From Bacteroidaceae bacterium (GTDB lineage: Bacteria > Bacteroidota > Bacteroidia > Bacteroidales > Bacteroidaceae): a DNA stretch of 56,015 nt. Within the stretch, counting starts at the first letter, position 1. Every line of letters begins with the position of its first letter. Under the pieces are notes generated by a model. That model was given only the letters and a program-made list of their open reading frames with translations. It had not been told where the DNA came from and did no database searches. The DNA is taken from assembly GCA_017965425.1 (NCBI GenBank), contig JAGCPY010000062.1, positions 1 to 56,015 of the forward strand. Direction: 5' to 3'. The position numbers and the translations under genes were made by a program. Of this stretch, positions 1 to 56,015 are shown piece after piece.

Positions 1-234
1 CTTGACCTTCTCCAGCACTTTCGAGGGCGAAGAGGCTTTCCGCTTTTCAGATGCATCCTCGTCGTCCGACGTTTCCGGCTCGATAATATCCACCTTGATG
101 CGGTCTATACCGTCGAAAAGCCTGAAGTAATCGGGTTCACGCTCCGTTCCTTCCGTTGCGATGGCAAACAGGGAGTAGTCGCGGACCTTCTCTTGGGGAA
201 CTTCCCTCGTATAACCTCTAACCTTGAATCCCAT
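1..234 (-). CDS. RloB-like TOPRIM-family protein, N-terminal 78 residues (runs off window)
   Basis: Only the first 78 codons are visible; the gene continues past the left edge. The start is an ATG at 234, one base after the TGA of the upstream ATPase gene (TGATATG), which implies translational coupling. Residues 20-37 read SLFAIATEGTEREPDYFR, matching the start of RloB/AbiLii-type proteins, where a hydrophobic strand is followed by an EG-x-TE-x-x-YF motif containing the conserved acidic residue of a TOPRIM-like fold. An acidic/basic low-complexity stretch follows (about 50-70). RloB proteins pair with AAA ATPases in the AbiL abortive-infection system, and the neighbour fits that. The function is inferred from this short piece and the pairing; the C-terminal catalytic part is not visible. 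Confidence 0.7.
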   Translation of the reverse strand, partial: MGFKVRGYTREVPQEKVRDYSLFAIATEGTEREPDYFRLFDGIDRIKVDIIEPETSDDEDASEKRKASSPSKVLEKVK

Positions 235-235
235 A

Positions 236-1585
236 TCACTCCCAGTTTAATTCGTTGAAACGTGCCAGGAAGGGAATGGCTCCAAAGCGTCCGTTCAAGT
301 AGCCTTTCTCTAAATCCAAGTCTGCACGGGGCTTGAACTCGTCGAGCGTGTAGAGGTGGGTGCTCTGCGTCACGCGGTCTTTCTCGGCAAACCAAATTTC
401 GTCGTTGCGGAACACCTGTCCGTCGAGCAGACCCGCATCGTGGGTCGTGAAGATCAACTGGCCTTTCATGTTTTTGTCGGTGACAATCCTCGAAACCAGT
501 GCCCGTACCAGCGTGGGATGCAGGCTGCGGTCCAGTTCGTCGATGACGTATGTGCAAGCCTCGCTCTTGACATTCTGTACCATCGGCACGAAGTCGAAGA
601 TGCGCTGGGTGCCATCCGACTCTTCCTTCAGTTCGAAGTCATAGAGGCAGTCGTTCACCTTATGCAACGCTTTTACACGACGCACGAAGTACTTGTTGCC
701 TTCGCGGCGCATACTGACGGTGAAGGCTCCCGTGTCTATCATCACCTCCTCCTGTCCCTCCGGCGAACGGGAAAGCCGTTTGACGATGCCATCCACGCCC
801 TGCACCAGTTCGGGCCATTCCGAAATGCTCTGCTTAAACGACTCAATATCCTCGTCCTTCAAGGTCAGTTCGTTGATGCCGAGATCCAAGGCCGAAATGA
901 GTGCTTCGGACTGCGACTTGAATCCCTCATCGGAATACCTGTTGTCGAAGATAGAGGTCGAACGGGTCTCAGGGAAGATGACGTGCAGTTTGGTGGTCAG
1001 CCAAAGGAAAGCATCCGTCATCTGGGCGTTCTTCACAACATCGTGCTTCGACAGCAACAGTTCGTTCCCCTTCAGCAGATTGTCCTCCAACAGCGAAACC
1101 AGCAGTTTTGTTTTCTCCGCATCCTTTTTCCCTGCCGTCAGATTGATGCTCGTCTTGCCTGTCTGCACATCGTACTTGCGTTCAAACACACACACGGGTT
1201 TCTTGATGGTAGAATACAGCCATTCCTCCATACAGATGTTGCCACGATAACTCACCCCGTAGGAATACTGGTCTGACTCCGTGCCAAACTCCACCTCAAT
1301 GGAAACGGGCATTTCCGGGTCGTTATACTTGTTGGCATCCCTGAAGGCCGTGGGAGGCAGACTTCCCGTTGCCACCATAGTCTGTAGTCGGCCAAGCGCC
1401 TTAACCAGACACGACTTGCCCGCACCGTTGGCACCGTAAATCACTGCCGTGCGCAACACATTGGCCCCACGTCCCTGACTATGCACGTGCCAGTCCTTCC
1501 TGCGGACATTGGATGACGGCAACATCGTGAACTCCGTTTCCTGTCCGTATGACCTAAAATTCGTCGTTACAATTCTAATCAGCAT
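236..1585 (-). CDS. AAA family ATPase (AAA_15/AAA_21, RloA/AbiLi-like)
   Basis: 449-residue SMC/ABC-like ATPase. The N-terminus starts with a strand typical of OLD/RecF-like ATPases, followed by Walker A GANGAGKS at 51-58. Near residues 345-365 a Walker B-type motif ends in IDELDRSLHP, and about 20 residues later QLIFTTHD supplies the switch histidine. The middle is the helical insertion normal for AAA_15/AAA_21 proteins. Length and order match the ATPase of ATPase-plus-RloB pairs (AbiLi/AbiLii), where the ATPase is thought to sense infection and control the partner. It is transcribed first, with rloB one base downstream. The specific defence role is inferred from family and pairing, not shown. 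The long plus-strand ORF over this gene is a shadow. Confidence 0.85.
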   Translation of the reverse strand: MLIRIVTTNFRSYGQETEFTMLPSSNVRRKDWHVHSQGRGANVLRTAVIYGANGAGKSCLVKALGRLQTMVATGSLPPTAFRDANKYNDPEMPVSIEVEFGTESDQYSYGVSYRGNICMEEWLYSTIKKPVCVFERKYDVQTGKTSINLTAGKKDAEKTKLLVSLLEDNLLKGNELLLSKHDVVKNAQMTDAFLWLTTKLHVIFPETRSTSIFDNRYSDEGFKSQSEALISALDLGINELTLKDEDIESFKQSISEWPELVQGVDGIVKRLSRSPEGQEEVMIDTGAFTVSMRREGNKYFVRRVKALHKVNDCLYDFELKEESDGTQRIFDFVPMVQNVKSEACTYVIDELDRSLHPTLVRALVSRIVTDKNMKGQLIFTTHDAGLLDGQVFRNDEIWFAEKDRVTQSTHLYTLDEFKPRADLDLEKGYLNGRFGAIPFLARFNELNWE

Positions 1586-1608
1586 ACTGAAATATATTAA
1601 AGTTGTTG

Positions 1609-1616
1609 CAAAGTTA
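1609..1616 (-). promoter_or_regulatory. Bacteroidetes -7 element for the ATPase/rloB pair
   Basis: On the minus strand this reads TAACTTTG, an exact TAnnTTTG box, 23 bp upstream of the ATPase ATG. No TTTG lies at the ideal distance of about 20 bp; the nearest is at 1646-1649, so the -33 element is weak or displaced. Confidence 0.5.
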
Positions 1617-1687
1617 CGGATTTTTCGTTACAGAACAACAATTTTCAAACAGATTTTTCGTATTTTAACGTATTTTTTTTAGGGAAA

Positions 1688-1721
1688 TTTGTTGTTATCT
1701 CCATATTTTTTCGTACCTTTG
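1688..1721 (+). promoter_or_regulatory. Orphan Bacteroidetes promoter
   Basis: TTTG at 1688-1691, 22 bp, then TACCTTTG at 1714-1721. It faces right but the next gene starts at 2227, about 500 bp away, and that gene has its own promoter. It may drive a small RNA or be left from a lost gene. Confidence 0.45.
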
Positions 1722-1894
1722 CCCCAGATTTACAACGTAATCCACACCATTTATTTACTTAAAAATACAGCAATGACATTGAATTTCAAGACCTGAAAAA
1801 GCGTTTTACCATTGTTTTACCAACATGGCAATCCTTGTAGAGAGCAAAAATAAAAACGGTTGAAAATCAGTTAGATATGGTTGGAATGGGATTA

Positions 1895-1981
1895 TCCCTC
1901 ACCATCCCTCACCTATTCCTCACCAATCCCTCACCTGCAAACGGCTTTCTTTCAAATGATTATCGCAAAAGGTGAGGGATT
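1895..1981. repeat. TCCCTCACC repeat cluster with hairpin
   Basis: Four near-identical 9-mers, TCCCTCACC or TTCCTCACC, start at 1895, 1905, 1916 and 1927 (spacing 10, 11, 11 bp). The last one, with flanks (1925-1936), is exactly complementary to 1970-1981, giving a 12-bp stem and a 33-nt loop. The same 9-mers in the same order form the large hairpin at 13246-13449, so both are copies of one repeat family; here the right arm is mostly missing. Confidence 0.8.
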
Positions 1982-2153
1982 GAGGGATTTACTTGGAAAA
2001 ACAGAAGGAACAGAGTCTGCATCGAATGGAACCTAAATCGTAAATAATAGATAATCAAAACATCAATCGATAAGCTTAACCGTCTGTCATAGATGTGCCA
2101 GAAGCCATCATCACGTTAAAAATAATGAAGAGAAGAAGAAATCGGCACAAAAG

Positions 2154-2186
2154 TTTGCATGATGTAAAAATAACTTTGTAACTTTG
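2154..2186 (+). promoter_or_regulatory. Promoter of the phosphohexomutase gene
   Basis: TTTG at 2154-2157 is followed 21 bp later by TAACTTTG at 2179-2186. The -7 box is duplicated directly upstream (2171-2178), giving two adjacent TAACTTTG octamers. The gene starts 40 bp downstream. Confidence 0.65.
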
Positions 2187-2226
2187 TGTCCATAATTGAT
2201 ACATTTACTTTTCATCATCTATATTT

Positions 2227-3972
2227 ATGGACAAAGAATTGATTACAAGTTGCGAGGTTAAAGCCAAAGAGTGGCTCTCCTCACCCGTGTACGACGAACA
2301 GACAAAGGCCGAGGTGCGCGCCATGCTCGAGGCCGAGGACAAGACGGCCCTCATCGACGCCTTCTACCAGACGCTGGAATTCGGCACCGGAGGCCTCCGA
2401 GGCATCATGGGGGCAGGCACCAACCGCATGAACCGTTACATCGTGGGCGCCGCCACACAGGGCTTCGCCAACTATATCCTGAAGGCCTTCCCCGGACGCC
2501 AGGACCTGGCAGTGGTCGTGGGACACGACTGCCGCAACCACGGACGTGAGTTCGCCGAGACCGTGGCCGCCATCTTCTCGGCCAACGGCATCAAGGTCTA
2601 TCTCTTCGAGAGCCTGCGACCCACGCCGGAGATCTCCTTCGCCATCCGACAGCTGAAGGCACAGGCCGGCGTCAACGTCACCGCATCGCACAACCCCAAG
2701 GAGTACAACGGCTACAAGGCCTACTGGGAGGACGGCGCACAGGTGCTCTCGCCCCACGACACGGGCATCATCGACGAGGTGAACAAGGTGCGCGTGGAGG
2801 ACGTCAAGTGGACGGGCAACCCCGACCTCATCCAGATCATCGGCGGAGAGATGGACTGGGACTACCTGCAGGCCGTACGCGAGGCCATGGTCGATCAGGA
2901 CGTCATCCTGCGGCAGAAGGACCTCAACATCGTCTATACGCCGCTGCACGGCACGGGACGCGTCATCATACCCGAAGCACTGCGCTCATGGGGATTCCAG
3001 AACATACACGTCGTGCCCGAGCAGATGGTCATCGACGGCAACTTCCCCACGGTGGTGTCGCCGAACCCCGAGAACTCCGAAGCCATGACGCTCGGCATGA
3101 AGCTCGGCACGAAGCTCAACGCAGACCTCGTCATCGCCTCCGACCCCGACGCTGACCGCCTCGCCATCGTGTGCCGCAACCCGAAGGGCGAATGGGAAAT
3201 CCTCAACGGCAACCAGACGTGCATGATGTTCGCATGGTACATCATCGCCAACAAGAAGAAACTCGGACAGCTGCGCGGCAACGAGTTCCTCGTGAAGACC
3301 ATCGTCACCACAGAGCTCATCAAGCGCATCGCCGACAAGAACGGCGTGGAGATGATGGACTGCTACACCGGCTTCAAGTGGATAGCAGCACTCATCCGCG
3401 AGAACGAAGGACTGAAGAAATATATCGGCGGCGGCGAGGAGAGCTTCGGATTCCTGCCCTTCGACAAGGTGCGCGACAAGGACTCACCCGCCAGCATCTG
3501 CCTCATCTGCGAAATCGCAGCCTGGGCCAAGGACAACGGCAAGACGCTCTATGACCTGCTCATGGACATCTATCTCGAGTACGGCTTCACGATGAACCAC
3601 ACCGTGAACGTGGTGCGCCCGGGAAAGACGGGTGCCGACGAGATCAAGCAGATGATGGTGGACTTCCGCGGAGCCAAGGCACCGAAGACACTCGGAGGCT
3701 CCAAGGTGGTGTGCACGAAGGACTACCTGGCCCTCACCGCCACCGACGCCGAGGGCAAGAGCGTGAAGCTGGATATGCCGGCCACGTCGAACGTGCTGCA
3801 GTGGTTCACCGAGGACGGCACCAAGGTCAGCGTACGACCCTCCGGCACAGAGCCGAAGATCAAGTTCTACATCGAGGCTCCCGCCACCATGGAATGCCCG
3901 AAGTGCTACCCCGCAGCCTGCGCAGAAGGCATGGACAAGGTGAAGGCCGTGTGCAAGGACCTGGGGATTTGA
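2227..3972 (+). CDS. Phosphohexomutase (phosphoglucomutase/phosphomannomutase family, PGM2-like)
   Basis: 581 residues, the usual length of Bacteroidetes alpha-D-phosphohexomutases. It interconverts hexose 1- and 6-phosphates in the cytoplasm. All four family loops are present: the catalytic phosphoserine loop TASHNPKEYNGYKAY with Ser154; the metal-binding loop DPDADRL near 309-315; the sugar-binding loop GGGEESFGF near 400; and the phosphate-binding loop RPSGTEPKIKFY near 537. A Bacteroidetes promoter lies directly upstream. The product could feed glycogen or envelope sugar synthesis, since a glycogen-synthase-like gene lies nearby, but glucose versus mannose preference cannot be read from sequence. 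It is GC-rich with strong codon bias, which creates several long shadow ORFs. Confidence 0.95.
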   Translation: MDKELITSCEVKAKEWLSSPVYDEQTKAEVRAMLEAEDKTALIDAFYQTLEFGTGGLRGIMGAGTNRMNRYIVGAATQGFANYILKAFPGRQDLAVVVGHDCRNHGREFAETVAAIFSANGIKVYLFESLRPTPEISFAIRQLKAQAGVNVTASHNPKEYNGYKAYWEDGAQVLSPHDTGIIDEVNKVRVEDVKWTGNPDLIQIIGGEMDWDYLQAVREAMVDQDVILRQKDLNIVYTPLHGTGRVIIPEALRSWGFQNIHVVPEQMVIDGNFPTVVSPNPENSEAMTLGMKLGTKLNADLVIASDPDADRLAIVCRNPKGEWEILNGNQTCMMFAWYIIANKKKLGQLRGNEFLVKTIVTTELIKRIADKNGVEMMDCYTGFKWIAALIRENEGLKKYIGGGEESFGFLPFDKVRDKDSPASICLICEIAAWAKDNGKTLYDLLMDIYLEYGFTMNHTVNVVRPGKTGADEIKQMMVDFRGAKAPKTLGGSKVVCTKDYLALTATDAEGKSVKLDMPATSNVLQWFTEDGTKVSVRPSGTEPKIKFYIEAPATMECPKCYPAACAEGMDKVKAVCKDLGI

Positions 3973-3979
3973 GGAAGTC

Positions 3980-4001
3980 GGGGCTGGCCGACACCAGCCC
4001 C
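3980..4001 (+). terminator. Terminator-like hairpin after the phosphohexomutase
   Basis: Perfect 8-bp stem GGGGCTGG / CCAGCCCC with a 6-nt loop, 8 bp after the stop codon. There is no T-tract, so it may only attenuate or protect RNA, letting some transcription reach the toxin-antitoxin genes. Confidence 0.45.
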
Positions 4002-4022
4002 ACACCTATATATATTAGAGTT

Positions 4023-4277
4023 ATGACCACATTAGCAATGAATAACCTGTGGGCGTACATCCAAGGATTGTCGCTCTCGAAGAGAAACCGCATGTGGCTG
4101 GCCGAAAGGCTGATAGCGCCGACGGCCGACGACCCCAAGACGGCACGACAGAAAGCTTACGTCAAGGAGACCCTGACACGGGCCCTCAAGGAGGCTCGCG
4201 CAGCACAACGCGGGGAAATCAAACTGCAGACGCTGGACGAATTCCTGAAAGAACTCGAGTTGGAGGAAACGGCATGA
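4023..4277 (+). CDS. Antitoxin of a RelE/ParE-type toxin-antitoxin pair
   Basis: 84 residues, starting at the ATG at 4023; upstream extensions in this frame only reach into the phosphohexomutase gene. The protein is helical and charged. The part around 45-80 (YVKETLTRALKEARAAQRG, then LDEFLKELE) is typical of small Bacteroidetes antitoxins that wrap around a RelE-like toxin. Its TGA overlaps the ATG of the toxin gene (ATGA at 4274-4277), the usual coupling in type II systems. No clear DNA-binding fold is recognisable. The assignment rests mainly on size, composition and the toxin partner. Confidence 0.7.
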   Translation: MTTLAMNNLWAYIQGLSLSKRNRMWLAERLIAPTADDPKTARQKAYVKETLTRALKEARAAQRGEIKLQTLDEFLKELELEETA

Positions 4278-4612
4278 ACGTGACTATCTCCCTGCACGAC
4301 GAGTTCAAGTGTCAGTTCAAAAGGCTGAACATGAAATATCGTTCGCTGAAAAACGATTTGTATGCCCTGCAAGAAGCACTCCTCTGTAACCCCTTCCAAG
4401 GCGACGACCTGGGTGACGGCGTGCGCAAAGTACGCATGGCCATCAGCTCGAAAGGCAATGGAAAGAGCGGTGGAGCCAGAGTGTTGACGCTCGCTGTCTT
4501 GGTGGACGAGAACGCCAACGTGACGCTGCTGACCATCTATGACAAGAACGAAATCGACAACGTTTCCAACGATTACTTCAGCTGGCTCATCAGCAACCAT
4601 GAAGAAGACTGA
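4274..4612 (+). CDS. RelE/ParE family toxin
   Basis: 112 residues. The core (about 55-100) has the RelE/ParE pattern: a strand with VRKVRMAISSKGNGKSGGAR, a second strand VLTLAVLVDENANVTLLTIYDK, and a C-terminal helix. The basic SKGxGKSGGAR segment is typical of RelE-like ribosome-dependent mRNA interferases. It overlaps the antitoxin by 4 bp, and its last 14 bp overlap the start of the NADH pyrophosphatase gene in another frame, so the three genes are probably co-translated. RelE (RNase) and ParE (gyrase poison) activity cannot be told apart here. Confidence 0.8.
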   Translation: MNVTISLHDEFKCQFKRLNMKYRSLKNDLYALQEALLCNPFQGDDLGDGVRKVRMAISSKGNGKSGGARVLTLAVLVDENANVTLLTIYDKNEIDNVSNDYFSWLISNHEED

Positions 4613-5462
4613 CACCGCGACACTTTGGGCCTGCCTCTGCGCAGGCGACATACTACTGAGGAGAGAGGGCGACACGCTCTCTCTTCCCATTGGTGACGAG
4701 CCGCCCGTGCCGCTGAAGCCTTGGAATATCGTCACGACCCTCTCCACCCTCCCTACCAAGGAAAAAAACAGCAGGGATATTTCATTGCGTGTCGTCCGTA
4801 TAGACAAGCCTGTGATTGGCTTCGAAGGTTTGGAGATGATGAACCTCCGCGCCAGCTTCGACGTTCTACCCCCTGAGCACTATGCCCTTGCTGGCAAAGC
4901 CGCGGAACTAATCTATTGGGATGCAAACACCAAGTTCTGTGGTTGTTGCGGAGCTCCCATGAAGCTCCATACCGAAATCTCCAAACGCTGCACCGAATGT
5001 GGCAAGGAGGTATGGCCTCAGCTTGCTACAGCTGTGATTGTAAGAGTGACAAGAGGGAAAGAATGCCCGTCCCTCACTGGGAGAGCAGGGATTGAGCCTA
5101 TTAAAGGCTCCGAATCCGTCCTATTAGTCCACGCCAACAACTTCCGCCGTCCTTACTATGGACTTGTTGCGGGTTTCGTAGAGACGGGTGAGACGCTGGA
5201 AGAAGCCGTTCGACGCGAAGTGCGCGAGGAAACAGGCATTGAGATTAAGAACATTCGCTATTACGCTTCTCAGCCTTGGCCTTACCCTTGCGGGTTAATG
5301 GTGGGATTCACCGCCGACTACGTCTCAGGGGACATTCATTTACAGCGTTCGGAGCTGGCATCTGGCGGCTGGTTCACACGCGACAACATGCCCCCCATAC
5401 CCGGAAAGTCATCTATCGCAAGAGCGCTCATTGACGACTGGCTTAACAAGCCTTATTCATAA
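4599..5462 (+). CDS. nudC: NAD(H) pyrophosphatase, NudC-type Nudix hydrolase
   Basis: 287 residues from the ATG at 4599; longer starts would lie inside the toxin gene. Near 112-135 there is a four-cysteine zinc ribbon (CGCC then CTEC). The Nudix box follows near 191-215, with G-x5-E-x7-R-E-x-x-E-E-x-G fully kept. After it comes SQPWPYP, the signature that separates NADH pyrophosphatases from other Nudix enzymes. The family cleaves NADH to NMNH and AMP, and some members remove NAD caps from RNA. The start lies within the toxin gene. The stop overlaps the convergent DUF4270 gene by 10 bp. Confidence 0.93.
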   Translation: MKKTDTATLWACLCAGDILLRREGDTLSLPIGDEPPVPLKPWNIVTTLSTLPTKEKNSRDISLRVVRIDKPVIGFEGLEMMNLRASFDVLPPEHYALAGKAAELIYWDANTKFCGCCGAPMKLHTEISKRCTECGKEVWPQLATAVIVRVTRGKECPSLTGRAGIEPIKGSESVLLVHANNFRRPYYGLVAGFVETGETLEEAVRREVREETGIEIKNIRYYASQPWPYPCGLMVGFTADYVSGDIHLQRSELASGGWFTRDNMPPIPGKSSIARALIDDWLNKPYS

Positions 5463-6898
5463 CGGCTGTAAATCACCTGCATCTGCAAGGGCTGCGTACC
5501 ACCCACCAAACGGGCACTCGAAAGGGAGAAATCATGTGAAACACTGACAATTGTCGAGATGCCTGTTGACTGATTAGTGGTTGTGGTGACGGTGACTGGT
5601 ATTACGACCACACGGTTCCAATCAGGATGGTTGAGATTCCATTCCGCCGACGTCATTCCCTCTGCCAACATGCCACGTTGCTTCTCGCGGTGGAGATAGG
5701 ACAAAAGACGAGCAACGTTTGTAAAGGTATAGGTGTTATAGTTAGAATCGAAAGTTGTCGTGTAGCTAATCTCGCCATCCGATACCTCGCGATTGCGGAA
5801 GAACGAATTGCGAAGTTGCTTCCTCAACATGAGCAAGGTCTGCGGCGCGTCTAACTCATATCCCGTTTGGTTCTTACTGTTACACCGTGTGAGGATGATA
5901 CGAGCCCGACTAATGCTGTCGAGTTCGTGCCCCTCAAAAATCTCATCGACGGGCAGGGTCAGTTCGGTCGCAATGCCAGCAGGAGACTTGAGGTAAGTGT
6001 AATTGACTGATTTGACAGATTCGTCCGACAACAAATCCTTAACACCTTCATTCTGAATGCGGGTGGTCTGAATGACTTCTGGAGTGGCAGAGAAACGGGC
6101 TAAACCATTATAAATGGTATCTGTACCTGCCTTGGTCGTCCCATGATAACGGAAATAGACGTTCAAGGCTGAGACATCAAGCGTGAGCATGGTGCCAACA
6201 CCGCTGCAAAGCTTGAAGTAGAAACCAGGACAGACATGATGAGTGAATTGCCATGAATTGAGGAAATACTCCGGATGCTCAAGAGCTGCCTTCATAATGC
6301 GCGTTCCTATTGATTGTGGTAAACGAATCCGCACATTATCGTCATGGGTAGAGCTGGTGCGATCTGCATCTGTCAACGTATAATCCGAAGGAGAGAACAC
6401 CTTCTCCGCCACATGTCCTGCGTTGGCTGGGAGATAGGATTCAATCTGCATGTCTGCGTAATAGGTTGTGTCTTCCTTGAGGATGTGGTCTCGATCCAAC
6501 TCGTAAACCCAAATTTTCATGGCATTGTTGGCTTCACCATAGTAGCTATTGAAATAGAGGCGAAGTTCAACGGAATCAGCTTGCAACATGCCATCCGTCT
6601 TGACGATTTGCCCTTCGTCGGGAAGGCTGTAATTTTCAAAGGCATAGAACTGAGTCACGAACTCTGCTCGTATATCAGTTCCAGTTTCGGGATCATGCAC
6701 CTGTCCGAGATAGCATTTCGAGCTGTTTGCCACCACTGAATCAAGTGCCAACGAACGTGTCGTGAACTCGAACGTATGCGAAACTGATGAGATGGTGTCT
6801 CTGTCAGAAGGGATGCCTATCTTTCCCGTTTCTTCATCACAAGCAGAAAACATCAGTGCAGCCAATGCACCAACAAATAACGTATATCTAATATTCAT
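5453..6898 (-). CDS. DUF4270 family lipoprotein
   Basis: 481 residues from the ATG at 6898; an upstream in-frame start would lack a signal peptide. Residues 1-19 form a lipoprotein signal with a cysteine after LMFSA. The mature part matches the Bacteroidetes DUF4270 family: an early region with GQVHDPETGTDIRAEF, a beta-rich middle, and an IILTR-type segment in the C-terminal half. The function is unknown; it is predicted to be anchored in the cell envelope. It lies 23 bp downstream of the glycogen-synthase-like gene on the same strand, a pairing that recurs in Bacteroidales, so they likely form one operon. Its 3' end overlaps the convergent nudC by 10 bp. Confidence 0.88.
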   Translation of the reverse strand: MNIRYTLFVGALAALMFSACDEETGKIGIPSDRDTISSVSHTFEFTTRSLALDSVVANSSKCYLGQVHDPETGTDIRAEFVTQFYAFENYSLPDEGQIVKTDGMLQADSVELRLYFNSYYGEANNAMKIWVYELDRDHILKEDTTYYADMQIESYLPANAGHVAEKVFSPSDYTLTDADRTSSTHDDNVRIRLPQSIGTRIMKAALEHPEYFLNSWQFTHHVCPGFYFKLCSGVGTMLTLDVSALNVYFRYHGTTKAGTDTIYNGLARFSATPEVIQTTRIQNEGVKDLLSDESVKSVNYTYLKSPAGIATELTLPVDEIFEGHELDSISRARIILTRCNSKNQTGYELDAPQTLLMLRKQLRNSFFRNREVSDGEISYTTTFDSNYNTYTFTNVARLLSYLHREKQRGMLAEGMTSAEWNLNHPDWNRVVVIPVTVTTTTNQSTGISTIVSVSHDFSLSSARLVGGTQPLQMQVIYSRYE

Positions 6899-6921
6899 TC
6901 TAATACTGAGACTTTCGTTTC

Positions 6922-7770
6922 TTATGACTCTTCCTCCTCTTTGCCCTGACTCCACACGCTGTCGAAGAACTCGGTCACCCGCGTACTCATTCCCTCTGCA
7001 CTCACGTCCACATCTGTCATGACAGGCAATCCCTTTTCTTCTGCCAATGAAATCAGTTCCTCATCTCTGTTCTTTGCCGTAAGCAACAAACCGTCACTAT
7101 ATTGAAGCGCCAAATGATAAAGGTCGCGTTGCGTCAAGCGTTCTGGATAGCCGTCCAGTTCCTTACCTGTCATATTCTTGAAAATAAGACTGGAACGGAA
7201 TTGATCGTCTGTCGCCAAATCCAGTTTGGTATCGCTGGGCGTGAAGATGATTTTGCTGTCGCGATAAGACGGCTCTTCCTTGAAACTTGTCTTGATGTAA
7301 AGAGGAGCTATGGTCGAAATCCAGCCTTGACAATGAATGATGTCTGGCACCCAACGCAACTTCTTGACTGTTTCCAAAACGCCGCGTGCATAGAAAATGG
7401 CACGCTCCCCATTGTCAGAATACTCTGCCCCTGTTTCATCAAAGGCTTCCAGACGGCGCATGAAATAATCATCGTTGTCGATGAAATAGACTTGCATCCT
7501 TGCAGAAGGAATGGACGCCACTTTCAGAATCAGCAAATGGTCGGTATCATCAATGATGAGGTTCATGCCTGACAGACGCTGCACTTCGTGCAACTGGCTC
7601 CTTCGTTCATTGATGGTTCCCCACTTGGGCATGAAGACCCGTATCTCACGACCTTTTTCCTGAACAAACTGGGGAACCCTGCGACCCAGTAACGAGAGAT
7701 TCGTCTCGTCCACATACGGAATAATTTCTTGAGTGATGAACAGGACTCTTTTCGACTTCAACATAACCAT
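6922..7770 (-). CDS. Glycogen/starch synthase-like protein (GT5 N-terminal domain only)
   Basis: 282 residues from the ATG at 7770; a second ATG two codons later is possible. It matches the N-terminal half of glycogen synthase: ITQEIIPYV near the start, a strand with RVFMPKWGTINERR near 45, YFIDNDDYF near 100, and WVPDIIHCQGW near 155. The C-terminal glycosyltransferase half (UDP/ADP-sugar binding) is absent. This short version is normal for a conserved Bacteroidetes family usually named glycogen/starch synthase, so it does not look like a truncation. Whether it is catalytic alone is unclear. It has a TATCTTTG promoter and lies upstream of the DUF4270 gene. Confidence 0.85.
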   Translation of the reverse strand: MVMLKSKRVLFITQEIIPYVDETNLSLLGRRVPQFVQEKGREIRVFMPKWGTINERRSQLHEVQRLSGMNLIIDDTDHLLILKVASIPSARMQVYFIDNDDYFMRRLEAFDETGAEYSDNGERAIFYARGVLETVKKLRWVPDIIHCQGWISTIAPLYIKTSFKEEPSYRDSKIIFTPSDTKLDLATDDQFRSSLIFKNMTGKELDGYPERLTQRDLYHLALQYSDGLLLTAKNRDEELISLAEEKGLPVMTDVDVSAEGMSTRVTEFFDSVWSQGKEEEES

Positions 7771-7788
7771 TTTTGTTGTTTCTCGATG

Positions 7789-7822
7789 CAAAGATATATA
7801 AAAAAACTCGGATAAAAGCAAA
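7789..7822 (-). promoter_or_regulatory. Promoter of the glycogen-synthase-like / DUF4270 operon
   Basis: On the minus strand TTTG (7822-7819) is followed after 22 bp by TATCTTTG (7796-7789), 18 bp upstream of the ATG at 7770. It lies in the AT-rich gap shared with the divergent panC. Confidence 0.6.
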
Positions 7823-7961
7823 AGAGAGGGTAAGAAAGTTCATTTCTATACGTTTTTTTGCAATTATTTTGCTTTTTCTCTTCCTCATTTGACAAATTAT
7901 GTGTTATTTTGCGCCACTTTTCAGGAACAAACGTCTCCTCAAGCATGATTCGAAAAAAGAA

Positions 7962-8807
7962 ATGAAAGTAGTAACAACCATCAAGGAACTGAAAAGAATC
8001 CTTTCACAGGATCGCGCAGAAGGAAAGACCGTCGGTCTCGTCCCCACGATGGGGGCACTTCATGCCGGCCACGCCTCGCTCGTTCGACGCAGTGTCAACG
8101 AAAATGATGTTACCGTTGTAAGCATTTTCCTCAATCCGACTCAATTCAACGACAAGAGCGACCTTGAACGCTACCCGCGCACATTGGAAGCCGATTGTGC
8201 CTTGTTGAATGAGTGCGGCGCGCAGATTGCCTTTGCTCCTTCTGTCGAAGAAGTCTATCCCGAACCTGATACGCGCCACTTCTCCTATCCTCCCACGGAC
8301 ACCGTGATGGAAGGAGCTTTCCGTCCAGGTCACTTCAATGGCGTGTGCCAAGTGGTGTCGAAGTTGTTCAGTTACGTGGAGCCCGACCGTGCCTACTTTG
8401 GCGAGAAAGACTTCCAGCAGATTGCCGTCATCCGCAGAATGGTTGACGATTTAGGCTTTCAGCTGCAAGTCGTACCGTGTCCAGTCGTGCGCGAAGCCGA
8501 TGGACTGGCCATGAGTAGCCGCAACACCCTCCTGACCCCTGAAGAACGTGCCATTGCTCCTCACATCTATAGCACCTTAACGGCCAGCCGACAATATGCA
8601 CGCACACATACCGTTGAGCAGACCTTGCAATACGTGACCGAACAAATCAATGCTGTTCCCGGTTTACGTGTAGAGTACTATTCCATTGTTGACGGGAGAA
8701 CCCTCGCAGACATCAACGACTGGGCAGATAGCGACGATGTCGTAGGTTGCATCACCGTCTATTGTGGACAAAAACCCATCCGACTCATTGACCATATACA
8801 TTATTAA
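7962..8807 (+). CDS. panC: Pantoate--beta-alanine ligase
   Basis: 281 residues from the ATG at 7962; the in-frame ATG at 7899 would add a 21-residue tail not seen in the family. It catalyses ATP-dependent joining of pantoate and beta-alanine to pantothenate, the last step to vitamin B5. The HIGH-like nucleotide loop [10 protein letters not shown] is at 28-37, a pantoate-site segment with FLNPTQF near 60, and FGEKDFQQ and MSSRN further on, as expected for PanC. panD follows after 6 bp, so substrate supply and ligase are in one operon. Confidence 0.97.
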
Positions 8808-8813
8808 TATAAG

Positions 8814-9164
8814 ATGTTGATCGAAGTCCTCAAATCCAAACTTCACTGCGTCCGCGTGACAGAAGCCAACCTCAACTACATGGGCAGCATCACCATCGAT
8901 GAAGAATTGATGGACGCGGCAGGTCTCATCGCTGGCGAGAAAGTCCAAATTGTCAACAACAATAACGGGGAACGTTTCGATACCTATATTATTAAAGGTC
9001 CTCGCCACAGCGGATGCATCTGCCTGAACGGAGCTGCTGCCCGAAAGGTGCAGGTGGGTGACGTTTGCATTATCATGGCGTATGCCCTCATGGACTTTGA
9101 AGAAGCCAAAGCGTTCAGTCCCAAGGTCGTATTCCCCGACGAACACAACCATTTGCCCGAATAA
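8814..9164 (+). CDS. panD: Aspartate 1-decarboxylase precursor
   Basis: 116 residues. It makes beta-alanine from aspartate with a pyruvoyl cofactor. The self-cleavage site is intact: Tyr22-Met23-Gly24-Ser25, where Ser25 becomes the pyruvoyl group. The later NGAAAR segment of the active site is present too. It lies 6 bp downstream of panC, which uses its product. The 126 bp after it hold no recognisable gene or clear terminator. Confidence 0.97.
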
Positions 9165-9290
9165 GGTTCCGTTCGCGTATATACATGTGAGCGTTTTCGG
9201 ATATACGCGTTAGCTTCTTAGGACATACGTATGCCGTGTCATGGATGGGGTAAGGAAACGTTTACAAGTAGTCAGCCGCCGAAACCTCAA

Positions 9291-12200
9291 TTATTTTAGG
9301 GATAACTGCTTCAGCCTGCTCAACGCTTCGAGATAGTAGTAATCTGCGTAAATGATGCTGGCATCGAGTTCGGTGCCAGCTGGATGATGTCCTGTTGAGT
9401 GAAGGAGAAAGGAGACGTTGCGGTCACGGCTCTGGTATCGGGATGTGCTCAGATCAGCGATCATGCGTTCAGCCTCAGTTCGATAATCTTTCGAAGGCGC
9501 ATACTGGTCCAGTTCGAGAAGTGCTGAGGCAACGACACAAGCGGCAGAAGCATCTTTCAGATTGTCTGCTCTTTGCTCTTTTCCCAGTTTTTTATCTTTC
9601 GCTTCAGGTATGTCCATATCCCAATATGGCACCCCGTCGTCGCTGGTTTCCTTCAACCGTTTCAAATAGATGTCGGCCACCTTTTGGGCAAAGGCGAGAA
9701 AACGCGAGTCGTGTGTAAAGCGATAAACCATCGTGTAGCCATAGACGGCCCACGCCTGTCCGCGACTCCACATCGACTCGTCGCTGTAGCCCTGATGCGT
9801 CACGCCCTTGATGAACTTACCTGTCTGCGTATCATAGACAGCCACATGATAGCAGCTTCCATCCTTGCGGAAGTGATTCTGCATCGTCGTCGCTGCGTGG
9901 CGCGTGGCCATCTCATAGAATCTCTTGCCCTTTTCTTCATCTTTTCCTTCCTTTGCTGCCCAAAACAGCAGTTCCAGGTTCATCATATTGTCCATGATGG
10001 TGTTGTGCCCGCCGTAATCTTTCACGTGTCGGGGCCAACTGAGCAACGTCCCCACCTTATAATTAAATAATGTGGCGAGCGAGTCGGCAGCCTGCAAAGC
10101 AAGCTCTTTATAGCGTTCATCCTTCGTCTGCTCATAGCCTTTCAAAAGCGAGTTGATGGTGATGAATCCCAGATCATGGTCAAAGACTGGCTGGCTGATG
10201 ATGGGAACGATGGCCTCGGTATAACCCTCGGCGGCCTTGTGCACGGCTTCGCTCTTGTTGTAGTCGTAAGCCATCCACAGAATGCCTGGCCAGAAGCCTG
10301 AGCACCACTCCTGGGGACATGCCTTGCGCAGATTCCATGAGTTCTCCTCCCGGCTAATGTTCCTCGGCATCATGGTGAAATCATACGGGCGCAACCTCTC
10401 CAAAGCCCTATCGACCTGACTAGAGCAGTAGGCAAGTTGTTGGTTCACATGGAACTGTCCGATTTCCTTCGTGAAGACCACACCGCTGACATGGTTGCCC
10501 ACGTACATCGGCACATAGTCGGCAGTAGCATACCAACGCGGCTTGCTGGGCAAGTCGTCGTAGATGGTTTCTCCGTTAATCTTCAACCCCTCGAAGGTCA
10601 CATTCTGTACGCGATGGTCGGCATCGAAACCGTTGATGATGGAATAGCCCTTTTCGCCTTTGTAACGCACGTTACGGAATGTCACGTCTTCCACGCCCCT
10701 GCCCGGAGCAGTACACCACTTCTGGTTGTAGCTCACCTTCACCTGAGTGATGCAACCCGCTTCAATCTGCTCGATACGAATGTTGTCGAAGAGGATGTCA
10801 CGCACCAGGTTCCCATCGCCACAGTTAATCGCCATGCAACCTTGATAATCCACCTGCGGTTCGGCTTGTCCAAGGATGTCGATGTTTTCATACACAAGGT
10901 GTTCGATGGTGTCGCCGACCTCGGGATTGCCATGAATGCCGATAAAGATAGGATGAGCTACGTCTGCCCACAACGTGCTGTTACGCATCCTCACATTGCG
11001 GGTCGAACCGTTGAAACCTTTGCGGGTAGCGTAGGCTGTGGTGCAGTCGTCTGAGTTGCGGCAGAACACACGGTCGAGAAGGATATCACTGCAACCGCCG
11101 AAGACATTCAGGCCGTCGCCCCAACCGGGATGCGAAATGCTGCGAACGTCGTGCAGCGTCACATTTTTGCTCTCGCCGATGGGACAGGTGTTGAGAATCA
11201 AGCCATCTACAAGCACGTTCTTCGAGCGGTAAACATGCCCCCCCTCATAGCCACTGGACGGACGCGCGATGCCACGCCCCAGAATGCTCACGTTCTCAGC
11301 ATCGTTCACAGCCAAAGTGCCCGTGAAGTATGAGCCGCCAGCCATGTAGATGGTCGTATTTGAAGGCACGACGACCTCGCCCTTGGCTCCTTGACGAAAG
11401 AGAGGGGACAGGTTCTTGATGCTGTCGTAATATCCAGCCGGTATATAGATGAAGTTCCGTCCTTCTTGCTTGGCCTCGACCTCGGCGTCCTCTTTGCTCA
11501 CAGGCGGTTTAGACGTGAACACCAGCAGGTTGTCAGTGATGTCACCGTCGAACTCCACACTCACGTTCTCTGGCTGGAACAGCAGGAACTGAACTGTCGA
11601 GTCATTCAGTACGTTGGCTATCGTGCCACGATAATCCGGACGAATGCGGGCGCTCTTGAACGTCTTGTGCTTGCAGATGACCTTGACGAACACGTCGCCA
11701 GTGAAGTCAAAGAAACAGTAGGAAATCTCACGGACAGCGTGCTTGTTGTTGCCGAGCGAGGCATTGACCTTTGCCATGTACGTGTCCACCTTTGTCCACT
11801 CCTTGCTGCCGCGAGGCTGGATGAAGACGTCGTAGTCATCCTTCATCGGCGCACCCTCTGGAGCTGGGTAGGTGAAGATCCGGTGGAGCTTGGCTCCCTC
11901 CTTCACTCCGGGAACCTGGAAATAGTTGGCTTCGGGATTCAACTTCAGCTCGCCGCGCTTTTCGGCTTTCTTCTGCAATTCGAGCACTTTCTTGGTGTAA
12001 GGCATCTTCAAGTGGCGGCGTCCCACATAGTGATTGTAGGCAGCCCGGTAGATGTCGCGGATGACACCCCTACCCATAGAGCCGGGTTCTGTCCAGTCGT
12101 TATAGAGTCCCGTACAATCTGTCCATGTCTCAAAAGGCACGTCATATCCAAGGTTGTAACGGGCACTGTATTCAAGACCTTTCATGAGGCGGTTGTCGAG

Positions 12201-12878
12201 AACAGCCCACAGGTCGTCGCCCTGTTGCCAGGCCATTTCGCAGACCTCCACCATCGCTCCCAATCCCAACTGGGCATGAGCCTGGTCGCGTCCCGTTTCC
12301 TGACACTGGCCCGTCTCGCTGATGTAGCGAGGCAGGGAGCCGTTGTCATAGGCGTGAAGAAAGTAGTCGATGGCAGCGCGGTACATTGCAGAGTCGCCAA
12401 TGGCGATGGCACACGCCATCCGGAAACGGTTGACGATGGCGCCCCAGTTCCCGTTCGCATAAGGGCTATCTCGCTCGAAACGCTCCATCGTCGGCACCAT
12501 TGCCCGACGCAACATCGCCTCCCAAGAGCCCAATGGCAACTCAAGTTTCCCGCTTTCAGCTCCTGCGCTTTTCACTTCCTGCATCGCCCTGCACAGCCAA
12601 TAGCCCTGAATCAGACACAAAGGAGCATCGTGACCGTCCAAACGCTGAAGTACAGCCGCATAAGCATTGATGATTCCCAACGCCTCCTCGTGGCGGCCAG
12701 CCTTTGCCAAGTCCCAAGCGGCCTTCATATCACGTTCACTGCCGCTCTTGCTGCCACGAAACTCACCGTCACGAGCCACGACCTCGTAAGGCCCCGACAT
12801 CCTATACTCTCCTTGTGCCCAAACCCCGACGAAGCCAGAGAAGAGAGAGACACACATTGTTATGAAAAACCTTTTCAT
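9291..12878 (-). CDS. Three-module secreted polysaccharide-degrading enzyme (alginate-lyase-like + beta-helix + GH88)
   Basis: 1195 residues from the ATG at 12878; the 30 extra residues upstream would bury the signal peptide. Residues 1-21 are a signal peptide ending in VWA. About 25-330 is an all-helical toroid-like domain resembling alginate-lyase-superfamily lyases. About 470-830 is a right-handed beta-helix of the GH28-like type, with GWGDGLNVFGG near 585, NSDDCTT near 609 and IFIGIHGN near 635. About 845-1190 is a GH88-like unsaturated glucuronyl hydrolase domain, with its acidic residue in DNMMNLELL (near 961) and SRGQAWAVYG (near 1040). A lyase that creates unsaturated uronic ends and a hydrolase that removes them in one chain suggests complete breakdown of a uronic-acid polymer. 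The substrate is unknown. No frameshift is seen. Confidence 0.85.
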   Translation of the reverse strand: MKRFFITMCVSLFSGFVGVWAQGEYRMSGPYEVVARDGEFRGSKSGSERDMKAAWDLAKAGRHEEALGIINAYAAVLQRLDGHDAPLCLIQGYWLCRAMQEVKSAGAESGKLELPLGSWEAMLRRAMVPTMERFERDSPYANGNWGAIVNRFRMACAIAIGDSAMYRAAIDYFLHAYDNGSLPRYISETGQCQETGRDQAHAQLGLGAMVEVCEMAWQQGDDLWAVLDNRLMKGLEYSARYNLGYDVPFETWTDCTGLYNDWTEPGSMGRGVIRDIYRAAYNHYVGRRHLKMPYTKKVLELQKKAEKRGELKLNPEANYFQVPGVKEGAKLHRIFTYPAPEGAPMKDDYDVFIQPRGSKEWTKVDTYMAKVNASLGNNKHAVREISYCFFDFTGDVFVKVICKHKTFKSARIRPDYRGTIANVLNDSTVQFLLFQPENVSVEFDGDITDNLLVFTSKPPVSKEDAEVEAKQEGRNFIYIPAGYYDSIKNLSPLFRQGAKGEVVVPSNTTIYMAGGSYFTGTLAVNDAENVSILGRGIARPSSGYEGGHVYRSKNVLVDGLILNTCPIGESKNVTLHDVRSISHPGWGDGLNVFGGCSDILLDRVFCRNSDDCTTAYATRKGFNGSTRNVRMRNSTLWADVAHPIFIGIHGNPEVGDTIEHLVYENIDILGQAEPQVDYQGCMAINCGDGNLVRDILFDNIRIEQIEAGCITQVKVSYNQKWCTAPGRGVEDVTFRNVRYKGEKGYSIINGFDADHRVQNVTFEGLKINGETIYDDLPSKPRWYATADYVPMYVGNHVSGVVFTKEIGQFHVNQQLAYCSSQVDRALERLRPYDFTMMPRNISREENSWNLRKACPQEWCSGFWPGILWMAYDYNKSEAVHKAAEGYTEAIVPIISQPVFDHDLGFITINSLLKGYEQTKDERYKELALQAADSLATLFNYKVGTLLSWPRHVKDYGGHNTIMDNMMNLELLFWAAKEGKDEEKGKRFYEMATRHAATTMQNHFRKDGSCYHVAVYDTQTGKFIKGVTHQGYSDESMWSRGQAWAVYGYTMVYRFTHDSRFLAFAQKVADIYLKRLKETSDDGVPYWDMDIPEAKDKKLGKEQRADNLKDASAACVVASALLELDQYAPSKDYRTEAERMIADLSTSRYQSRDRNVSFLLHSTGHHPAGTELDASIIYADYYYLEALSRLKQLSLK

Positions 12879-12926
12879 ACGCCTATCTTCATTCGATATT
12901 CGACATTCTTCTTTCCATTCACGCCA

Positions 12927-12934
12927 CAAAGATA
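12927..12934 (-). promoter_or_regulatory. -7 element for the three-module enzyme gene
   Basis: TATCTTTG on the minus strand, an exact Bacteroidetes -7 box, 48 bp upstream of the ATG at 12878. A good -33 TTTG is not visible at the right distance. Confidence 0.5.
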
Positions 12935-13245
12935 CACACTTTTTCGTTTGAGATGTGTATTCTTCCATACATTTCTGCTGTTTCCAACGTCCATTCCCCT
13001 CTTATGGACAATTATCGCATACATTTTAGACCGTTCAGACATCTACAACATCGTACTGATACTTGCAAATGGAACCACACACGGGCATCTTTAGTGAAAA
13101 GAACAGGAAAACATAAACATGCGCACACGTTTCTCCTTGAACGTACGCTCCTTCCAAGCGTAAAGTGCACACCTTCCAAGCTGTTTGCGAAGACTTGGCT
13201 CGCCACACCTCCTATCTATGTCTTTTGTGTCGGAAAACCCTCAAT

Positions 13246-13449
13246 CCCTCACTTCCTTCAATATCAAACTGTACTTCAAACACTTACGGGTGAGGAATTG
13301 GTGAGGGATAGGTGAGGGATGGTGAGGGATTTTGTTTTTCAGCGTTCCAGCCCTTTTGGGCGTTATTCCTCACCATCCCTCACCTATCCCTCACCAATTC
13401 CTCACCCGTAAGTGTTTGAAGTACAGTTTGATATTGAAGGAGGTGAGGG
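13246..13449. repeat. Large near-perfect inverted repeat (85-nt arms) of TCCCTCACC units
   Basis: Bases 13246-13330 pair with 13365-13449 around a 34-nt loop. Only two of 85 positions are not Watson-Crick pairs (13253/13442 and 13328/13367). The inner part of each arm holds four GGTGAGGGA-like 9-mers 10-11 bp apart, in the same order as at 1895-1935; the outer part is a unique sequence. The loop carries a small GCCC-TTTT-GGGC hairpin. It could fold as a very long RNA hairpin, act as a terminator of leftward transcription, or be a non-autonomous mobile element. Confidence 0.9.
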
Positions 13450-13622
13450 TTTGAGGATTTTTTATGAAAAATCAAGAGAGAAAGATGACGAGGAACGCCG
13501 AGAACAGCATGAGGCGCCGCTGCATCAACCAACAAACAACGCTCATCATTCGGAAGTCACACTGACGGAAGACAACGTTTGTCAACAGCTGAACCTTCAG
13601 TATGAGAGACGTTTACGAGGCA

Positions 13623-15896
13623 TCAAGGCACGAAGTTAGCCAAAGTGATGAGCTTGTCGCCCTCGTCATCCATGAGGAAAAAGTGTGGACGGCGGATGGT
13701 GCGTCCATTGACGACACTGTGACTGTGCACGCTGAGCAGAAGCCTCCCCTTCCAATCATGGAAGAGCATTCCATGACCATAATTCGGAGGCGTCAGGGGT
13801 TCTGGCTCATGAATCCAAGGCCCGTTGAGCGTTCCGCTTTGGCTGTAGGCAACTCCCATGGTATATGCCGTTCCGATCCAGCTTGTCCAAATCATGCCAA
13901 GCCGCCCCGTCTGTGTGCGGAAAAGCCAAGGGCCGTCTGTAACAACATTCGGCACCGTCCCGTCGGGACGCCGATGAGGGGCAGCAACCTCTTCCGGCAC
14001 ATCGTCGCCTCGGCTCCAAGGAGCATCGGCTGCGCTGAAGAGGTGTTGAGGACTGCCGACGGAAGCCGAGAGGTCGTCGGCGAGGCGTATCTTCTCGATG
14101 GTGCCGTACCCCGCCTGCAACCATTCGTAACAATAGACCATATAGGGATGTTTGTCCACATCGACCCAGAGTGTGCCGTCAAGGGTGGGTTTGGAGGGAG
14201 ACAGATAAGCCGACGTGGGCATGGGACGATAAGGTCCGTCGGGCTTGTCGGCAACGAAGACATGACAGGCTCGGCGTGGGATGCGGTGGCCGCGGACGTT
14301 GTCGATGGTGATGGCATTGTTGGTGAACGTGGCAAAATAATAATACTTGCCTTTGTATTGGTGCAACTCTGCTGCCCAAATCTGCGGATGCGCTCCCATC
14401 CACGACGTCGTGTCAATCTCTATGACGTTGCGAGGACCGTCCCACGTCTGTAGGTCCTTTGACGTCCAAAGCAAGCCGCCTGTTCCTGTCATATAGTACG
14501 TATGCGTGGCTGAATCGGCCAGAATGCACGGATCACTGAGCTGGATGCTGTCTGTCGGCACGTTCTCGCGATAACGGGGTTGCCAGCGTCCTGACAACAA
14601 CGTGGCAGGGGTATAGAAATCTATCATGCGGCGTATGGCACGCTGGCATACGGGGCAGAAGTCCTGAACCTCGTTGACTTTCATGCGGCACTGCTGCGCT
14701 GGTCGAAAGACGCCTTTGGCCTGATAGCCGGCACCTTCATAGACGCCAACCTTGGTGGTGAGCTCCCGTCCATCGGGCTTGGTGGGGATGGCGGTACCAG
14801 GGGGTAACATATCTTGCCACTTGCTGGAAAAGTCATGCAAAGTGGTCAGATTGGGTTCCCAAGGCTCGGTGTCCGAAGGATAATGGGTCTCCGGATCATC
14901 GCCGTAGGCATACTCATCGCCAAGCCCTGCAAAGCTGTGGCCAAACTCGTGGACAATCACCTCGAGCTTGGAATGCGGTGAGCCAGCCGAAGCCATGTTG
15001 TAACTGTTATAGATGCCACCGCCGCCATACTCCGAGGTATTGGCGAGAATGATGAAATGCTCGAAGGGAATGCCTGTCATCACATCATACAAGCGCTGGA
15101 TATGCAACGTGGTAAGATAACGGTTGCTGTAGAAGGTGTCGAAACTTGAACTGAGCGCCGTTTGCTTCCAGATGCCCCGATGAGGTATGCTGACACCGCT
15201 GTCCCTCGAAGGCGGCATGACGGCAATGAAATTGAAACGACGGATCATCGAGCGGAAAGGCTCATGAGCTTCGAGCGCAGAAATGCTGCTATCGCACATG
15301 GCGAGGAAGGCTGGCATTTCTTTCTCGGTATAGCCCTCTGCAACAAAAGCCACGTCGATGCAATCTCGCGAGTCACCTCCTTTACGCAGATAACGCCAAG
15401 GTGTCTGAGCCTCTTCGCTACGGTCTCGGATGAGGATGTCTGATGGATTCACGCGATGCTTTAATGTTGAACACACAGAACGATGGGTGTCAACAAGTTG
15501 ACAAATCACATCAACAGGACGTTTGGGCAGTGGAATGAGGTAGGTATTCTCGAAGGCTTTCTCCGCATGACGTGCCTCTTCTGTCTCTTGCCACTCCTGA
15601 AAAAGAGTGGAGAAGCTGTGGCGGTAGAGCGTATCGCCCGAGGCGGCGTCGAGGACGGTAAGCTGTCCATTGCCCTCCAAAGGCAACTGATCTAAACGGT
15701 AGCGTCGGCCATACCATCCAGCGGTCTTCGAGAGCTTGTCAACGGCAATATGCTGGGTGTGGTTGGTGCCAGAGAAGACGTAGTCGATGCGGAGGGTGGA
15801 GTCGGCAAAATGCTTCTCAAATACCACGGTTTCCGCATGGACAGGAGTCCCGACGAGAAGCAAAAGCAACCAGAAAGGAAAGTGATGACGTTTCAT
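13623..15896 (-). CDS. M64-family metallopeptidase fused to a GH43-like beta-propeller
   Basis: 757 residues. Residues 1-21 form a signal peptide ending VHA. About 25-150 resembles the N-terminal domain of M64 peptidases. About 170-440 is the peptidase (IgA peptidase M64 family), with zinc motif HEFGHSFAGLGDEY near 312-325, where both histidines, the catalytic glutamate and the third-ligand Asp are kept. From about 455 a five-bladed propeller like GH43 begins: LSDPCIL (catalytic Asp), LDGTLWVDVDKHPYMVY, and VVTDGPWL in place of the usual EGP, followed by GHGMLFHDWKGRL near the end. GH43 enzymes cut arabinose, xylose or galactose linkages. Its ATG overlaps the stop of the lipoprotein gene upstream (ATGA). 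A secreted protein able to attack both peptide and glycan parts of a glycoprotein is suggested, not shown. Confidence 0.85.
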   Translation of the reverse strand: MKRHHFPFWLLLLLVGTPVHAETVVFEKHFADSTLRIDYVFSGTNHTQHIAVDKLSKTAGWYGRRYRLDQLPLEGNGQLTVLDAASGDTLYRHSFSTLFQEWQETEEARHAEKAFENTYLIPLPKRPVDVICQLVDTHRSVCSTLKHRVNPSDILIRDRSEEAQTPWRYLRKGGDSRDCIDVAFVAEGYTEKEMPAFLAMCDSSISALEAHEPFRSMIRRFNFIAVMPPSRDSGVSIPHRGIWKQTALSSSFDTFYSNRYLTTLHIQRLYDVMTGIPFEHFIILANTSEYGGGGIYNSYNMASAGSPHSKLEVIVHEFGHSFAGLGDEYAYGDDPETHYPSDTEPWEPNLTTLHDFSSKWQDMLPPGTAIPTKPDGRELTTKVGVYEGAGYQAKGVFRPAQQCRMKVNEVQDFCPVCQRAIRRMIDFYTPATLLSGRWQPRYRENVPTDSIQLSDPCILADSATHTYYMTGTGGLLWTSKDLQTWDGPRNVIEIDTTSWMGAHPQIWAAELHQYKGKYYYFATFTNNAITIDNVRGHRIPRRACHVFVADKPDGPYRPMPTSAYLSPSKPTLDGTLWVDVDKHPYMVYCYEWLQAGYGTIEKIRLADDLSASVGSPQHLFSAADAPWSRGDDVPEEVAAPHRRPDGTVPNVVTDGPWLFRTQTGRLGMIWTSWIGTAYTMGVAYSQSGTLNGPWIHEPEPLTPPNYGHGMLFHDWKGRLLLSVHSHSVVNGRTIRRPHFFLMDDEGDKLITLANFVP

Positions 15897-16369
15897 TGGT
15901 AATCAATAATAATACGGGACGACCTGTTCGCACTGCCATAGATTTGCCCTAAAGCCGTTTGACCCGATAGGTTGTAGTTGGCATGAAGGCTGACCGTCAC
16001 GGATTCACTGGCAATATTAGTAGGCAACCGGAAACCTATGACGGGGTCGGCACTGCTGATGCCATCATAATTGGTCTCCACAGGAGGCATTGTCACCACT
16101 GTGTCGCGGGTTGCCTGACCATCGGAGAAATAGCTGAAAGTAAAGCTCCAATTGTAGGTGGTGGCATTGACATTCTTGCCTTTCACGTCCTGATGAGCTG
16201 TCAAGGTGATGCTATCACCTGGGTGAGGACGTTCTGGCGAACAGGTGATTTTGTCGAAGTGGGGTACGATGCTCTCGCCATCGACCTTGTCACAGGAAAC
16301 AAGAGCGAAGCCGACGAAGGGAAGAGAGAGAAGGGAGAAGAGAAAAGTGGAAATGTGTAATCTATTCAT
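15893..16369 (-). CDS. Small lipoprotein of unknown function
   Basis: 158 residues. The N-terminal 26 are a hydrophobic signal ending in a lipobox (LVSC), so a lipid-anchored envelope protein is predicted. The rest is beta-rich with a proline/threonine-rich segment SPERPHPGDSITLTAH near 45, reminiscent of an Ig-like or PKD-like strand pattern, but no family is recognised. It overlaps the Maf gene upstream and the M64/GH43 gene downstream by 4 bp each (both ATGA), so it is co-translated with the secreted peptidase and may help to anchor it. Confidence 0.75.
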   Translation of the reverse strand: MNRLHISTFLFSLLSLPFVGFALVSCDKVDGESIVPHFDKITCSPERPHPGDSITLTAHQDVKGKNVNATTYNWSFTFSYFSDGQATRDTVVTMPPVETNYDGISSADPVIGFRLPTNIASESVTVSLHANYNLSGQTALGQIYGSANRSSRIIIDYQ

Positions 16370-16941
16370 GATAAGTGAAAATTTTGTTTCAATGCTTGAT
16401 AGAGCCTTTGCACGGGCAGACCGACCACGTTGAAGAACGAGCCTTCAATCTGCTCGACTCCGATGTAGCCAATCCACTCCTGCACGCCATAGGCTCCAGC
16501 CTTGTCAAGAGGCTGATATTCGCAGACATAATGGCGTATTTCGGCTTCCTCCAACTCACAGAAGGAGACATCCGAGCGACAGGAAAACGAGACTTGTTTT
16601 GCCGTCGTCGTCAAGCTGACACCGGTGAAGACTTGATGGGTTTTACCCGACAACAGACGCAACATCTGGCAAGCCTCTTCCTCATCGCGCGGTTTTTCCA
16701 GAACCATGCCGTCCAGCCACACGATGGTGTCTGCCGTAATCAGCAGTTCGTCCGACTGCAAGGAGGGAAGATAGGCGCTGGCTTTCGCACGCGAAATATA
16801 AAGTGGTATTTCTCCTTCACGGAGTTCGGCAGGATAGCTCTCGTCGATACCCGGCAACACCCGCACTTCAAAAGGGTAGCCGAGACCTGCCAATAGTTCA
16901 CGACGTCGAGGAGAATTGCTGGCTAATATGAGTTTCATCAT
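16366..16941 (-). CDS. maf: Maf-like nucleotide pyrophosphatase
   Basis: 191 residues from the ATG at 16941 (the next codon, 16938, is also ATG). The extension further upstream overlaps the KdsC-like gene and is rejected. Maf proteins hydrolyse non-canonical or excess nucleoside triphosphates (dTTP/UTP class) and have been linked to septum inhibition. The signature starts at residue 4, LILASNSPRRRELL, with the nucleotide-binding SPRR; ITADTIVWLDG near 70 supplies the catalytic Asp, followed by KPRDEEEA and SGKTHQVFTG. It is 10 bp after the KdsC-like gene and overlaps the lipoprotein gene by 4 bp. Confidence 0.95.
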   Translation of the reverse strand: MMKLILASNSPRRRELLAGLGYPFEVRVLPGIDESYPAELREGEIPLYISRAKASAYLPSLQSDELLITADTIVWLDGMVLEKPRDEEEACQMLRLLSGKTHQVFTGVSLTTTAKQVSFSCRSDVSFCELEEAEIRHYVCEYQPLDKAGAYGVQEWIGYIGVEQIEGSFFNVVGLPVQRLYQALKQNFHLS

Positions 16942-16951
16942 CACTATGGTA

Positions 16952-17470
16952 TTACCATCCGAAGGCGGTTTTGTCGGACATCCATTTGCCTTGTGCCCGC
17001 AGGACCTGCTCCAGCACGTCGCGCACACAACCATAGCCGCCCTCTTTATGACTGATATAAATGGAAATAGCCTTAATTTCAGGGGCTGCATCGGCAGGAC
17101 AGACAGGACATCCGACACGCTGCATGATCTCGTAGTCGGGAATGTCGTCGCCCATATACAGGACTTCGTCATCCGAGAGGCTATATTTCTCTTTCAGATG
17201 TTCGTAGGTTTCAATCTTCACGGAACAAGAGAGGAATATGTCTGGCACACCAAGATACTCATAGCGGCGCCGAATGCTTTCCGGGTGTGCTCCTGTAATG
17301 ATGGCCACATGCAAACCCTTCATGCAAGCCAAACGCAGCGCATAGCCGTCCTTGATATTCACCGTGCGCATGGGTTCTCCGTCAGTATCCTGCTGGATGG
17401 TCTCCGCACTGAGGACACCATCAACATCAAAAAGCAACGCACGGATTCGGGTTAAGTCATAGTTAATCAT
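16952..17470 (-). CDS. KdsC-like HAD phosphatase (KDO-8-phosphate phosphatase family)
   Basis: 172 residues, the usual KdsC length, without a cap domain. HAD motif I is LFDVDGVLS (Asp15 nucleophile, Asp17 acid), motif II AIITG near 57, and motif [10 protein letters not shown] near 105-112. The family removes phosphate from 3-deoxy-manno-octulosonate 8-phosphate for LPS core synthesis and acts as a tetramer. Other KDO genes are not nearby, so the substrate is inferred. Its start overlaps the DUF2520 gene by 4 bp. Confidence 0.88.
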
Positions 17471-18249
17471 TGTCGGTCATGTTGAATGCTCTCTGAAAGC
17501 AATGTATAAATCTGTTGTAAGTCCGGACGGTCGCTGAGCATGGACAGTTGCATACCCATCACATTCTTGTCGCCGCGGATTGCTGGTCCTGTCTGAGCCG
17601 CATGGGGAGAGAGGACGTGAAGCTTTTTCACAGTTTCCTCGACCAAAGGCAGCATGACCTTGAAAGGAAGATGATAGGAATGCAGGATTTCCTCGGAAAG
17701 AGCCAGACAATGGTTGGTGAAGTTACAAGCAAAAACTGCGGCAAGGTGCAGATGCCGACGGCCTGCAGAAGAGAGTTCATGGATGTTCTCTGCTAACGTT
17801 ATCCTTTCGGCCAAAGTCCGCAGGATTTCCACGTCTTCGTGGCTCGTCGCTTCAAGGAAGAAATTCACTTGACTGAAATCCACCTGACGTTCCTTTGAAA
17901 ACGTCTGCAAAGGATAGAACACAGCACCACGCGCATGGCCTGCATCCTTGAACAGAGAGAGGGGCATGGAACCTGCCGTGTGAGTCAGCAAGGCTTTTTC
18001 CCTTCCTTCATGCAATCGCGCAATGACATCTTTCAACACGGCATCTTTCACGGCAAGCAGATAACAGTCGGCACTCTTGGTGGCCGTTTCCACCCTACCC
18101 CACGAAGCAGCACAATCCAACTTCGACGCCAAGGACAAGGCAGAGGCACGGGTATGGCTCCACACTTCAACCACCTCTGCCCCACCCTTTTGCAAAGCTG
18201 GAGCGAGATTCGTGGCAAGGCGACCTGCACCGATAAACGCTATCTTCAT
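17467..18249 (-). CDS. Rossmann-fold DUF2520 protein
   Basis: 260 residues from the ATG at 18249, chosen because the NAD(P)-binding motif [19 protein letters not shown] must be near the N-terminus; the 15 residues upstream are unlikely. The N-terminal half is a Rossmann domain (GxGxxA) like ketopantoate or pyrroline-carboxylate reductases; the C-terminal half (about 130-255) is the helical DUF2520 domain, with [11 protein letters not shown] near 170. The reaction is unknown. Neighbours on both sides are a nitroreductase (11 bp upstream) and the KdsC-like gene (4-bp overlap), an order common in Bacteroidales. Confidence 0.9.
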
Positions 18250-18260
18250 GCTCACTGACG

Positions 18261-18791
18261 CTATGCGAACTTGTTCACATGAACCTTTTCCCAAAGCAGA
18301 CGATCTTCGTTGAAAGGCTTCCGCTCCATGCCTTTATGCCCAATAGCCACCATCGCCACAGGCTGCAACGTTTCAGGAATGTCGAGCAATGAACGAACGA
18401 TTTCTTCTGACGGTGTTCCGCCTGGAGTAAAGCGGTTACGCAACTGAATCCAACATGCTCCAAGGCCGAGGTCTTCTGCTTGGTAGAGCATGACTGTTGT
18501 GGCCACACTTGCATCTTCCACCCAGACATCACTCTCCTGTGGGTCGCCCACGACAACGACAGCCAACGGAGCACCGGCAAGGAAATCCGAGCCAATGCTC
18601 TTGCAATGAGAGAGTTGTTCAAGCAAGTGTTTGTCATCGACCACGACGAAGTGCCAGGCATGTTTGCCCTTACTCGACGGAGACATCAAAGCCGAACGCA
18701 ACAATGTTTCAACTTCTTCCGGCTTCAGAGGCTCGTCTGTGAACTTGCGCATAGAGCGACGCAAACGTGTCAATTCTGCAAAACTTTCCAT
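18261..18791 (-). CDS. Nitroreductase family protein (FMN-dependent oxidoreductase)
   Basis: 176 residues. It is a small single-domain nitroreductase: RRSMRKFTDEPL near 12-23 (FMN phosphate contacts), SPSSKGKHAWHF near 37-48, LGLGACWIQL near 108, and a C-terminal AIGHKGMERKP. Such enzymes reduce nitro groups, quinones or flavins with NAD(P)H. It is the first gene of a six-gene leftward operon and has a TATCTTTG box 33 bp upstream. The physiological substrate is not evident. Confidence 0.92.
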   Translation of the reverse strand: MESFAELTRLRRSMRKFTDEPLKPEEVETLLRSALMSPSSKGKHAWHFVVVDDKHLLEQLSHCKSIGSDFLAGAPLAVVVVGDPQESDVWVEDASVATTVMLYQAEDLGLGACWIQLRNRFTPGGTPSEEIVRSLLDIPETLQPVAMVAIGHKGMERKPFNEDRLLWEKVHVNKFA

Positions 18792-18823
18792 AAGTTCTAT
18801 CTATCAATATACCTTTCAGAGTG

Positions 18824-18831
18824 CAAAGATA
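18824..18831 (-). promoter_or_regulatory. -7 element of the nitroreductase-maf-peptidase operon
   Basis: TATCTTTG on the minus strand, 33 bp before the nitroreductase ATG. No clear TTTG lies about 20 bp upstream. Confidence 0.5.
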
Positions 18832-18874
18832 GCGATTATTTCCGTCGTCAACACAATAAATCAGGAAAAAGTTG

Positions 18875-18882
18875 TATCTTTG
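18875..18882 (+). promoter_or_regulatory. -7 element for rlmD
   Basis: TATCTTTG 19 bp before the rlmD ATG at 18902. It is back to back with the nitroreductase box, 43 bp apart, so the two divergent promoters share one short region. Confidence 0.5.
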
Positions 18883-18901
18883 CCACCAAAATCTCAGAGA
18901 A

Positions 18902-20326
18902 ATGGCAAGAAAAAAGAAAGCTTTGCCCTTGCTGGAGGGCGTAAAGATAGGAGCCGTGGCAGCCGAAGGAAAGGCATTGGCACGCGTGGATGACATGGTC
19001 ATATTCGTACCGTTTGCCGTACCTGGCGACGTGGTCGATTTGCAACTGACAAAGAAGAAACACAGCTATGCGGAAGCACAGGTAGTGAAAATGGTCGAAC
19101 CAAGCCCTGACAGGGTTATCCCTTTCTGTCCACACTTTGGAGTGTGTGGTGGCTGCAAATGGCAGATGCTCCCCTATCAGCTCCAACTCGCAGCAAAACA
19201 GAAGCAGGTGATGGACGCTCTGACACGCATCGGCAAGGTGCAACTGCCAGAATGTTCTCCCATCCTCGGTTCAAAGAAAACACAAGAATACCGCAACAAG
19301 TTGGAATTTGGGTTTGCCAACCGTCGATGGCTCACGAAAGAGCAGATTGTCAGTGGCGAGCAATTTGAACGGCAAGAAAGTGTCGGCTATCATGCCAATG
19401 GCACCTTCGACAAGATCCTACCCATCGAAGAATGTCATCTGATGGAACCAATCAATGACCGCCTGCGTCTGGCAATTCGCGACTATGCTTATGACCACGG
19501 ACTTACTTTCTTTGATGCACGAGAGCACACAGGACTCTTGCGGGGAATGATGATCCGCCTATCGAATACAGGCGGTCTAATGTTGCTCATCCAGTTCTGC
19601 ATTTTCACAGAAGAAGAACAGCACCAAGCTGAAGCATTGCTTGAATACATAAGAGACAAATTCCAGGAAATAACATCATTACTTTACGTCAACAACCAAA
19701 AGTTCAACGACACATTCAACGACCTTCCTGTCCATGTCTTTCATGGAGAGGATCACATTTTCCTTCAAATGGAAGACCTGCGCTTCAAGGTTGGAGCCAA
19801 GAGTTTCTACCAGACAAACACCGAACAGGCATTTGAATTGTATAAGGTCGCGAGAGAGTTTGCCTTTGAATATGCTGGAGCCAATCCTCTCCTGTATGAC
19901 CTCTACACGGGCACAGGCACCATCGCCAATTTCGTGGCACGTCAGGCACGCGAGGTCATCGGCATCGAATATGTACCAGAAGCTATCGAGGATGCAAAGG
20001 AAAACAGCAGACTCAACGGCATCGCCAACACCCTGTTTTATGCCGGCGACATGAAAAACATCCTCACAGAGGAGTTCATTGCCGAACACGGACACCCAGA
20101 CATCATCATCACAGATCCTCCACGTGCTGGAATGCACGGCGATGTCATTGACGTCATCCTGAAAGCAGCTCCAGCCTGCATTGTTTACGTGAGCTGCAAT
20201 CCTGCTACACAAGCGCGCGACCTTGCTCTACTTGATGTAGCGTACAAGGTCACGCGTGTTCAACCAGTCGATATGTTTCCTCACACCCAGCACGTCGAGA
20301 ACGTCGTGCAACTTCTGAGGCGTTAA
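18902..20326 (+). CDS. rlmD: 23S rRNA (uracil-C5)-methyltransferase RlmD-like
   Basis: 474 residues from the ATG at 18902, just after the -7 box. It methylates a uridine of 23S rRNA (U1939 in E. coli) with SAM. About 12-68 is a TRAM RNA-binding domain. Cys76, Cys82 and Cys85 in CPHFGVCGGC, with a fourth in IEECHLM near 178, form the [4Fe-4S] site. The SAM-binding segment YDLYTGTGTIANF is near 338, TDPPRAGM near 404, and the catalytic cysteine lies in YVSCNPAT near 431. The family also contains the tRNA enzyme TrmA, but the iron-sulfur and TRAM parts fit RlmD. It converges with the zinc-ribbon gene, 6 bp between stops. Confidence 0.93.
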   Translation: MARKKKALPLLEGVKIGAVAAEGKALARVDDMVIFVPFAVPGDVVDLQLTKKKHSYAEAQVVKMVEPSPDRVIPFCPHFGVCGGCKWQMLPYQLQLAAKQKQVMDALTRIGKVQLPECSPILGSKKTQEYRNKLEFGFANRRWLTKEQIVSGEQFERQESVGYHANGTFDKILPIEECHLMEPINDRLRLAIRDYAYDHGLTFFDAREHTGLLRGMMIRLSNTGGLMLLIQFCIFTEEEQHQAEALLEYIRDKFQEITSLLYVNNQKFNDTFNDLPVHVFHGEDHIFLQMEDLRFKVGAKSFYQTNTEQAFELYKVAREFAFEYAGANPLLYDLYTGTGTIANFVARQAREVIGIEYVPEAIEDAKENSRLNGIANTLFYAGDMKNILTEEFIAEHGHPDIIITDPPRAGMHGDVIDVILKAAPACIVYVSCNPATQARDLALLDVAYKVTRVQPVDMFPHTQHVENVVQLLRR

Positions 20327-20332
20327 CCTCTC

Positions 20333-21184
20333 CTACTGGGCTTGGGGTGCTGGAACGACAGCCACTGCCGAGTCGGCCTGTGCCAAAGAGTCTCTGAGGG
20401 CTTGTTCTTCGCGTCGTTTGGCGTTGTCACGGGCTGTGAATGCCTGAGTGACAAATTCTCCATTCTCATGCTTGCGAATATAAGCATCATAAGCTACAGA
20501 CTTTCCAATCCGATTCGCTTCAAGCCAATCCAAGGAATCGATGATACGAAGGGCTTCTTGCTTGTAGGCAGAATGAGGATTCTCTTCGACAAACTGTTGC
20601 AAACGAACCACATCCTTACTGCTGGCGACGTCTGCCCACATCCTGTCCACACGATACAAGTTTTGAAGCTGGGTCTTCACGTCCTCTATATGTCTGCTTT
20701 TGGGAAAGCGAGCGATGAAATCTTCATAGCTTAGGGGATTCGTGCAGTCTTGCAAGCGACTATAAGCAGCCTCTTCTGCCCGTTCACGATTCTGCTTTTC
20801 CCAATAGAAAAAGCCACCGACGGCAATCACCAAGATACACAAGACCAGTAGCCACCAAGGTACACCGCTCTTTTTCTTGGGTGTGTCAGAAGAAGACAGC
20901 GTTTCATCCATAGTGCCTGACTTTTCCTCAATGACAACATCTCCTGCATTCTCAACAACTTCAACATCCTCATTCTGAGTCAGCTCTTCGCCATCGGGCT
21001 CATTGGTCTTTCCGACGACGAATTTCGTGTTGCACTTAGGACATTGCTCTGCATCCATGAGCAAAAAAGCACCACAGACAGGACAACGCTTCACATTATC
21101 TGCAATCTTCACACCGCAATGAGGGCACAATGGAGCCTTGGAAGATACCTCTTGATTGCACTCTGGACATTTGATAAGACTCAT
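20333..21184 (-). CDS. Zinc-ribbon membrane protein with TPR-like C-terminal region
   Basis: 283 residues. Two zinc ribbons fill about 1-55: CPEC with CPHC, then CPVC with CPKC. An acidic linker (about 60-105) leads to one transmembrane segment near 109-127 (WWLLVLCILVIAVGGFF). The rest (about 130-270) is helical with repeats such as FIARFPKSRHIEDVKTQL and FVEENPHSAYKQEALRI, like the TPR-type repeats of outer-membrane assembly lipoproteins. It ends in an alanine/proline-rich tail. The likely topology is zinc ribbons in the cytoplasm and repeats in the periplasm. The function is unknown; a signalling or scaffolding role is only a guess. Confidence 0.8.
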   Translation of the reverse strand: MSLIKCPECNQEVSSKAPLCPHCGVKIADNVKRCPVCGAFLLMDAEQCPKCNTKFVVGKTNEPDGEELTQNEDVEVVENAGDVVIEEKSGTMDETLSSSDTPKKKSGVPWWLLVLCILVIAVGGFFYWEKQNRERAEEAAYSRLQDCTNPLSYEDFIARFPKSRHIEDVKTQLQNLYRVDRMWADVASSKDVVRLQQFVEENPHSAYKQEALRIIDSLDWLEANRIGKSVAYDAYIRKHENGEFVTQAFTARDNAKRREEQALRDSLAQADSAVAVVPAPQAQ

Positions 21185-21215
21185 AACACTTTTACTCTTT
21201 TATTTCTTTCCTCTG

Positions 21216-21223
21216 CAAAGGTA
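21216..21223 (-). promoter_or_regulatory. -7 element for the zinc-ribbon protein gene
   Basis: TACCTTTG on the minus strand, 31 bp upstream of the ATG at 21184. The best TTTG is 24 bp further upstream (21251-21248), slightly too far. Confidence 0.5.
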
Positions 21224-21290
21224 TGAAGAATTACTGACATGGTGAAACAAAATGCAAAAAAGAAGTTTTCTTTAAAAAAAAAGCAAAAAA

Positions 21291-21322
21291 TTTGGTGAAA
21301 TCAAATAAACACACTACCTTTG
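21291..21322 (+). promoter_or_regulatory. Promoter of tRNA-Ala
   Basis: TTTG at 21291-21294, 20 bp, TACCTTTG at 21315-21322: both boxes and spacing are ideal for the Bacteroidetes housekeeping sigma factor. The tRNA begins 30 bp downstream. Confidence 0.75.
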
Positions 21323-21352
21323 CACCGCAAATCCGAAAGGAGGCACTTCTTT

Positions 21353-21426
21353 GGGGCATTAGCTCATCTGGCTAGAGCGTTTGACTGGCAGTCAAGAGGT
21401 GGCGAGTTCGAGTCTCGCATGCTCCA
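21353..21426 (+). tRNA. tRNA-Ala (anticodon GGC)
   Basis: A 74-nt cloverleaf folds completely. The acceptor is GGGGCAT / ATGCTCC, including the G3-U70 wobble that marks alanine tRNAs. The D-stem is GCTC/GAGC, the anticodon stem TTTGA/TCAAG with loop CTGGCAG (anticodon GGC at 21387-21389), and the T-stem GCGAG/CTCGC with loop TTCGAGT. The discriminator is A and CCA is not encoded. It reads GCC and GCU codons. Its 3' end is the likely attachment site of the island that follows. Confidence 0.96.
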
Positions 21427-21427
21427 C
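21415..21427 (+). other. Putative attL core in the tRNA-Ala 3' end
   Basis: TCGCATGCTCCAC, covering the end of the T-stem, the acceptor 3' strand and one base beyond. The identical 13-mer recurs at 31691-31703 next to the integrase remnant, without the rest of the tRNA, as expected for attL and attR of an element inserted into a tRNA 3' end. Confidence 0.65.
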
Positions 21428-21440
21428 AAAACAAAAACAG

Positions 21441-21476
21441 AACCCGCTGACATCCAGCGGGTTTCTTCTTTCTTTC
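21441..21476 (+). terminator. Terminator after tRNA-Ala
   Basis: 9-bp stem AACCCGCTG / CAGCGGGTT, 5-nt loop, followed by a T/C-rich run TCTTCTTTCTTTC. It begins 15 bp after the tRNA. Confidence 0.8.
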
Positions 21477-21483
21477 ACGCAGA

Positions 21484-21502
21484 GGTTCCGTTTGAGGTTC
21501 CG
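21484..21502. repeat. GGTTCCG direct repeats near the left end (arm-type sites?)
   Basis: GGTTCCG at 21484-21490 and 21496-21502, 12 bp apart. Similar pairs lie near the right end (31503-31520), which fits arm-type binding sites of a tyrosine integrase. Confidence 0.45.
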
Positions 21503-21565
21503 TTTTTATTATGATTTTTTAACGTTTAAAGCGGGTTTTTGTTCACTTTTTGAAGCTTTGTGGAG

Positions 21566-22423
21566 TTAATTACTCCTCTTTGACGTAAACTCTACATTGA
21601 TAAAACCACACTCTCTAAGTATATCTACAGCTTTCTCAAATGATTCGCGTAATGACCCTCTTTTTTTATCAAAGTCTTTACCCTCTTCGTATGTTGCTGT
21701 TGCTAAATTCATCCTTTTCCCCGTTGATGATTCAAAGAAGTCGGCAAAGAACTTCATCCCTGTGGGCGGATTGCTATTATCAGATATTAGACAACGTACA
21801 AAATAGCCTAATAATACGTTCGAACCATTCCATTTAATCTAATCATTTGGAGGAAACGAATTGTTTGGTTTTAATAGACCAGAAAAACGATACACAAACA
21901 AATCCCTATCTGTTGTATTGTCTATCAAGACTTCACTGAGACAATAGTCATATAAATGACTTAAACAATTATATAAGCCCATATCTCCCTCGTCCTTAGA
22001 ATACTTGCTGCTCAAAACTGAAACATACCATTTCAGATGTTCAGAATTATCATCCTTTCTATAGTCGAACGGTTTTTGGGGGTGTGATTTGTTGTCCTGC
22101 AAATCTGATAACACTTGTATATACTGTTTCATATAATCGATAGAGCCTAAAGCAGGATATTGATCCATACTTTGTTCATACCTTTCTATGATGCTCCTAC
22201 AAGCATTTTCTACCTCTTTCTTTTGGGCCTTATTTAATCTTGCCAACAAGCCATTCATACGAATCTCCGCCTCTCTTCGCTTATCGGGATCGGTTGTACC
22301 TTCATATCTATAGTATATATCCCAAAATGAATCCTTAATTTCATTGGGAATCTCGGATAATTCAAAGAGAGAAAGAAATTTCTCTTTCTCTAGCTTGTTA
22401 TTAAAAAAGGTGCCTGTTTCCAT
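21566..22423 (-). pseudogene. Unknown protein gene interrupted by one in-frame TAG
   Basis: The first part (22423-21839) encodes 194 residues, METGTFFNNK to SFPPND, then TAG at 21841-21839. The same frame stays open without further stops for 90 codons to the TAA at 21568-21566, and the segment right after the stop (IKWNGSNVLLGYFVRCLI) looks like ordinary protein rather than chance sequence. The simplest reading is a gene of about 285 codons with one nonsense mutation. Alternatively translation restarts at the ATG at 21757, giving 63 residues. The protein is helical and charged; no family is recognised, although KWNGSNVLLGYFVRCL loosely recalls small Bacteroidetes mobile-element proteins. It is AT-rich compared with the neighbours. 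Confidence 0.6.
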
Positions 22424-22447
22424 ACTTCTCCAATTATTGACACGAAC

Positions 22448-23176
22448 TCACTCAACGATCACCATCCTCATTTTTATGTCATCAACAGGTCTGTCACCAC
22501 GTCCTGTAGCCGAACTCTGTATCATTTCAACTACATCTAGACCTTCTTCAACTTCTCCAAACACAGTATATTGGCCGTCAAGATGGGGAGTCCCACCAAC
22601 TGTAGAATATATCTTCAACTGCTCATCGGTCAACCCAGATTTTCCAACCTTACTCTCAGCTTCAGCCGCCAGTTTATCTTGCAGTTCTTGGAGTCCTGCC
22701 CGATTTCTGTCACGGCGCATCTGCATAATCTCGGCACGATGTTCGGATGCAAGTTCATTGAAAGCCGCCTGTACCTTCTGCATTCGTAGCTGTTTTGAGA
22801 ACTGGCGGAGCTGTCCCTCATTATACACTTGTCCCCAGACAATATAGAATTGAGAACCACTGCTTCGACGTTCAGGATTCACTTCATCACCTTGTCGTGC
22901 TGCGGCCAAAGCTCCACGTTTATGGAAAAGATCGTCCTTTATCTCGGCTTCAAGTGTATAGCCAGGATCTCCCACTCCAAGCATCTTTCCAGCTGGTGCG
23001 CCCTTTGAATCTGGATCTCCACCCTGAATCATAAAGTCCTTTATGACACGATGGAAGAGAGTACCATCGTAGAACCCTTCCTTCGCAAGCTTCAAGAAGT
23101 TGTCACGGTGTATGGGAGTCTCGTCATATAGGCGAACAATAATGTCGCCAAGTGTGGTTTGAATCTTAATTTTCAT
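22448..23176 (-). CDS. Cyclophilin-type peptidyl-prolyl cis-trans isomerase
   Basis: 242 residues, cytoplasmic (no signal peptide). It starts MKIKIQTTLGDIIVRLYD; FHRVIKDFMIQGGDP near 41-55 holds the catalytic Arg and the Phe/Met/Gln of the active site, followed by GSQFYIVWG near 107 and DGQYTVFGEV near 200. Between about 115 and 190 there is a long charged helical insertion (QLRMQKVQAAFNEL, MRRDRNRAGLQELQ) found in many Bacteroidetes cyclophilins. It catalyses proline isomerisation during folding. TATTTTTG lies 23 bp upstream of its ATG. Confidence 0.95.
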   Translation of the reverse strand: MKIKIQTTLGDIIVRLYDETPIHRDNFLKLAKEGFYDGTLFHRVIKDFMIQGGDPDSKGAPAGKMLGVGDPGYTLEAEIKDDLFHKRGALAAARQGDEVNPERRSSGSQFYIVWGQVYNEGQLRQFSKQLRMQKVQAAFNELASEHRAEIMQMRRDRNRAGLQELQDKLAAEAESKVGKSGLTDEQLKIYSTVGGTPHLDGQYTVFGEVEEGLDVVEMIQSSATGRGDRPVDDIKMRMVIVE

Positions 23177-23198
23177 TAGAAATCAATATTTGAGAGTA

Positions 23199-23206
23199 CA
23201 AAAATA
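23199..23206 (-). promoter_or_regulatory. -7 element for the cyclophilin gene
   Basis: TATTTTTG on the minus strand, 22 bp before the ATG at 23176; no good -33 box. Confidence 0.45.
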
Positions 23207-23249
23207 GCAAAAAGATCCGTTAAAAATGGCGTATTTGCTCAGAAACTTC

Positions 23250-23257
23250 TATTTTTG
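23250..23257 (+). promoter_or_regulatory. -7 element for the six-gene operon 23287-27071
   Basis: TATTTTTG, 29 bp before the first ATG. The only nearby TTTG (23234-23237) is too close to be a standard -33 box. Confidence 0.45.
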
Positions 23258-23286
23258 CAGTCAATTTAACGAAAAAAAGAAAGAAA

Positions 23287-23820
23287 ATGGCCGAAAGCTT
23301 CACTGAAATGATACATAATGACCTCCATAAGTACCTCATTGGTATGCATGAGGTCGATGATAAGCTACCCCAATGTCAGGATGTCGAAGAGAAGTGGGAA
23401 TCGATAGCCCAATCCTACCTCCCAGATGGCATTCGTGAATTTACCGCCTATCCCACTACGTCCCTCGGTTGGATGATGTATATTGGTATGGCTGTGGCTA
23501 AGTTCTGGGATGAGGAATGGGAGATCTATGGTAACATTGAAGATCTCTATACCTACATGAGAGACAAACGCGGTTACGATTGCATGGATGAGTATATTCG
23601 TGAAGAAGTCCTCCGTCTGAAAGGGGATGACTATGATGCCTTGGAGAAACTGGTAGGTGAATGTGCTTCCCGTGTGAACAACGCACTACGTCACCAGAAC
23701 ATAGAGCCAGGAACAAAAGAGGCTTTCAATGCCTACGTTTCCTATCTGCATCAACTCTACCTGTTTGGAGCCGCTATACAGTTAAACAGGATGGGCTATC
23801 ACATGACAAAGATGAATTAG
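23287..23820 (+). CDS. Conserved-looking protein of unknown function
   Basis: 177 residues, acidic and mostly helical, no signal peptide or membrane segment. The first half has KYLIGMHEVDDKLPQC and DGIREFTAYPTTSLGWMMYIGMAVAKFWD, a pattern suggesting a soluble helical bundle. No family is recognised with confidence. It is first in a run of six genes separated by 1-4 bp or overlapping. It ends in TAG, showing that TAG acts as a normal stop here. Confidence 0.75.
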   Translation: MAESFTEMIHNDLHKYLIGMHEVDDKLPQCQDVEEKWESIAQSYLPDGIREFTAYPTTSLGWMMYIGMAVAKFWDEEWEIYGNIEDLYTYMRDKRGYDCMDEYIREEVLRLKGDDYDALEKLVGECASRVNNALRHQNIEPGTKEAFNAYVSYLHQLYLFGAAIQLNRMGYHMTKMN

Positions 23821-23821
23821 G

Positions 23822-24256
23822 ATGAATGATATGCTAAGAGACGAACTTGTTAAGATAGCTTTGCAATGGCAAGCAAAATACGGCGTTGCGCCACAGATTA
23901 CTACTGTTGTTTCTGAGTATGATGCAGCAATGTTGGTTGGTATGCCTGAAAATGATTACTCTGAATACATGCAGGATAAAACTGCTGTAAACAAAGGTTC
24001 GGACTTTGTTTTCAATCATACAAGATACCAAGTAAAAGCAAATCGTCCAAGTGGTAAACCTGGAAGTTTTGTAACAATGGTTCCCAAAGCATCAAATTAT
24101 GAATGGGATAAGTTGATTTGGATTTTGTATGATAAGAACTATGTTATACAAGAAGCTTGGGAATGGTGCAGGGAAGAATACATATTAGCTTTTGATAGCA
24201 TAAAAAGATTATCCCCCAATCATTACAGAAAAGGAAAATGTTTATATAAAAAATGA
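23822..24256 (+). CDS. Unknown protein, possibly a small PD-(D/E)XK-like nuclease
   Basis: 144 residues, AT-rich, starting 1 bp after the previous stop. The central part reads GSDFVFNHTRYQVKANRPSG, and later YEWDKLIWILYDKNYVIQEA. An acidic residue, a strand, then Q-V-K followed by a conserved-looking RPSGKPGS loop is compatible with the D...(E/Q)xK core of restriction-endonuclease-like folds, and an LIWILYD strand is common after it. This is only pattern resemblance. Methylase or antitoxin partners are not adjacent. Confidence 0.6.
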   Translation: MNDMLRDELVKIALQWQAKYGVAPQITTVVSEYDAAMLVGMPENDYSEYMQDKTAVNKGSDFVFNHTRYQVKANRPSGKPGSFVTMVPKASNYEWDKLIWILYDKNYVIQEAWEWCREEYILAFDSIKRLSPNHYRKGKCLYKK

Positions 24257-24260
24257 ACCA

Positions 24261-25013
24261 ATGAAGCTGACCTACATCTTCCACAGCGGCTTTGTTCTTG
24301 AAACAGAGCAGTCCATCCAGGTATTCGACTACTGGCTGGATCCAAGCGGTGTGATGGCAGGTGTATTGAAAAGCGACAAGCCTCTCTATGTATTCTCCAG
24401 TCATTTCCACGAGGATCACTTCACAAGGGCAATCTTTGAATGGAAAAAACGGAAGCGTAATATCACATACATACTGAGCAAGGATATTCTCAAACACAGG
24501 AGAGCCAATAAGGCAGAAGCCGATGCTTGGTTAGCGAAAGGTGCCTCATGGTCTGACGATAGAATCTCTGTCAAAGCATTAGGAAGTACGGATAGCGGAG
24601 TCTCATGGATAGTTGAAGCAGAAGGGAAACGTATCTTTCATGCTGGTGACTTGAACAACTGGTATGCAAGATTCCTCCCCGAAGCAGTGCCAGGACAGAC
24701 AATCTACAGTGAAGAGTTTGACGAGGACATAGACCCGATTGCCCATGAGAAGCAATATTTTGGAGAGCTGAAGGACATCCGCAAGCTGGCAGATGGCTTC
24801 GACCTGGTGATGTTCCCGATAGACGGGCGCATAGGAAATGGCTATACCCTTGGTGGCAGACAGTTCATTGACAGTTTCAAGGTAGGCTTGTTTGTCCCCA
24901 TGCACTTTGTGGCAAGTGGTTTTGAGTCCTCATGGCGATTCAAGGAATATGCAGAAAAGAAAGGTATCAGATTCTGGGAGATAACCAAGGAAGGAGAAAT
25001 GATTGAACTATGA
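24261..25013 (+). CDS. Metallo-beta-lactamase-fold hydrolase (first of a pair)
   Basis: 250 residues. SSHFHEDHF near 46-54 is the HxHxDH metal-binding motif; IFHAGDLNNW near 125 gives the bridging Asp, and VPMHFVASG near 212 a late His. It resembles UlaG/YtnP-like MBL proteins acting on small molecules more than RNases. It overlaps the next MBL gene by 4 bp (ATGA). The two are different subfamilies, not a recent duplication. The substrate is unknown. Confidence 0.88.
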   Translation: MKLTYIFHSGFVLETEQSIQVFDYWLDPSGVMAGVLKSDKPLYVFSSHFHEDHFTRAIFEWKKRKRNITYILSKDILKHRRANKAEADAWLAKGASWSDDRISVKALGSTDSGVSWIVEAEGKRIFHAGDLNNWYARFLPEAVPGQTIYSEEFDEDIDPIAHEKQYFGELKDIRKLADGFDLVMFPIDGRIGNGYTLGGRQFIDSFKVGLFVPMHFVASGFESSWRFKEYAEKKGIRFWEITKEGEMIEL

Positions 25014-25798
25014 AGTGGACAATATTATCAGATAATCGAAGCAGTAATAGCCGACTCTCTACAGAGCATGGACTATCCATCTTTCTAGAAACGGAGAGGC
25101 ATAGGATTCTGCTTGATACTGGAGCAAGTGACGTTTTTGTCAGAAATGCCGAGGTGTTAGGCATAGACCTCCGTACTGTTGACTATGCTTTTATTTCTCA
25201 CGGACATGGCGACCATGCTGGAGGCTTACGATATTTCTTGGAGCAGAACCAACAAGCAAAGGTCATTGTATCACCTGATGCAACGAGCGGAAAGTTCTAC
25301 TCCAAACGAGGAAATCTGCATAGCATAACGACGGCGTGGCCAGAGTGTGTTAAGGACAGGCTTATAACAGTAGAAAGGACTAGTGAGATAGCAGACTGCA
25401 TATATGTTATAGCCCGTATTCCTCATATTTATCCAATGCCCAAGGGGAATCAGCACCTCTTCGTAAAAAGTGCTAATGACGCATTAGTGAATGATGATTT
25501 CCATCACGAATTGGCGTTATATACCGACGGTATCTTGTTCACGGGCTGTGCTCATAGCGGACTGGAGAATATTCTTGCAGCTTGTCCCTATCCTGCTCAT
25601 TCTGTAGTCGGAGGATTTCATTTGCTTGATGGTCAAGAATCGGAAGAAGAACTACAGGCTTTGGCTGAAAGATTGAAAGAACGTTATCCAACTACACAAT
25701 TCTATACAAGCCATTGCACTGGTGATAATGTGTTTGAGGTAATGAAGCGCGTGATGGGAGAACAATTACAGTCCTTCGGATGTGGAACTATAATATAA
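25010..25798 (+). CDS. Metallo-beta-lactamase-fold hydrolase (second of a pair; MptD-like/dihydropterin type)
   Basis: 262 residues. ILLDTGASDVFVRNA near 31-45, ISHGHGDHAGGL near 63 (metal site), TGCAHSGLENIL near 180, VVGGFHLLDG near 200, and SHCTGD near 230 are the signature order of MBL proteins annotated as dihydropterin-ribofuranosyl-aminobenzene phosphate synthases. That name comes from archaea, and most bacterial members have unknown substrates. It is translationally coupled to the preceding MBL gene and is followed by yaaA after 3 bp. Confidence 0.88.
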   Translation: MKWTILSDNRSSNSRLSTEHGLSIFLETERHRILLDTGASDVFVRNAEVLGIDLRTVDYAFISHGHGDHAGGLRYFLEQNQQAKVIVSPDATSGKFYSKRGNLHSITTAWPECVKDRLITVERTSEIADCIYVIARIPHIYPMPKGNQHLFVKSANDALVNDDFHHELALYTDGILFTGCAHSGLENILAACPYPAHSVVGGFHLLDGQESEEELQALAERLKERYPTTQFYTSHCTGDNVFEVMKRVMGEQLQSFGCGTII

Positions 25799-25801
25799 GT
25801 C

Positions 25802-26566
25802 ATGCAGATAATACTCGCTTCCGCAAAAATAATGAATGACAGATTGAAATCTGTCCCCGACATTAGCCTGTCATCACCTCGTTTCCAGAAAGAGGCAGAT
25901 AGGTTTGCGAGGGATATGGCTCAGTATTCAACAGAGACTCTTGCCGATATGCTGGACTGTAGTCATCAAATTGCTACTCAGAACAGGATGCGGTATATGC
26001 GATTCTTTGAAGATGCTCCCAAACTTCCAGCCATTCTTGCCTATCACGGTCAGGCTTACAAGCATCTGAAGGCTGAGACTCTAAATGTCGATGACCTCAA
26101 TTATTCCCAGCAAAAATTATGGATTACCTCTTTCCTCTATGGACTGCTTCGCCCATTGGATGCCATTCTTCCCTATAGGATGGAGGGCAATGTGGGACTG
26201 CCAAGCGGAGAGGGACAGAACATGCTTGGTTTCTGGAAGAGCCGCCTGACTGATGTACTGATTGATGCTGTAAAAGCAGATGGTGGTACTTTGGTACATC
26301 TTGCTACGGAGGAATACCAGCACCTGTTTGACTGGCAGCGTGTCCGTAAAGAAGTCCGAATCGTTCAGCCTTTGTTCTACGTCAGAAAAGGCAGCGAGTT
26401 GAAGATTCAGGCTGTTTGGGCTAAGACATGCCGGGGCGCAATGACACGATTCATCATTGAGAACCGCATCGACAAGCCCGAAGATCTCAGAGCCTTCAGT
26501 TACGAGGGATTTACCTACGAACCTAAACTTGGAGAAACTGATTACCCTCATTTTATTAAGCAGTAG
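25802..26566 (+). CDS. yaaA: Peroxide stress protein YaaA (DUF328)
   Basis: 254 residues, full length for the family. It starts MQIILASAKIMN (family consensus ends in K-x-M/L), with AYHGQAYKHL near 80-90, WITSFLYGLLRPLDAILPYRME near 107-128 and LATEEYQHLF near 160, all characteristic. In E. coli YaaA limits free iron and oxidative DNA damage during peroxide stress and binds DNA. It ends in TAG. It is embedded in the operon between the MBL pair and the GNAT gene. Confidence 0.95.
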   Translation: MQIILASAKIMNDRLKSVPDISLSSPRFQKEADRFARDMAQYSTETLADMLDCSHQIATQNRMRYMRFFEDAPKLPAILAYHGQAYKHLKAETLNVDDLNYSQQKLWITSFLYGLLRPLDAILPYRMEGNVGLPSGEGQNMLGFWKSRLTDVLIDAVKADGGTLVHLATEEYQHLFDWQRVRKEVRIVQPLFYVRKGSELKIQAVWAKTCRGAMTRFIIENRIDKPEDLRAFSYEGFTYEPKLGETDYPHFIKQ

Positions 26567-26570
26567 GAAC

Positions 26571-27071
26571 ATGAGCAGGATTATCAGAGAAGCTCGACCG
26601 TTGGATATGGCTGAGATCATGAAGGTCATGGATGCTGCAAAGAAGATTATGCGGCAGTCTGGGAATATGCACCAATGGGGAGAAGGCTACCCGTCGGAGG
26701 CTGTCATAACTGTTGATATGGAGAAAAACGGCGGCTTTGTGGTTGAAGATGATGGAATAATCGTCGGCTATTTCGCTTTCCTACCATCACCTGAACCCAC
26801 TTATGCCAAGATCTATGAAGGTGATTGGCTTGATGATGAACGCCCTTATCATGTAGTCCACCGTATAGCCAGCTATCCCGATGTTCATGGTATATTCAGC
26901 AGCATCATGGACTTCTGCTTCTCCCATGATTCAAATATTCGCATTGACACCCACAGGGACAACAAAATCATGCAGCACAATACCTTGAAGCACGGTTTCA
27001 GCTACTGTGGCATCATCTATTTGGCCTCTGGCGATGAGCGATTAGCATATCAGAAGATTATATCAAATTAA
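26571..27071 (+). CDS. GNAT family N-acetyltransferase
   Basis: 166 residues from the ATG at 26571; upstream in-frame starts lie within yaaA. It begins IIREARPLDMAEIMKVM (GNAT strand 1 and helix 1), with VEDDGIIVGYFAF near 56 (strands 2-4). The usual acetyl-CoA pyrophosphate loop is not obvious around 105-115 (PDVHGIFSSIMDF has G-I-F-S instead of Q-x-x-G-x-G/A), which is seen in a Bacteroidetes subgroup. RIDTHRDNKIMQH near 123 and a GFSYCG end follow. The substrate is unknown. Its 3' end overlaps the convergent HAD gene by 14 bp. Confidence 0.88.
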   Translation: MSRIIREARPLDMAEIMKVMDAAKKIMRQSGNMHQWGEGYPSEAVITVDMEKNGGFVVEDDGIIVGYFAFLPSPEPTYAKIYEGDWLDDERPYHVVHRIASYPDVHGIFSSIMDFCFSHDSNIRIDTHRDNKIMQHNTLKHGFSYCGIIYLASGDERLAYQKIISN

Positions 27072-27846
27072 AATGGCGCAAGGCATTTAGCACGCCATCA
27101 TCATCAACGGAAGTAGTCGTATAGTCGGCCTCCTGTTTCAGAGAGTCGAGAGCATTACCCATAGCAATGCCTATTCCAGCCTTCTTTATCATCGAAGAAT
27201 CATTGCCGCCGTCACCAAAGGCCATTGTATATCGTGGGTCGAGACCCATATAAGCAGCCATCGCCATGATACCCTCTCCTTTGTCGGCTCCTTGTGTGGT
27301 TACGTCTGTGAAAGCGGGATGCCAACGGCCAGACGTGCAACTTGGGATGCGAGCCATCAGCTCATGCTCATATTCCTCAGAGAAGAAAGGAGTGAGTTGA
27401 AGGATTCGCTGTTCTAATACCAAGTCTATAGGTCGCGCCTGAGCGAGATTTTCCACAGCTATCTCTTGCCTGAACACCTTATCGACCTCACCGTTTGGAT
27501 CAAGGACGGCTATATCTTTTTCTCCAACAACAATTAGGCCATAGTTCTTCTCTTGCGCATCCTGAGCTACCAGGCGTGCAGCGTCATTGGGAATCTCCCT
27601 GCATCTGACCACCGTATCGCCCACGTAGCACAAAGCGCCGTTGATAGTAACATAACCGTCTATCAGATGCTCAATAGCGCCGAGGTTTGTGATAATGAGC
27701 GGCGGGCGACCTGTGGCGATAAACACTTTATGCCCTCTTGCCTTTGCTTGGGTCAGGGCGAATACCGTGGAAGACGGAATCTCATGGGTTTTAAAACTCA
27801 CCAACGTTCCATCAATATCGAAGAAGAGGGCGTACTTGTTTTCCAT
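27058..27846 (-). CDS. Cof-type HAD-IIB sugar-phosphatase-like hydrolase
   Basis: 262 residues. Motif I FFDIDGTLVS (Asp9/Asp11), motif II IATGRPP near 44, motif III lysine in GADKGEGI near 196, motif IV AFGDGGNDSSMIKKAG near 212-227: all four HAD motifs are intact, with a C2 cap between II and III. Such proteins dephosphorylate sugar or nucleotide phosphates with broad specificity. It is last in a leftward series (hipBA, small genes, cupin); 49 bp separate it from the cupin gene and no promoter is visible between them. Confidence 0.93.
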   Translation of the reverse strand: MENKYALFFDIDGTLVSFKTHEIPSSTVFALTQAKARGHKVFIATGRPPLIITNLGAIEHLIDGYVTINGALCYVGDTVVRCREIPNDAARLVAQDAQEKNYGLIVVGEKDIAVLDPNGEVDKVFRQEIAVENLAQARPIDLVLEQRILQLTPFFSEEYEHELMARIPSCTSGRWHPAFTDVTTQGADKGEGIMAMAAYMGLDPRYTMAFGDGGNDSSMIKKAGIGIAMGNALDSLKQEADYTTTSVDDDGVLNALRHFNLI

Positions 27847-27895
27847 TAGTCAACACGGAATATCACTTGCTGATTATCCATTTCTGATTAATCGC

Positions 27896-28297
27896 TTATT
27901 TCCTTATCTCTAATATCCCGTCCACCTCGTGCTCTACGAATGGCCCTGCCTTACACTCCAGAAGAACACTCGGCTCTAAGCATTCCAGCCCATGCCAGAC
28001 GTTCTCTGGGATGTCAACGCCATAGCGCCCATCCTCATGACTCAGGATATAAGACTCTAGTTCCTCGCCATCATCATTGTAGGTTGACACCTTGACTTTT
28101 CCTTTCAGAACTACAAAAGTCTCTGCTTTGTCGGGATGGTGATGCACAGGGATGAAAGTGCCTGGCTCCAAAGCATTGAGGAATCGATGGCACTTGTCCT
28201 GAAGGCTCAGATGGAAGTTATAGTTCTTCCTCAGTCTTGGTGACTTCTTGGCTTCTTCAGCCAAACCGTTCAATAAGTTATCATCTATTATCTTCAT
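27896..28297 (-). CDS. WbuC-like cupin-fold metalloprotein
   Basis: 133 residues. The cupin motif 1 is HHHPDKAETFVVLKGKV near 51-67 (metal-binding His residues and Glu), and motif 2 VDIPENVWHGLECL near 100. KIIDDNLLNGLAEEAKKSPRLRKNYNFH at the start matches the WbuC family, which is often in O-antigen clusters, though none is here. The metal and reaction are unknown. It overlaps the upstream 85-residue gene by 4 bp (ATGA). Confidence 0.87.
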   Translation of the reverse strand: MKIIDDNLLNGLAEEAKKSPRLRKNYNFHLSLQDKCHRFLNALEPGTFIPVHHHPDKAETFVVLKGKVKVSTYNDDGEELESYILSHEDGRYGVDIPENVWHGLECLEPSVLLECKAGPFVEHEVDGILEIRK

Positions 28298-28551
28298 ACG
28301 TTATTATTTGGCAGTAATTTACAGAGTCTGTCTTCCCTTATAATCTTTGGAGCGGCCTTACCCGCTAGCACCAACACTTTTTTGCCATTGCGGTAAATGT
28401 GTAGCTGGCGGGAGCGGATTACAGCCGTCAGTTCTGGTTCAACCTTCATAGCCATCCAAAGAGAATGATACTCACCATCCTTTTCAAATAGCTTCTTTTG
28501 CAGGTGTGAACACATGTTGGTAATATCGATGGTCATCATTTGACTTTTCAT
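28294..28551 (-). CDS. Small protein of unknown function (85 residues)
   Basis: Basic, no signal peptide. The middle contains EPELTAVIRSRQLHIYRNGKKVLVLAGKAAPKIIR, a beta-rich pattern; nothing is recognised. The 4-bp overlap with the WbuC-like gene implies co-translation. It lies downstream of the hipBA pair and a 56-residue gene on the same strand. Confidence 0.65.
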   Translation of the reverse strand: MKSQMMTIDITNMCSHLQKKLFEKDGEYHSLWMAMKVEPELTAVIRSRQLHIYRNGKKVLVLAGKAAPKIIREDRLCKLLPNNNV

Positions 28552-28592
28552 TCGATAACCTGGTCAATCATATTTTGTCGTCATAATAGTCC

Positions 28593-28763
28593 TTAAACGA
28601 AAGACACATCTACAATAACGTCCCATTCTTCATCCGTCATATCTGGGAAGTGTGAAGTCAACGTCAGCTTCACTTCTTCCTTCCATCTACCATCTATCAA
28701 CTCCGACCACCCTTCGTCGTCAAGGAATTGAAGATATTTGCTAATGTCAATATTCTTATTCAT
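28593..28763 (-). CDS. Small acidic protein of unknown function (56 residues)
   Basis: The ATG at 28763 is 22 bp after the hipA stop; the longer frame would run into hipA. Acidic and tryptophan-containing, with LQFLDDEGWSELIDGRWKEEVK and FPDMTDEEWDVIVD. Its size and acidity would suit an inhibitor or partner of HipA, but that is only inferred from position. Confidence 0.55.
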   Translation of the reverse strand: MNKNIDISKYLQFLDDEGWSELIDGRWKEEVKLTLTSHFPDMTDEEWDVIVDVSFV

Positions 28764-28785
28764 GGGACTCTCATTATAATAAATA

Positions 28786-29904
28786 CTATATGACACCTTC
28801 GCACAGCAAGTCGCCGCAATTGCTCCTAACCTCATCGATAATCTCGCGGCAACGCTGTTCATTCATCTTGATCTTGGTGCCTACGGCGATGAAATCCTGG
28901 AGGGTAGGGTGGCCCGTTCCGTTGACAGAGGTGGCGTGTTCACCGTTGTAACCCTCTGTGCAGAGCGTCAGGTCGTAGGCGGGAGCTAGCACCCATCGCC
29001 ATGTATTGCCGGTTCTGCGAACTAGGAAACTGAAGTTCTTGCAATGGTCGTCCTTGTTATCGGTGAGGTAGTTGAAGACCATACGACGATACATCTCCTC
29101 CACATCCTGCGGGTTCTGGGTGAGGTAGCCTGCCAGCGCCAGCAAATTGTTGTAGTCGAGAACGGGATTGGAGAGTGAGAGGCAGAGCAGACCACCGGCG
29201 GTAGCCGTGTGAATCCTTGTACCGTCAGCCATCATGTCGAAGCGGCGGGAGGCAAAGTATTTGTTGTTGATGAGCTTGAAGTCTGGCACATTGATACCAC
29301 ATTGACGAGCCACTTCGTTGTAATGGTACTCCTGCGCGCCCATGTCCTGTGGGTCGTAAGTGTGGCGGAACTTCACGAGCCAGTGGCCTTCGGCATCAGA
29401 GAATACCGCTTTGGGACGGCAACCGCCGCTATTACCACTATTATATAATAGGAGACCCGCATCATTGTCCTGCCGTTCCTTCAACACTTCGAGGGCTTTC
29501 TCCTGAAGCAGATCAAAGTCGGTCACAGCATCATAAGCCTGTAACTTTGTCTCTGGCTGATAGGTCAATGCTCCCATTCCACCACTTCCAACGATACTCA
29601 GTCTATCGAGCGAGGAAAGCCTGGAGTCGTCGATACCTTCCTTCAGCAACAGTTTGTGAAGCAGATACCGCCCATATCCGTCTGGCAGGCTATCCTCGAA
29701 TATACCGAAGTTTCCATAGAAGGGTGTTGGCTTGGCAACGAAAAGTCCTGTACGTAAGGGTAGCTCCAATGGTGACAAGCTGAAGCCGTCGATGAGCCAT
29801 GCCTTGTCGTATTCAAAGGCGCAAAGTCGGTTGTCAGGGGTCAGCGAAAGGGTTCCGACTTTACGGTCGTGATAGTTCACGATAAGTTTATCTATCTTGT
29901 CCAT
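28786..29904 (-). CDS. hipA: HipA family serine/threonine kinase toxin
   Basis: 372 residues, single chain with N-terminal subdomain fused. NSGNSGGCRPKAVF near 155 is the P-loop-like nucleotide segment, FVLAxx-type strands follow, and the catalytic loop NYLTDNKDDHCKNFSF near 278-293 carries the Asp and Asn of HipA kinases; APAYDLTLC near 306 supplies the metal-binding Asp. Known HipA toxins phosphorylate aminoacyl-tRNA synthetases and cause dormancy. hipB lies 6 bp upstream. The start codon region sits in a short TCCATTA repeat. Confidence 0.92.
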   Translation of the reverse strand: MDKIDKLIVNYHDRKVGTLSLTPDNRLCAFEYDKAWLIDGFSLSPLELPLRTGLFVAKPTPFYGNFGIFEDSLPDGYGRYLLHKLLLKEGIDDSRLSSLDRLSIVGSGGMGALTYQPETKLQAYDAVTDFDLLQEKALEVLKERQDNDAGLLLYNSGNSGGCRPKAVFSDAEGHWLVKFRHTYDPQDMGAQEYHYNEVARQCGINVPDFKLINNKYFASRRFDMMADGTRIHTATAGGLLCLSLSNPVLDYNNLLALAGYLTQNPQDVEEMYRRMVFNYLTDNKDDHCKNFSFLVRRTGNTWRWVLAPAYDLTLCTEGYNGEHATSVNGTGHPTLQDFIAVGTKIKMNEQRCREIIDEVRSNCGDLLCEGVI

Positions 29905-29920
29905 TATCCATTATCCATTG
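29897..29920. repeat. TCCATTA repeat across the hipB-hipA junction
   Basis: TTGT followed by three TCCATT(A/G) units; on the coding strand it forms the last residues and stop of hipB and the start codon of hipA. The same kind of unit (TCCATTG) is found inside the giant gene at 31895-31929. Confidence 0.55.
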
Positions 29921-30258
29921 TGAATGGAGTGCGCTTTTTTCTTATTGCTGTTCTTGCGGATTTGCGTGAGCTCCTCCATCGTGGAGTATTTGGGCTGTGC
30001 GAAAACGTTTTTGAGTTCCGATGTATAGCCCAGCGCCATAGCAAGACTGATGAGGTTCCTCAGCGAGATAAGCCCCTTTTGCTCGAAGCGCACGATATTA
30101 CTGACCGCCACGCCTGACTGTTCCGCCAACTGGTCGCGCGTGATGTTCTTCTCGATACGCCTCTTGCGTAGGTCGTCGGCCATACTTCTGGCGATGTCGT
30201 CAGGATTGTTAAGTGTATAACCTTCAAGAAGTGATAATATATTATTAGTATCTGACAT
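29911..30258 (-). CDS. hipB: HipB-like XRE-family antitoxin/repressor
   Basis: 115 residues. A helix-turn-helix of the XRE type spans about 25-80, with LRKRRIEKNITRDQLAEQSGVAVSNIVRFEQ and NLISLAMALGY. It is expected to bind HipA and repress the operon. The C-terminal 30 residues are basic and lysine-rich. The stop is 6 bp before hipA. A full promoter and a palindrome, a possible operator, lie upstream. Confidence 0.9.
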   Translation of the reverse strand: MSDTNNILSLLEGYTLNNPDDIARSMADDLRKRRIEKNITRDQLAEQSGVAVSNIVRFEQKGLISLRNLISLAMALGYTSELKNVFAQPKYSTMEELTQIRKNSNKKKAHSIHNG

Positions 30259-30292
30259 TTTATGTAGGATAGTGATAAATAATTATCAGTTG

Positions 30293-30324
30293 CAAAGGTA
30301 GATATATTTACTGTTATGACCAAA
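30293..30324 (-). promoter_or_regulatory. Promoter of hipBA
   Basis: On the minus strand TTTG (30324-30321), 20 bp, TACCTTTG (30300-30293), 34 bp upstream of the hipB ATG. Ideal Bacteroidetes spacing. Confidence 0.75.
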
Positions 30325-30339
30325 TAAAACGAATTAAAT

Positions 30340-30386
30340 AACGTGAAATCACGCGAAAGTGGATACTTTTCACATGAAATCACGTT
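30340..30386. promoter_or_regulatory. Palindrome upstream of the hipBA promoter (possible HipB operator)
   Basis: 47-bp imperfect palindrome beginning AACGTGA and ending TCACGTT, with GAAATCACG occurring in both halves as direct repeats. It begins 16 bp upstream of the -33 box, where an autoregulator could bind. The identity as operator is inferred from location only. Confidence 0.5.
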
Positions 30387-30474
30387 GTTTTGCTATAAAC
30401 TAATTGACTTTTGCCAACCTTATTTGTAAGTCTGAGAGTAGATTCTTCATGAATTCTTCATCTACGTCATCCAG

Positions 30475-31456
30475 TCAGTTTATGATTTTACTACGATACT
30501 GGTTCTTATTCCATTTCTCCATTTCAAGGATGACAGTCTCTGTCGCCGTCTCTATATAAGGCTTCATGGTCTCATAGTTCTTATGGCCTGTGCACTTCAT
30601 AACAGTTTCAGGCGGAATGCCCATCGCCAGAGAACATGAAACGAATGTCCGACGTGCGTCGTGATTGGATATGATGTTACAGAACTCATTTGCAACCTCC
30701 TTACGCTCTGTTCCGATGTAATAAACTTCGGTTATTATCCTGTTTAACCCAGCAGCTTTAGCAGCTTCTTTGACAGCATCGTTAAGTTTCTGAGCACTAA
30801 TAACATCAAAAACATGACCGTCTGTAGTTGCTTTGTCCTTGTACTTGTCAAGAATACGAAGGGCTTCCTCTGTCAGTGGAATGGTCAGATGTTCATCTGT
30901 TTTCTTGGCGAACATTTCAATCCGGCCATCACGAATATGCATAGTCTTTAGGCGCATGAGGTCAGAAACTCTCAAAGAGGTAAAAGCCATAAAGCACCAA
31001 AAATCGCGAGCCCGCGAAAGTCTGCCGCTTGCATCATCCTCGAACTGAAAATGAGCCCAAATCCGTCATTTCTTTAAATGACTTCTTCTTAACAACCTCG
31101 GTCGTCGCTGGTTCCTTAGCGCTATTGCGGCCAAGTGCGTTGTTAACCATCGTCTTTAGCTCGTCAACGGTCGGCAGCGTGTTCTTCAGTGCGCACTTGT
31201 CGAAAATGTTCTCTATCTCTTCCCGATACTCAGCAATAGCTTCGTTGATTTCGAGATAGGTGAACTTCATATCACGTACATAGTGCGTTGTTCCTCTTTT
31301 TGCTTTCAAGCGATCCTGATCCCACTTGTCGGCCTCAGCCCAGACATTGGTGAAGAAGGATGCTTCAAATCTGCTCTGATTCCACCTGACTTTGATGGCA
31401 ACCTGTCCTGTAGAACCCTTAATATAGGGTCTAATTGAAAAATTTATGTGAATCAT
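30475..31456 (-). pseudogene. Tyrosine integrase pseudogene (central domain deleted, frame shifted)
   Basis: The upstream part (31456-31034) encodes 140 residues of the N-terminal arm-binding domain (INFSIRPYIKGSTGQVAIKV, ASFFTNVWAEADKWD). It then stops in a segment that overlaps, in another frame, the start of the catalytic part. The downstream frame (to 30475) reads FQFEDDASGRLSRARDFWCFMAF then TSLRVSDL with the first catalytic Arg, HDARRTF with the His-x-x-Arg, and TGHKNYETMKPYI with the last His and the Tyr. A Bacteroidetes integrase of this type has about 400 residues with a SAM-like core-binding domain between these two parts; here roughly 100 residues are missing, so it cannot work as usual. 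Confidence 0.85.
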
Positions 31457-31502
31457 TTGGCTATATCAATTATTGTCTCTGAATTTACACTCGAAATAAG
31501 CA

Positions 31503-31571
31503 GGTTCCATTTAGGTTCCGACTAATTCGGTACAAAGGTACATCCTTTATTTGAGATAGCCAAAAGGTTCC
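31503..31571. repeat. GGTTCC repeats near the right end (arm-type sites?)
   Basis: GGTTCC(A/G) at 31503, 31514 and 31566; the first two are 11 bp apart, mirroring the pair at 21484/21496. They flank the integrase promoter, so binding could also regulate it. Confidence 0.45.
31533..31564 (-). promoter_or_regulatory. Promoter of the integrase gene
   Basis: On the minus strand TTTG (31564-31561), 20 bp, TACCTTTG (31540-31533), 76 bp before the integrase ATG. It is intact although the gene is not. Confidence 0.65.
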
Positions 31572-31690
31572 AAGAAACTGAGGTTAAACGATAGAAATTG
31601 ATAGTAAACAATAGAGCATAAGCTTCGCATTGGCGTGATTACCAAATCATTACAAACAATCAAATCTCATGGACTCTCACTCCGAGCTAG

Positions 31691-31703
31691 TCGCATGCTC
31701 CAC
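31691..31703 (+). other. Putative attR core
   Basis: TCGCATGCTCCAC, identical to the tRNA-Ala 3' end at 21415-21427, but preceded by sequence that does not complete a tRNA. Confidence 0.65.
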
Positions 31704-31716
31704 GAAGGAAAAAGAT

Positions 31717-31749
31717 AGTCCGCTGACAATCAGCGGACTTTTCTTTTTC
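31717..31749 (+). terminator. Terminator beyond attR
   Basis: Perfect 10-bp stem AGTCCGCTGA / TCAGCGGACT with a CAA loop, then TTTTCTTTTT. It resembles the terminator behind the tRNA (both contain CCGCTGACA) and is probably the original tRNA-Ala terminator displaced by the insertion. Confidence 0.75.
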
Positions 31750-31793
31750 ATTCTACAGAGGTTCGTTTGACTTTCCGAATTGTGAAAGTTGAA

Positions 31794-34700
31794 TCATTTC
31801 ATCACTACCTTTCTACCATTATGAATATATATTCCCTTCTGTGCGGGCTTGCCATTGACCCTGCGACCGTCGATGGTGTACCACGCGCCAGCCTCATTGT
31901 CCATTGTCCATTTTCCATTGTCCATTGAGACGATGCCCGTCTCTGTATCATCCCCGAAGTTCAGCACGAAGGCTTTGACGGGAGATGACGGATCCGTCGG
32001 GTCACCCGCTGTGATGCCGTTCAGCTGGAAGTAGGCGCGGAAGGGTTTGATGGTGGTCGGACTGGTGCCGTCGGGGTAGTAGAGCGAGTTCTCAGCTCCG
32101 AGGAAGAGGACGCTCTTGTCGGCGGTGCTGAACGAGATGGGGCCGTAGGTGCCCGTGAAGGTCACGGTGCCGTCGTTGCTGGTGACGGTCTTGCTGACAT
32201 TGGCATCGTTGCTGCTGATGTCAATGGTCACATTAGAGAATGTTGGGCTTTCGATGTACGGGTGCTCGGTGTCATTCGCCCACTTGATGATGTACGGCTC
32301 ACCGGGCATGATGTGGGTCAAACTGTTCTGCGGCGTGAAGTAGAGGCGTAGCGTGCCTGTTGTTTCGTCGAAGCCAGTCTGATAAGGTGTGTCATCCTCC
32401 TCCGGCTCCTCGCCCTCAACTGGCTCCACGCCTTCATCTGTGTCATCGCCTTCAGATGACGGATCCTGAGCATTGAAACGGGAGTAGATATCAAGACCGC
32501 GGAAATCGGTACCATTGCCAAAGAAACTAATAATTTCTGACGGACCGAGCATGAACGGCAGACAGATCGTGTTCCAGTCGCCGTCCTTCCACAGCTTGCG
32601 GCCGGTAAGCTGAACGCTTGTCCTGATGCCGTTCCAGTCCGCAATGGTCTTGCTGTTGTCCTGACCGTCGGGCAGTTCCAGGATGAAGTCATCGGGCATA
32701 TCCTTCCAGACGAAGGTCATCGCCACGGGCGGAGCGGGAATCACAGCGTATGTGAAGTTTGGACTGTTGTCATCTGCTTCCACAGTGGAAACCAATTCGC
32801 CGTTGGCACCTAAGACGGTCCAGCCGCTGTAGCTCCACGTGCCGTTACTCCATGAGCCCTCATAAGTATTGGTGTATGTTCTGCCCTTGTTCAGCTCCAT
32901 CTCCTTCGTCACGGCCATGCCTGCGGGCAGGGTCAGCTTGCTGATGCCTGATGTGCCGAACATCCGCGTCATGCTTGTCCCTTCGCTTACATGGAAGCCT
33001 GACAGGTCGATTTCGCGCAGGTTGCTGCAGCCCTCGAACATGCTGTTCATATAGTTGATTTGGTACGTTTCCCAGCCCGTCAGGTTCAGCTTCTGCAGGC
33101 TCGAGCATCCACTAAACATCTCCGATGTGGTGACCAGTCCCGCAGTGTTCACGTTGCTCAGGTCCATCTCCGTGCACCCTGTGAAGTCCTTGAACAGCTG
33201 GCTGCAACTCTGGGTGAAGCGCACGCCCTCGTCGGCAATCACCTTCGTCACATTTTCCGGATGAGCCAGCACGTCTGTGTCAAAGGCGGTTCGGTTGATG
33301 ATGTTGAAGTCGCCGTACTTCAGGTGCAGCACGCCGTTCTCAAAGCTGTACTGCTTCTTGAACGTCACGCTGACGGTCACGTCGCTGTTAGGCATGGTGA
33401 AGAAGCCGTACTCTCCATCTATCTCCACCTCAATAGCGTTGTTGTTGGCATCCGTCACCGTCACTTCATCTAACAGATAGTAGGTGTTGGGCGTGATGTG
33501 TATACCTACCACGGCACCCGCACGGCTTTCATCTTTCACAACGGCCGAACCATTCGTCACGGTAGCCAAGGCAATGTCGAACGACGAGGCATTCGCATTA
33601 AGGATAGTCACGTCTTCGCCTGGAGTAGGCATCACCAATGTGCACTCTTCATGGTCTTGCGTAAACGTGCCGGCGGTGGAGGTAAAGGCCACGTATGGGC
33701 GGTTCACCGTGAATCTCAGCGTCTCGCCCTGTGCCGCATAGAGGTTGCCGTTCCATGATGCGCCCGTTGTGCCCGTCAGCGTCAGGTTCACGTCCGCGCC
33801 CGTCACCTTGTAGGCCAGCTGGGGTACAGTCGTCCAAAGGTTTGGACCGGATTCCTGACTCTTGTCAAACGTGCTATAGATATTGGTTACCGTGGTGGGC
33901 TCTGTCAGGCCGCGGCCGATGGGGTCGCTTTTGCTAAGATCCAGGCAACGGGTTAGTGTCAGCTGTGCGCCCGTCTCATCCCAGCCCACAAAGGTGCCGT
34001 TGTAAAGAACTGTCATACTGGTATACGGAACAAAGAAGCCGCCGCGGAACACACAGCCGTCCAAAGTCGTGGTGTAGCTGCCTGCATGGGCCACGAAACC
34101 GCCGTTGTATCCGCCGGAGGAACCGATGCTTGCACTCACCTCGCAGTTTTGAATCAGGTTGCCGTCGCCCTTCACGTAGCCTACGAGGCCTGAGCTGTAC
34201 CCCTGGCCTATCACCGTGCCTGCCACCTTCAGGTTCCTGATGGTGGCGCCGCTGATGGTGTGGAACGGCGCAACGCCTTGCATGTTCTCGTTGATGTCGG
34301 CGGTCAGGGTACAGCCATAACCATTGAACGTTCCGCTGAAGGGATTCTGTTCCGTGCCCATCATCTTCCGGACCTTTATGTCGGCAACCAGCGCAAAATA
34401 CATGCCGCTGGTTGCGGCGCCCGTTTCAATGTCCTCTGCCAGCAGATTCCAGTCTTCTTTACTCTTAATCATATAGGGGCTCGCCTCCGTACCCTCGCCG
34501 TGATTAGCATAGCGACACTCCAATACGGCCTCCGTGGCAATCTCATCATTCACCGTACGGATATATCCGAACCTGTTTAAGTGGCCTCCTTCTGGTATGA
34601 GCAATGTGGCATCGGTTGAGACACTGCCGCCAGACATAGCATACTGGCCGCCAGTCATCTCCACCCTCGTGGTCATCATGCCATGCTCCAACGTGAGGAC

Positions 34701-37661
34701 GCAGTTCTCGTTGTCTAAATGGATGCCTGTACTGGTGCCGATGGCTTTCAGGTTACCTCTCACCGTGATGTCCTTATCGGATTCCACTCCCACGATACTG
34801 CCACGGAATGTGAAATTGCCATCCAGCTTCAGGGTACAGTTGCTGGCGTAGAGTCCGATGCGCTCCTCTTCCGCACTCATATTGTAACTTCCCCTGATGG
34901 TCAGGTCATAGTCCTTGACGAAAATCTTACCAACACTATATGTGCCGCTGATGGTCGGGTCATGCAGCGTCAGCGTCTGTGTGTCGGGATTGTAGCTTGC
35001 TCTGCCGTCGCCAAATATGTCATCCTTATTAACCGATGTCACTTGGGTACTTCCTAACCATATCTTATACCTATCTACGTTTTGCATCGTCACGCTCTTG
35101 GCTGCGGTTCCGCCGGACATCACAGTATTCTCACCCATGAAAACGGCATCCCTAGGACTGGTAATCTCTGTGGTCTGCCCCAGCTTCATAGTGCGGTTGA
35201 ACCAAATGGCATAATCGCTGCCGGAGAAAGTGAAGTTGCCGTCCAACGTCAATTCTCCATACATCAACTTAATGGCGCATGATGCCGCCGTGGTTACGTT
35301 GGCACTGCCCTTCACGGTTAGATCCATCCATTCGCCATAGATGGCACAGTCGTTCGTCGTGCCGCTGATGGTGGGGTTGTCCAGTGTCAGGGTCGCGGTC
35401 ACAGGGTTGAACCTTGCCTTGCCGTCGCCCAAAATATCGTAGCAATTGTCCTTTGTCACCTCCGTGCCACCTACCCATAGTTTATAGATCTGCGACTGGC
35501 TCAGCACCACGCGGGGAGCGAGAATGCCAGTGTTGCCTTCTCTGCTATAGACAGATTTCCAGGTTTTACTAAAATAGGGATCCTCCGGTTCGTAGTATCC
35601 CAGCAGCTGCCCATCTGCATTGTCAATGACCAGATTGCCGGCATGAATTGCGGCCGGATTGCCCTCAAGGGTGATGCTCTCGGCACTTCCCTTGGCCGTG
35701 AACGTGCCTCCGCACCAGGCAGCACACCTATTGTTGGCACTGGCCAGGAGGTTGCCACCCTGCACGGTGATATTGCCGTTTTCAGTATAGATGGCACTGA
35801 AAGCCACATCTTGCCCCTGGACGGTAATATTGCCGTTCAGCGTGATGTCGCCTGTTGCCCAAAGCGTATTGCCTGCATTAAGTTTGGAGTGACCATCAGA
35901 AAATGTAATCCAATCACCTTTACTGAGGAAGGTAAAATCTCCGTCTAAGGTCAGAGGGCCATCGGAGTAAATGCCGTTCTGCGTTTCGGCCTCGGTCATG
36001 TGGTAGGTGCCCGTGACAGTCAGGCTGGGCAGCTTGGAATAGATTTTGCTGTTGTTTGTCGTTCCCGCGATGGTCGGGTTGTCCGTCAGTGTCAGCGTAT
36101 TGGTCGTGGGGTTGAAGCTCGCCTTGCCGTCGCCAAATATATCATCCTTGTTCTTGTTATTGACATGCTTGCCGCCCACCCAGAGGTCATAGAACTGGAT
36201 GGGGTTCGTGGGGTTTTGTATCATGGCAGTCGTGGCAATGGTCGTACCGTCCGAGTGATAGATGACGTTGTTCTTGAAGATGCCGTTTTCCGGAGTGGTG
36301 ATTTCATATCCCTCTGCCAGATGAAGCCCGCCACCATAGTACAAATTCAGCGCATAGGCAGTGATTCCGCCTTGTAGCTCAACATAGCTAACCTTATCTT
36401 CAATGGTAAGGCTATTGCCAAAGATGCCAGCTCCAAAGCCCAAATGATCCATGCCTACAGCCGTCAGAGTGCCAGATTTCACAGTAATGGTGCCACCTTC
36501 TACGTGGCTAATACCAGCGTTGGTGCCAAAGAATGTGAAGTCACCGTCAAGCGTCAGTGAACAACCCTGACTACTTCGACTGTACATCACAATTCCGTCA
36601 TCCGTTTCCGCCTCGGTCATGTGGTAGCTACCCTTGATGATAAGGTCCATGTGTTCTGCATAGATTTTCCCATAACGATTCTTTTCTCGTCCGTAACAGC
36701 CATGAATTGTCGGGTTGTCTAGAGTCAGCGTGTTAGTCGTTGGATCGAAACTCGCCTTGCCATCACCGAAGATATCATCCTGATTGTAGGAATTCACTAG
36801 GGTACTGCCTAACCATAATGGATATTTTTTTCCTATTTTTTTGATGTCTGTCACAACATGTTTAGCAATGGTGGTGCCGTCGGCTTCATAAATCTGATAA
36901 TTCTTTATACTGCCACCTCCGGGCATTACAATAATAATTTCTCCATCATTTACGTTAGAAAAGTCATCAAAATATCCATTAATTGCTTGCAGTCCACCTT
37001 CCAAATCCAAAGAGCCGTCATATAAATCTAATTCACCATACAAGCCATAATTCCCACCTATTGCTTTCAAAGAGCCAGAACGCATTTCTATAATATCATT
37101 CCCATACACTCCGCATGTTGAACCATAGAAAGTGAAATCTCCTTCAAAACCTATTTCATCATTTTCATCATACGAGAATAAACCATATTTTGTCTGATCA
37201 TCCTCGGTCATGTGGTAACTGCCTTCTATAGTCAACTTATTGATGAGGAACAAGATTTTGGCATCCGTCCTGATGGGACCATCAACATGTCTTGCAGACC
37301 CACTGATGGTCGGGTTATTTAGCGTCAGCGTATTGGACGTGGGATCAAATTTTGCCGTGGGATTGCCGTCGGCATCCACCTGATTCAGGATATTGTCCTT
37401 ATTGGCGGATGTCACCTGCGTATCGCCCAGCCAAAGGTCGTAGTATGTGATATCCTGTGCCCCCGCCGTGAGGGTGGAGAGGAGGGTGAAGAGGAAGAAG
37501 AGGAAGACCCCTCTAAAGACCCCTCTAAATCCCTGCCCTCCGTCGGCGTAAGAGATACGCCTCCCCTCATCGGGCACGGATTGCCAAAGGGCAATCCTCT
37601 GAAGGCCCTCTTCGCCCATAAGGGGAGACTTGTTAATGCTAATAGTAGATGTAGTTTTCAT
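31794..37661 (-). CDS. Giant repeat-rich surface protein (1955 residues) with BspA-like segment
   Basis: Predicted to be exported: a hydrophobic segment near 50-69 ending in GAQ, preceded by an unusually long N-region that is translated from a repeat element (see 37495-37625). Five repeats start with Y-x-(L/I)-W-(L/V)-G and end in FxPxTxTLTLxxPTI-G (near 74, 280, 490, 724, 864), each followed by beta-helix-like strands. About 1050-1210 is a GLUG-like region, and about 1470-1575 is a BspA/DUF285 leucine-rich segment (MFSGCSSLQKLNLTGW, MFEGCSNLREIDLSGF). The C-terminal module holds DWNTICLPF, LFLGAENSLYYPDG, KAFVLNFGDD, WYTIDGRR and the tail GIYIHNGRKVVMK, perhaps a type IX-like sorting signal. 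Likely an adhesin or matrix protein; function unproven. Confidence 0.85.
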   Translation of the reverse strand: MKTTSTISINKSPLMGEEGLQRIALWQSVPDEGRRISYADGGQGFRGVFRGVFLFFLFTLLSTLTAGAQDITYYDLWLGDTQVTSANKDNILNQVDADGNPTAKFDPTSNTLTLNNPTISGSARHVDGPIRTDAKILFLINKLTIEGSYHMTEDDQTKYGLFSYDENDEIGFEGDFTFYGSTCGVYGNDIIEMRSGSLKAIGGNYGLYGELDLYDGSLDLEGGLQAINGYFDDFSNVNDGEIIIVMPGGGSIKNYQIYEADGTTIAKHVVTDIKKIGKKYPLWLGSTLVNSYNQDDIFGDGKASFDPTTNTLTLDNPTIHGCYGREKNRYGKIYAEHMDLIIKGSYHMTEAETDDGIVMYSRSSQGCSLTLDGDFTFFGTNAGISHVEGGTITVKSGTLTAVGMDHLGFGAGIFGNSLTIEDKVSYVELQGGITAYALNLYYGGGLHLAEGYEITTPENGIFKNNVIYHSDGTTIATTAMIQNPTNPIQFYDLWVGGKHVNNKNKDDIFGDGKASFNPTTNTLTLTDNPTIAGTTNNSKIYSKLPSLTVTGTYHMTEAETQNGIYSDGPLTLDGDFTFLSKGDWITFSDGHSKLNAGNTLWATGDITLNGNITVQGQDVAFSAIYTENGNITVQGGNLLASANNRCAAWCGGTFTAKGSAESITLEGNPAAIHAGNLVIDNADGQLLGYYEPEDPYFSKTWKSVYSREGNTGILAPRVVLSQSQIYKLWVGGTEVTKDNCYDILGDGKARFNPVTATLTLDNPTISGTTNDCAIYGEWMDLTVKGSANVTTAASCAIKLMYGELTLDGNFTFSGSDYAIWFNRTMKLGQTTEITSPRDAVFMGENTVMSGGTAAKSVTMQNVDRYKIWLGSTQVTSVNKDDIFGDGRASYNPDTQTLTLHDPTISGTYSVGKIFVKDYDLTIRGSYNMSAEEERIGLYASNCTLKLDGNFTFRGSIVGVESDKDITVRGNLKAIGTSTGIHLDNENCVLTLEHGMMTTRVEMTGGQYAMSGGSVSTDATLLIPEGGHLNRFGYIRTVNDEIATEAVLECRYANHGEGTEASPYMIKSKEDWNLLAEDIETGAATSGMYFALVADIKVRKMMGTEQNPFSGTFNGYGCTLTADINENMQGVAPFHTISGATIRNLKVAGTVIGQGYSSGLVGYVKGDGNLIQNCEVSASIGSSGGYNGGFVAHAGSYTTTLDGCVFRGGFFVPYTSMTVLYNGTFVGWDETGAQLTLTRCLDLSKSDPIGRGLTEPTTVTNIYSTFDKSQESGPNLWTTVPQLAYKVTGADVNLTLTGTTGASWNGNLYAAQGETLRFTVNRPYVAFTSTAGTFTQDHEECTLVMPTPGEDVTILNANASSFDIALATVTNGSAVVKDESRAGAVVGIHITPNTYYLLDEVTVTDANNNAIEVEIDGEYGFFTMPNSDVTVSVTFKKQYSFENGVLHLKYGDFNIINRTAFDTDVLAHPENVTKVIADEGVRFTQSCSQLFKDFTGCTEMDLSNVNTAGLVTTSEMFSGCSSLQKLNLTGWETYQINYMNSMFEGCSNLREIDLSGFHVSEGTSMTRMFGTSGISKLTLPAGMAVTKEMELNKGRTYTNTYEGSWSNGTWSYSGWTVLGANGELVSTVEADDNSPNFTYAVIPAPPVAMTFVWKDMPDDFILELPDGQDNSKTIADWNGIRTSVQLTGRKLWKDGDWNTICLPFMLGPSEIISFFGNGTDFRGLDIYSRFNAQDPSSEGDDTDEGVEPVEGEEPEEDDTPYQTGFDETTGTLRLYFTPQNSLTHIMPGEPYIIKWANDTEHPYIESPTFSNVTIDISSNDANVSKTVTSNDGTVTFTGTYGPISFSTADKSVLFLGAENSLYYPDGTSPTTIKPFRAYFQLNGITAGDPTDPSSPVKAFVLNFGDDTETGIVSMDNGKWTMDNEAGAWYTIDGRRVNGKPAQKGIYIHNGRKVVMK
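31895..31929. repeat. TCCATTG repeat translated within the C-terminal linker
   Basis: Four TCCATTG/TCCATTT units in tandem. On the coding strand they give SMDNGKWTMDNE, placed between the C-terminal domain and the WYTIDGRR tail motif. Confidence 0.7.
37495..37625. repeat. Palindromic repeat element inside the 5' coding region
   Basis: Contains a 12-bp tandem duplication GACCCCTCTAAA (37506-37529), hairpin GGCGTA/TACGCC (37545-37561) and hairpin GGATTGCC/GGCAATCC (37578-37597). It encodes about 40 residues of the N-region ahead of the signal-peptide core. It looks like a repeat inserted without breaking the frame. Confidence 0.6.
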
Positions 37662-37727
37662 ATTGGTAGTGAGTTATTTGTTATACTGGGGGGTTATATG
37701 TGAGGGTGAGCGGAGGCATGGGGGGAT

Positions 37728-38195
37728 TTATAAAAGTGCAACATGCCCGATGACGCGCCTTATGCTGGAGGCGGCAATGCCGAGTTGGCTGAGGATGCTC
37801 TCAAAGCGGCTGCGTTCGCGGTCGGGCACTTCGAGCCGGTACATCACCACCTCGTCGTCGCTTCCAGACTGAGCGTAGATCTCCTGCAACAGTTCACGAA
37901 GCTCGCGGGCAATCTCGTTGGTGGGGGAGCCGCTGAGGGCCTTGGCAATGAGCTGCTCGGCATCACGGTAGCGTCCGCACTGGATGGCAAGGCTGGCTGC
38001 ACTGCGGTAGAGGATGGAGAGACCCGGCTCGGGGTTCTGCATAAAGTCGGCCAGGAGGGCGGCCTCTCGCTCTTTCTCGAAGGCCTCGGTGTAGAGGCTC
38101 AGGCTCTGCTCACCCTTGGGGTCGGCCTTGTCCGCGATGTCGCCCTGAAGGGCAAGGTCCATCGCCTCGTTGTGTAGGGTCTTGATATCTTTCAT
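37728..38195 (-). CDS. TPR-like soluble protein, function unknown
   Basis: 155 residues, all helical, no signal peptide. MKDIKTLHNEAMDLALQGD at the start, EAFEKEREAALLADF near 38-52, SILYRSAASLAIQCGRYRDAEQLIAKAL near 60-87 and EIARELRELLQEI near 94 give a degenerate TPR arrangement seen in proteins of many Bacteroidetes and cyanobacteria. The last 40 residues (MYRLEVPDRERSRFESILSQLG) are a separate basic region. The upstream gene is the 66-residue peptide (103 bp away); the downstream gene is the 1955-residue giant (66 bp). The cytoplasmic protein among secreted giants may be regulatory, but nothing shows this. Confidence 0.75.
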   Translation of the reverse strand: MKDIKTLHNEAMDLALQGDIADKADPKGEQSLSLYTEAFEKEREAALLADFMQNPEPGLSILYRSAASLAIQCGRYRDAEQLIAKALSGSPTNEIARELRELLQEIYAQSGSDDEVVMYRLEVPDRERSRFESILSQLGIAASSIRRVIGHVALL

Positions 38196-38298
38196 GATGC
38201 GTACTATTTGATGCAGACGATTACGCTGTGTTAGACGAATCCTGAGGTCTGAGGTCTGTTTCGAACAAAAATTTTTTCTGTGGGAGTTCGGTTTGCAC

Positions 38299-38499
38299 TT
38301 ACTCGTCCCAGTCGTCCCAATCGACGGTGGTGCCCTTCACGCGGGCAACGCCACCTGCGTTGTTAGAGCTGCCGCCGCCGTAACGCAGGCTGCTACCCTC
38401 ATCCATGTTCGTGTTAACATTTTGCACACTCTGAGCTACCATGCTCTCGGTTGCCACGTTGACCACCATGGTCGCAGGCTTCGAATAATACTTTTTCAT
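38299..38499 (-). CDS. Small peptide, YxKPA-type, unknown function (66 residues)
   Basis: MKKYYSKPATMVVNVATESMVAQS, then a Gly/Ser/Asn-rich middle (GGGSSNNAGG) and an acidic WDDWDE end. The N-terminal pattern K-x-Y-x-x-P-x-x-x-V-x-x-x-T-E-x-x-x-A-x-S is one I associate with many short Bacteroidales proteins of unknown role. It has neither a signal peptide nor a membrane segment. A leader-plus-core layout as in modified peptides is possible, but no modification enzyme is encoded in the window. It sits next to a MITE-like repeat and among the giant genes. Confidence 0.7.
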   Translation of the reverse strand: MKKYYSKPATMVVNVATESMVAQSVQNVNTNMDEGSSLRYGGGSSNNAGGVARVKGTTVDWDDWDE

Positions 38500-38504
38500 A
38501 GGTT

Positions 38505-38660
38505 AAGACCCACCCCCAGACCCCTCCCGTCAGGGAGGGGAGCGGCTAGCGCTTGGAAGTCTATAGGGTCATTCTGTTATGAGTTAATCTTTTCTTATTT
38601 CTTTCTACCCGCAGGCTCCCTCCCTGACGGGAGGGATGCCCTTTGGGCAGGGTGGGTCTT
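38505..38660. repeat. MITE-like element with 11-bp terminal inverted repeats
   Basis: AAGACCCACCC at 38505-38515 is the exact inverse of GGGTGGGTCTT at 38650-38660. Inside are hairpins CCCCTCCC/GGGAGGGG (38521-38540), CCCTCCC/GGGAGGG (38618-38635) and TGCCC/GGGCA (38637-38649). The last base overlaps the stop codon of the 1816-residue gene. No ORF. The CCCTCCC-TGAC-GGGAGGG palindrome also occurs within the neighbouring coding regions. Confidence 0.75.
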
Positions 38661-41600
38661 TACTTTATTACAATTTTCTTGCCGTTATGGATGTAGATAC
38701 CGCGAGGAAGCCTACCCCGACCCTCCCCAGAGGAGGGAGTATTGTGGGAGAGGCTTACCTTGCGTCCACTCATGTCATACCACGCGCCAGCACTCCCCTC
38801 TCTCACGGGAGAGGGGTTGGGGGTGAGGCTGTCTGTTGTTTCATCATCCCCGAAGTTGAGCACGAAGGCTTTGACTGTGGCACTGGGGTCGGTGAGCTTG
38901 AAGTAGGCACGGCAGGCGTTGAGGTAGTACTTGCCGTCAGCGTTGTTGGCGGCATTGGGATAGAAGAGCGTGTTGGCAGCACCGAGGAAGAGGTTGCTCT
39001 TGTCATCAACAGGGAGGGCAACAGGGTTGTATGTGCCCACGAACTGCCCGCCGGTGAAGGTGATGGGGGTAGGTGCCGAGGCATCGATGGTCACGTCCTT
39101 GAACACGGGGCTGACGATGTTTGTATTATCAAATTCGATGGAGGGCTTCAGTTTCAGGTGTTCGTTTTCATCTATTGTCCACTGATTGCCGAGGAAGTTG
39201 GCTAATCTTTCATCACCTGAACCTATCAATGTGTATTTGTCTCCCTGCTCGATGTTACTATCATTATGGTGGCAGTTGGAGACGGTGATGGTGCCGCCGT
39301 CCGTCCGTACAAGATTGAGGTTAATAGTAGCGCCCGTGGAGTCAAAAGTGTAGGAGTAGGTCCCAACAGTCCAGCAGGTCTCGGCAGTGAATATGCCGCC
39401 GTCGGAGCCACCGCCACAGAAGACTCCGATGGCCTGGCCACTGAGTGAACCGTTCAGATAGCAGTTCGAGATAGTGACGGCCGAAGTGGTGCCGTGACCC
39501 AAAATGCCGCCGATGTTATTACCCTGACTCGTCACCGATGCAGCCATCCAGCAGTTGCGAATGCTGTTTGTGCCTCCCACGGCTGCACCCACAATACCGG
39601 CGCAATACGGACCGCCAGACACGGAGCCTGTGACCCTCAGATTGCAGATGGTGGCGCCATTGATGTAGCAGAACGGAGCAGCGTACGCAACGCCTGTTTC
39701 GTCTATGCTGAGGTTGAGCGTGTGGCCGTTGCCGTCGAAGATGCCGCAGAACGGGTGTTCGGCCGTACCTGCCATGGTCGAGACATCGATGTCGGCAGCC
39801 AGCCGCACCAGTTTGCCGGCATACGACGTGCCGTTGTTCACGGCTGATGCAAAGCTTTCCCATTTTGAGGCATTATCGATGACGATAGTGGGATGTTGCC
39901 ACTTGACGAGATAGGGCCGTCCGGCCTCGATGCTAAACGCTTCCTTGAAGTTCAGCGTCAGCGTACCATTGGTCAGGTTCGATGTCGTACCATCCAGTTC
40001 CATGATGGTGACACCGGCTAAGGGTGAGGAGGCTATCTGCGCTTCGTTTAGGCTGAAGGGCAGACACAGCGTGTTCCAGTCATCGTCGCGGTAGAGCGTT
40101 CTGTCTTTAAGGACAACCGTCCTGTCGTGCGTCCGGCCGGAACTGACAGCCGACGCGATGGTCTCGCTGTTGTCCGAGCTATCGGCCAGTTCCACCCTCA
40201 TTCCGGCGTAGAGCGTCACATTGCCGTCGGCATTGAAGGGAATGACGGTGGCTGGCGAGGTCAACGTCTCATCGTTGTACCAGTTCACAAATCCTTCGTC
40301 GAGGGAGGTGCGGTCGTAGCCGTAAGCGGCATGGAAGGCCTCGTTAGCCGTGTTGTTTGTATCGAGCAGCATTTCACTGGTATCTGCGAAGGGGCTGTAG
40401 GTACCCTCGAACTGACCACAGGAAAGGTTGGCAGGCGTCGGGGCGTTGCTGCTGACGGTCACGCGCTCGAACAAGGGATCCTGGATGTCCGTAGAGAGCA
40501 GGTCGGCAGACGGTTTCAGTACCACATTAATATTATCATCTGATGTCCATTGATCACCGAGACAGCTAACAATTGGTCCACTGCCAACCATGAATCCTAT
40601 CTGGTCACCCTGGGTGATACGATCGTCATTATGGGAGCATTTGGTGAGGCTGACCTCACCGCCGTCCGTCAGGAACAGATTAATAGTAATGCTCGTACCA
40701 TTGCTGTACGCTCCAGAGGTCCAACAGTTCGAGATGGCGTTGGTGCCGCCGGAGGAACCTCCGCAGAAGACGCCGATGGTCTGGGCACTGAGGTTACCGG
40801 TCAGGTAGCAGCCAGAGATCGTGACGGACGAGGTGGTGCCATGCCCCAGCACACCACCGACATAATTCTGGTTCGTCACCGTTGCAGCCATCCAGCAGCT
40901 GCGGATGTTGTTCGTGCCGCCCAAGGCCGCACCCACGATGCCAGAGCAATACTGCCCTCCTGAGACAGCGCCCGTGACCTTCACATTGCAGATGGTGGCG
41001 CCATTGATGTAGCGGAACGGCGCAGCGTAATCAGCACCTGAATTGTCAATGCTGACGTTGAGTGTGTGGCCATTGCCGTCGAAGGTGCCGCAGAAAGGGT
41101 GTTGCTCCGTGCCCACCATAGTCGAGACATTGATGTCGCTGTCTAAAGTCACATACCTTCCGGCGAAGCTCTCACCTGCAGCTACGCGAGAGACCAGTGC
41201 GCCCCACTCGTTATCATTGTGGATGACCAGATCGGCACCTTTAGGCAATTGGACGATATACGGCTTGCCGGCTTCGATGCTTGAGACCTCGGTGAAGTTC
41301 ATCGTCAGCACATCGTTGCTGAACCCCGACCCCGTCAGCTCCTTCACCGTGGCTCCTTCCAGCGGCGTGCCGCTGAAGGTGATACCGTCTGTGTCATCGC
41401 CATCGGCCACGTCGAAAGGCAGGCACAGCGTGCTCCAGTTGCGGTCGCGGATGAGCTTGAAGTCCTCGAGAATCACATCGTGCTTCTTCCCGTCGGCAAG
41501 GGCGGCGATGCCGGCGTTGTCGGCCAGGGATTTGAAGTCCTCGGTGGTGAAGGATTGCAGTTGTGACCAAGAAGAGACAGAGCTGTATAATTTGGACCGC

Positions 41601-44110
41601 ACTTGGAAATCATAAGCTGTGTTGGGTCTAAGCCCAGTAAGTTCCAGATTGTGCCCGGGGGTTGTCTGGGTGGTGAAATCATTTGTGGTCCGATAGACGT
41701 AAACATCATCGATTTGAAACCACGATTTGTGCTTGCTCTTATGGCGGAATATGATGTAGCCTTCCTGACCATTGAAACGGTCAAGGGAACAGGTGCGATG
41801 ATCTATATTGGTTAAAGTGGAGGCTGTTGTGGGTATCTCATCTATCTTAATAAAGACGTCAGGGGAGAAACGATACTGCATTCTCATCGTGGTGTAGTCA
41901 GAGGAAGAAGTGGTTACCAGCACTTCACATTTGTCCGTTTCCGGATCATAATCATCGCTTAAAGCATCGAATTTTGTCGAGAAATACAATGTCCCCTTCA
42001 AGGGTATCTTTGGCGAAATGAGCCAGTCGTCCATGTCATAGACTCCCGTACTTTCGGTTGGATTGCCGTCTTCGTCAAGCCATGTATAATAATTGATGGA
42101 AACAGCTATCGGGTTCTTCCCTGATGGATTTGCCACTTGCCATGTGGTTGGCGGCTGTTGATGAAACAGTTGGTCAGTCATCTCGTAAGCATACCATTGG
42201 CCGATTCCCCCGCTAAAGTCATCGTGGAAGAAAGCCTTCTCCCTGAAGTTTACGTCGAACGTCTCAGCTTCGCCTGTCCAGGTAATGTTCGCACTCGTGG
42301 CTGTAACGTCGGTAGCCGCTATGTCGTTAAGCGCTGTTGGAGTAATATCAGACAATTCTATGGTGATATCGTCTATATACATATTAAATGGCCTAGCCTG
42401 GACATCGATCCCCACATACTTGGTGCCCGCAGGGCAAATCATCGTATATTTTTCCCAACTCCCCTGTGTACAATAGGTCTGGGCGGTGGAACGAAAGTCG
42501 TCCGCTGTTGTCGTGGAATAGCGCACTCTCATAGGAATGGTCAGATTATTACCATAAACATAGTAATAGAAAGAGAATTTTATGGGACCTGTCGCGTCAA
42601 TCCGAGGCGAAATCACAGTGTTAAACATTTGATGAAGATGTAAACTATAATAACCACCATGACGTGTGTCCATAGTGAATTCTGGGTTGCCATCATCTCT
42701 CGACATGCGCCATCCTCCTGCGAGATTATCATCATCCTCGAAGCCGTACGTGTAAGGCTGGTTTTGCAGAATCTGAATGGTGTAAGGGGCATAATACGTA
42801 TTTCCATCTGCTACCGCCAATACCTCGGTATCCCATACGTATGGGACACGTTCCGTGCTTACTGGTGTGCCCTCTGCCCCATTGATGATGTAGTCACCAA
42901 GCTCTGCCGTAGGGGGTGCCGTGTAAAGGTAGTAAACGCCAGTACCGTCAAGAACGTTTACTACGGAGACGGTGTCCTTCTTGAGTGTAATGGGGTGGTA
43001 CATGATATCGCTAACTTGGCTCATGGGGGAGAATGACCCCTTAAACAGACAGTTCTGTATTTGCAGCGTCAAGACATCACACACGCATATCAGTCCGCCA
43101 GCAGATTCATAGAAGTTACTGATGGTGCCATCAAAGACACATCGATCCATCGATAGTGTGCCCTTGGCGATTCCCACGATACCACCCGCATGGGCGATTC
43201 CCACGATACCACCCGCTGCCGGTACGCCACGGACCGTACCCGAGACAGTAAGGTCGTGAATCGATGCCCCCTGAGCGTAGGCGAAGGGAGCCGCCATGAA
43301 ATCATCCGTCAGCCCTTCGTTGCTGATGTTCACGTAGAGCCTCTTTCCGTTGCCGTCGAAGTTTCCTGCAAAGGGACAGGGGTGCTGGTCAAGATAGCCA
43401 GAGCCCCACATCTTGGTGACAGGTGTCGTGCTGACGTATCCCTCCGGATAATGATTGTAATTATCGTCCAGCTTATAGTGACAGCTGTTGTAGAATGAGG
43501 CCACGTCCGCATCTGCCAAGACATCGGCCATCGCATCCCAATGGGTGGCATTTGCGATAAGGAAAGGATCTGCCGCTGTGCCATAGCCAGAATTGATCAC
43601 CACGTTTACCGCTGTGTACTGGCCATTCAGCTGATACTGATAATTATCATGATTGGGATTATTGGGATTATATTCATAGGTTCGTGCATAAATCTTCACA
43701 TAGAAAGTTTTCGCAACATCTTCGCCGAAAGTATTACTTAAAGGTTCAATTGGGATTCTTGCCTCGAAGCCATGATTGCCAGTGGTGAGGTTATGCACGT
43801 TATTCACGACTTGGCGGGATTTGCGTGTTATACTTTCTGGATAATCCTCAGTCGAAAACCAATCATAACCAGGGTCGTTTTCATCTAACGCAGTTGCAAT
43901 GGTGATGTATAAGTCTATCTCCTGATCCCTTTGGTTCGGGTCATACACCCATCCTCTGACATAGACTTCGCCAATGCCGCCTTTGCAGACCTCAATGTTA
44001 TACACTGGCGACTGCCTGTCTGCCATCGCCGTCGTTGTGGTTAATACTGCGAGCAGAGTCATAGCCACCCGGATCATAAAATTATTCAAGCTATTCATTG
44101 TCGTATTCAT
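38660..44110 (-). CDS. Giant surface protein (1816 residues) with GLUG, jelly-roll and Fn3 modules
   Basis: Signal peptide near 10-32 (MIRVAMTLLAVLTTTTAMA). About 185-370: GLUG/beta-helix segment (FDGNGKRLYVNI, AGGIVGIAHAGGIVGIAKG). About 455-590: jelly-roll carbohydrate-binding-like domain. About 590-640: Fn3 strand set (ATSANITWTG), interrupted by a cleaved-adhesin-like jelly roll (DDWLISPKIPL to GYIIFRHKSKHKSWFQIDDVYV, about 640-800), then Fn3 again. About 860-1310 and 1310-1750 are two closely similar copies of a module of DWNTLCLPF plus GLUG repeats. C-terminal module: LFLGAANTLFYPN, KAFVLNFGDDE, WYDMSGRK, tail GIYIHNGKKIVIK. Linkers are made of translated repeat elements. Upstream, GATCTTTG (44139-44132) could be a weak -7 box. 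Likely secreted or cell-surface; function unknown. Confidence 0.85.
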   Translation of the reverse strand: MNTTMNSLNNFMIRVAMTLLAVLTTTTAMADRQSPVYNIEVCKGGIGEVYVRGWVYDPNQRDQEIDLYITIATALDENDPGYDWFSTEDYPESITRKSRQVVNNVHNLTTGNHGFEARIPIEPLSNTFGEDVAKTFYVKIYARTYEYNPNNPNHDNYQYQLNGQYTAVNVVINSGYGTAADPFLIANATHWDAMADVLADADVASFYNSCHYKLDDNYNHYPEGYVSTTPVTKMWGSGYLDQHPCPFAGNFDGNGKRLYVNISNEGLTDDFMAAPFAYAQGASIHDLTVSGTVRGVPAAGGIVGIAHAGGIVGIAKGTLSMDRCVFDGTISNFYESAGGLICVCDVLTLQIQNCLFKGSFSPMSQVSDIMYHPITLKKDTVSVVNVLDGTGVYYLYTAPPTAELGDYIINGAEGTPVSTERVPYVWDTEVLAVADGNTYYAPYTIQILQNQPYTYGFEDDDNLAGGWRMSRDDGNPEFTMDTRHGGYYSLHLHQMFNTVISPRIDATGPIKFSFYYYVYGNNLTIPMRVRYSTTTADDFRSTAQTYCTQGSWEKYTMICPAGTKYVGIDVQARPFNMYIDDITIELSDITPTALNDIAATDVTATSANITWTGEAETFDVNFREKAFFHDDFSGGIGQWYAYEMTDQLFHQQPPTTWQVANPSGKNPIAVSINYYTWLDEDGNPTESTGVYDMDDWLISPKIPLKGTLYFSTKFDALSDDYDPETDKCEVLVTTSSSDYTTMRMQYRFSPDVFIKIDEIPTTASTLTNIDHRTCSLDRFNGQEGYIIFRHKSKHKSWFQIDDVYVYRTTNDFTTQTTPGHNLELTGLRPNTAYDFQVRSKLYSSVSSWSQLQSFTTEDFKSLADNAGIAALADGKKHDVILEDFKLIRDRNWSTLCLPFDVADGDDTDGITFSGTPLEGATVKELTGSGFSNDVLTMNFTEVSSIEAGKPYIVQLPKGADLVIHNDNEWGALVSRVAAGESFAGRYVTLDSDINVSTMVGTEQHPFCGTFDGNGHTLNVSIDNSGADYAAPFRYINGATICNVKVTGAVSGGQYCSGIVGAALGGTNNIRSCWMAATVTNQNYVGGVLGHGTTSSVTISGCYLTGNLSAQTIGVFCGGSSGGTNAISNCWTSGAYSNGTSITINLFLTDGGEVSLTKCSHNDDRITQGDQIGFMVGSGPIVSCLGDQWTSDDNINVVLKPSADLLSTDIQDPLFERVTVSSNAPTPANLSCGQFEGTYSPFADTSEMLLDTNNTANEAFHAAYGYDRTSLDEGFVNWYNDETLTSPATVIPFNADGNVTLYAGMRVELADSSDNSETIASAVSSGRTHDRTVVLKDRTLYRDDDWNTLCLPFSLNEAQIASSPLAGVTIMELDGTTSNLTNGTLTLNFKEAFSIEAGRPYLVKWQHPTIVIDNASKWESFASAVNNGTSYAGKLVRLAADIDVSTMAGTAEHPFCGIFDGNGHTLNLSIDETGVAYAAPFCYINGATICNLRVTGSVSGGPYCAGIVGAAVGGTNSIRNCWMAASVTSQGNNIGGILGHGTTSAVTISNCYLNGSLSGQAIGVFCGGGSDGGIFTAETCWTVGTYSYTFDSTGATINLNLVRTDGGTITVSNCHHNDSNIEQGDKYTLIGSGDERLANFLGNQWTIDENEHLKLKPSIEFDNTNIVSPVFKDVTIDASAPTPITFTGGQFVGTYNPVALPVDDKSNLFLGAANTLFYPNAANNADGKYYLNACRAYFKLTDPSATVKAFVLNFGDDETTDSLTPNPSPVREGSAGAWYDMSGRKVSLSHNTPSSGEGRGRLPRGIYIHNGKKIVIK
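38709..38824. repeat. Palindromic repeats translated in the C-terminal linkers
   Basis: 38709-38753 (CCTCCCCAGAGGAGG and flanks) encodes SLSHNTPSSGEGRGRLPR between GRKV and the tail; 38791-38824 with CCCCTCTC/GAGAGGGG arms encodes TPNPSPVREGS before the WYDMSGR motif. The first also occurs at 50521-50566 at the same place in the other giant gene. Confidence 0.75.
38750..41530. repeat. Internal tandem duplication of about 1.35 kb
   Basis: Two copies of a module within the 1816-residue gene. Matching points include the segments that encode STLCLPF/NTLCLPF (near 41430 and 40080), HPFCGTFDGNGHTLN / HPFCGIFDGNGHTLN (near 41080 and 39730), and YINGATICN (near 41000 and 39650). The offset is about 1350 bp, and long stretches look similar at the DNA level. 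Confidence 0.7.
43166..43216. repeat. 27-bp tandem duplication
   Basis: GGCGATTCCCACGATACCAC and the next four bases are repeated with a 27-bp period (starts 43166 and 43193). It duplicates nine residues, giving GGIVGIAHAGGIVGIAKG in the 1816-residue protein, without a frame change. Confidence 0.85.
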
Positions 44111-44180
44111 GTTTTTTATCGTTTACGGCCGCAAAGATCCAACTTTTTTTGCGCACATACGCGTACATTGTCTATTAATT

Positions 44181-47100
44181 TTACTTAATCACGACTTTAC
44201 GGCCATTATTGACATAGATTCCCTTCTGTGTTGGCTTGCCGCTGAGGCGGCGGCCATTGAGGTCATACCAGCTGTCATCACCTAGAACCTTGAACTTTGA
44301 ACCTTGAACCTCGCCGACTCCGTCGGTGGGTCTTTCATCGCCGAAGTTCAGCACGAAGGCCTTGACAGCGTTGGGATCATTGGGATCCCCTGCCGTGATG
44401 CCGTTCAGCGTGAAGTATGCGCGGCAGGCGCCGATGGTGGTGGCGTTCTGGCCATCAGGATAGTAGAGGCTGCTGCCGCCGCCGAGGAACAGAACGCTCC
44501 TGTTCTCATCGGTGTAGATGACTGGGCTGTACGTTCCCACGAAATCGACATAGTCGGTCGATACGTTGGCGGTGGCGTCGCTCACGGTGACACCCGTGAA
44601 CACGGGGTTCACGATGCCAGATACCATCTTCGGCACGACATGGCCACCGCTTATCTCCCAACCGTCGCCGAGATTGCTAACAAGCGTTTCGTTGCTCATG
44701 CCGCTGGCATTAGTGCCCTGTGCACCACCGAGTGTCCGCGTGTAGTAACAGTTGGTGATGGTAGGAGCCGGGTTACCGTATCGGCAGATGGTTTGGCTGT
44801 CGCTCGTCGGCTCTGTCTCGCCGCTGGCGAGGGCTGCAGGGGCGTAGAGGCAGTTTTTGATGGTCAACGTAACACCGGTGGGTCTACGCCATCCCACAAT
44901 GCCGCCGCAAGAGGCTGTACCATTGGTGGTGAGTATCTTACCCGTGAAGGAGCAGTTCTCGATGGTGACTATGCCGCTGTTGTTGTCGATGCCGCCCACG
45001 ATGCCTCCATCGGCTGCATTGCCTTTGAAACCACTGGTGAAGGTAACGCTACTTACGCAGTTGGTGATGGTCAGTGCGCCATTAGTAAAGCCTACGAGAC
45101 CGCTGCAAGGATGGCCGTCTGTAGTAGTGACGCTACCGTCTACCTTCAGGTTGCGGATGGTGGCAGAACCTACGTAGCTGAATGGGGCGGTGTTATTGCT
45201 ACCACTAAGGGTGACGTTCAATGTATGGCCGCAGCCGTCGAAAGTTCCCTTGAAGGGATTATCACTGGTTCCCACCATTGTCGATACGCTGATGTCATCG
45301 GCCAGCAACACCTTTTTGCCCTGATAGGAATCGATACCGCTGTTCACATTGTCGGCAAAGGTATTCCAGTCTGCTGCCGAGCGGATGACTAGGTCGGCTC
45401 CCCATTTGACGATGTATGGCTTTCCTGCATCTATACGGTTGAGATTATTGGAGAAAGTCATCGTCAGCGTTCCGTCGCTGAAGGCGGTGCTTTCGAGCGT
45501 CTTCACGGTTGCTCCTTCCAGCGGTGTGCCGGTAAAGTTATAGAGGGCAAATGGTAGGCACAGTGTATTCCAATCGCCGTCGGTGTAGAGCGTGCGCCCA
45601 GCGAGGATGACGTCGTGCTTGTTGCCGTTAGCCGTACTGATGGCATTGCGGTTGTCGGTATTGTTGGCCAGCGTCAGCATGACCGTACCGCACCAGGTGC
45701 AGATACCTTCGGAATAGTTGTGTTCGTAACAGGGTTCGATTCTGACGGACTTGTTGTTGAGGCTTGAGATGCGTGATTCATGGTTGACGGGGGTGGTGTT
45801 GCTGCCTACGAATACGCTTTGCCCATCGGCGATGTATCTTGTGACATCTCCACCAGAGCTTCCCTTGCCGATGGCCTGTGATTCGCCATCCCTTCCTGTA
45901 GCATTGACAGTGCCGCCATAGATATTGACGGTGCCACCACCTCTATTGACACCACCTCCAATACCAGCAGACCAAGGTCCTCCAGTCGCTGTGATGATGC
46001 CACCATGGATGTTGATGTTGCCGCAATCGTTGGAATTGCCAACACTTCCGATGCCTGCGTTGTTAGGGTTTCCGCTGACGCTGGCTATCAACTTGCCGGT
46101 GCCGCCCAGCTGCGAGTAAATATTCAGTGTGTTGCCAGAACTAACAGTGATACCCATTGTGGCTGTCAACGTCTTGCTGTCGTAGAGAATCAAATTCACT
46201 GCGCCAGAGACTGTGACACGTTTGCTGAATGAGACATTGTTGGTGACCACATACCAGCCAGCGCTCAGTGTGATTGCGCTGTTGCTGGAGGTGACGGTGG
46301 TGGGGTTGTCTGGTACGGGAAGTCTTTCAAAGGCATGTAAACTAGTGTTGTATGCAAGATAGTAATCGCCAATCGCCCAGTTAGCCGTGTAGGAGAGGTT
46401 GCCGGAGGAACCGGTGGGGATGGTGACGGTGAGCTGCGGTGTGTCGCCATTGCTACCTGTCCAGCCGATGAAGGTATAGCCCTGCTTGCTTGGATTGTTG
46501 AGGGTGATGGCCTGGCTAACAATGGTGTAGGTCGTGGGGTTAGAAGTGGCCACACTGCCGCCGTCAAGATCGTAGGTGATGGCGAAGATTTCAGCCCACG
46601 TGGCGGTGTATGTGCGGTTGCCCTTTGAGCCTTTCGGTATGGTGACGGTCATGGTTGGTTCAGTGAGTCCGTTGCCCGTCCATCCGATGAAGACATAGCC
46701 GTCGCGGGTAGGATTGTTTAGGGTGATGGCCGCACTCAGTTCGCTGTATGTCGTGGGGTTGGGAGTGGCCACGGTGCCGCCGTCGAGGACGTAACTGATG
46801 GAGTAGAGTTCAGTCCACTTGGCGTAGAGATTCACTACAGCATCTTGTACGTTGGCTAGGTTGTTCACGCTCTGACCATCGGTGTAGGCCACTGCGCCGC
46901 TAGTGGTGGTGCTCCATCCAACGAAATCATACCCGTCGCGGGTGAAGGCGTTGGCAGTGAGTGCCTGTGCTATACCATAGGTGAATTCCTGGTCGCTATA
47001 AACGTCCTCGCCGCCGTCGTTCTTGTGGAAGCGGACGGTGTATGTGATGGGCATCCACTTGGCGTAGAGGGTGACCGAACCGCTGATGGTGATTGTTGCG

Positions 47101-50100
47101 CCGGGGGCGTAGTTGGTGCCAAGACCGTCGGCCTGAGTGTTCCATCCGCCGAAGGTGTATCCCGTGCGTACCAGACTGCCTGTATTGTCAAGGACGGTGA
47201 CGGTCTCACCGGGCAGACATGTGGCGCTGGAGGGGGGTACTGTTCCGCTTGTGGCGTTGTTGCTGTTGTAGATGACACTGCCGCAGGCGATGCCGCAATA
47301 GTCGCATTGATTGGTAGTGGTTTGGTGCTCCGTGCAAGGCGTGAGCGTGATAAAATCTTGGTTCTGGCTAAGACTCCACGATAGGTAGCCATACGTTTCG
47401 AGAGTGCCGCCAACATATATGCGGAATCCTTTGGCTATGTTCCTGGTGACAGCGGCTCCGCTGGAGCCGTGGCCAATAGCTTCTGAGCCAGTGTCATGAC
47501 CCCTGGCTTTGATGATGCCGCCATAGATGGTTACTGAACCGCCACCGCCATATACGCCACCGCCGATGCCAGCCGACCAGGCATTACCTTCAGCTGTGAT
47601 ACGACCGCCGTGGATGGTGATGTCGCCAACAGATGCGTGATTGTTGCTTCCAATACCTGCATTTTTATAAGGCTCATCTTGATTGTTTTGGTCGTATGCA
47701 GTGGCATTCAGGACACCCGTGCCGCCGCTCTGACCATAGATGGTCAATGAGTTGCCTGTATTCACCATGATGCCCTTGGAGGCGGTCAAAGTCTTGCCGT
47801 CACGGAGAATCAAGTGTACCGTACCCCTGACCTCAATACGACTACCCACGGTGACATTGCTTCTCACCACGTACCAGGTCTCAGTGCCGTCAGCACCCAT
47901 TGTCGTAGTGGACGCATTGATGGTGGTGGGGTCATCAACGGTATGCTCCACAAACGAGTGTGTGGCCGTCTGATAGACAAGATAGCTGACAGGCGCATAA
48001 GTTCCACAAAGCGTACAAACGTCGTCCACGTAGTTATGCGAGGTGCAGGGCATCAGCTTGGCGTATTTGGATTGACAGGTGCTCAGACGGTTAGCAGGAG
48101 CGACGGGACTCGAGGCATTTGCGCTGCTATAAACCTTCGTGCCGTCGATGATCAGCGTGCCTGCACTGATGCCGGTACCAGCTCCCGAACCGATGGCCTG
48201 ACTCTCGTCACCTGTGTATGCAGTTCTTGCCGTGGCCATGACCGTGCCACCGATGATGGTGACCGTGCCGCAGTTCGCGCCTACACCGCCACCGATGCCA
48301 GCACCCGTATCACCGCCCGTGGCATTGATGGTGCCGCCGTAGATGGTGATGGTGCCACCGTTACCGTTGCGACCGCCACCGATGCCAGCGCCCCAGTTAC
48401 AACCGATGGCCTCGATGCTACCGCCGTGGATGGTGATGGTACCGCCAGCCTCTTCATAATTGCCGCCAATGCCAGCCTGTCCGTCTGTCGTGGCAAAACT
48501 TTGGAGCTGGCCCGTGCCACCGCTCTGATCATAGATGTTGAGGGTCATGCCTGGTGCCACATGGAGTCCCTTCTCGGCTCTCAGCTTCTTGCCGTCGGCA
48601 AGAATCAGGTGTACTGTGCCGAGCACCTCGATGCGGCTGCTACTGATAGTGACGTTGTTGTTCAAAAAGTACCACGTCTCGGTATCAGCTTCACCCATCG
48701 TCGTGGTGCTTGCCGTAACTGAAATGCAACCAGTTGCAGCCAGTGTCTCGAAATCGCGTGTGGTGGTATTATAAGCACGGTAGGATACACTCGGTACCTC
48801 CACCTGGAGACTGCTGGTCATCTTCGGCACCACATTGCCTTCGCGAACTTCCCAGCCGTCACCGAGCATAGCTCTCAGTGTTTCGCCTGTGGCAGTGGTG
48901 TAAGTACCCTGTGAACCGATATTCTGTGTTTTGTAACTATTGGTAATGGCATTGTTATCGCCATAAGCCAATCTAAGATCTACGCAGCCGTAATAGGTAC
49001 CATCCGCCAGGCAATTGATGAGCGAGTTGTTGTTGCCCGCCCAGCCCTGGAAAATACCTACAGCACTACTGCCACCAGTGATGCTGCCCGAAAAACGGCA
49101 GTTGCGGATAGTATTGATGGAGCTGCTGGCATGACCAATGAAACCGCCGCAGTGCGAGCTGCTGCACGTTATTGCCACCCGCACATCGCAGTTTTCAATC
49201 AGATTTGGATTGCCAACCATGCCGCCAACGAGTCCCGAACAGTGTATGGCTCCGTTGATTGTTCCAGTGACAATCAGATTCTTGATAGTGGCGCCATACA
49301 CATGGTTGAAAGGTGCGGCATATGCATCTGATGAACTGAAATTGAAATTCAATATATGTCCGCAGCCATCGAAGGTGCCCCTGAATCTGTGGTTGGGGTT
49401 GCCGACTGGTGTCGATACGCTGATGTCGGCGGCCAGTTTCACCACCTTGCCCAAATACGACTCGGTGCTGCTGGTTACATTGCTGGCGAATGTGTTCCAG
49501 TCGGCAGCCGAAGTGATGATAAGGTCGGCATCCCCTTCATTGACCCACTGGGCGTAGAGTGTCACAGGCCCTTTATCCTCTGAGGTGGCCGTAAGAGTTG
49601 CCCCGTCAGCATAGGCTGTACCGCTGCCATCCGATTTGGTGTTCCATCCAATAAAGACATAGCCGTCACGGTACATGGTGTTACTTGTCAGCGTGCCACT
49701 ATTCTCAATGGTCTGCTGCGACATCTCGCCGCTGCCGCCGTTGTTGTCGAAGGTGATATGCTTGTAGTAGTAATAGTCCCATGTGTAGCTTTCGTTGGTG
49801 AATTCTGACCAACTCTCTACAAATTCTGCTCCATGAACAGCAACAACAGTCGTCATCATCAGCGCCCACGTCTTGGACTGTGCAGACGAGGAATTCCTGT
49901 TGTCAAAATCAAAGGAATTTGAATAGTTTTTGGTTTCCGTGCCCTTATCTTTTAGTGTACTACGATGGAGGCTATACTCATCACCGGTATGATCAGACCC
50001 ACCATCCGTAAAATCCACAGGCATAGCCTTGAGCGCGTCCACATCATCGCGGGCATACAAAGCCGTAGTATGCCAAGCTGTCGTTCCAGTGAAGCTTTGT

Positions 50101-50450
50101 TTCACCATGTAATTACAGTTCAGCCTCATTCGTGTGTAGGAAGGAACATTCTCTGTATGCCCAAAAAGCGTGTAAACGGCATTCTTTTTTTCACTACCAG
50201 GATTGCCTGATACAAAGGCGCCAAATTTATCAGTGTATTGGCGCATATACAAATTCTCCCAATGCGTATTGTTCAGTCCGTTGTAGGAAATTGAATAATT
50301 ACCCCAGAAGTCACAGCATCCTGAACGTTGTCCATACCATGTCCACGGTCCATTATCCGTAGCCCACGCTGTGGTGGTCATGAGTAGGAGGAGTAAACTC
50401 AAGACGATTCTCATCGTCTGATTTTTTGCAATTCTTGTCAGTCTTGTCAT
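44181..50450 (-). CDS. Giant surface protein (2089 residues) with beta-helix and Listeria-Bacteroides repeats
   Basis: Signal peptide about 12-31 (MRIVLSLLLLLMTTTAWA). About 235-300 and four copies near 1100-1350 are Listeria-Bacteroides (Flg_new/InlB-B-like) repeats, each with GYxFxGW and VTLYAKW-type ends. About 320-460 and 1660-1870 are GLUG repeats. Three right-handed beta-helix modules (about 590-800, 840-1050, 1370-1570) repeat AGIGGG, TITIHGG and TITIYGG strands; each is followed by a C-x2-H-x6-C-x2-C-G motif. The C-terminal module holds DWNTLCLPFAL, LFLGGGSSLYYPDG, KAFVLNFGDE, WYDLNGRRLSGKPTQK and the tail GIYVNNGRKVVIK. The ATG is 21 bp after the stop of the upstream giant gene, so they likely share a transcript. 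Function unknown; adhesion or matrix formation is plausible. Confidence 0.85.
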   Translation of the reverse strand: MTRLTRIAKNQTMRIVLSLLLLLMTTTAWATDNGPWTWYGQRSGCCDFWGNYSISYNGLNNTHWENLYMRQYTDKFGAFVSGNPGSEKKNAVYTLFGHTENVPSYTRMRLNCNYMVKQSFTGTTAWHTTALYARDDVDALKAMPVDFTDGGSDHTGDEYSLHRSTLKDKGTETKNYSNSFDFDNRNSSSAQSKTWALMMTTVVAVHGAEFVESWSEFTNESYTWDYYYYKHITFDNNGGSGEMSQQTIENSGTLTSNTMYRDGYVFIGWNTKSDGSGTAYADGATLTATSEDKGPVTLYAQWVNEGDADLIITSAADWNTFASNVTSSTESYLGKVVKLAADISVSTPVGNPNHRFRGTFDGCGHILNFNFSSSDAYAAPFNHVYGATIKNLIVTGTINGAIHCSGLVGGMVGNPNLIENCDVRVAITCSSSHCGGFIGHASSSINTIRNCRFSGSITGGSSAVGIFQGWAGNNNSLINCLADGTYYGCVDLRLAYGDNNAITNSYKTQNIGSQGTYTTATGETLRAMLGDGWEVREGNVVPKMTSSLQVEVPSVSYRAYNTTTRDFETLAATGCISVTASTTTMGEADTETWYFLNNNVTISSSRIEVLGTVHLILADGKKLRAEKGLHVAPGMTLNIYDQSGGTGQLQSFATTDGQAGIGGNYEEAGGTITIHGGSIEAIGCNWGAGIGGGRNGNGGTITIYGGTINATGGDTGAGIGGGVGANCGTVTIIGGTVMATARTAYTGDESQAIGSGAGTGISAGTLIIDGTKVYSSANASSPVAPANRLSTCQSKYAKLMPCTSHNYVDDVCTLCGTYAPVSYLVYQTATHSFVEHTVDDPTTINASTTTMGADGTETWYVVRSNVTVGSRIEVRGTVHLILRDGKTLTASKGIMVNTGNSLTIYGQSGGTGVLNATAYDQNNQDEPYKNAGIGSNNHASVGDITIHGGRITAEGNAWSAGIGGGVYGGGGSVTIYGGIIKARGHDTGSEAIGHGSSGAAVTRNIAKGFRIYVGGTLETYGYLSWSLSQNQDFITLTPCTEHQTTTNQCDYCGIACGSVIYNSNNATSGTVPPSSATCLPGETVTVLDNTGSLVRTGYTFGGWNTQADGLGTNYAPGATITISGSVTLYAKWMPITYTVRFHKNDGGEDVYSDQEFTYGIAQALTANAFTRDGYDFVGWSTTTSGAVAYTDGQSVNNLANVQDAVVNLYAKWTELYSISYVLDGGTVATPNPTTYSELSAAITLNNPTRDGYVFIGWTGNGLTEPTMTVTIPKGSKGNRTYTATWAEIFAITYDLDGGSVATSNPTTYTIVSQAITLNNPSKQGYTFIGWTGSNGDTPQLTVTIPTGSSGNLSYTANWAIGDYYLAYNTSLHAFERLPVPDNPTTVTSSNSAITLSAGWYVVTNNVSFSKRVTVSGAVNLILYDSKTLTATMGITVSSGNTLNIYSQLGGTGKLIASVSGNPNNAGIGSVGNSNDCGNINIHGGIITATGGPWSAGIGGGVNRGGGTVNIYGGTVNATGRDGESQAIGKGSSGGDVTRYIADGQSVFVGSNTTPVNHESRISSLNNKSVRIEPCYEHNYSEGICTWCGTVMLTLANNTDNRNAISTANGNKHDVILAGRTLYTDGDWNTLCLPFALYNFTGTPLEGATVKTLESTAFSDGTLTMTFSNNLNRIDAGKPYIVKWGADLVIRSAADWNTFADNVNSGIDSYQGKKVLLADDISVSTMVGTSDNPFKGTFDGCGHTLNVTLSGSNNTAPFSYVGSATIRNLKVDGSVTTTDGHPCSGLVGFTNGALTITNCVSSVTFTSGFKGNAADGGIVGGIDNNSGIVTIENCSFTGKILTTNGTASCGGIVGWRRPTGVTLTIKNCLYAPAALASGETEPTSDSQTICRYGNPAPTITNCYYTRTLGGAQGTNASGMSNETLVSNLGDGWEISGGHVVPKMVSGIVNPVFTGVTVSDATANVSTDYVDFVGTYSPVIYTDENRSVLFLGGGSSLYYPDGQNATTIGACRAYFTLNGITAGDPNDPNAVKAFVLNFGDERPTDGVGEVQGSKFKVLGDDSWYDLNGRRLSGKPTQKGIYVNNGRKVVIK
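44284..44310. repeat. GAACCTT/GAACTTT repeat translated in the C-terminal linker
   Basis: GAACCTTGAACTTTGAACC and continuation; on the coding strand it gives EVQGSKFKVLG between KAFVLNFGDE and WYDLNGRR. The unit is 7-8 bp in tandem and reads in frame. Confidence 0.7.
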
Positions 50451-50471
50451 ATTATTCTATGTTGTTGAGTG

Positions 50472-53400
50472 TTATTTGATGATTACCTTCTTGCCGTTAT
50501 GGATGTAGATACCGCGAGGAAGCCTACCCCGACCCTCCCCATAGGAGGGAGTATTGTGGGAGGGGCTTACCTTCCGTCCACTTATGTCATACCACGCGCC
50601 AGCCTCCTCTCTCCCTGACGGGGAGGATACGAGGGTGGGACCTTCTTCGCCGAAGAACATCTTCACGTTGTTGGGATCGATGTTGGCGGCGGAGATGCCG
50701 TTGAGCTGGAAGTACGCACGGAAGGGGTTGATGGAGGCACCGGACTCGGGATAGTAGAGGGTGTTTTCTGCGCCCAGGAAGAGGATGCTGTGGTTGTCCG
50801 CATTGAAGGTGATGGGGGCGTAGGTGCCGGTGAAGGTGACCTTGGTGGTCTCCACATTACGGGCTGCACAATCGATGGTGACGTTTTCGAAAAGTGGGTC
50901 TTTTATGTCCCAGGTATAGGGGTCGCATGCATCGTAGCCTTCAGCCTTCTCCCAACGAATAATATAAGGTGTACCGGCAGTGAGTGTCTGAACAGGCTCG
51001 CTGAAGTTGAGGGTCAGCGTACCGCCAGCGTATGAAGCACTGCTGAGGGTACGAGCCTCGGCACCGGCCAAGGGGCTGGCAGCAATCTGTGCGGCACTCA
51101 GCGAGAAGGGCAGGCACAGCGTGTTCCAGTCGCCGTCCTTGTAGAGCGTGCGGTCGGCGAGGGTGACGTTAAACTCACTGCCGTCGGCGGCAGCCTTGCT
51201 GATGACATCACTGTTGTCTGCATTGTTGGCCAGGATGAGGTCGTAGAGGGTGGTGAACATGATGGGGCTGCTCCAGTTGCTGGCACCTTCGGTACCGCCG
51301 TCAACTTGCACCTGAACTTCGTAGGTGGTTCCAGCGTACAAACCAGTTAGCTCGCTTGAGTTCGTGGTAGAGGTAACCATATTCTCAGGGCCGTATGTGT
51401 AAGTCTCATACACACCGAAGTCATCAATGAAGAGGAAGTCTTTTCCTGTATCGGTATGACGGATGGCAATGTAGCCTTGTTGACCTGCGTATGCCCTCAG
51501 GTCAACTATTCTTTCTGCCCACGAACCATCCCCTGGGGCAAGATCAGGTTCTTCAACCATAACGAAATCACTGATGGTGTTGGTTCCGGTGGAGACATAC
51601 ATGGCAAAGTATTCTTGATACCCACTGTTGTCTCCCGCTACCCAGAACTTCAGGACATCGCCCAGCGTCATTTGGGGTGACACCAGCCAGTTGTCAACAC
51701 TGACATCCTTACCACCATAATAACTCCTTGACATCGCTACGTATTCGCCTGAATGGGCAGAGCTTTGATAATTTTGATCTTGCTTTGTAAAGCAATCCCC
51801 TCTCATCTGCTCCCACGTGTCCTTATTATATGGACCGACGGCGTATGTCGTCCAGTTGCCAAGGCCATTTTCGAAGCTATCGAAAAAGACCTCATTCATA
51901 GAGTACGTTACCTCTCTATACTTCACCTTAAAGTTCTCTTCATCGCTGTTCCAGCTGATGGTCGCCGAGTTGGCAGCGATGTCGCTGGCGGCCACATTGG
52001 CAGGAATAGGAATCATTTCGGTATGGAAAGTCACTACGTTGCTCCATCTACTTTGATCTATCTCGTCTATGTAAGCGCGAACCTTCACTGCATATTCAGT
52101 GTCAGGCATTAAACCAGACAAGGTGTAAGGATTGGTGCTGACCAGCGTCAGGTTGCTCTCATCGCCATTCATACAGATCTGCCACTGTGTAGCTTCGCCG
52201 TTCTCTGTCCAGTTCAGTTCAACACTTCTTGTGCCTGGGGTACCAGCGGTGAGATCCGTTGGCTTGGGACAAGCTTCGGGAGTGGTAAAATGGAAGGCTT
52301 CGCTCCAAGCTGAGGTTTCGTTTTCGCCAACACCCTGCACTAAGACAACGTAGTCCGTTTCTTTCTGCAAGCCGGTAAAACTGTAGCTGTTGACATGAGA
52401 GGTGTAAACGCCCAATGCTGCCGTCTGGTCGACAATTCGAATGTCATCTACATAGAAGCAGTCATCGAATCCGTCGAAGCTGCCATCCTTGGTATAATAC
52501 CAGCGAAGGGTGTGAGTGCCGGCAGTGAGAGGGTACTCATAATCTATCCAGTCGCCATCGCCGGAGATACCTTTGATTCTATTGTTATCATCAATAGAGA
52601 AGTAAGCCTTGTCATAATCATTTTCCGATGAGACCTTTGCCGAGAAGGTGAGGGTCTTATCAGTCGCCAAGGTCACCGTGAGAACCATGTCGGATTCCGA
52701 ACCTTCGTTGTCTTCGATGCCGTTGTTTGTACTCTTGGCGCACCAAGAGCCGCTATGGTTGTTTCTCACCACCGTCCAAGGATAACTGCCGGTGGCAGTG
52801 ATGTCAGCCTGGCTGAGGTCACCCGTCTCGAAGTCGGCATTGGCAATGTATCTTTCTTCACCCAATACGACGTTATAGCTGTCGGAGGAGCCCGTCCAAC
52901 TCACAGTGGCGCCATGAGCGGTAAGGCTGTTTGCAACCAGGGCCAGGTCGGCAGGCGCCTGGATGTGTCCCAGCGTGGTGAAGCGGATGGTATTGCTCGG
53001 TGGTGTGTCGCTGCCAGGGCTCTTCACACGCACTGCGTATGTCGTCGCAACGTTAAGGTTATCAAAGCTATAGGGGCTGGTGGCATTGTTGTCCACCGTC
53101 GTCCAGACATAACGGGATTCGTCGCCGAGAGGCATGACCTCGGCCATTTCCAGCCTGCAGCTTTCCGTGACTCCTGTCCAGCTCACTGTGGCACCGTCGT
53201 AGGTCTGGCTGTTCTCAACAAGTGTGAGGACAATCTGGGGTACCAGAGACACGGTCAGGTCAAAACCAGGATCACCATCATCCATGCCGTCACATTCAAA
53301 ATAGAATGTGATGCTGTTGCCGGAGCTGAGAATGGGAGCGACAGTCCTGTCTCCCCAAACACTGTTCAGGAGCATCTCGCTGTCCGTGGAAGCGCCATCG

Positions 53401-56015
53401 TAGATGGATAATTCATCACAACTTTCGTAAGTATGAATCGCGCCTTGCAGACGGAACACATAGCCTTCAGGACAGGTCAGTGTGAGGGTGCTGTACTCAT
53501 CCCCAGAATAATGATCATTATAATCTGGATCATTGTTATTCCACGAATTCGCATAATCATACTTCTTTCCACCGCTGTCATACACCTTGAACGGACGGGT
53601 GAATCCTTCGGGGATGACTACGGTTTTGGGATTGTGTTCGACAGGGATGGTTTCTATGTATTCAGATTCACCAGTTTCTTCGTTATATCGTTCTATTGGA
53701 TATTCCTCTCCCGGCATATTCACATAGAAATATCCGTCTTCGTCTTCCTGGAAGTCATGGTCAATTTGCAAGGGGAATGTGTTCCCATTGTCTTTATACA
53801 CATAGAAGTGTACGGTCTTTGCGCCTGTATAGTCGCCCATACCTGTGACTGTCAGCGTATATTCACCAAGATTTATCACCGAAGAAGCAGTGCCTTCGGC
53901 GTTCGAAATGACGAGGCTATAATCAGAGCCTTCATACAGCAGATCGCCATAGAAATTCTTTACGGTGTAGCTGACCGCAATCTCATCTCCTGTCCAGGAA
54001 ATGACAGGGGAATAGACGATGATAGCCGACCTCAAATCATTCGCACTGATAAAGGGAACAACGAACTCTTCGCCCATCACACTCCAGCTATCGCCCAGAC
54101 TGCTGCGGAGCGTCTCGCCCGTAGCCTCGGTCGGTGTGCCCTGGGCCTCACCGTAAGCCGTGTGGTAGTAGCTGTTGGTAAGGGTGTAGGAACTGTTTTC
54201 TGACTCTGGCAGATAGAAGGTACCGCTGCTGTCCGGATAACAGTTCAAGACTCCGTCCATCAGACAGTTGGTGAACTTCACTGTTCCCGACTCGCGCCTG
54301 CCGAGGAAACCGCCACAGTTTGACATATACTCTGCGTTGATGGTGCCGTCAAAGAGGCAGTCGATGAAGTGGAGCGTGCCAGTACTCTGGCCTACCATGC
54401 CGCCAGTCACAGGGGTTTGCGCTTCCCAGTCTCGAGCGGTGCTGTTGACGGTCACGCTGCTGTAGCACGACTGCAGCGTCGTGGACCCTTCGGCCCTGCC
54501 CACGATACCGCCCGCACGGGAATTTCTGCCGGCATCGATAGTGCCCATGGTGCGCAGATACCGGATGGTGGCACCGTTGACGTAACTGAAGGGAGCCAAA
54601 GGAGGCAGCACCTTCACAACGGGTTCTTCGGGTTGTTCGGATTCTCCAGATTGTCCGGATTCTCCAGACTCTCCGGTTTCTCCAGATTCTCCAGATTCTC
54701 CAGATTCTCCAGATTCTCCGGATTGTCCATTCTCATTGTCTTCAATCGATATATAAACAGCTTCACCGTTCCCCGGCTCTACGTATGCTGATTCTTCTTC
54801 AGCATCCTCTACGGCCAAGTCGATTGTCAACGTACGGGATGCACCCTCAAAGGTGCCTCGGAACGGATTTGTCTCGGTGCCCATCATGCGGCTGACTGTG
54901 ATGTCGCTGCCTAACAGATAATGGCAGGAAGCGAGACCGTCCTTGTCCGAGCTGACGTAGTCGCACAGCAGATCCCATTCCTCAGCAGTGTTGATGATGA
55001 AAGGATAATCGGCAGTGCCGTCGGGCGTGTAGCTGTCGGTCTTGCCGAATCCCTCGGCAATCCACGGCTCCCACTGGGCATAGAGGGTGATGACGGTGCC
55101 GCTGGCGGTGGTCAGGTTCTCCACCGTCTTACCGTCGGCGTATGCCGTGCCGCTGCCGTCGGGCTCGGTGTTCCAGCCAGCAAAGTTGTTGGCGGTGCGG
55201 GTAAAGGTATTGGCTGTCAGGTCAACAGGTGCGTCGCCGTAGGTGAAGTGCATGTCGGCCATCGCCTCGCCCGTGCCACCATTGGCATCGAAGTGAATGG
55301 TGTAGGTGCTCAAGGCGACAGGACTGCTGGTGCTGAAGACCACATTCTGTGCGGGCATGGTCAGTGTGCCATTGGCGTAGGTGCCTGCACTGGGCACAAT
55401 GGTAGCATCCTGCGGACTATAACCCGTAGTAATCATCAGTTCGTCAATGGGAACTTCCACATCTGCGGGGCCATAATAGACTCCATCCAACAGCAAGCCG
55501 TCGCCCTTAAACGTGATGCCGCTGTGGTAGGTGATGGCGCTGTTTCCGCCTACACTCAGGTCAATGCCTTCGGCAGCGGTGACGCTATAGAACGGCGTGC
55601 CTTGATTGACGGTGAGCGGCTGTGTATAGCTGCAGTTCGTGATGGTGCCGCCAGCGCAGAAGGTAGCACTGTTGTCGCCCTCGGTGGTGTTGAGTGTGAC
55701 GGTCCTTGGGGTGAAGAAGCTGCCCGTGATGTTGACCGTCCCATCGCGACGTTTGCCCACAAAACCGCCACAGTTGCGAGTCGTGGCACCGATGATGCTG
55801 CCATCGAACAGGCAGCCATCGATGTTGGTGGTGCCGCTACTGACGGCTACAAAGCCGCCGTGCTCTCCGGCACCGTTGTAGCTGCTGTTGATGGTCAGGC
55901 TGTTGCGGCAACCCGTGATGGAAATGTCGCCTTCGGCATAGACGATGAGGCCAGCAGCGTGTTGGTTGCTGGTGTTGAAGGTGCCGGCAATGTTCAGGTT
56001 CTTGAAGGTGGCATC
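50472..56015 (-). CDS. Giant surface protein, at least 1847 residues, 5' end outside window
   Basis: The frame is open to the right edge; the first visible codons read DATFKNLNIAGTFNT in a GLUG/beta-helix pattern, so the start and signal peptide are missing. In order: beta-helix; one Listeria-Bacteroides repeat (DNA about 55300-55070); GLUG region with a (GES)n insert; an MBG-like strand set (54030-53800); a CUB-like domain (53480-53260); Fn3-like domains (53240-52960, 52280-52030) around jelly-roll domains (52840-52420 and 51900-51400, the last like the cleaved-adhesin family); DWNTLCLPFSL near 51120; LFLGAENTLYYPE; WYDISGRK; and the tail GIYIHNGKKVIIK. It is the first visible gene of the leftward giant cluster and is 21 bp from the next. 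Confidence 0.85.
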   Translation of the reverse strand, partial: DATFKNLNIAGTFNTSNQHAAGLIVYAEGDISITGCRNSLTINSSYNGAGEHGGFVAVSSGTTNIDGCLFDGSIIGATTRNCGGFVGKRRDGTVNITGSFFTPRTVTLNTTEGDNSATFCAGGTITNCSYTQPLTVNQGTPFYSVTAAEGIDLSVGGNSAITYHSGITFKGDGLLLDGVYYGPADVEVPIDELMITTGYSPQDATIVPSAGTYANGTLTMPAQNVVFSTSSPVALSTYTIHFDANGGTGEAMADMHFTYGDAPVDLTANTFTRTANNFAGWNTEPDGSGTAYADGKTVENLTTASGTVITLYAQWEPWIAEGFGKTDSYTPDGTADYPFIINTAEEWDLLCDYVSSDKDGLASCHYLLGSDITVSRMMGTETNPFRGTFEGASRTLTIDLAVEDAEEESAYVEPGNGEAVYISIEDNENGQSGESGESGESGESGETGESGESGQSGESEQPEEPVVKVLPPLAPFSYVNGATIRYLRTMGTIDAGRNSRAGGIVGRAEGSTTLQSCYSSVTVNSTARDWEAQTPVTGGMVGQSTGTLHFIDCLFDGTINAEYMSNCGGFLGRRESGTVKFTNCLMDGVLNCYPDSSGTFYLPESENSSYTLTNSYYHTAYGEAQGTPTEATGETLRSSLGDSWSVMGEEFVVPFISANDLRSAIIVYSPVISWTGDEIAVSYTVKNFYGDLLYEGSDYSLVISNAEGTASSVINLGEYTLTVTGMGDYTGAKTVHFYVYKDNGNTFPLQIDHDFQEDEDGYFYVNMPGEEYPIERYNEETGESEYIETIPVEHNPKTVVIPEGFTRPFKVYDSGGKKYDYANSWNNNDPDYNDHYSGDEYSTLTLTCPEGYVFRLQGAIHTYESCDELSIYDGASTDSEMLLNSVWGDRTVAPILSSGNSITFYFECDGMDDGDPGFDLTVSLVPQIVLTLVENSQTYDGATVSWTGVTESCRLEMAEVMPLGDESRYVWTTVDNNATSPYSFDNLNVATTYAVRVKSPGSDTPPSNTIRFTTLGHIQAPADLALVANSLTAHGATVSWTGSSDSYNVVLGEERYIANADFETGDLSQADITATGSYPWTVVRNNHSGSWCAKSTNNGIEDNEGSESDMVLTVTLATDKTLTFSAKVSSENDYDKAYFSIDDNNRIKGISGDGDWIDYEYPLTAGTHTLRWYYTKDGSFDGFDDCFYVDDIRIVDQTAALGVYTSHVNSYSFTGLQKETDYVVLVQGVGENETSAWSEAFHFTTPEACPKPTDLTAGTPGTRSVELNWTENGEATQWQICMNGDESNLTLVSTNPYTLSGLMPDTEYAVKVRAYIDEIDQSRWSNVVTFHTEMIPIPANVAASDIAANSATISWNSDEENFKVKYREVTYSMNEVFFDSFENGLGNWTTYAVGPYNKDTWEQMRGDCFTKQDQNYQSSAHSGEYVAMSRSYYGGKDVSVDNWLVSPQMTLGDVLKFWVAGDNSGYQEYFAMYVSTGTNTISDFVMVEEPDLAPGDGSWAERIVDLRAYAGQQGYIAIRHTDTGKDFLFIDDFGVYETYTYGPENMVTSTTNSSELTGLYAGTTYEVQVQVDGGTEGASNWSSPIMFTTLYDLILANNADNSDVISKAAADGSEFNVTLADRTLYKDGDWNTLCLPFSLSAAQIAASPLAGAEARTLSSASYAGGTLTLNFSEPVQTLTAGTPYIIRWEKAEGYDACDPYTWDIKDPLFENVTIDCAARNVETTKVTFTGTYAPITFNADNHSILFLGAENTLYYPESGASINPFRAYFQLNGISAANIDPNNVKMFFGEEGPTLVSSPSGREEAGAWYDISGRKVSPSHNTPSYGEGRGRLPRGIYIHNGKKVIIK
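50516..50632. repeat. Palindromic repeats translated in the C-terminal linkers
   Basis: 50521-50566 (CCTCCCCATAGGAGG and flanks) matches 38709-38753 nearly base for base, encoding SPSHNTPSYGEGRGRLPR. CTCCCTGACGGGGAG at 50611-50626 is a degenerate copy of the palindrome in the MITE-like element and encodes part of SSPSGREE. Confidence 0.7.
54640..54729. repeat. 9-bp tandem repeat, ten units, in coding sequence
   Basis: GATTCTCCA-type units (variants GATTGTCCG, GACTCTCCG, GTTTCTCCA) in tandem, giving a (G-E/Q-S)n stretch in a GLUG region. Four consecutive units at 54685-54720 are nearly identical. Change in number would keep the frame. Confidence 0.85.

Follow-up and report, generated by a model that had tools for sequence, protein, structure and literature searches.

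Translated repeats of extragenic type in the spacer of predicted T9SS short CTDs from a Bacteroidaceae genome and its relatives

In Rickettsia, palindromes of extragenic type are read in frame inside unrelated proteins, and these palindromic elements are longer than the spacer repeat units described here. The spacer palindromes investigated in this work are similar in that they occur in frame within genes and also between genes, but differ in that a single position class receives several unrelated repeat families. Insertion of the Rickettsia type, at many unrelated positions and genes, was not observed, as 1 of 521 control windows was repeat-derived. Arrays of TAACTGA and other heptanucleotides (PMC4679880) are tandem 7-mers located mainly between genes that give a repeating translation; the arrays reported here share these features but consist of other heptamers and are concentrated at one sorting-signal site. 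REP, BIME and REPIN palindromes (PMC2817692, PMC3116915) are short and present in many copies, some as inverted pairs, as is also observed here, with the differences that some copies are translated and no link to a REP-associated transposase was found. As is typical of REPs, the palindromes in the genome of origin, Bacteroidaceae bacterium GCA_017965425.1 (the source genome), are dispersed and mostly extragenic, with 82 copies of the pattern and none of its reversed control. A tyrosine transposase flanked by REPs was not detected, the palindrome being absent from the 3,339 and 3,222 bases around the two Y1_Tnp genes of this genome.

The protein tails that follow the repeats resemble the short CTDs of P. 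intermedia (Ye et al. 2025, PMC11969387), the source of the motif names used here. In that species PorU cutting prefers PT/GI, and Motifs B, D and E come after the cut. Of the cut sites, five short and four long ones have been determined there, with the predicted or identified cuts located within a flexible linker. The likeness extends to the Tyr, Gly and Arg/Lys of Motif B, the GxY followed by Ile of Motif D, a basic Motif E and a total length of 43-55 aa, and may extend to PT/GI with Ile most conserved and to a cut within a flexible linker. The distance from cut motif to Motif B is 6-11 aa in P. intermedia, whereas T[GSA][IVL] lies at a median of 17 aa in the heptamer-bearing tails and 15 aa in other module tails examined here, although the two counts may set the boundaries differently. 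No mention of spacer repeats occurs in the covered parts of the same paper. In P. gingivalis, PorU cutting of the CTD is said to be sequence-independent and attachment of the anchor to depend on linker length in one cargo (PMC4804311). A search by title and start of abstract among open-licence papers found none on repeats in T9SS CTD spacers.

The window analysed is the whole 56,015-nt stretch of contig JAGCPY010000062.1 from the source genome. It carries four giant genes, all of which share a C-terminal module and tail, and in each the spacer preceding WY(D/T)xxGR is distinct. The features are as follows.

31794..37661, (-) strand: giant gene 1, C-terminus TETGIVSMDNGKWTMDNEAGAWYTIDGRR
31794..31883, (-) strand: protein 1 Motifs B, D and E of the predicted short CTD, with the stop, WYTIDGRRVNGKPAQKGIYIHNGRKVVMK
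31884..31931, (-) strand: protein 1 spacer, TCCATTG heptamers, tract 31892-31929, translated VSMDNGKWTMDNEAGA, preceded by T/GI
38502..38663, strand not assigned: inverted-orientation pair of the gene 2 spacer palindrome family, at and just past the gene 2 3' end, copies 38521-38540 and 38617-38636
38660..44110, (-) strand: giant gene 2, C-terminus TTDSLTPNPSPVREGSAGAWYDMSGRK
38660..38782, (-) strand: protein 2 Motifs B, D and E, the first two separated by a second palindromic insert
about 38708..38756, (-) strand: protein 2 second palindromic insert, ends AAGCCT/AGGCTT, between Motif B and GIY
38783..38839, (-) strand: protein 2 spacer, REP-type palindrome 38795-38816, translated LTPNPSPVREGSAGA
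44181..50450, (-) strand: giant gene 3, C-terminus PTDGVGEVQGSKFKVLGDDSWYDLNGRR
44181..44270, (-) strand: protein 3 Motifs B, D and E
44271..44318, (-) strand: protein 3 spacer, GAACCTT heptamers, tract 44279-44314, translated GEVQGSKFKVLGDDS
50472..56015, (-) strand: giant gene 4, C-terminus PTLVSSPSGREEAGAWYDISGRK, 5' end open and beyond the window
50472..50594, (-) strand: protein 4 Motifs B, D and E, including a second palindromic insert
about 50520..50568, (-) strand: protein 4 second palindromic insert, between Motif B and GIY, DNA nearly identical to the protein 2 insert
50595..50640, (-) strand: protein 4 spacer, REP-like palindrome 50611-50625 with 5-bp arms, translated VSSPSGREEAGA

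Motifs B, D and E occur in this order at the C-terminus of all four window tails; elsewhere their order is the parsing rule and so is not independent. Tandem Repeats Finder detected 7-nt arrays in the four giant genes solely at the spacers of proteins 1 and 3, and the spacer of protein 4 was missed by our hairpin rule, which requires 6-bp arms. In the AlphaFold model of protein 1, the two blocks that contain the spacer (residues 201-220) have mean pLDDT values of 57 and 65, and the tail 89-95. Giant protein 4 also contains a 9-nt tandem array at 54611-54736, where a weak collagen-repeat match is found (PF01391, E 0.001, below cut-off). An initial annotation of this DNA had described one C-terminal module with four differing linkers, and the module, the linkers and their coordinates are confirmed here, with FVLNFGD present in three of the four proteins. 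The same holds for the TCCATTG linker of protein 1, tracts of this kind being above chance (see below), for the palindromic linkers of proteins 2 and 4 and for a second palindrome between Motif B and GIY in two of the proteins. The GAACCTT linker was recovered as an array but not as a member of a local extragenic family, since GTTCAARGTTCAARGTTCAARG, with up to 1 mismatch, matches nothing in the source genome except the protein 3 linker itself. This linker is also found in the homologous gene of locus L193.

The tails are predicted to be T9SS short CTDs, composed of a PorU cut motif (consensus PT/GI), the spacer, Motif B (WYDxxGR), Motif D (GIYI) and Motif E (GKKVxxK), an assignment that rests on motifs and context because curated sorting-domain models and a fold search fail to confirm the tail. 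The source genome encodes matches above cut-off to SprA_N, of the T9SS translocon, and to the T9SS_sortase (PorU) model, the latter at 971.9 bits against a cut-off of 420. A 31-residue tail consensus gave 110 matches in this genome and a four-row alignment 90; 88 of the 110 were parsed as tails, and the module-type tails of this genome number 14. Curated models call few tails even at E up to 1 (TIGR04183, 2/66; PF18962, 1/66), and PF18962 gave 13 matches in the source genome, one over cut-off and none at a module-type tail. The fold search with the tail returned no match at E <= 0.001. At the profile level, one PDB chain, the endo-arabinanase 4kca, matches the tail region with an E value of 4.8e-6.

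The repeat-filled spacer is more general than the four window proteins. A scan of named genomes, using search patterns drawn from tail and module and not from the spacer, yielded 80 loci from uncultured or metagenome-assembled Prevotellaceae, Prevotella, Bacteroidaceae, Bacteroidales and Bacteroides, the animal, where titled, being a ruminant. Nine of the 80 loci fail the tail regex and enter no count, and by eye about six of these nine look repeat-derived. Further searches, with queries that contained a spacer, found matches in 23 of 61 genomes (source and relatives) and, across the family, in 90 of 201 genomes and 12 of 30 genera. With duplicates removed, the total set comprises 176 module-type tails, defined by a loose regex (14 from the source genome, 82 from the 80 loci, and further sets of 20 and 60); these tails share ancestry and the counts are not independent events.

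Periodicity of 7 nt is observed directly at the DNA level. In the 48 nt before Motif B of 91 tails from the 80 loci, self-identity is 0.410 at lag 7, 0.368 at lag 14 and 0.350 at lag 21, compared with 0.217-0.264 at lag 7 in windows 72 to 576 nt upstream in the same 91 relatives. The lag-7 value is 0.295 in the 88 source-genome tails and 0.458 in a second set of 75 tails partly overlapping the first, being 0.521 in genus g41 (38 tails) and 0.393 in the others (37 tails). Random synonymous recoding of the same peptides in the 176 tails gave 0.318 (sd 0.004) at lag 7 vs 0.426 observed. With a tract defined as 15 of 21 matches at lag 7 and controls taken as windows within the same genes, heptamers were detected in 65 of 176 spacers and in none of 521 control windows, an enrichment of linkers over the rest of the genes that the initial annotation had put up for testing. 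Positive spacers numbered 2/14 in the source genome, 34/82 in the 80 loci and 4/20 and 25/60 in the remaining sets, and 0/39 control windows from the 14 source-genome tails reached the threshold. Three rules combined (heptamers, palindromes, nonamers) class 86 of 176 spacers as repeat-derived (5/14, 50/82, 6/20 and 25/60 in the same order) and 1 of 521 controls, leaving 90 spacers unclassified as repeats. The effect is weakest in the source genome and its genus set, all source-genome spacers pooled (4,272 nt) containing 3 lag-7 tracts. Overall, the two outcomes named in advance as contrary to the proposal, conserved linkers that do not resemble intergenic repeats and repeats equally common elsewhere in the genes, do not describe the data. 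Near 5714-5820 of locus L198, heptamers fill the spacer and a stretch beyond Motif B, and the usual GIY motif is absent there, so that the repeat seems to have entered the signal itself.

The repeats are of a type found mainly between genes. In the 80 loci, lag-7 tracts per 100 kb amount to 611 in spacers (27 tracts), 40 in intergenic DNA (40), 2.5 in other coding sequence (17) and 37 in tails (3), and the corresponding densities in the source-genome DNA examined are 70, 16 and 2 for spacer, intergenic and other coding sequence. A codon-usage test, which calls known coding positions coding in 74/79 cases (later 70/79 in the source genome and 79/81 in relatives), assigned the lag-7 tracts of the 80 loci as 27 spacer/tail, 51 noncoding and 9 coding, whereas at lags 6 and 9 the coding tracts outnumbered the noncoding ones by 19 to 3 and by 27 to 14. 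ORF tiling was discarded as a test in favour of codon usage, as 29 of 41 palindrome copies in L149-L178 lay inside ORFs, several of them near an ORF start or in doubtful frames. The nine coding tracts in the 80 loci, such as L181 7028-7069, L197 8145-8224, L248 7721-7757 and L253 3305-3343, lie outside CTD spacers; further repeat-tolerant protein sites may exist. The suggestion that linkers resemble intergenic repeats held for the 80 loci, where a 148-kb intergenic pool was matched at >=36 bits by 27 of the 82 module-type spacers, compared with 0/82 adjacent upstream windows and 3 to 7 of 77 to 82 windows further up; an equal-size coding pool was matched by 6/82 spacers, 14 adjacent upstream windows and 6 to 35 windows further up. 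It did not hold for the source genome, where the contrast is lacking (3/12 spacers match intergenic DNA and 5/12 the coding pool, which can contain related tail genes).

Among the palindrome matches listed (of 82), 53 distinct sites were distinguished. A two-flank coding test is passed by 3 of them, including the gene 2 spacer; two further sites are CTD spacers that fail it because a stop is near. nhmmer with a single palindrome seed returned five matches, two below E 0.001, one of which is the seed's own site. Three consecutive exact TCCATTG units gave 9 partly overlapping matches on 4 contigs of the source genome (reversed control, 0), and on the contigs other than C43 the array of C38 passes the coding test and the others fail. 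A 20-mer pattern of AATGGTC was matched 124 times, with partial overlap, in 6 of the 9 genomes searched and its reversed control not once, and 17 of its 19 distinct sites in the 30 loci listed fail the coding test, two of these being CTD spacers (L382, and L388 by eye) that fail only through a nearby stop. Intergenic nonamers, e.g. GGACTCAAAGGACTCAAAGGAC and AATTCGTGTAATTCGTG, resemble by eye spacers translated TKDFKD and TNYTN. Other arrays were also observed. The 11-nt unit ATCCCTCACCA and its complement form extragenic arrays, often as inverted pairs (window 1893-1989 and 13289-13406; L005, L022, L033, L070, L083 and others), and are the commonest intergenic tandem repeats of the source DNA examined, 43 kb of which holds 25 intergenic tracts at lag 11; the CTD spacers of the source-genome DNA examined showed none at this lag. 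A TCCATTA array of 2.9 units at window 29900-29919 overlaps the start codon of a 372-aa ORF, 28786-29904(-).

Spacers accept one repeat in either orientation and are replaced between close relatives. Read one way, the AATGGTC heptamer gives MVNGQWS-type peptides (13 spacers), and read the other way it gives IDHSPLT-type peptides (8 spacers). Both orientations are present within genomes G125 and G143, and palindromes are likewise read in both orientations, as LTPNPSP and PLALGRGAGG. Since one heptamer yields unrelated peptides at this position within a single genome, it is the DNA rather than the peptide that is accepted. Turnover was followed in 201 tails with the cut motif as anchor, among which 23 pairs have upstream flanks at least 80% identical. 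In 8 of these 23 pairs the spacer has fallen to random-pair identity, 7 of the 8 bearing unrelated repeats and the eighth, L343/L358, one heptamer at two lengths, and in 9 it is conserved at 0.89 or more. The seven replaced pairs stem from only five loci (L189, L190, L204, L226, L303). Two L204 paralogues, for example, are 0.87 identical in the upstream flank, 0.38 in the spacer and 0.80 in the tail, and the L189 paralogues carry two different kinds of heptamer. In L204 and L222, from two different genomes, approximately 60 nt past the stop, including an inverted repeat, are almost identical and the spacers differ.

The position of the repeat was compared with the predicted PorU cut. In the 65 heptamer-bearing tails, T[GSA][IVL] was located upstream of or touching the tract in 47, solely inside or after it in none and was absent in 18; of the 47, 5 have a tract starting at the motif or as much as 2 residues into it, and 2 have a matched motif 17-18 residues away. 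The motif is also present in 83 of 111 heptamer-negative module tails, and among the four window proteins T/GI occurs in protein 1 only. The cut site is placed by a motif taken from another species. The position of the tract suggests that the repeat should leave with the signal, which, if PorU cuts at the motif, would explain its tolerance and argues against a diversified mature protein. The initial proposal that repeats diversify the spacer tying the protein to its signal is therefore not supported, because the repeat is on the signal side of the predicted cut. The notion of one site that takes mobile repeats in frame again and again is supported for the single site, the open frame, the repeated occurrence and the many genomes but not for mobility, as no mobilising enzyme, empty site or target-site duplication linked to spacer repeats was found.

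Combined, these observations lead us to favour, with reasonable though far from complete confidence, a repeat spacer that is a disposable, sequence-tolerant stretch between the predicted PorU cut and Motif B and that has repeatedly received extragenic repeats. The spacer would be a coil that is required to exist but may have almost any sequence, and with PorU presumably cutting upstream of the repeat it would be lost together with the CTD. Extragenic repeats, be they 7-nt arrays, 9-nt arrays or REP-type palindromes, would be tolerated in either orientation while the frame stays open, at a spacer that is probably functionally indifferent, and would enter by copying from extragenic sites. Replacement may occur in episodes, so that close relatives with similar flanks can bear unrelated repeats.

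Exchange by recombination could produce a similar pattern, the spacer repeats serving as joints through which paralogues swap CTDs, cargo bodies and spacers, in the manner of exon shuffling. This idea stems from pairs in which the exchange goes beyond the spacer. Compared in 30-column steps, window genes 2 and 4 are nearly identical (0.93-1.00) from the spacer end to shortly before the stop under diverged bodies (0.23-0.73 upstream); the L257 paralogues are alike at the module end and in the spacer (0.97-1.00) and differ in the tail (0.33-0.57 once Motif B begins); and L029/L034 identity, 0.83-1.00 over most of the module, falls to 0.70-0.50 near the module end and is 0.60-0.70 in the tail. 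It is nevertheless unlikely, though conceivable, given that the spacer alone changed in six of the seven replaced pairs, where tail identity is 0.78-0.83, the tail of the seventh being at the background level of 0.66. Homogenisation of tails within genomes was likewise rejected, as g41 tails are equally alike within genomes (0.629, 117 pairs) and between them (0.628, 379 pairs). We regard as unlikely the wider proposition that extragenic repeats landing in the spacer let short CTDs and cargo bodies recombine genome-wide, the secreted repertoire growing via repeat-filled joints as in exon shuffling through introns.

Expansion in place, in which a 7-nt slippage bias makes heptamers wherever selection permits and spacers come to resemble intergenic DNA without copying, draws on a 2007 survey, summarised in PMC4679880, in which most genomes had heptanucleotide arrays as their commonest class of long simple repeats, and on the pair L343/L358 (flanks 0.88 identical, not counted as replaced), which by eye carry the same heptamer and differ in length by 7 residues, or 21 nt, i.e. 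three units. It is distinctly unlikely, as an identical heptamer sequence, an 82-copy palindrome and nonamers that are also intergenic all recur at the spacer, and single 7-nt steps would break the frame. Frame disruption is itself the basis of a phase switch, in which gain or loss of one heptamer would drop the sorting signal and turn surface display on or off. Seven is not a multiple of three and the array directly precedes the signal, but the arrays are short and imperfect, and in all loci examined, overlapping loci included, 110 tails are in phase with the upstream module and none is out of phase, leading us to reject phase variation as next to negligible. A translated repeat selected for a function of its own, e.g. 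binding or glycosylation, would fit peptides that by eye are often of polar appearance, with many Asn, Asp and Ser residues; selection at this level is very improbable, since within one genome the two orientations of a heptamer produce unrelated peptides at this position, and palindromes and nonamers yield still other peptides.

Thus, in many secreted proteins of rumen bacteria related to Prevotella, spacers hold translated repeats that normally lie between genes, probably since the stretch is cut off and discarded, and our best reading is that in this bacterial family the spacer is a rare intragenic site tolerating extragenic repeats. Short CTDs missed by curated models can be sought by using a 7-nt period in coding DNA as a marker. 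The family also offers a natural experiment on which part of the T9SS signal varies freely, the spacer apparently accepting almost any sequence, and in it DNA of extragenic type becomes protein again and again at one site.
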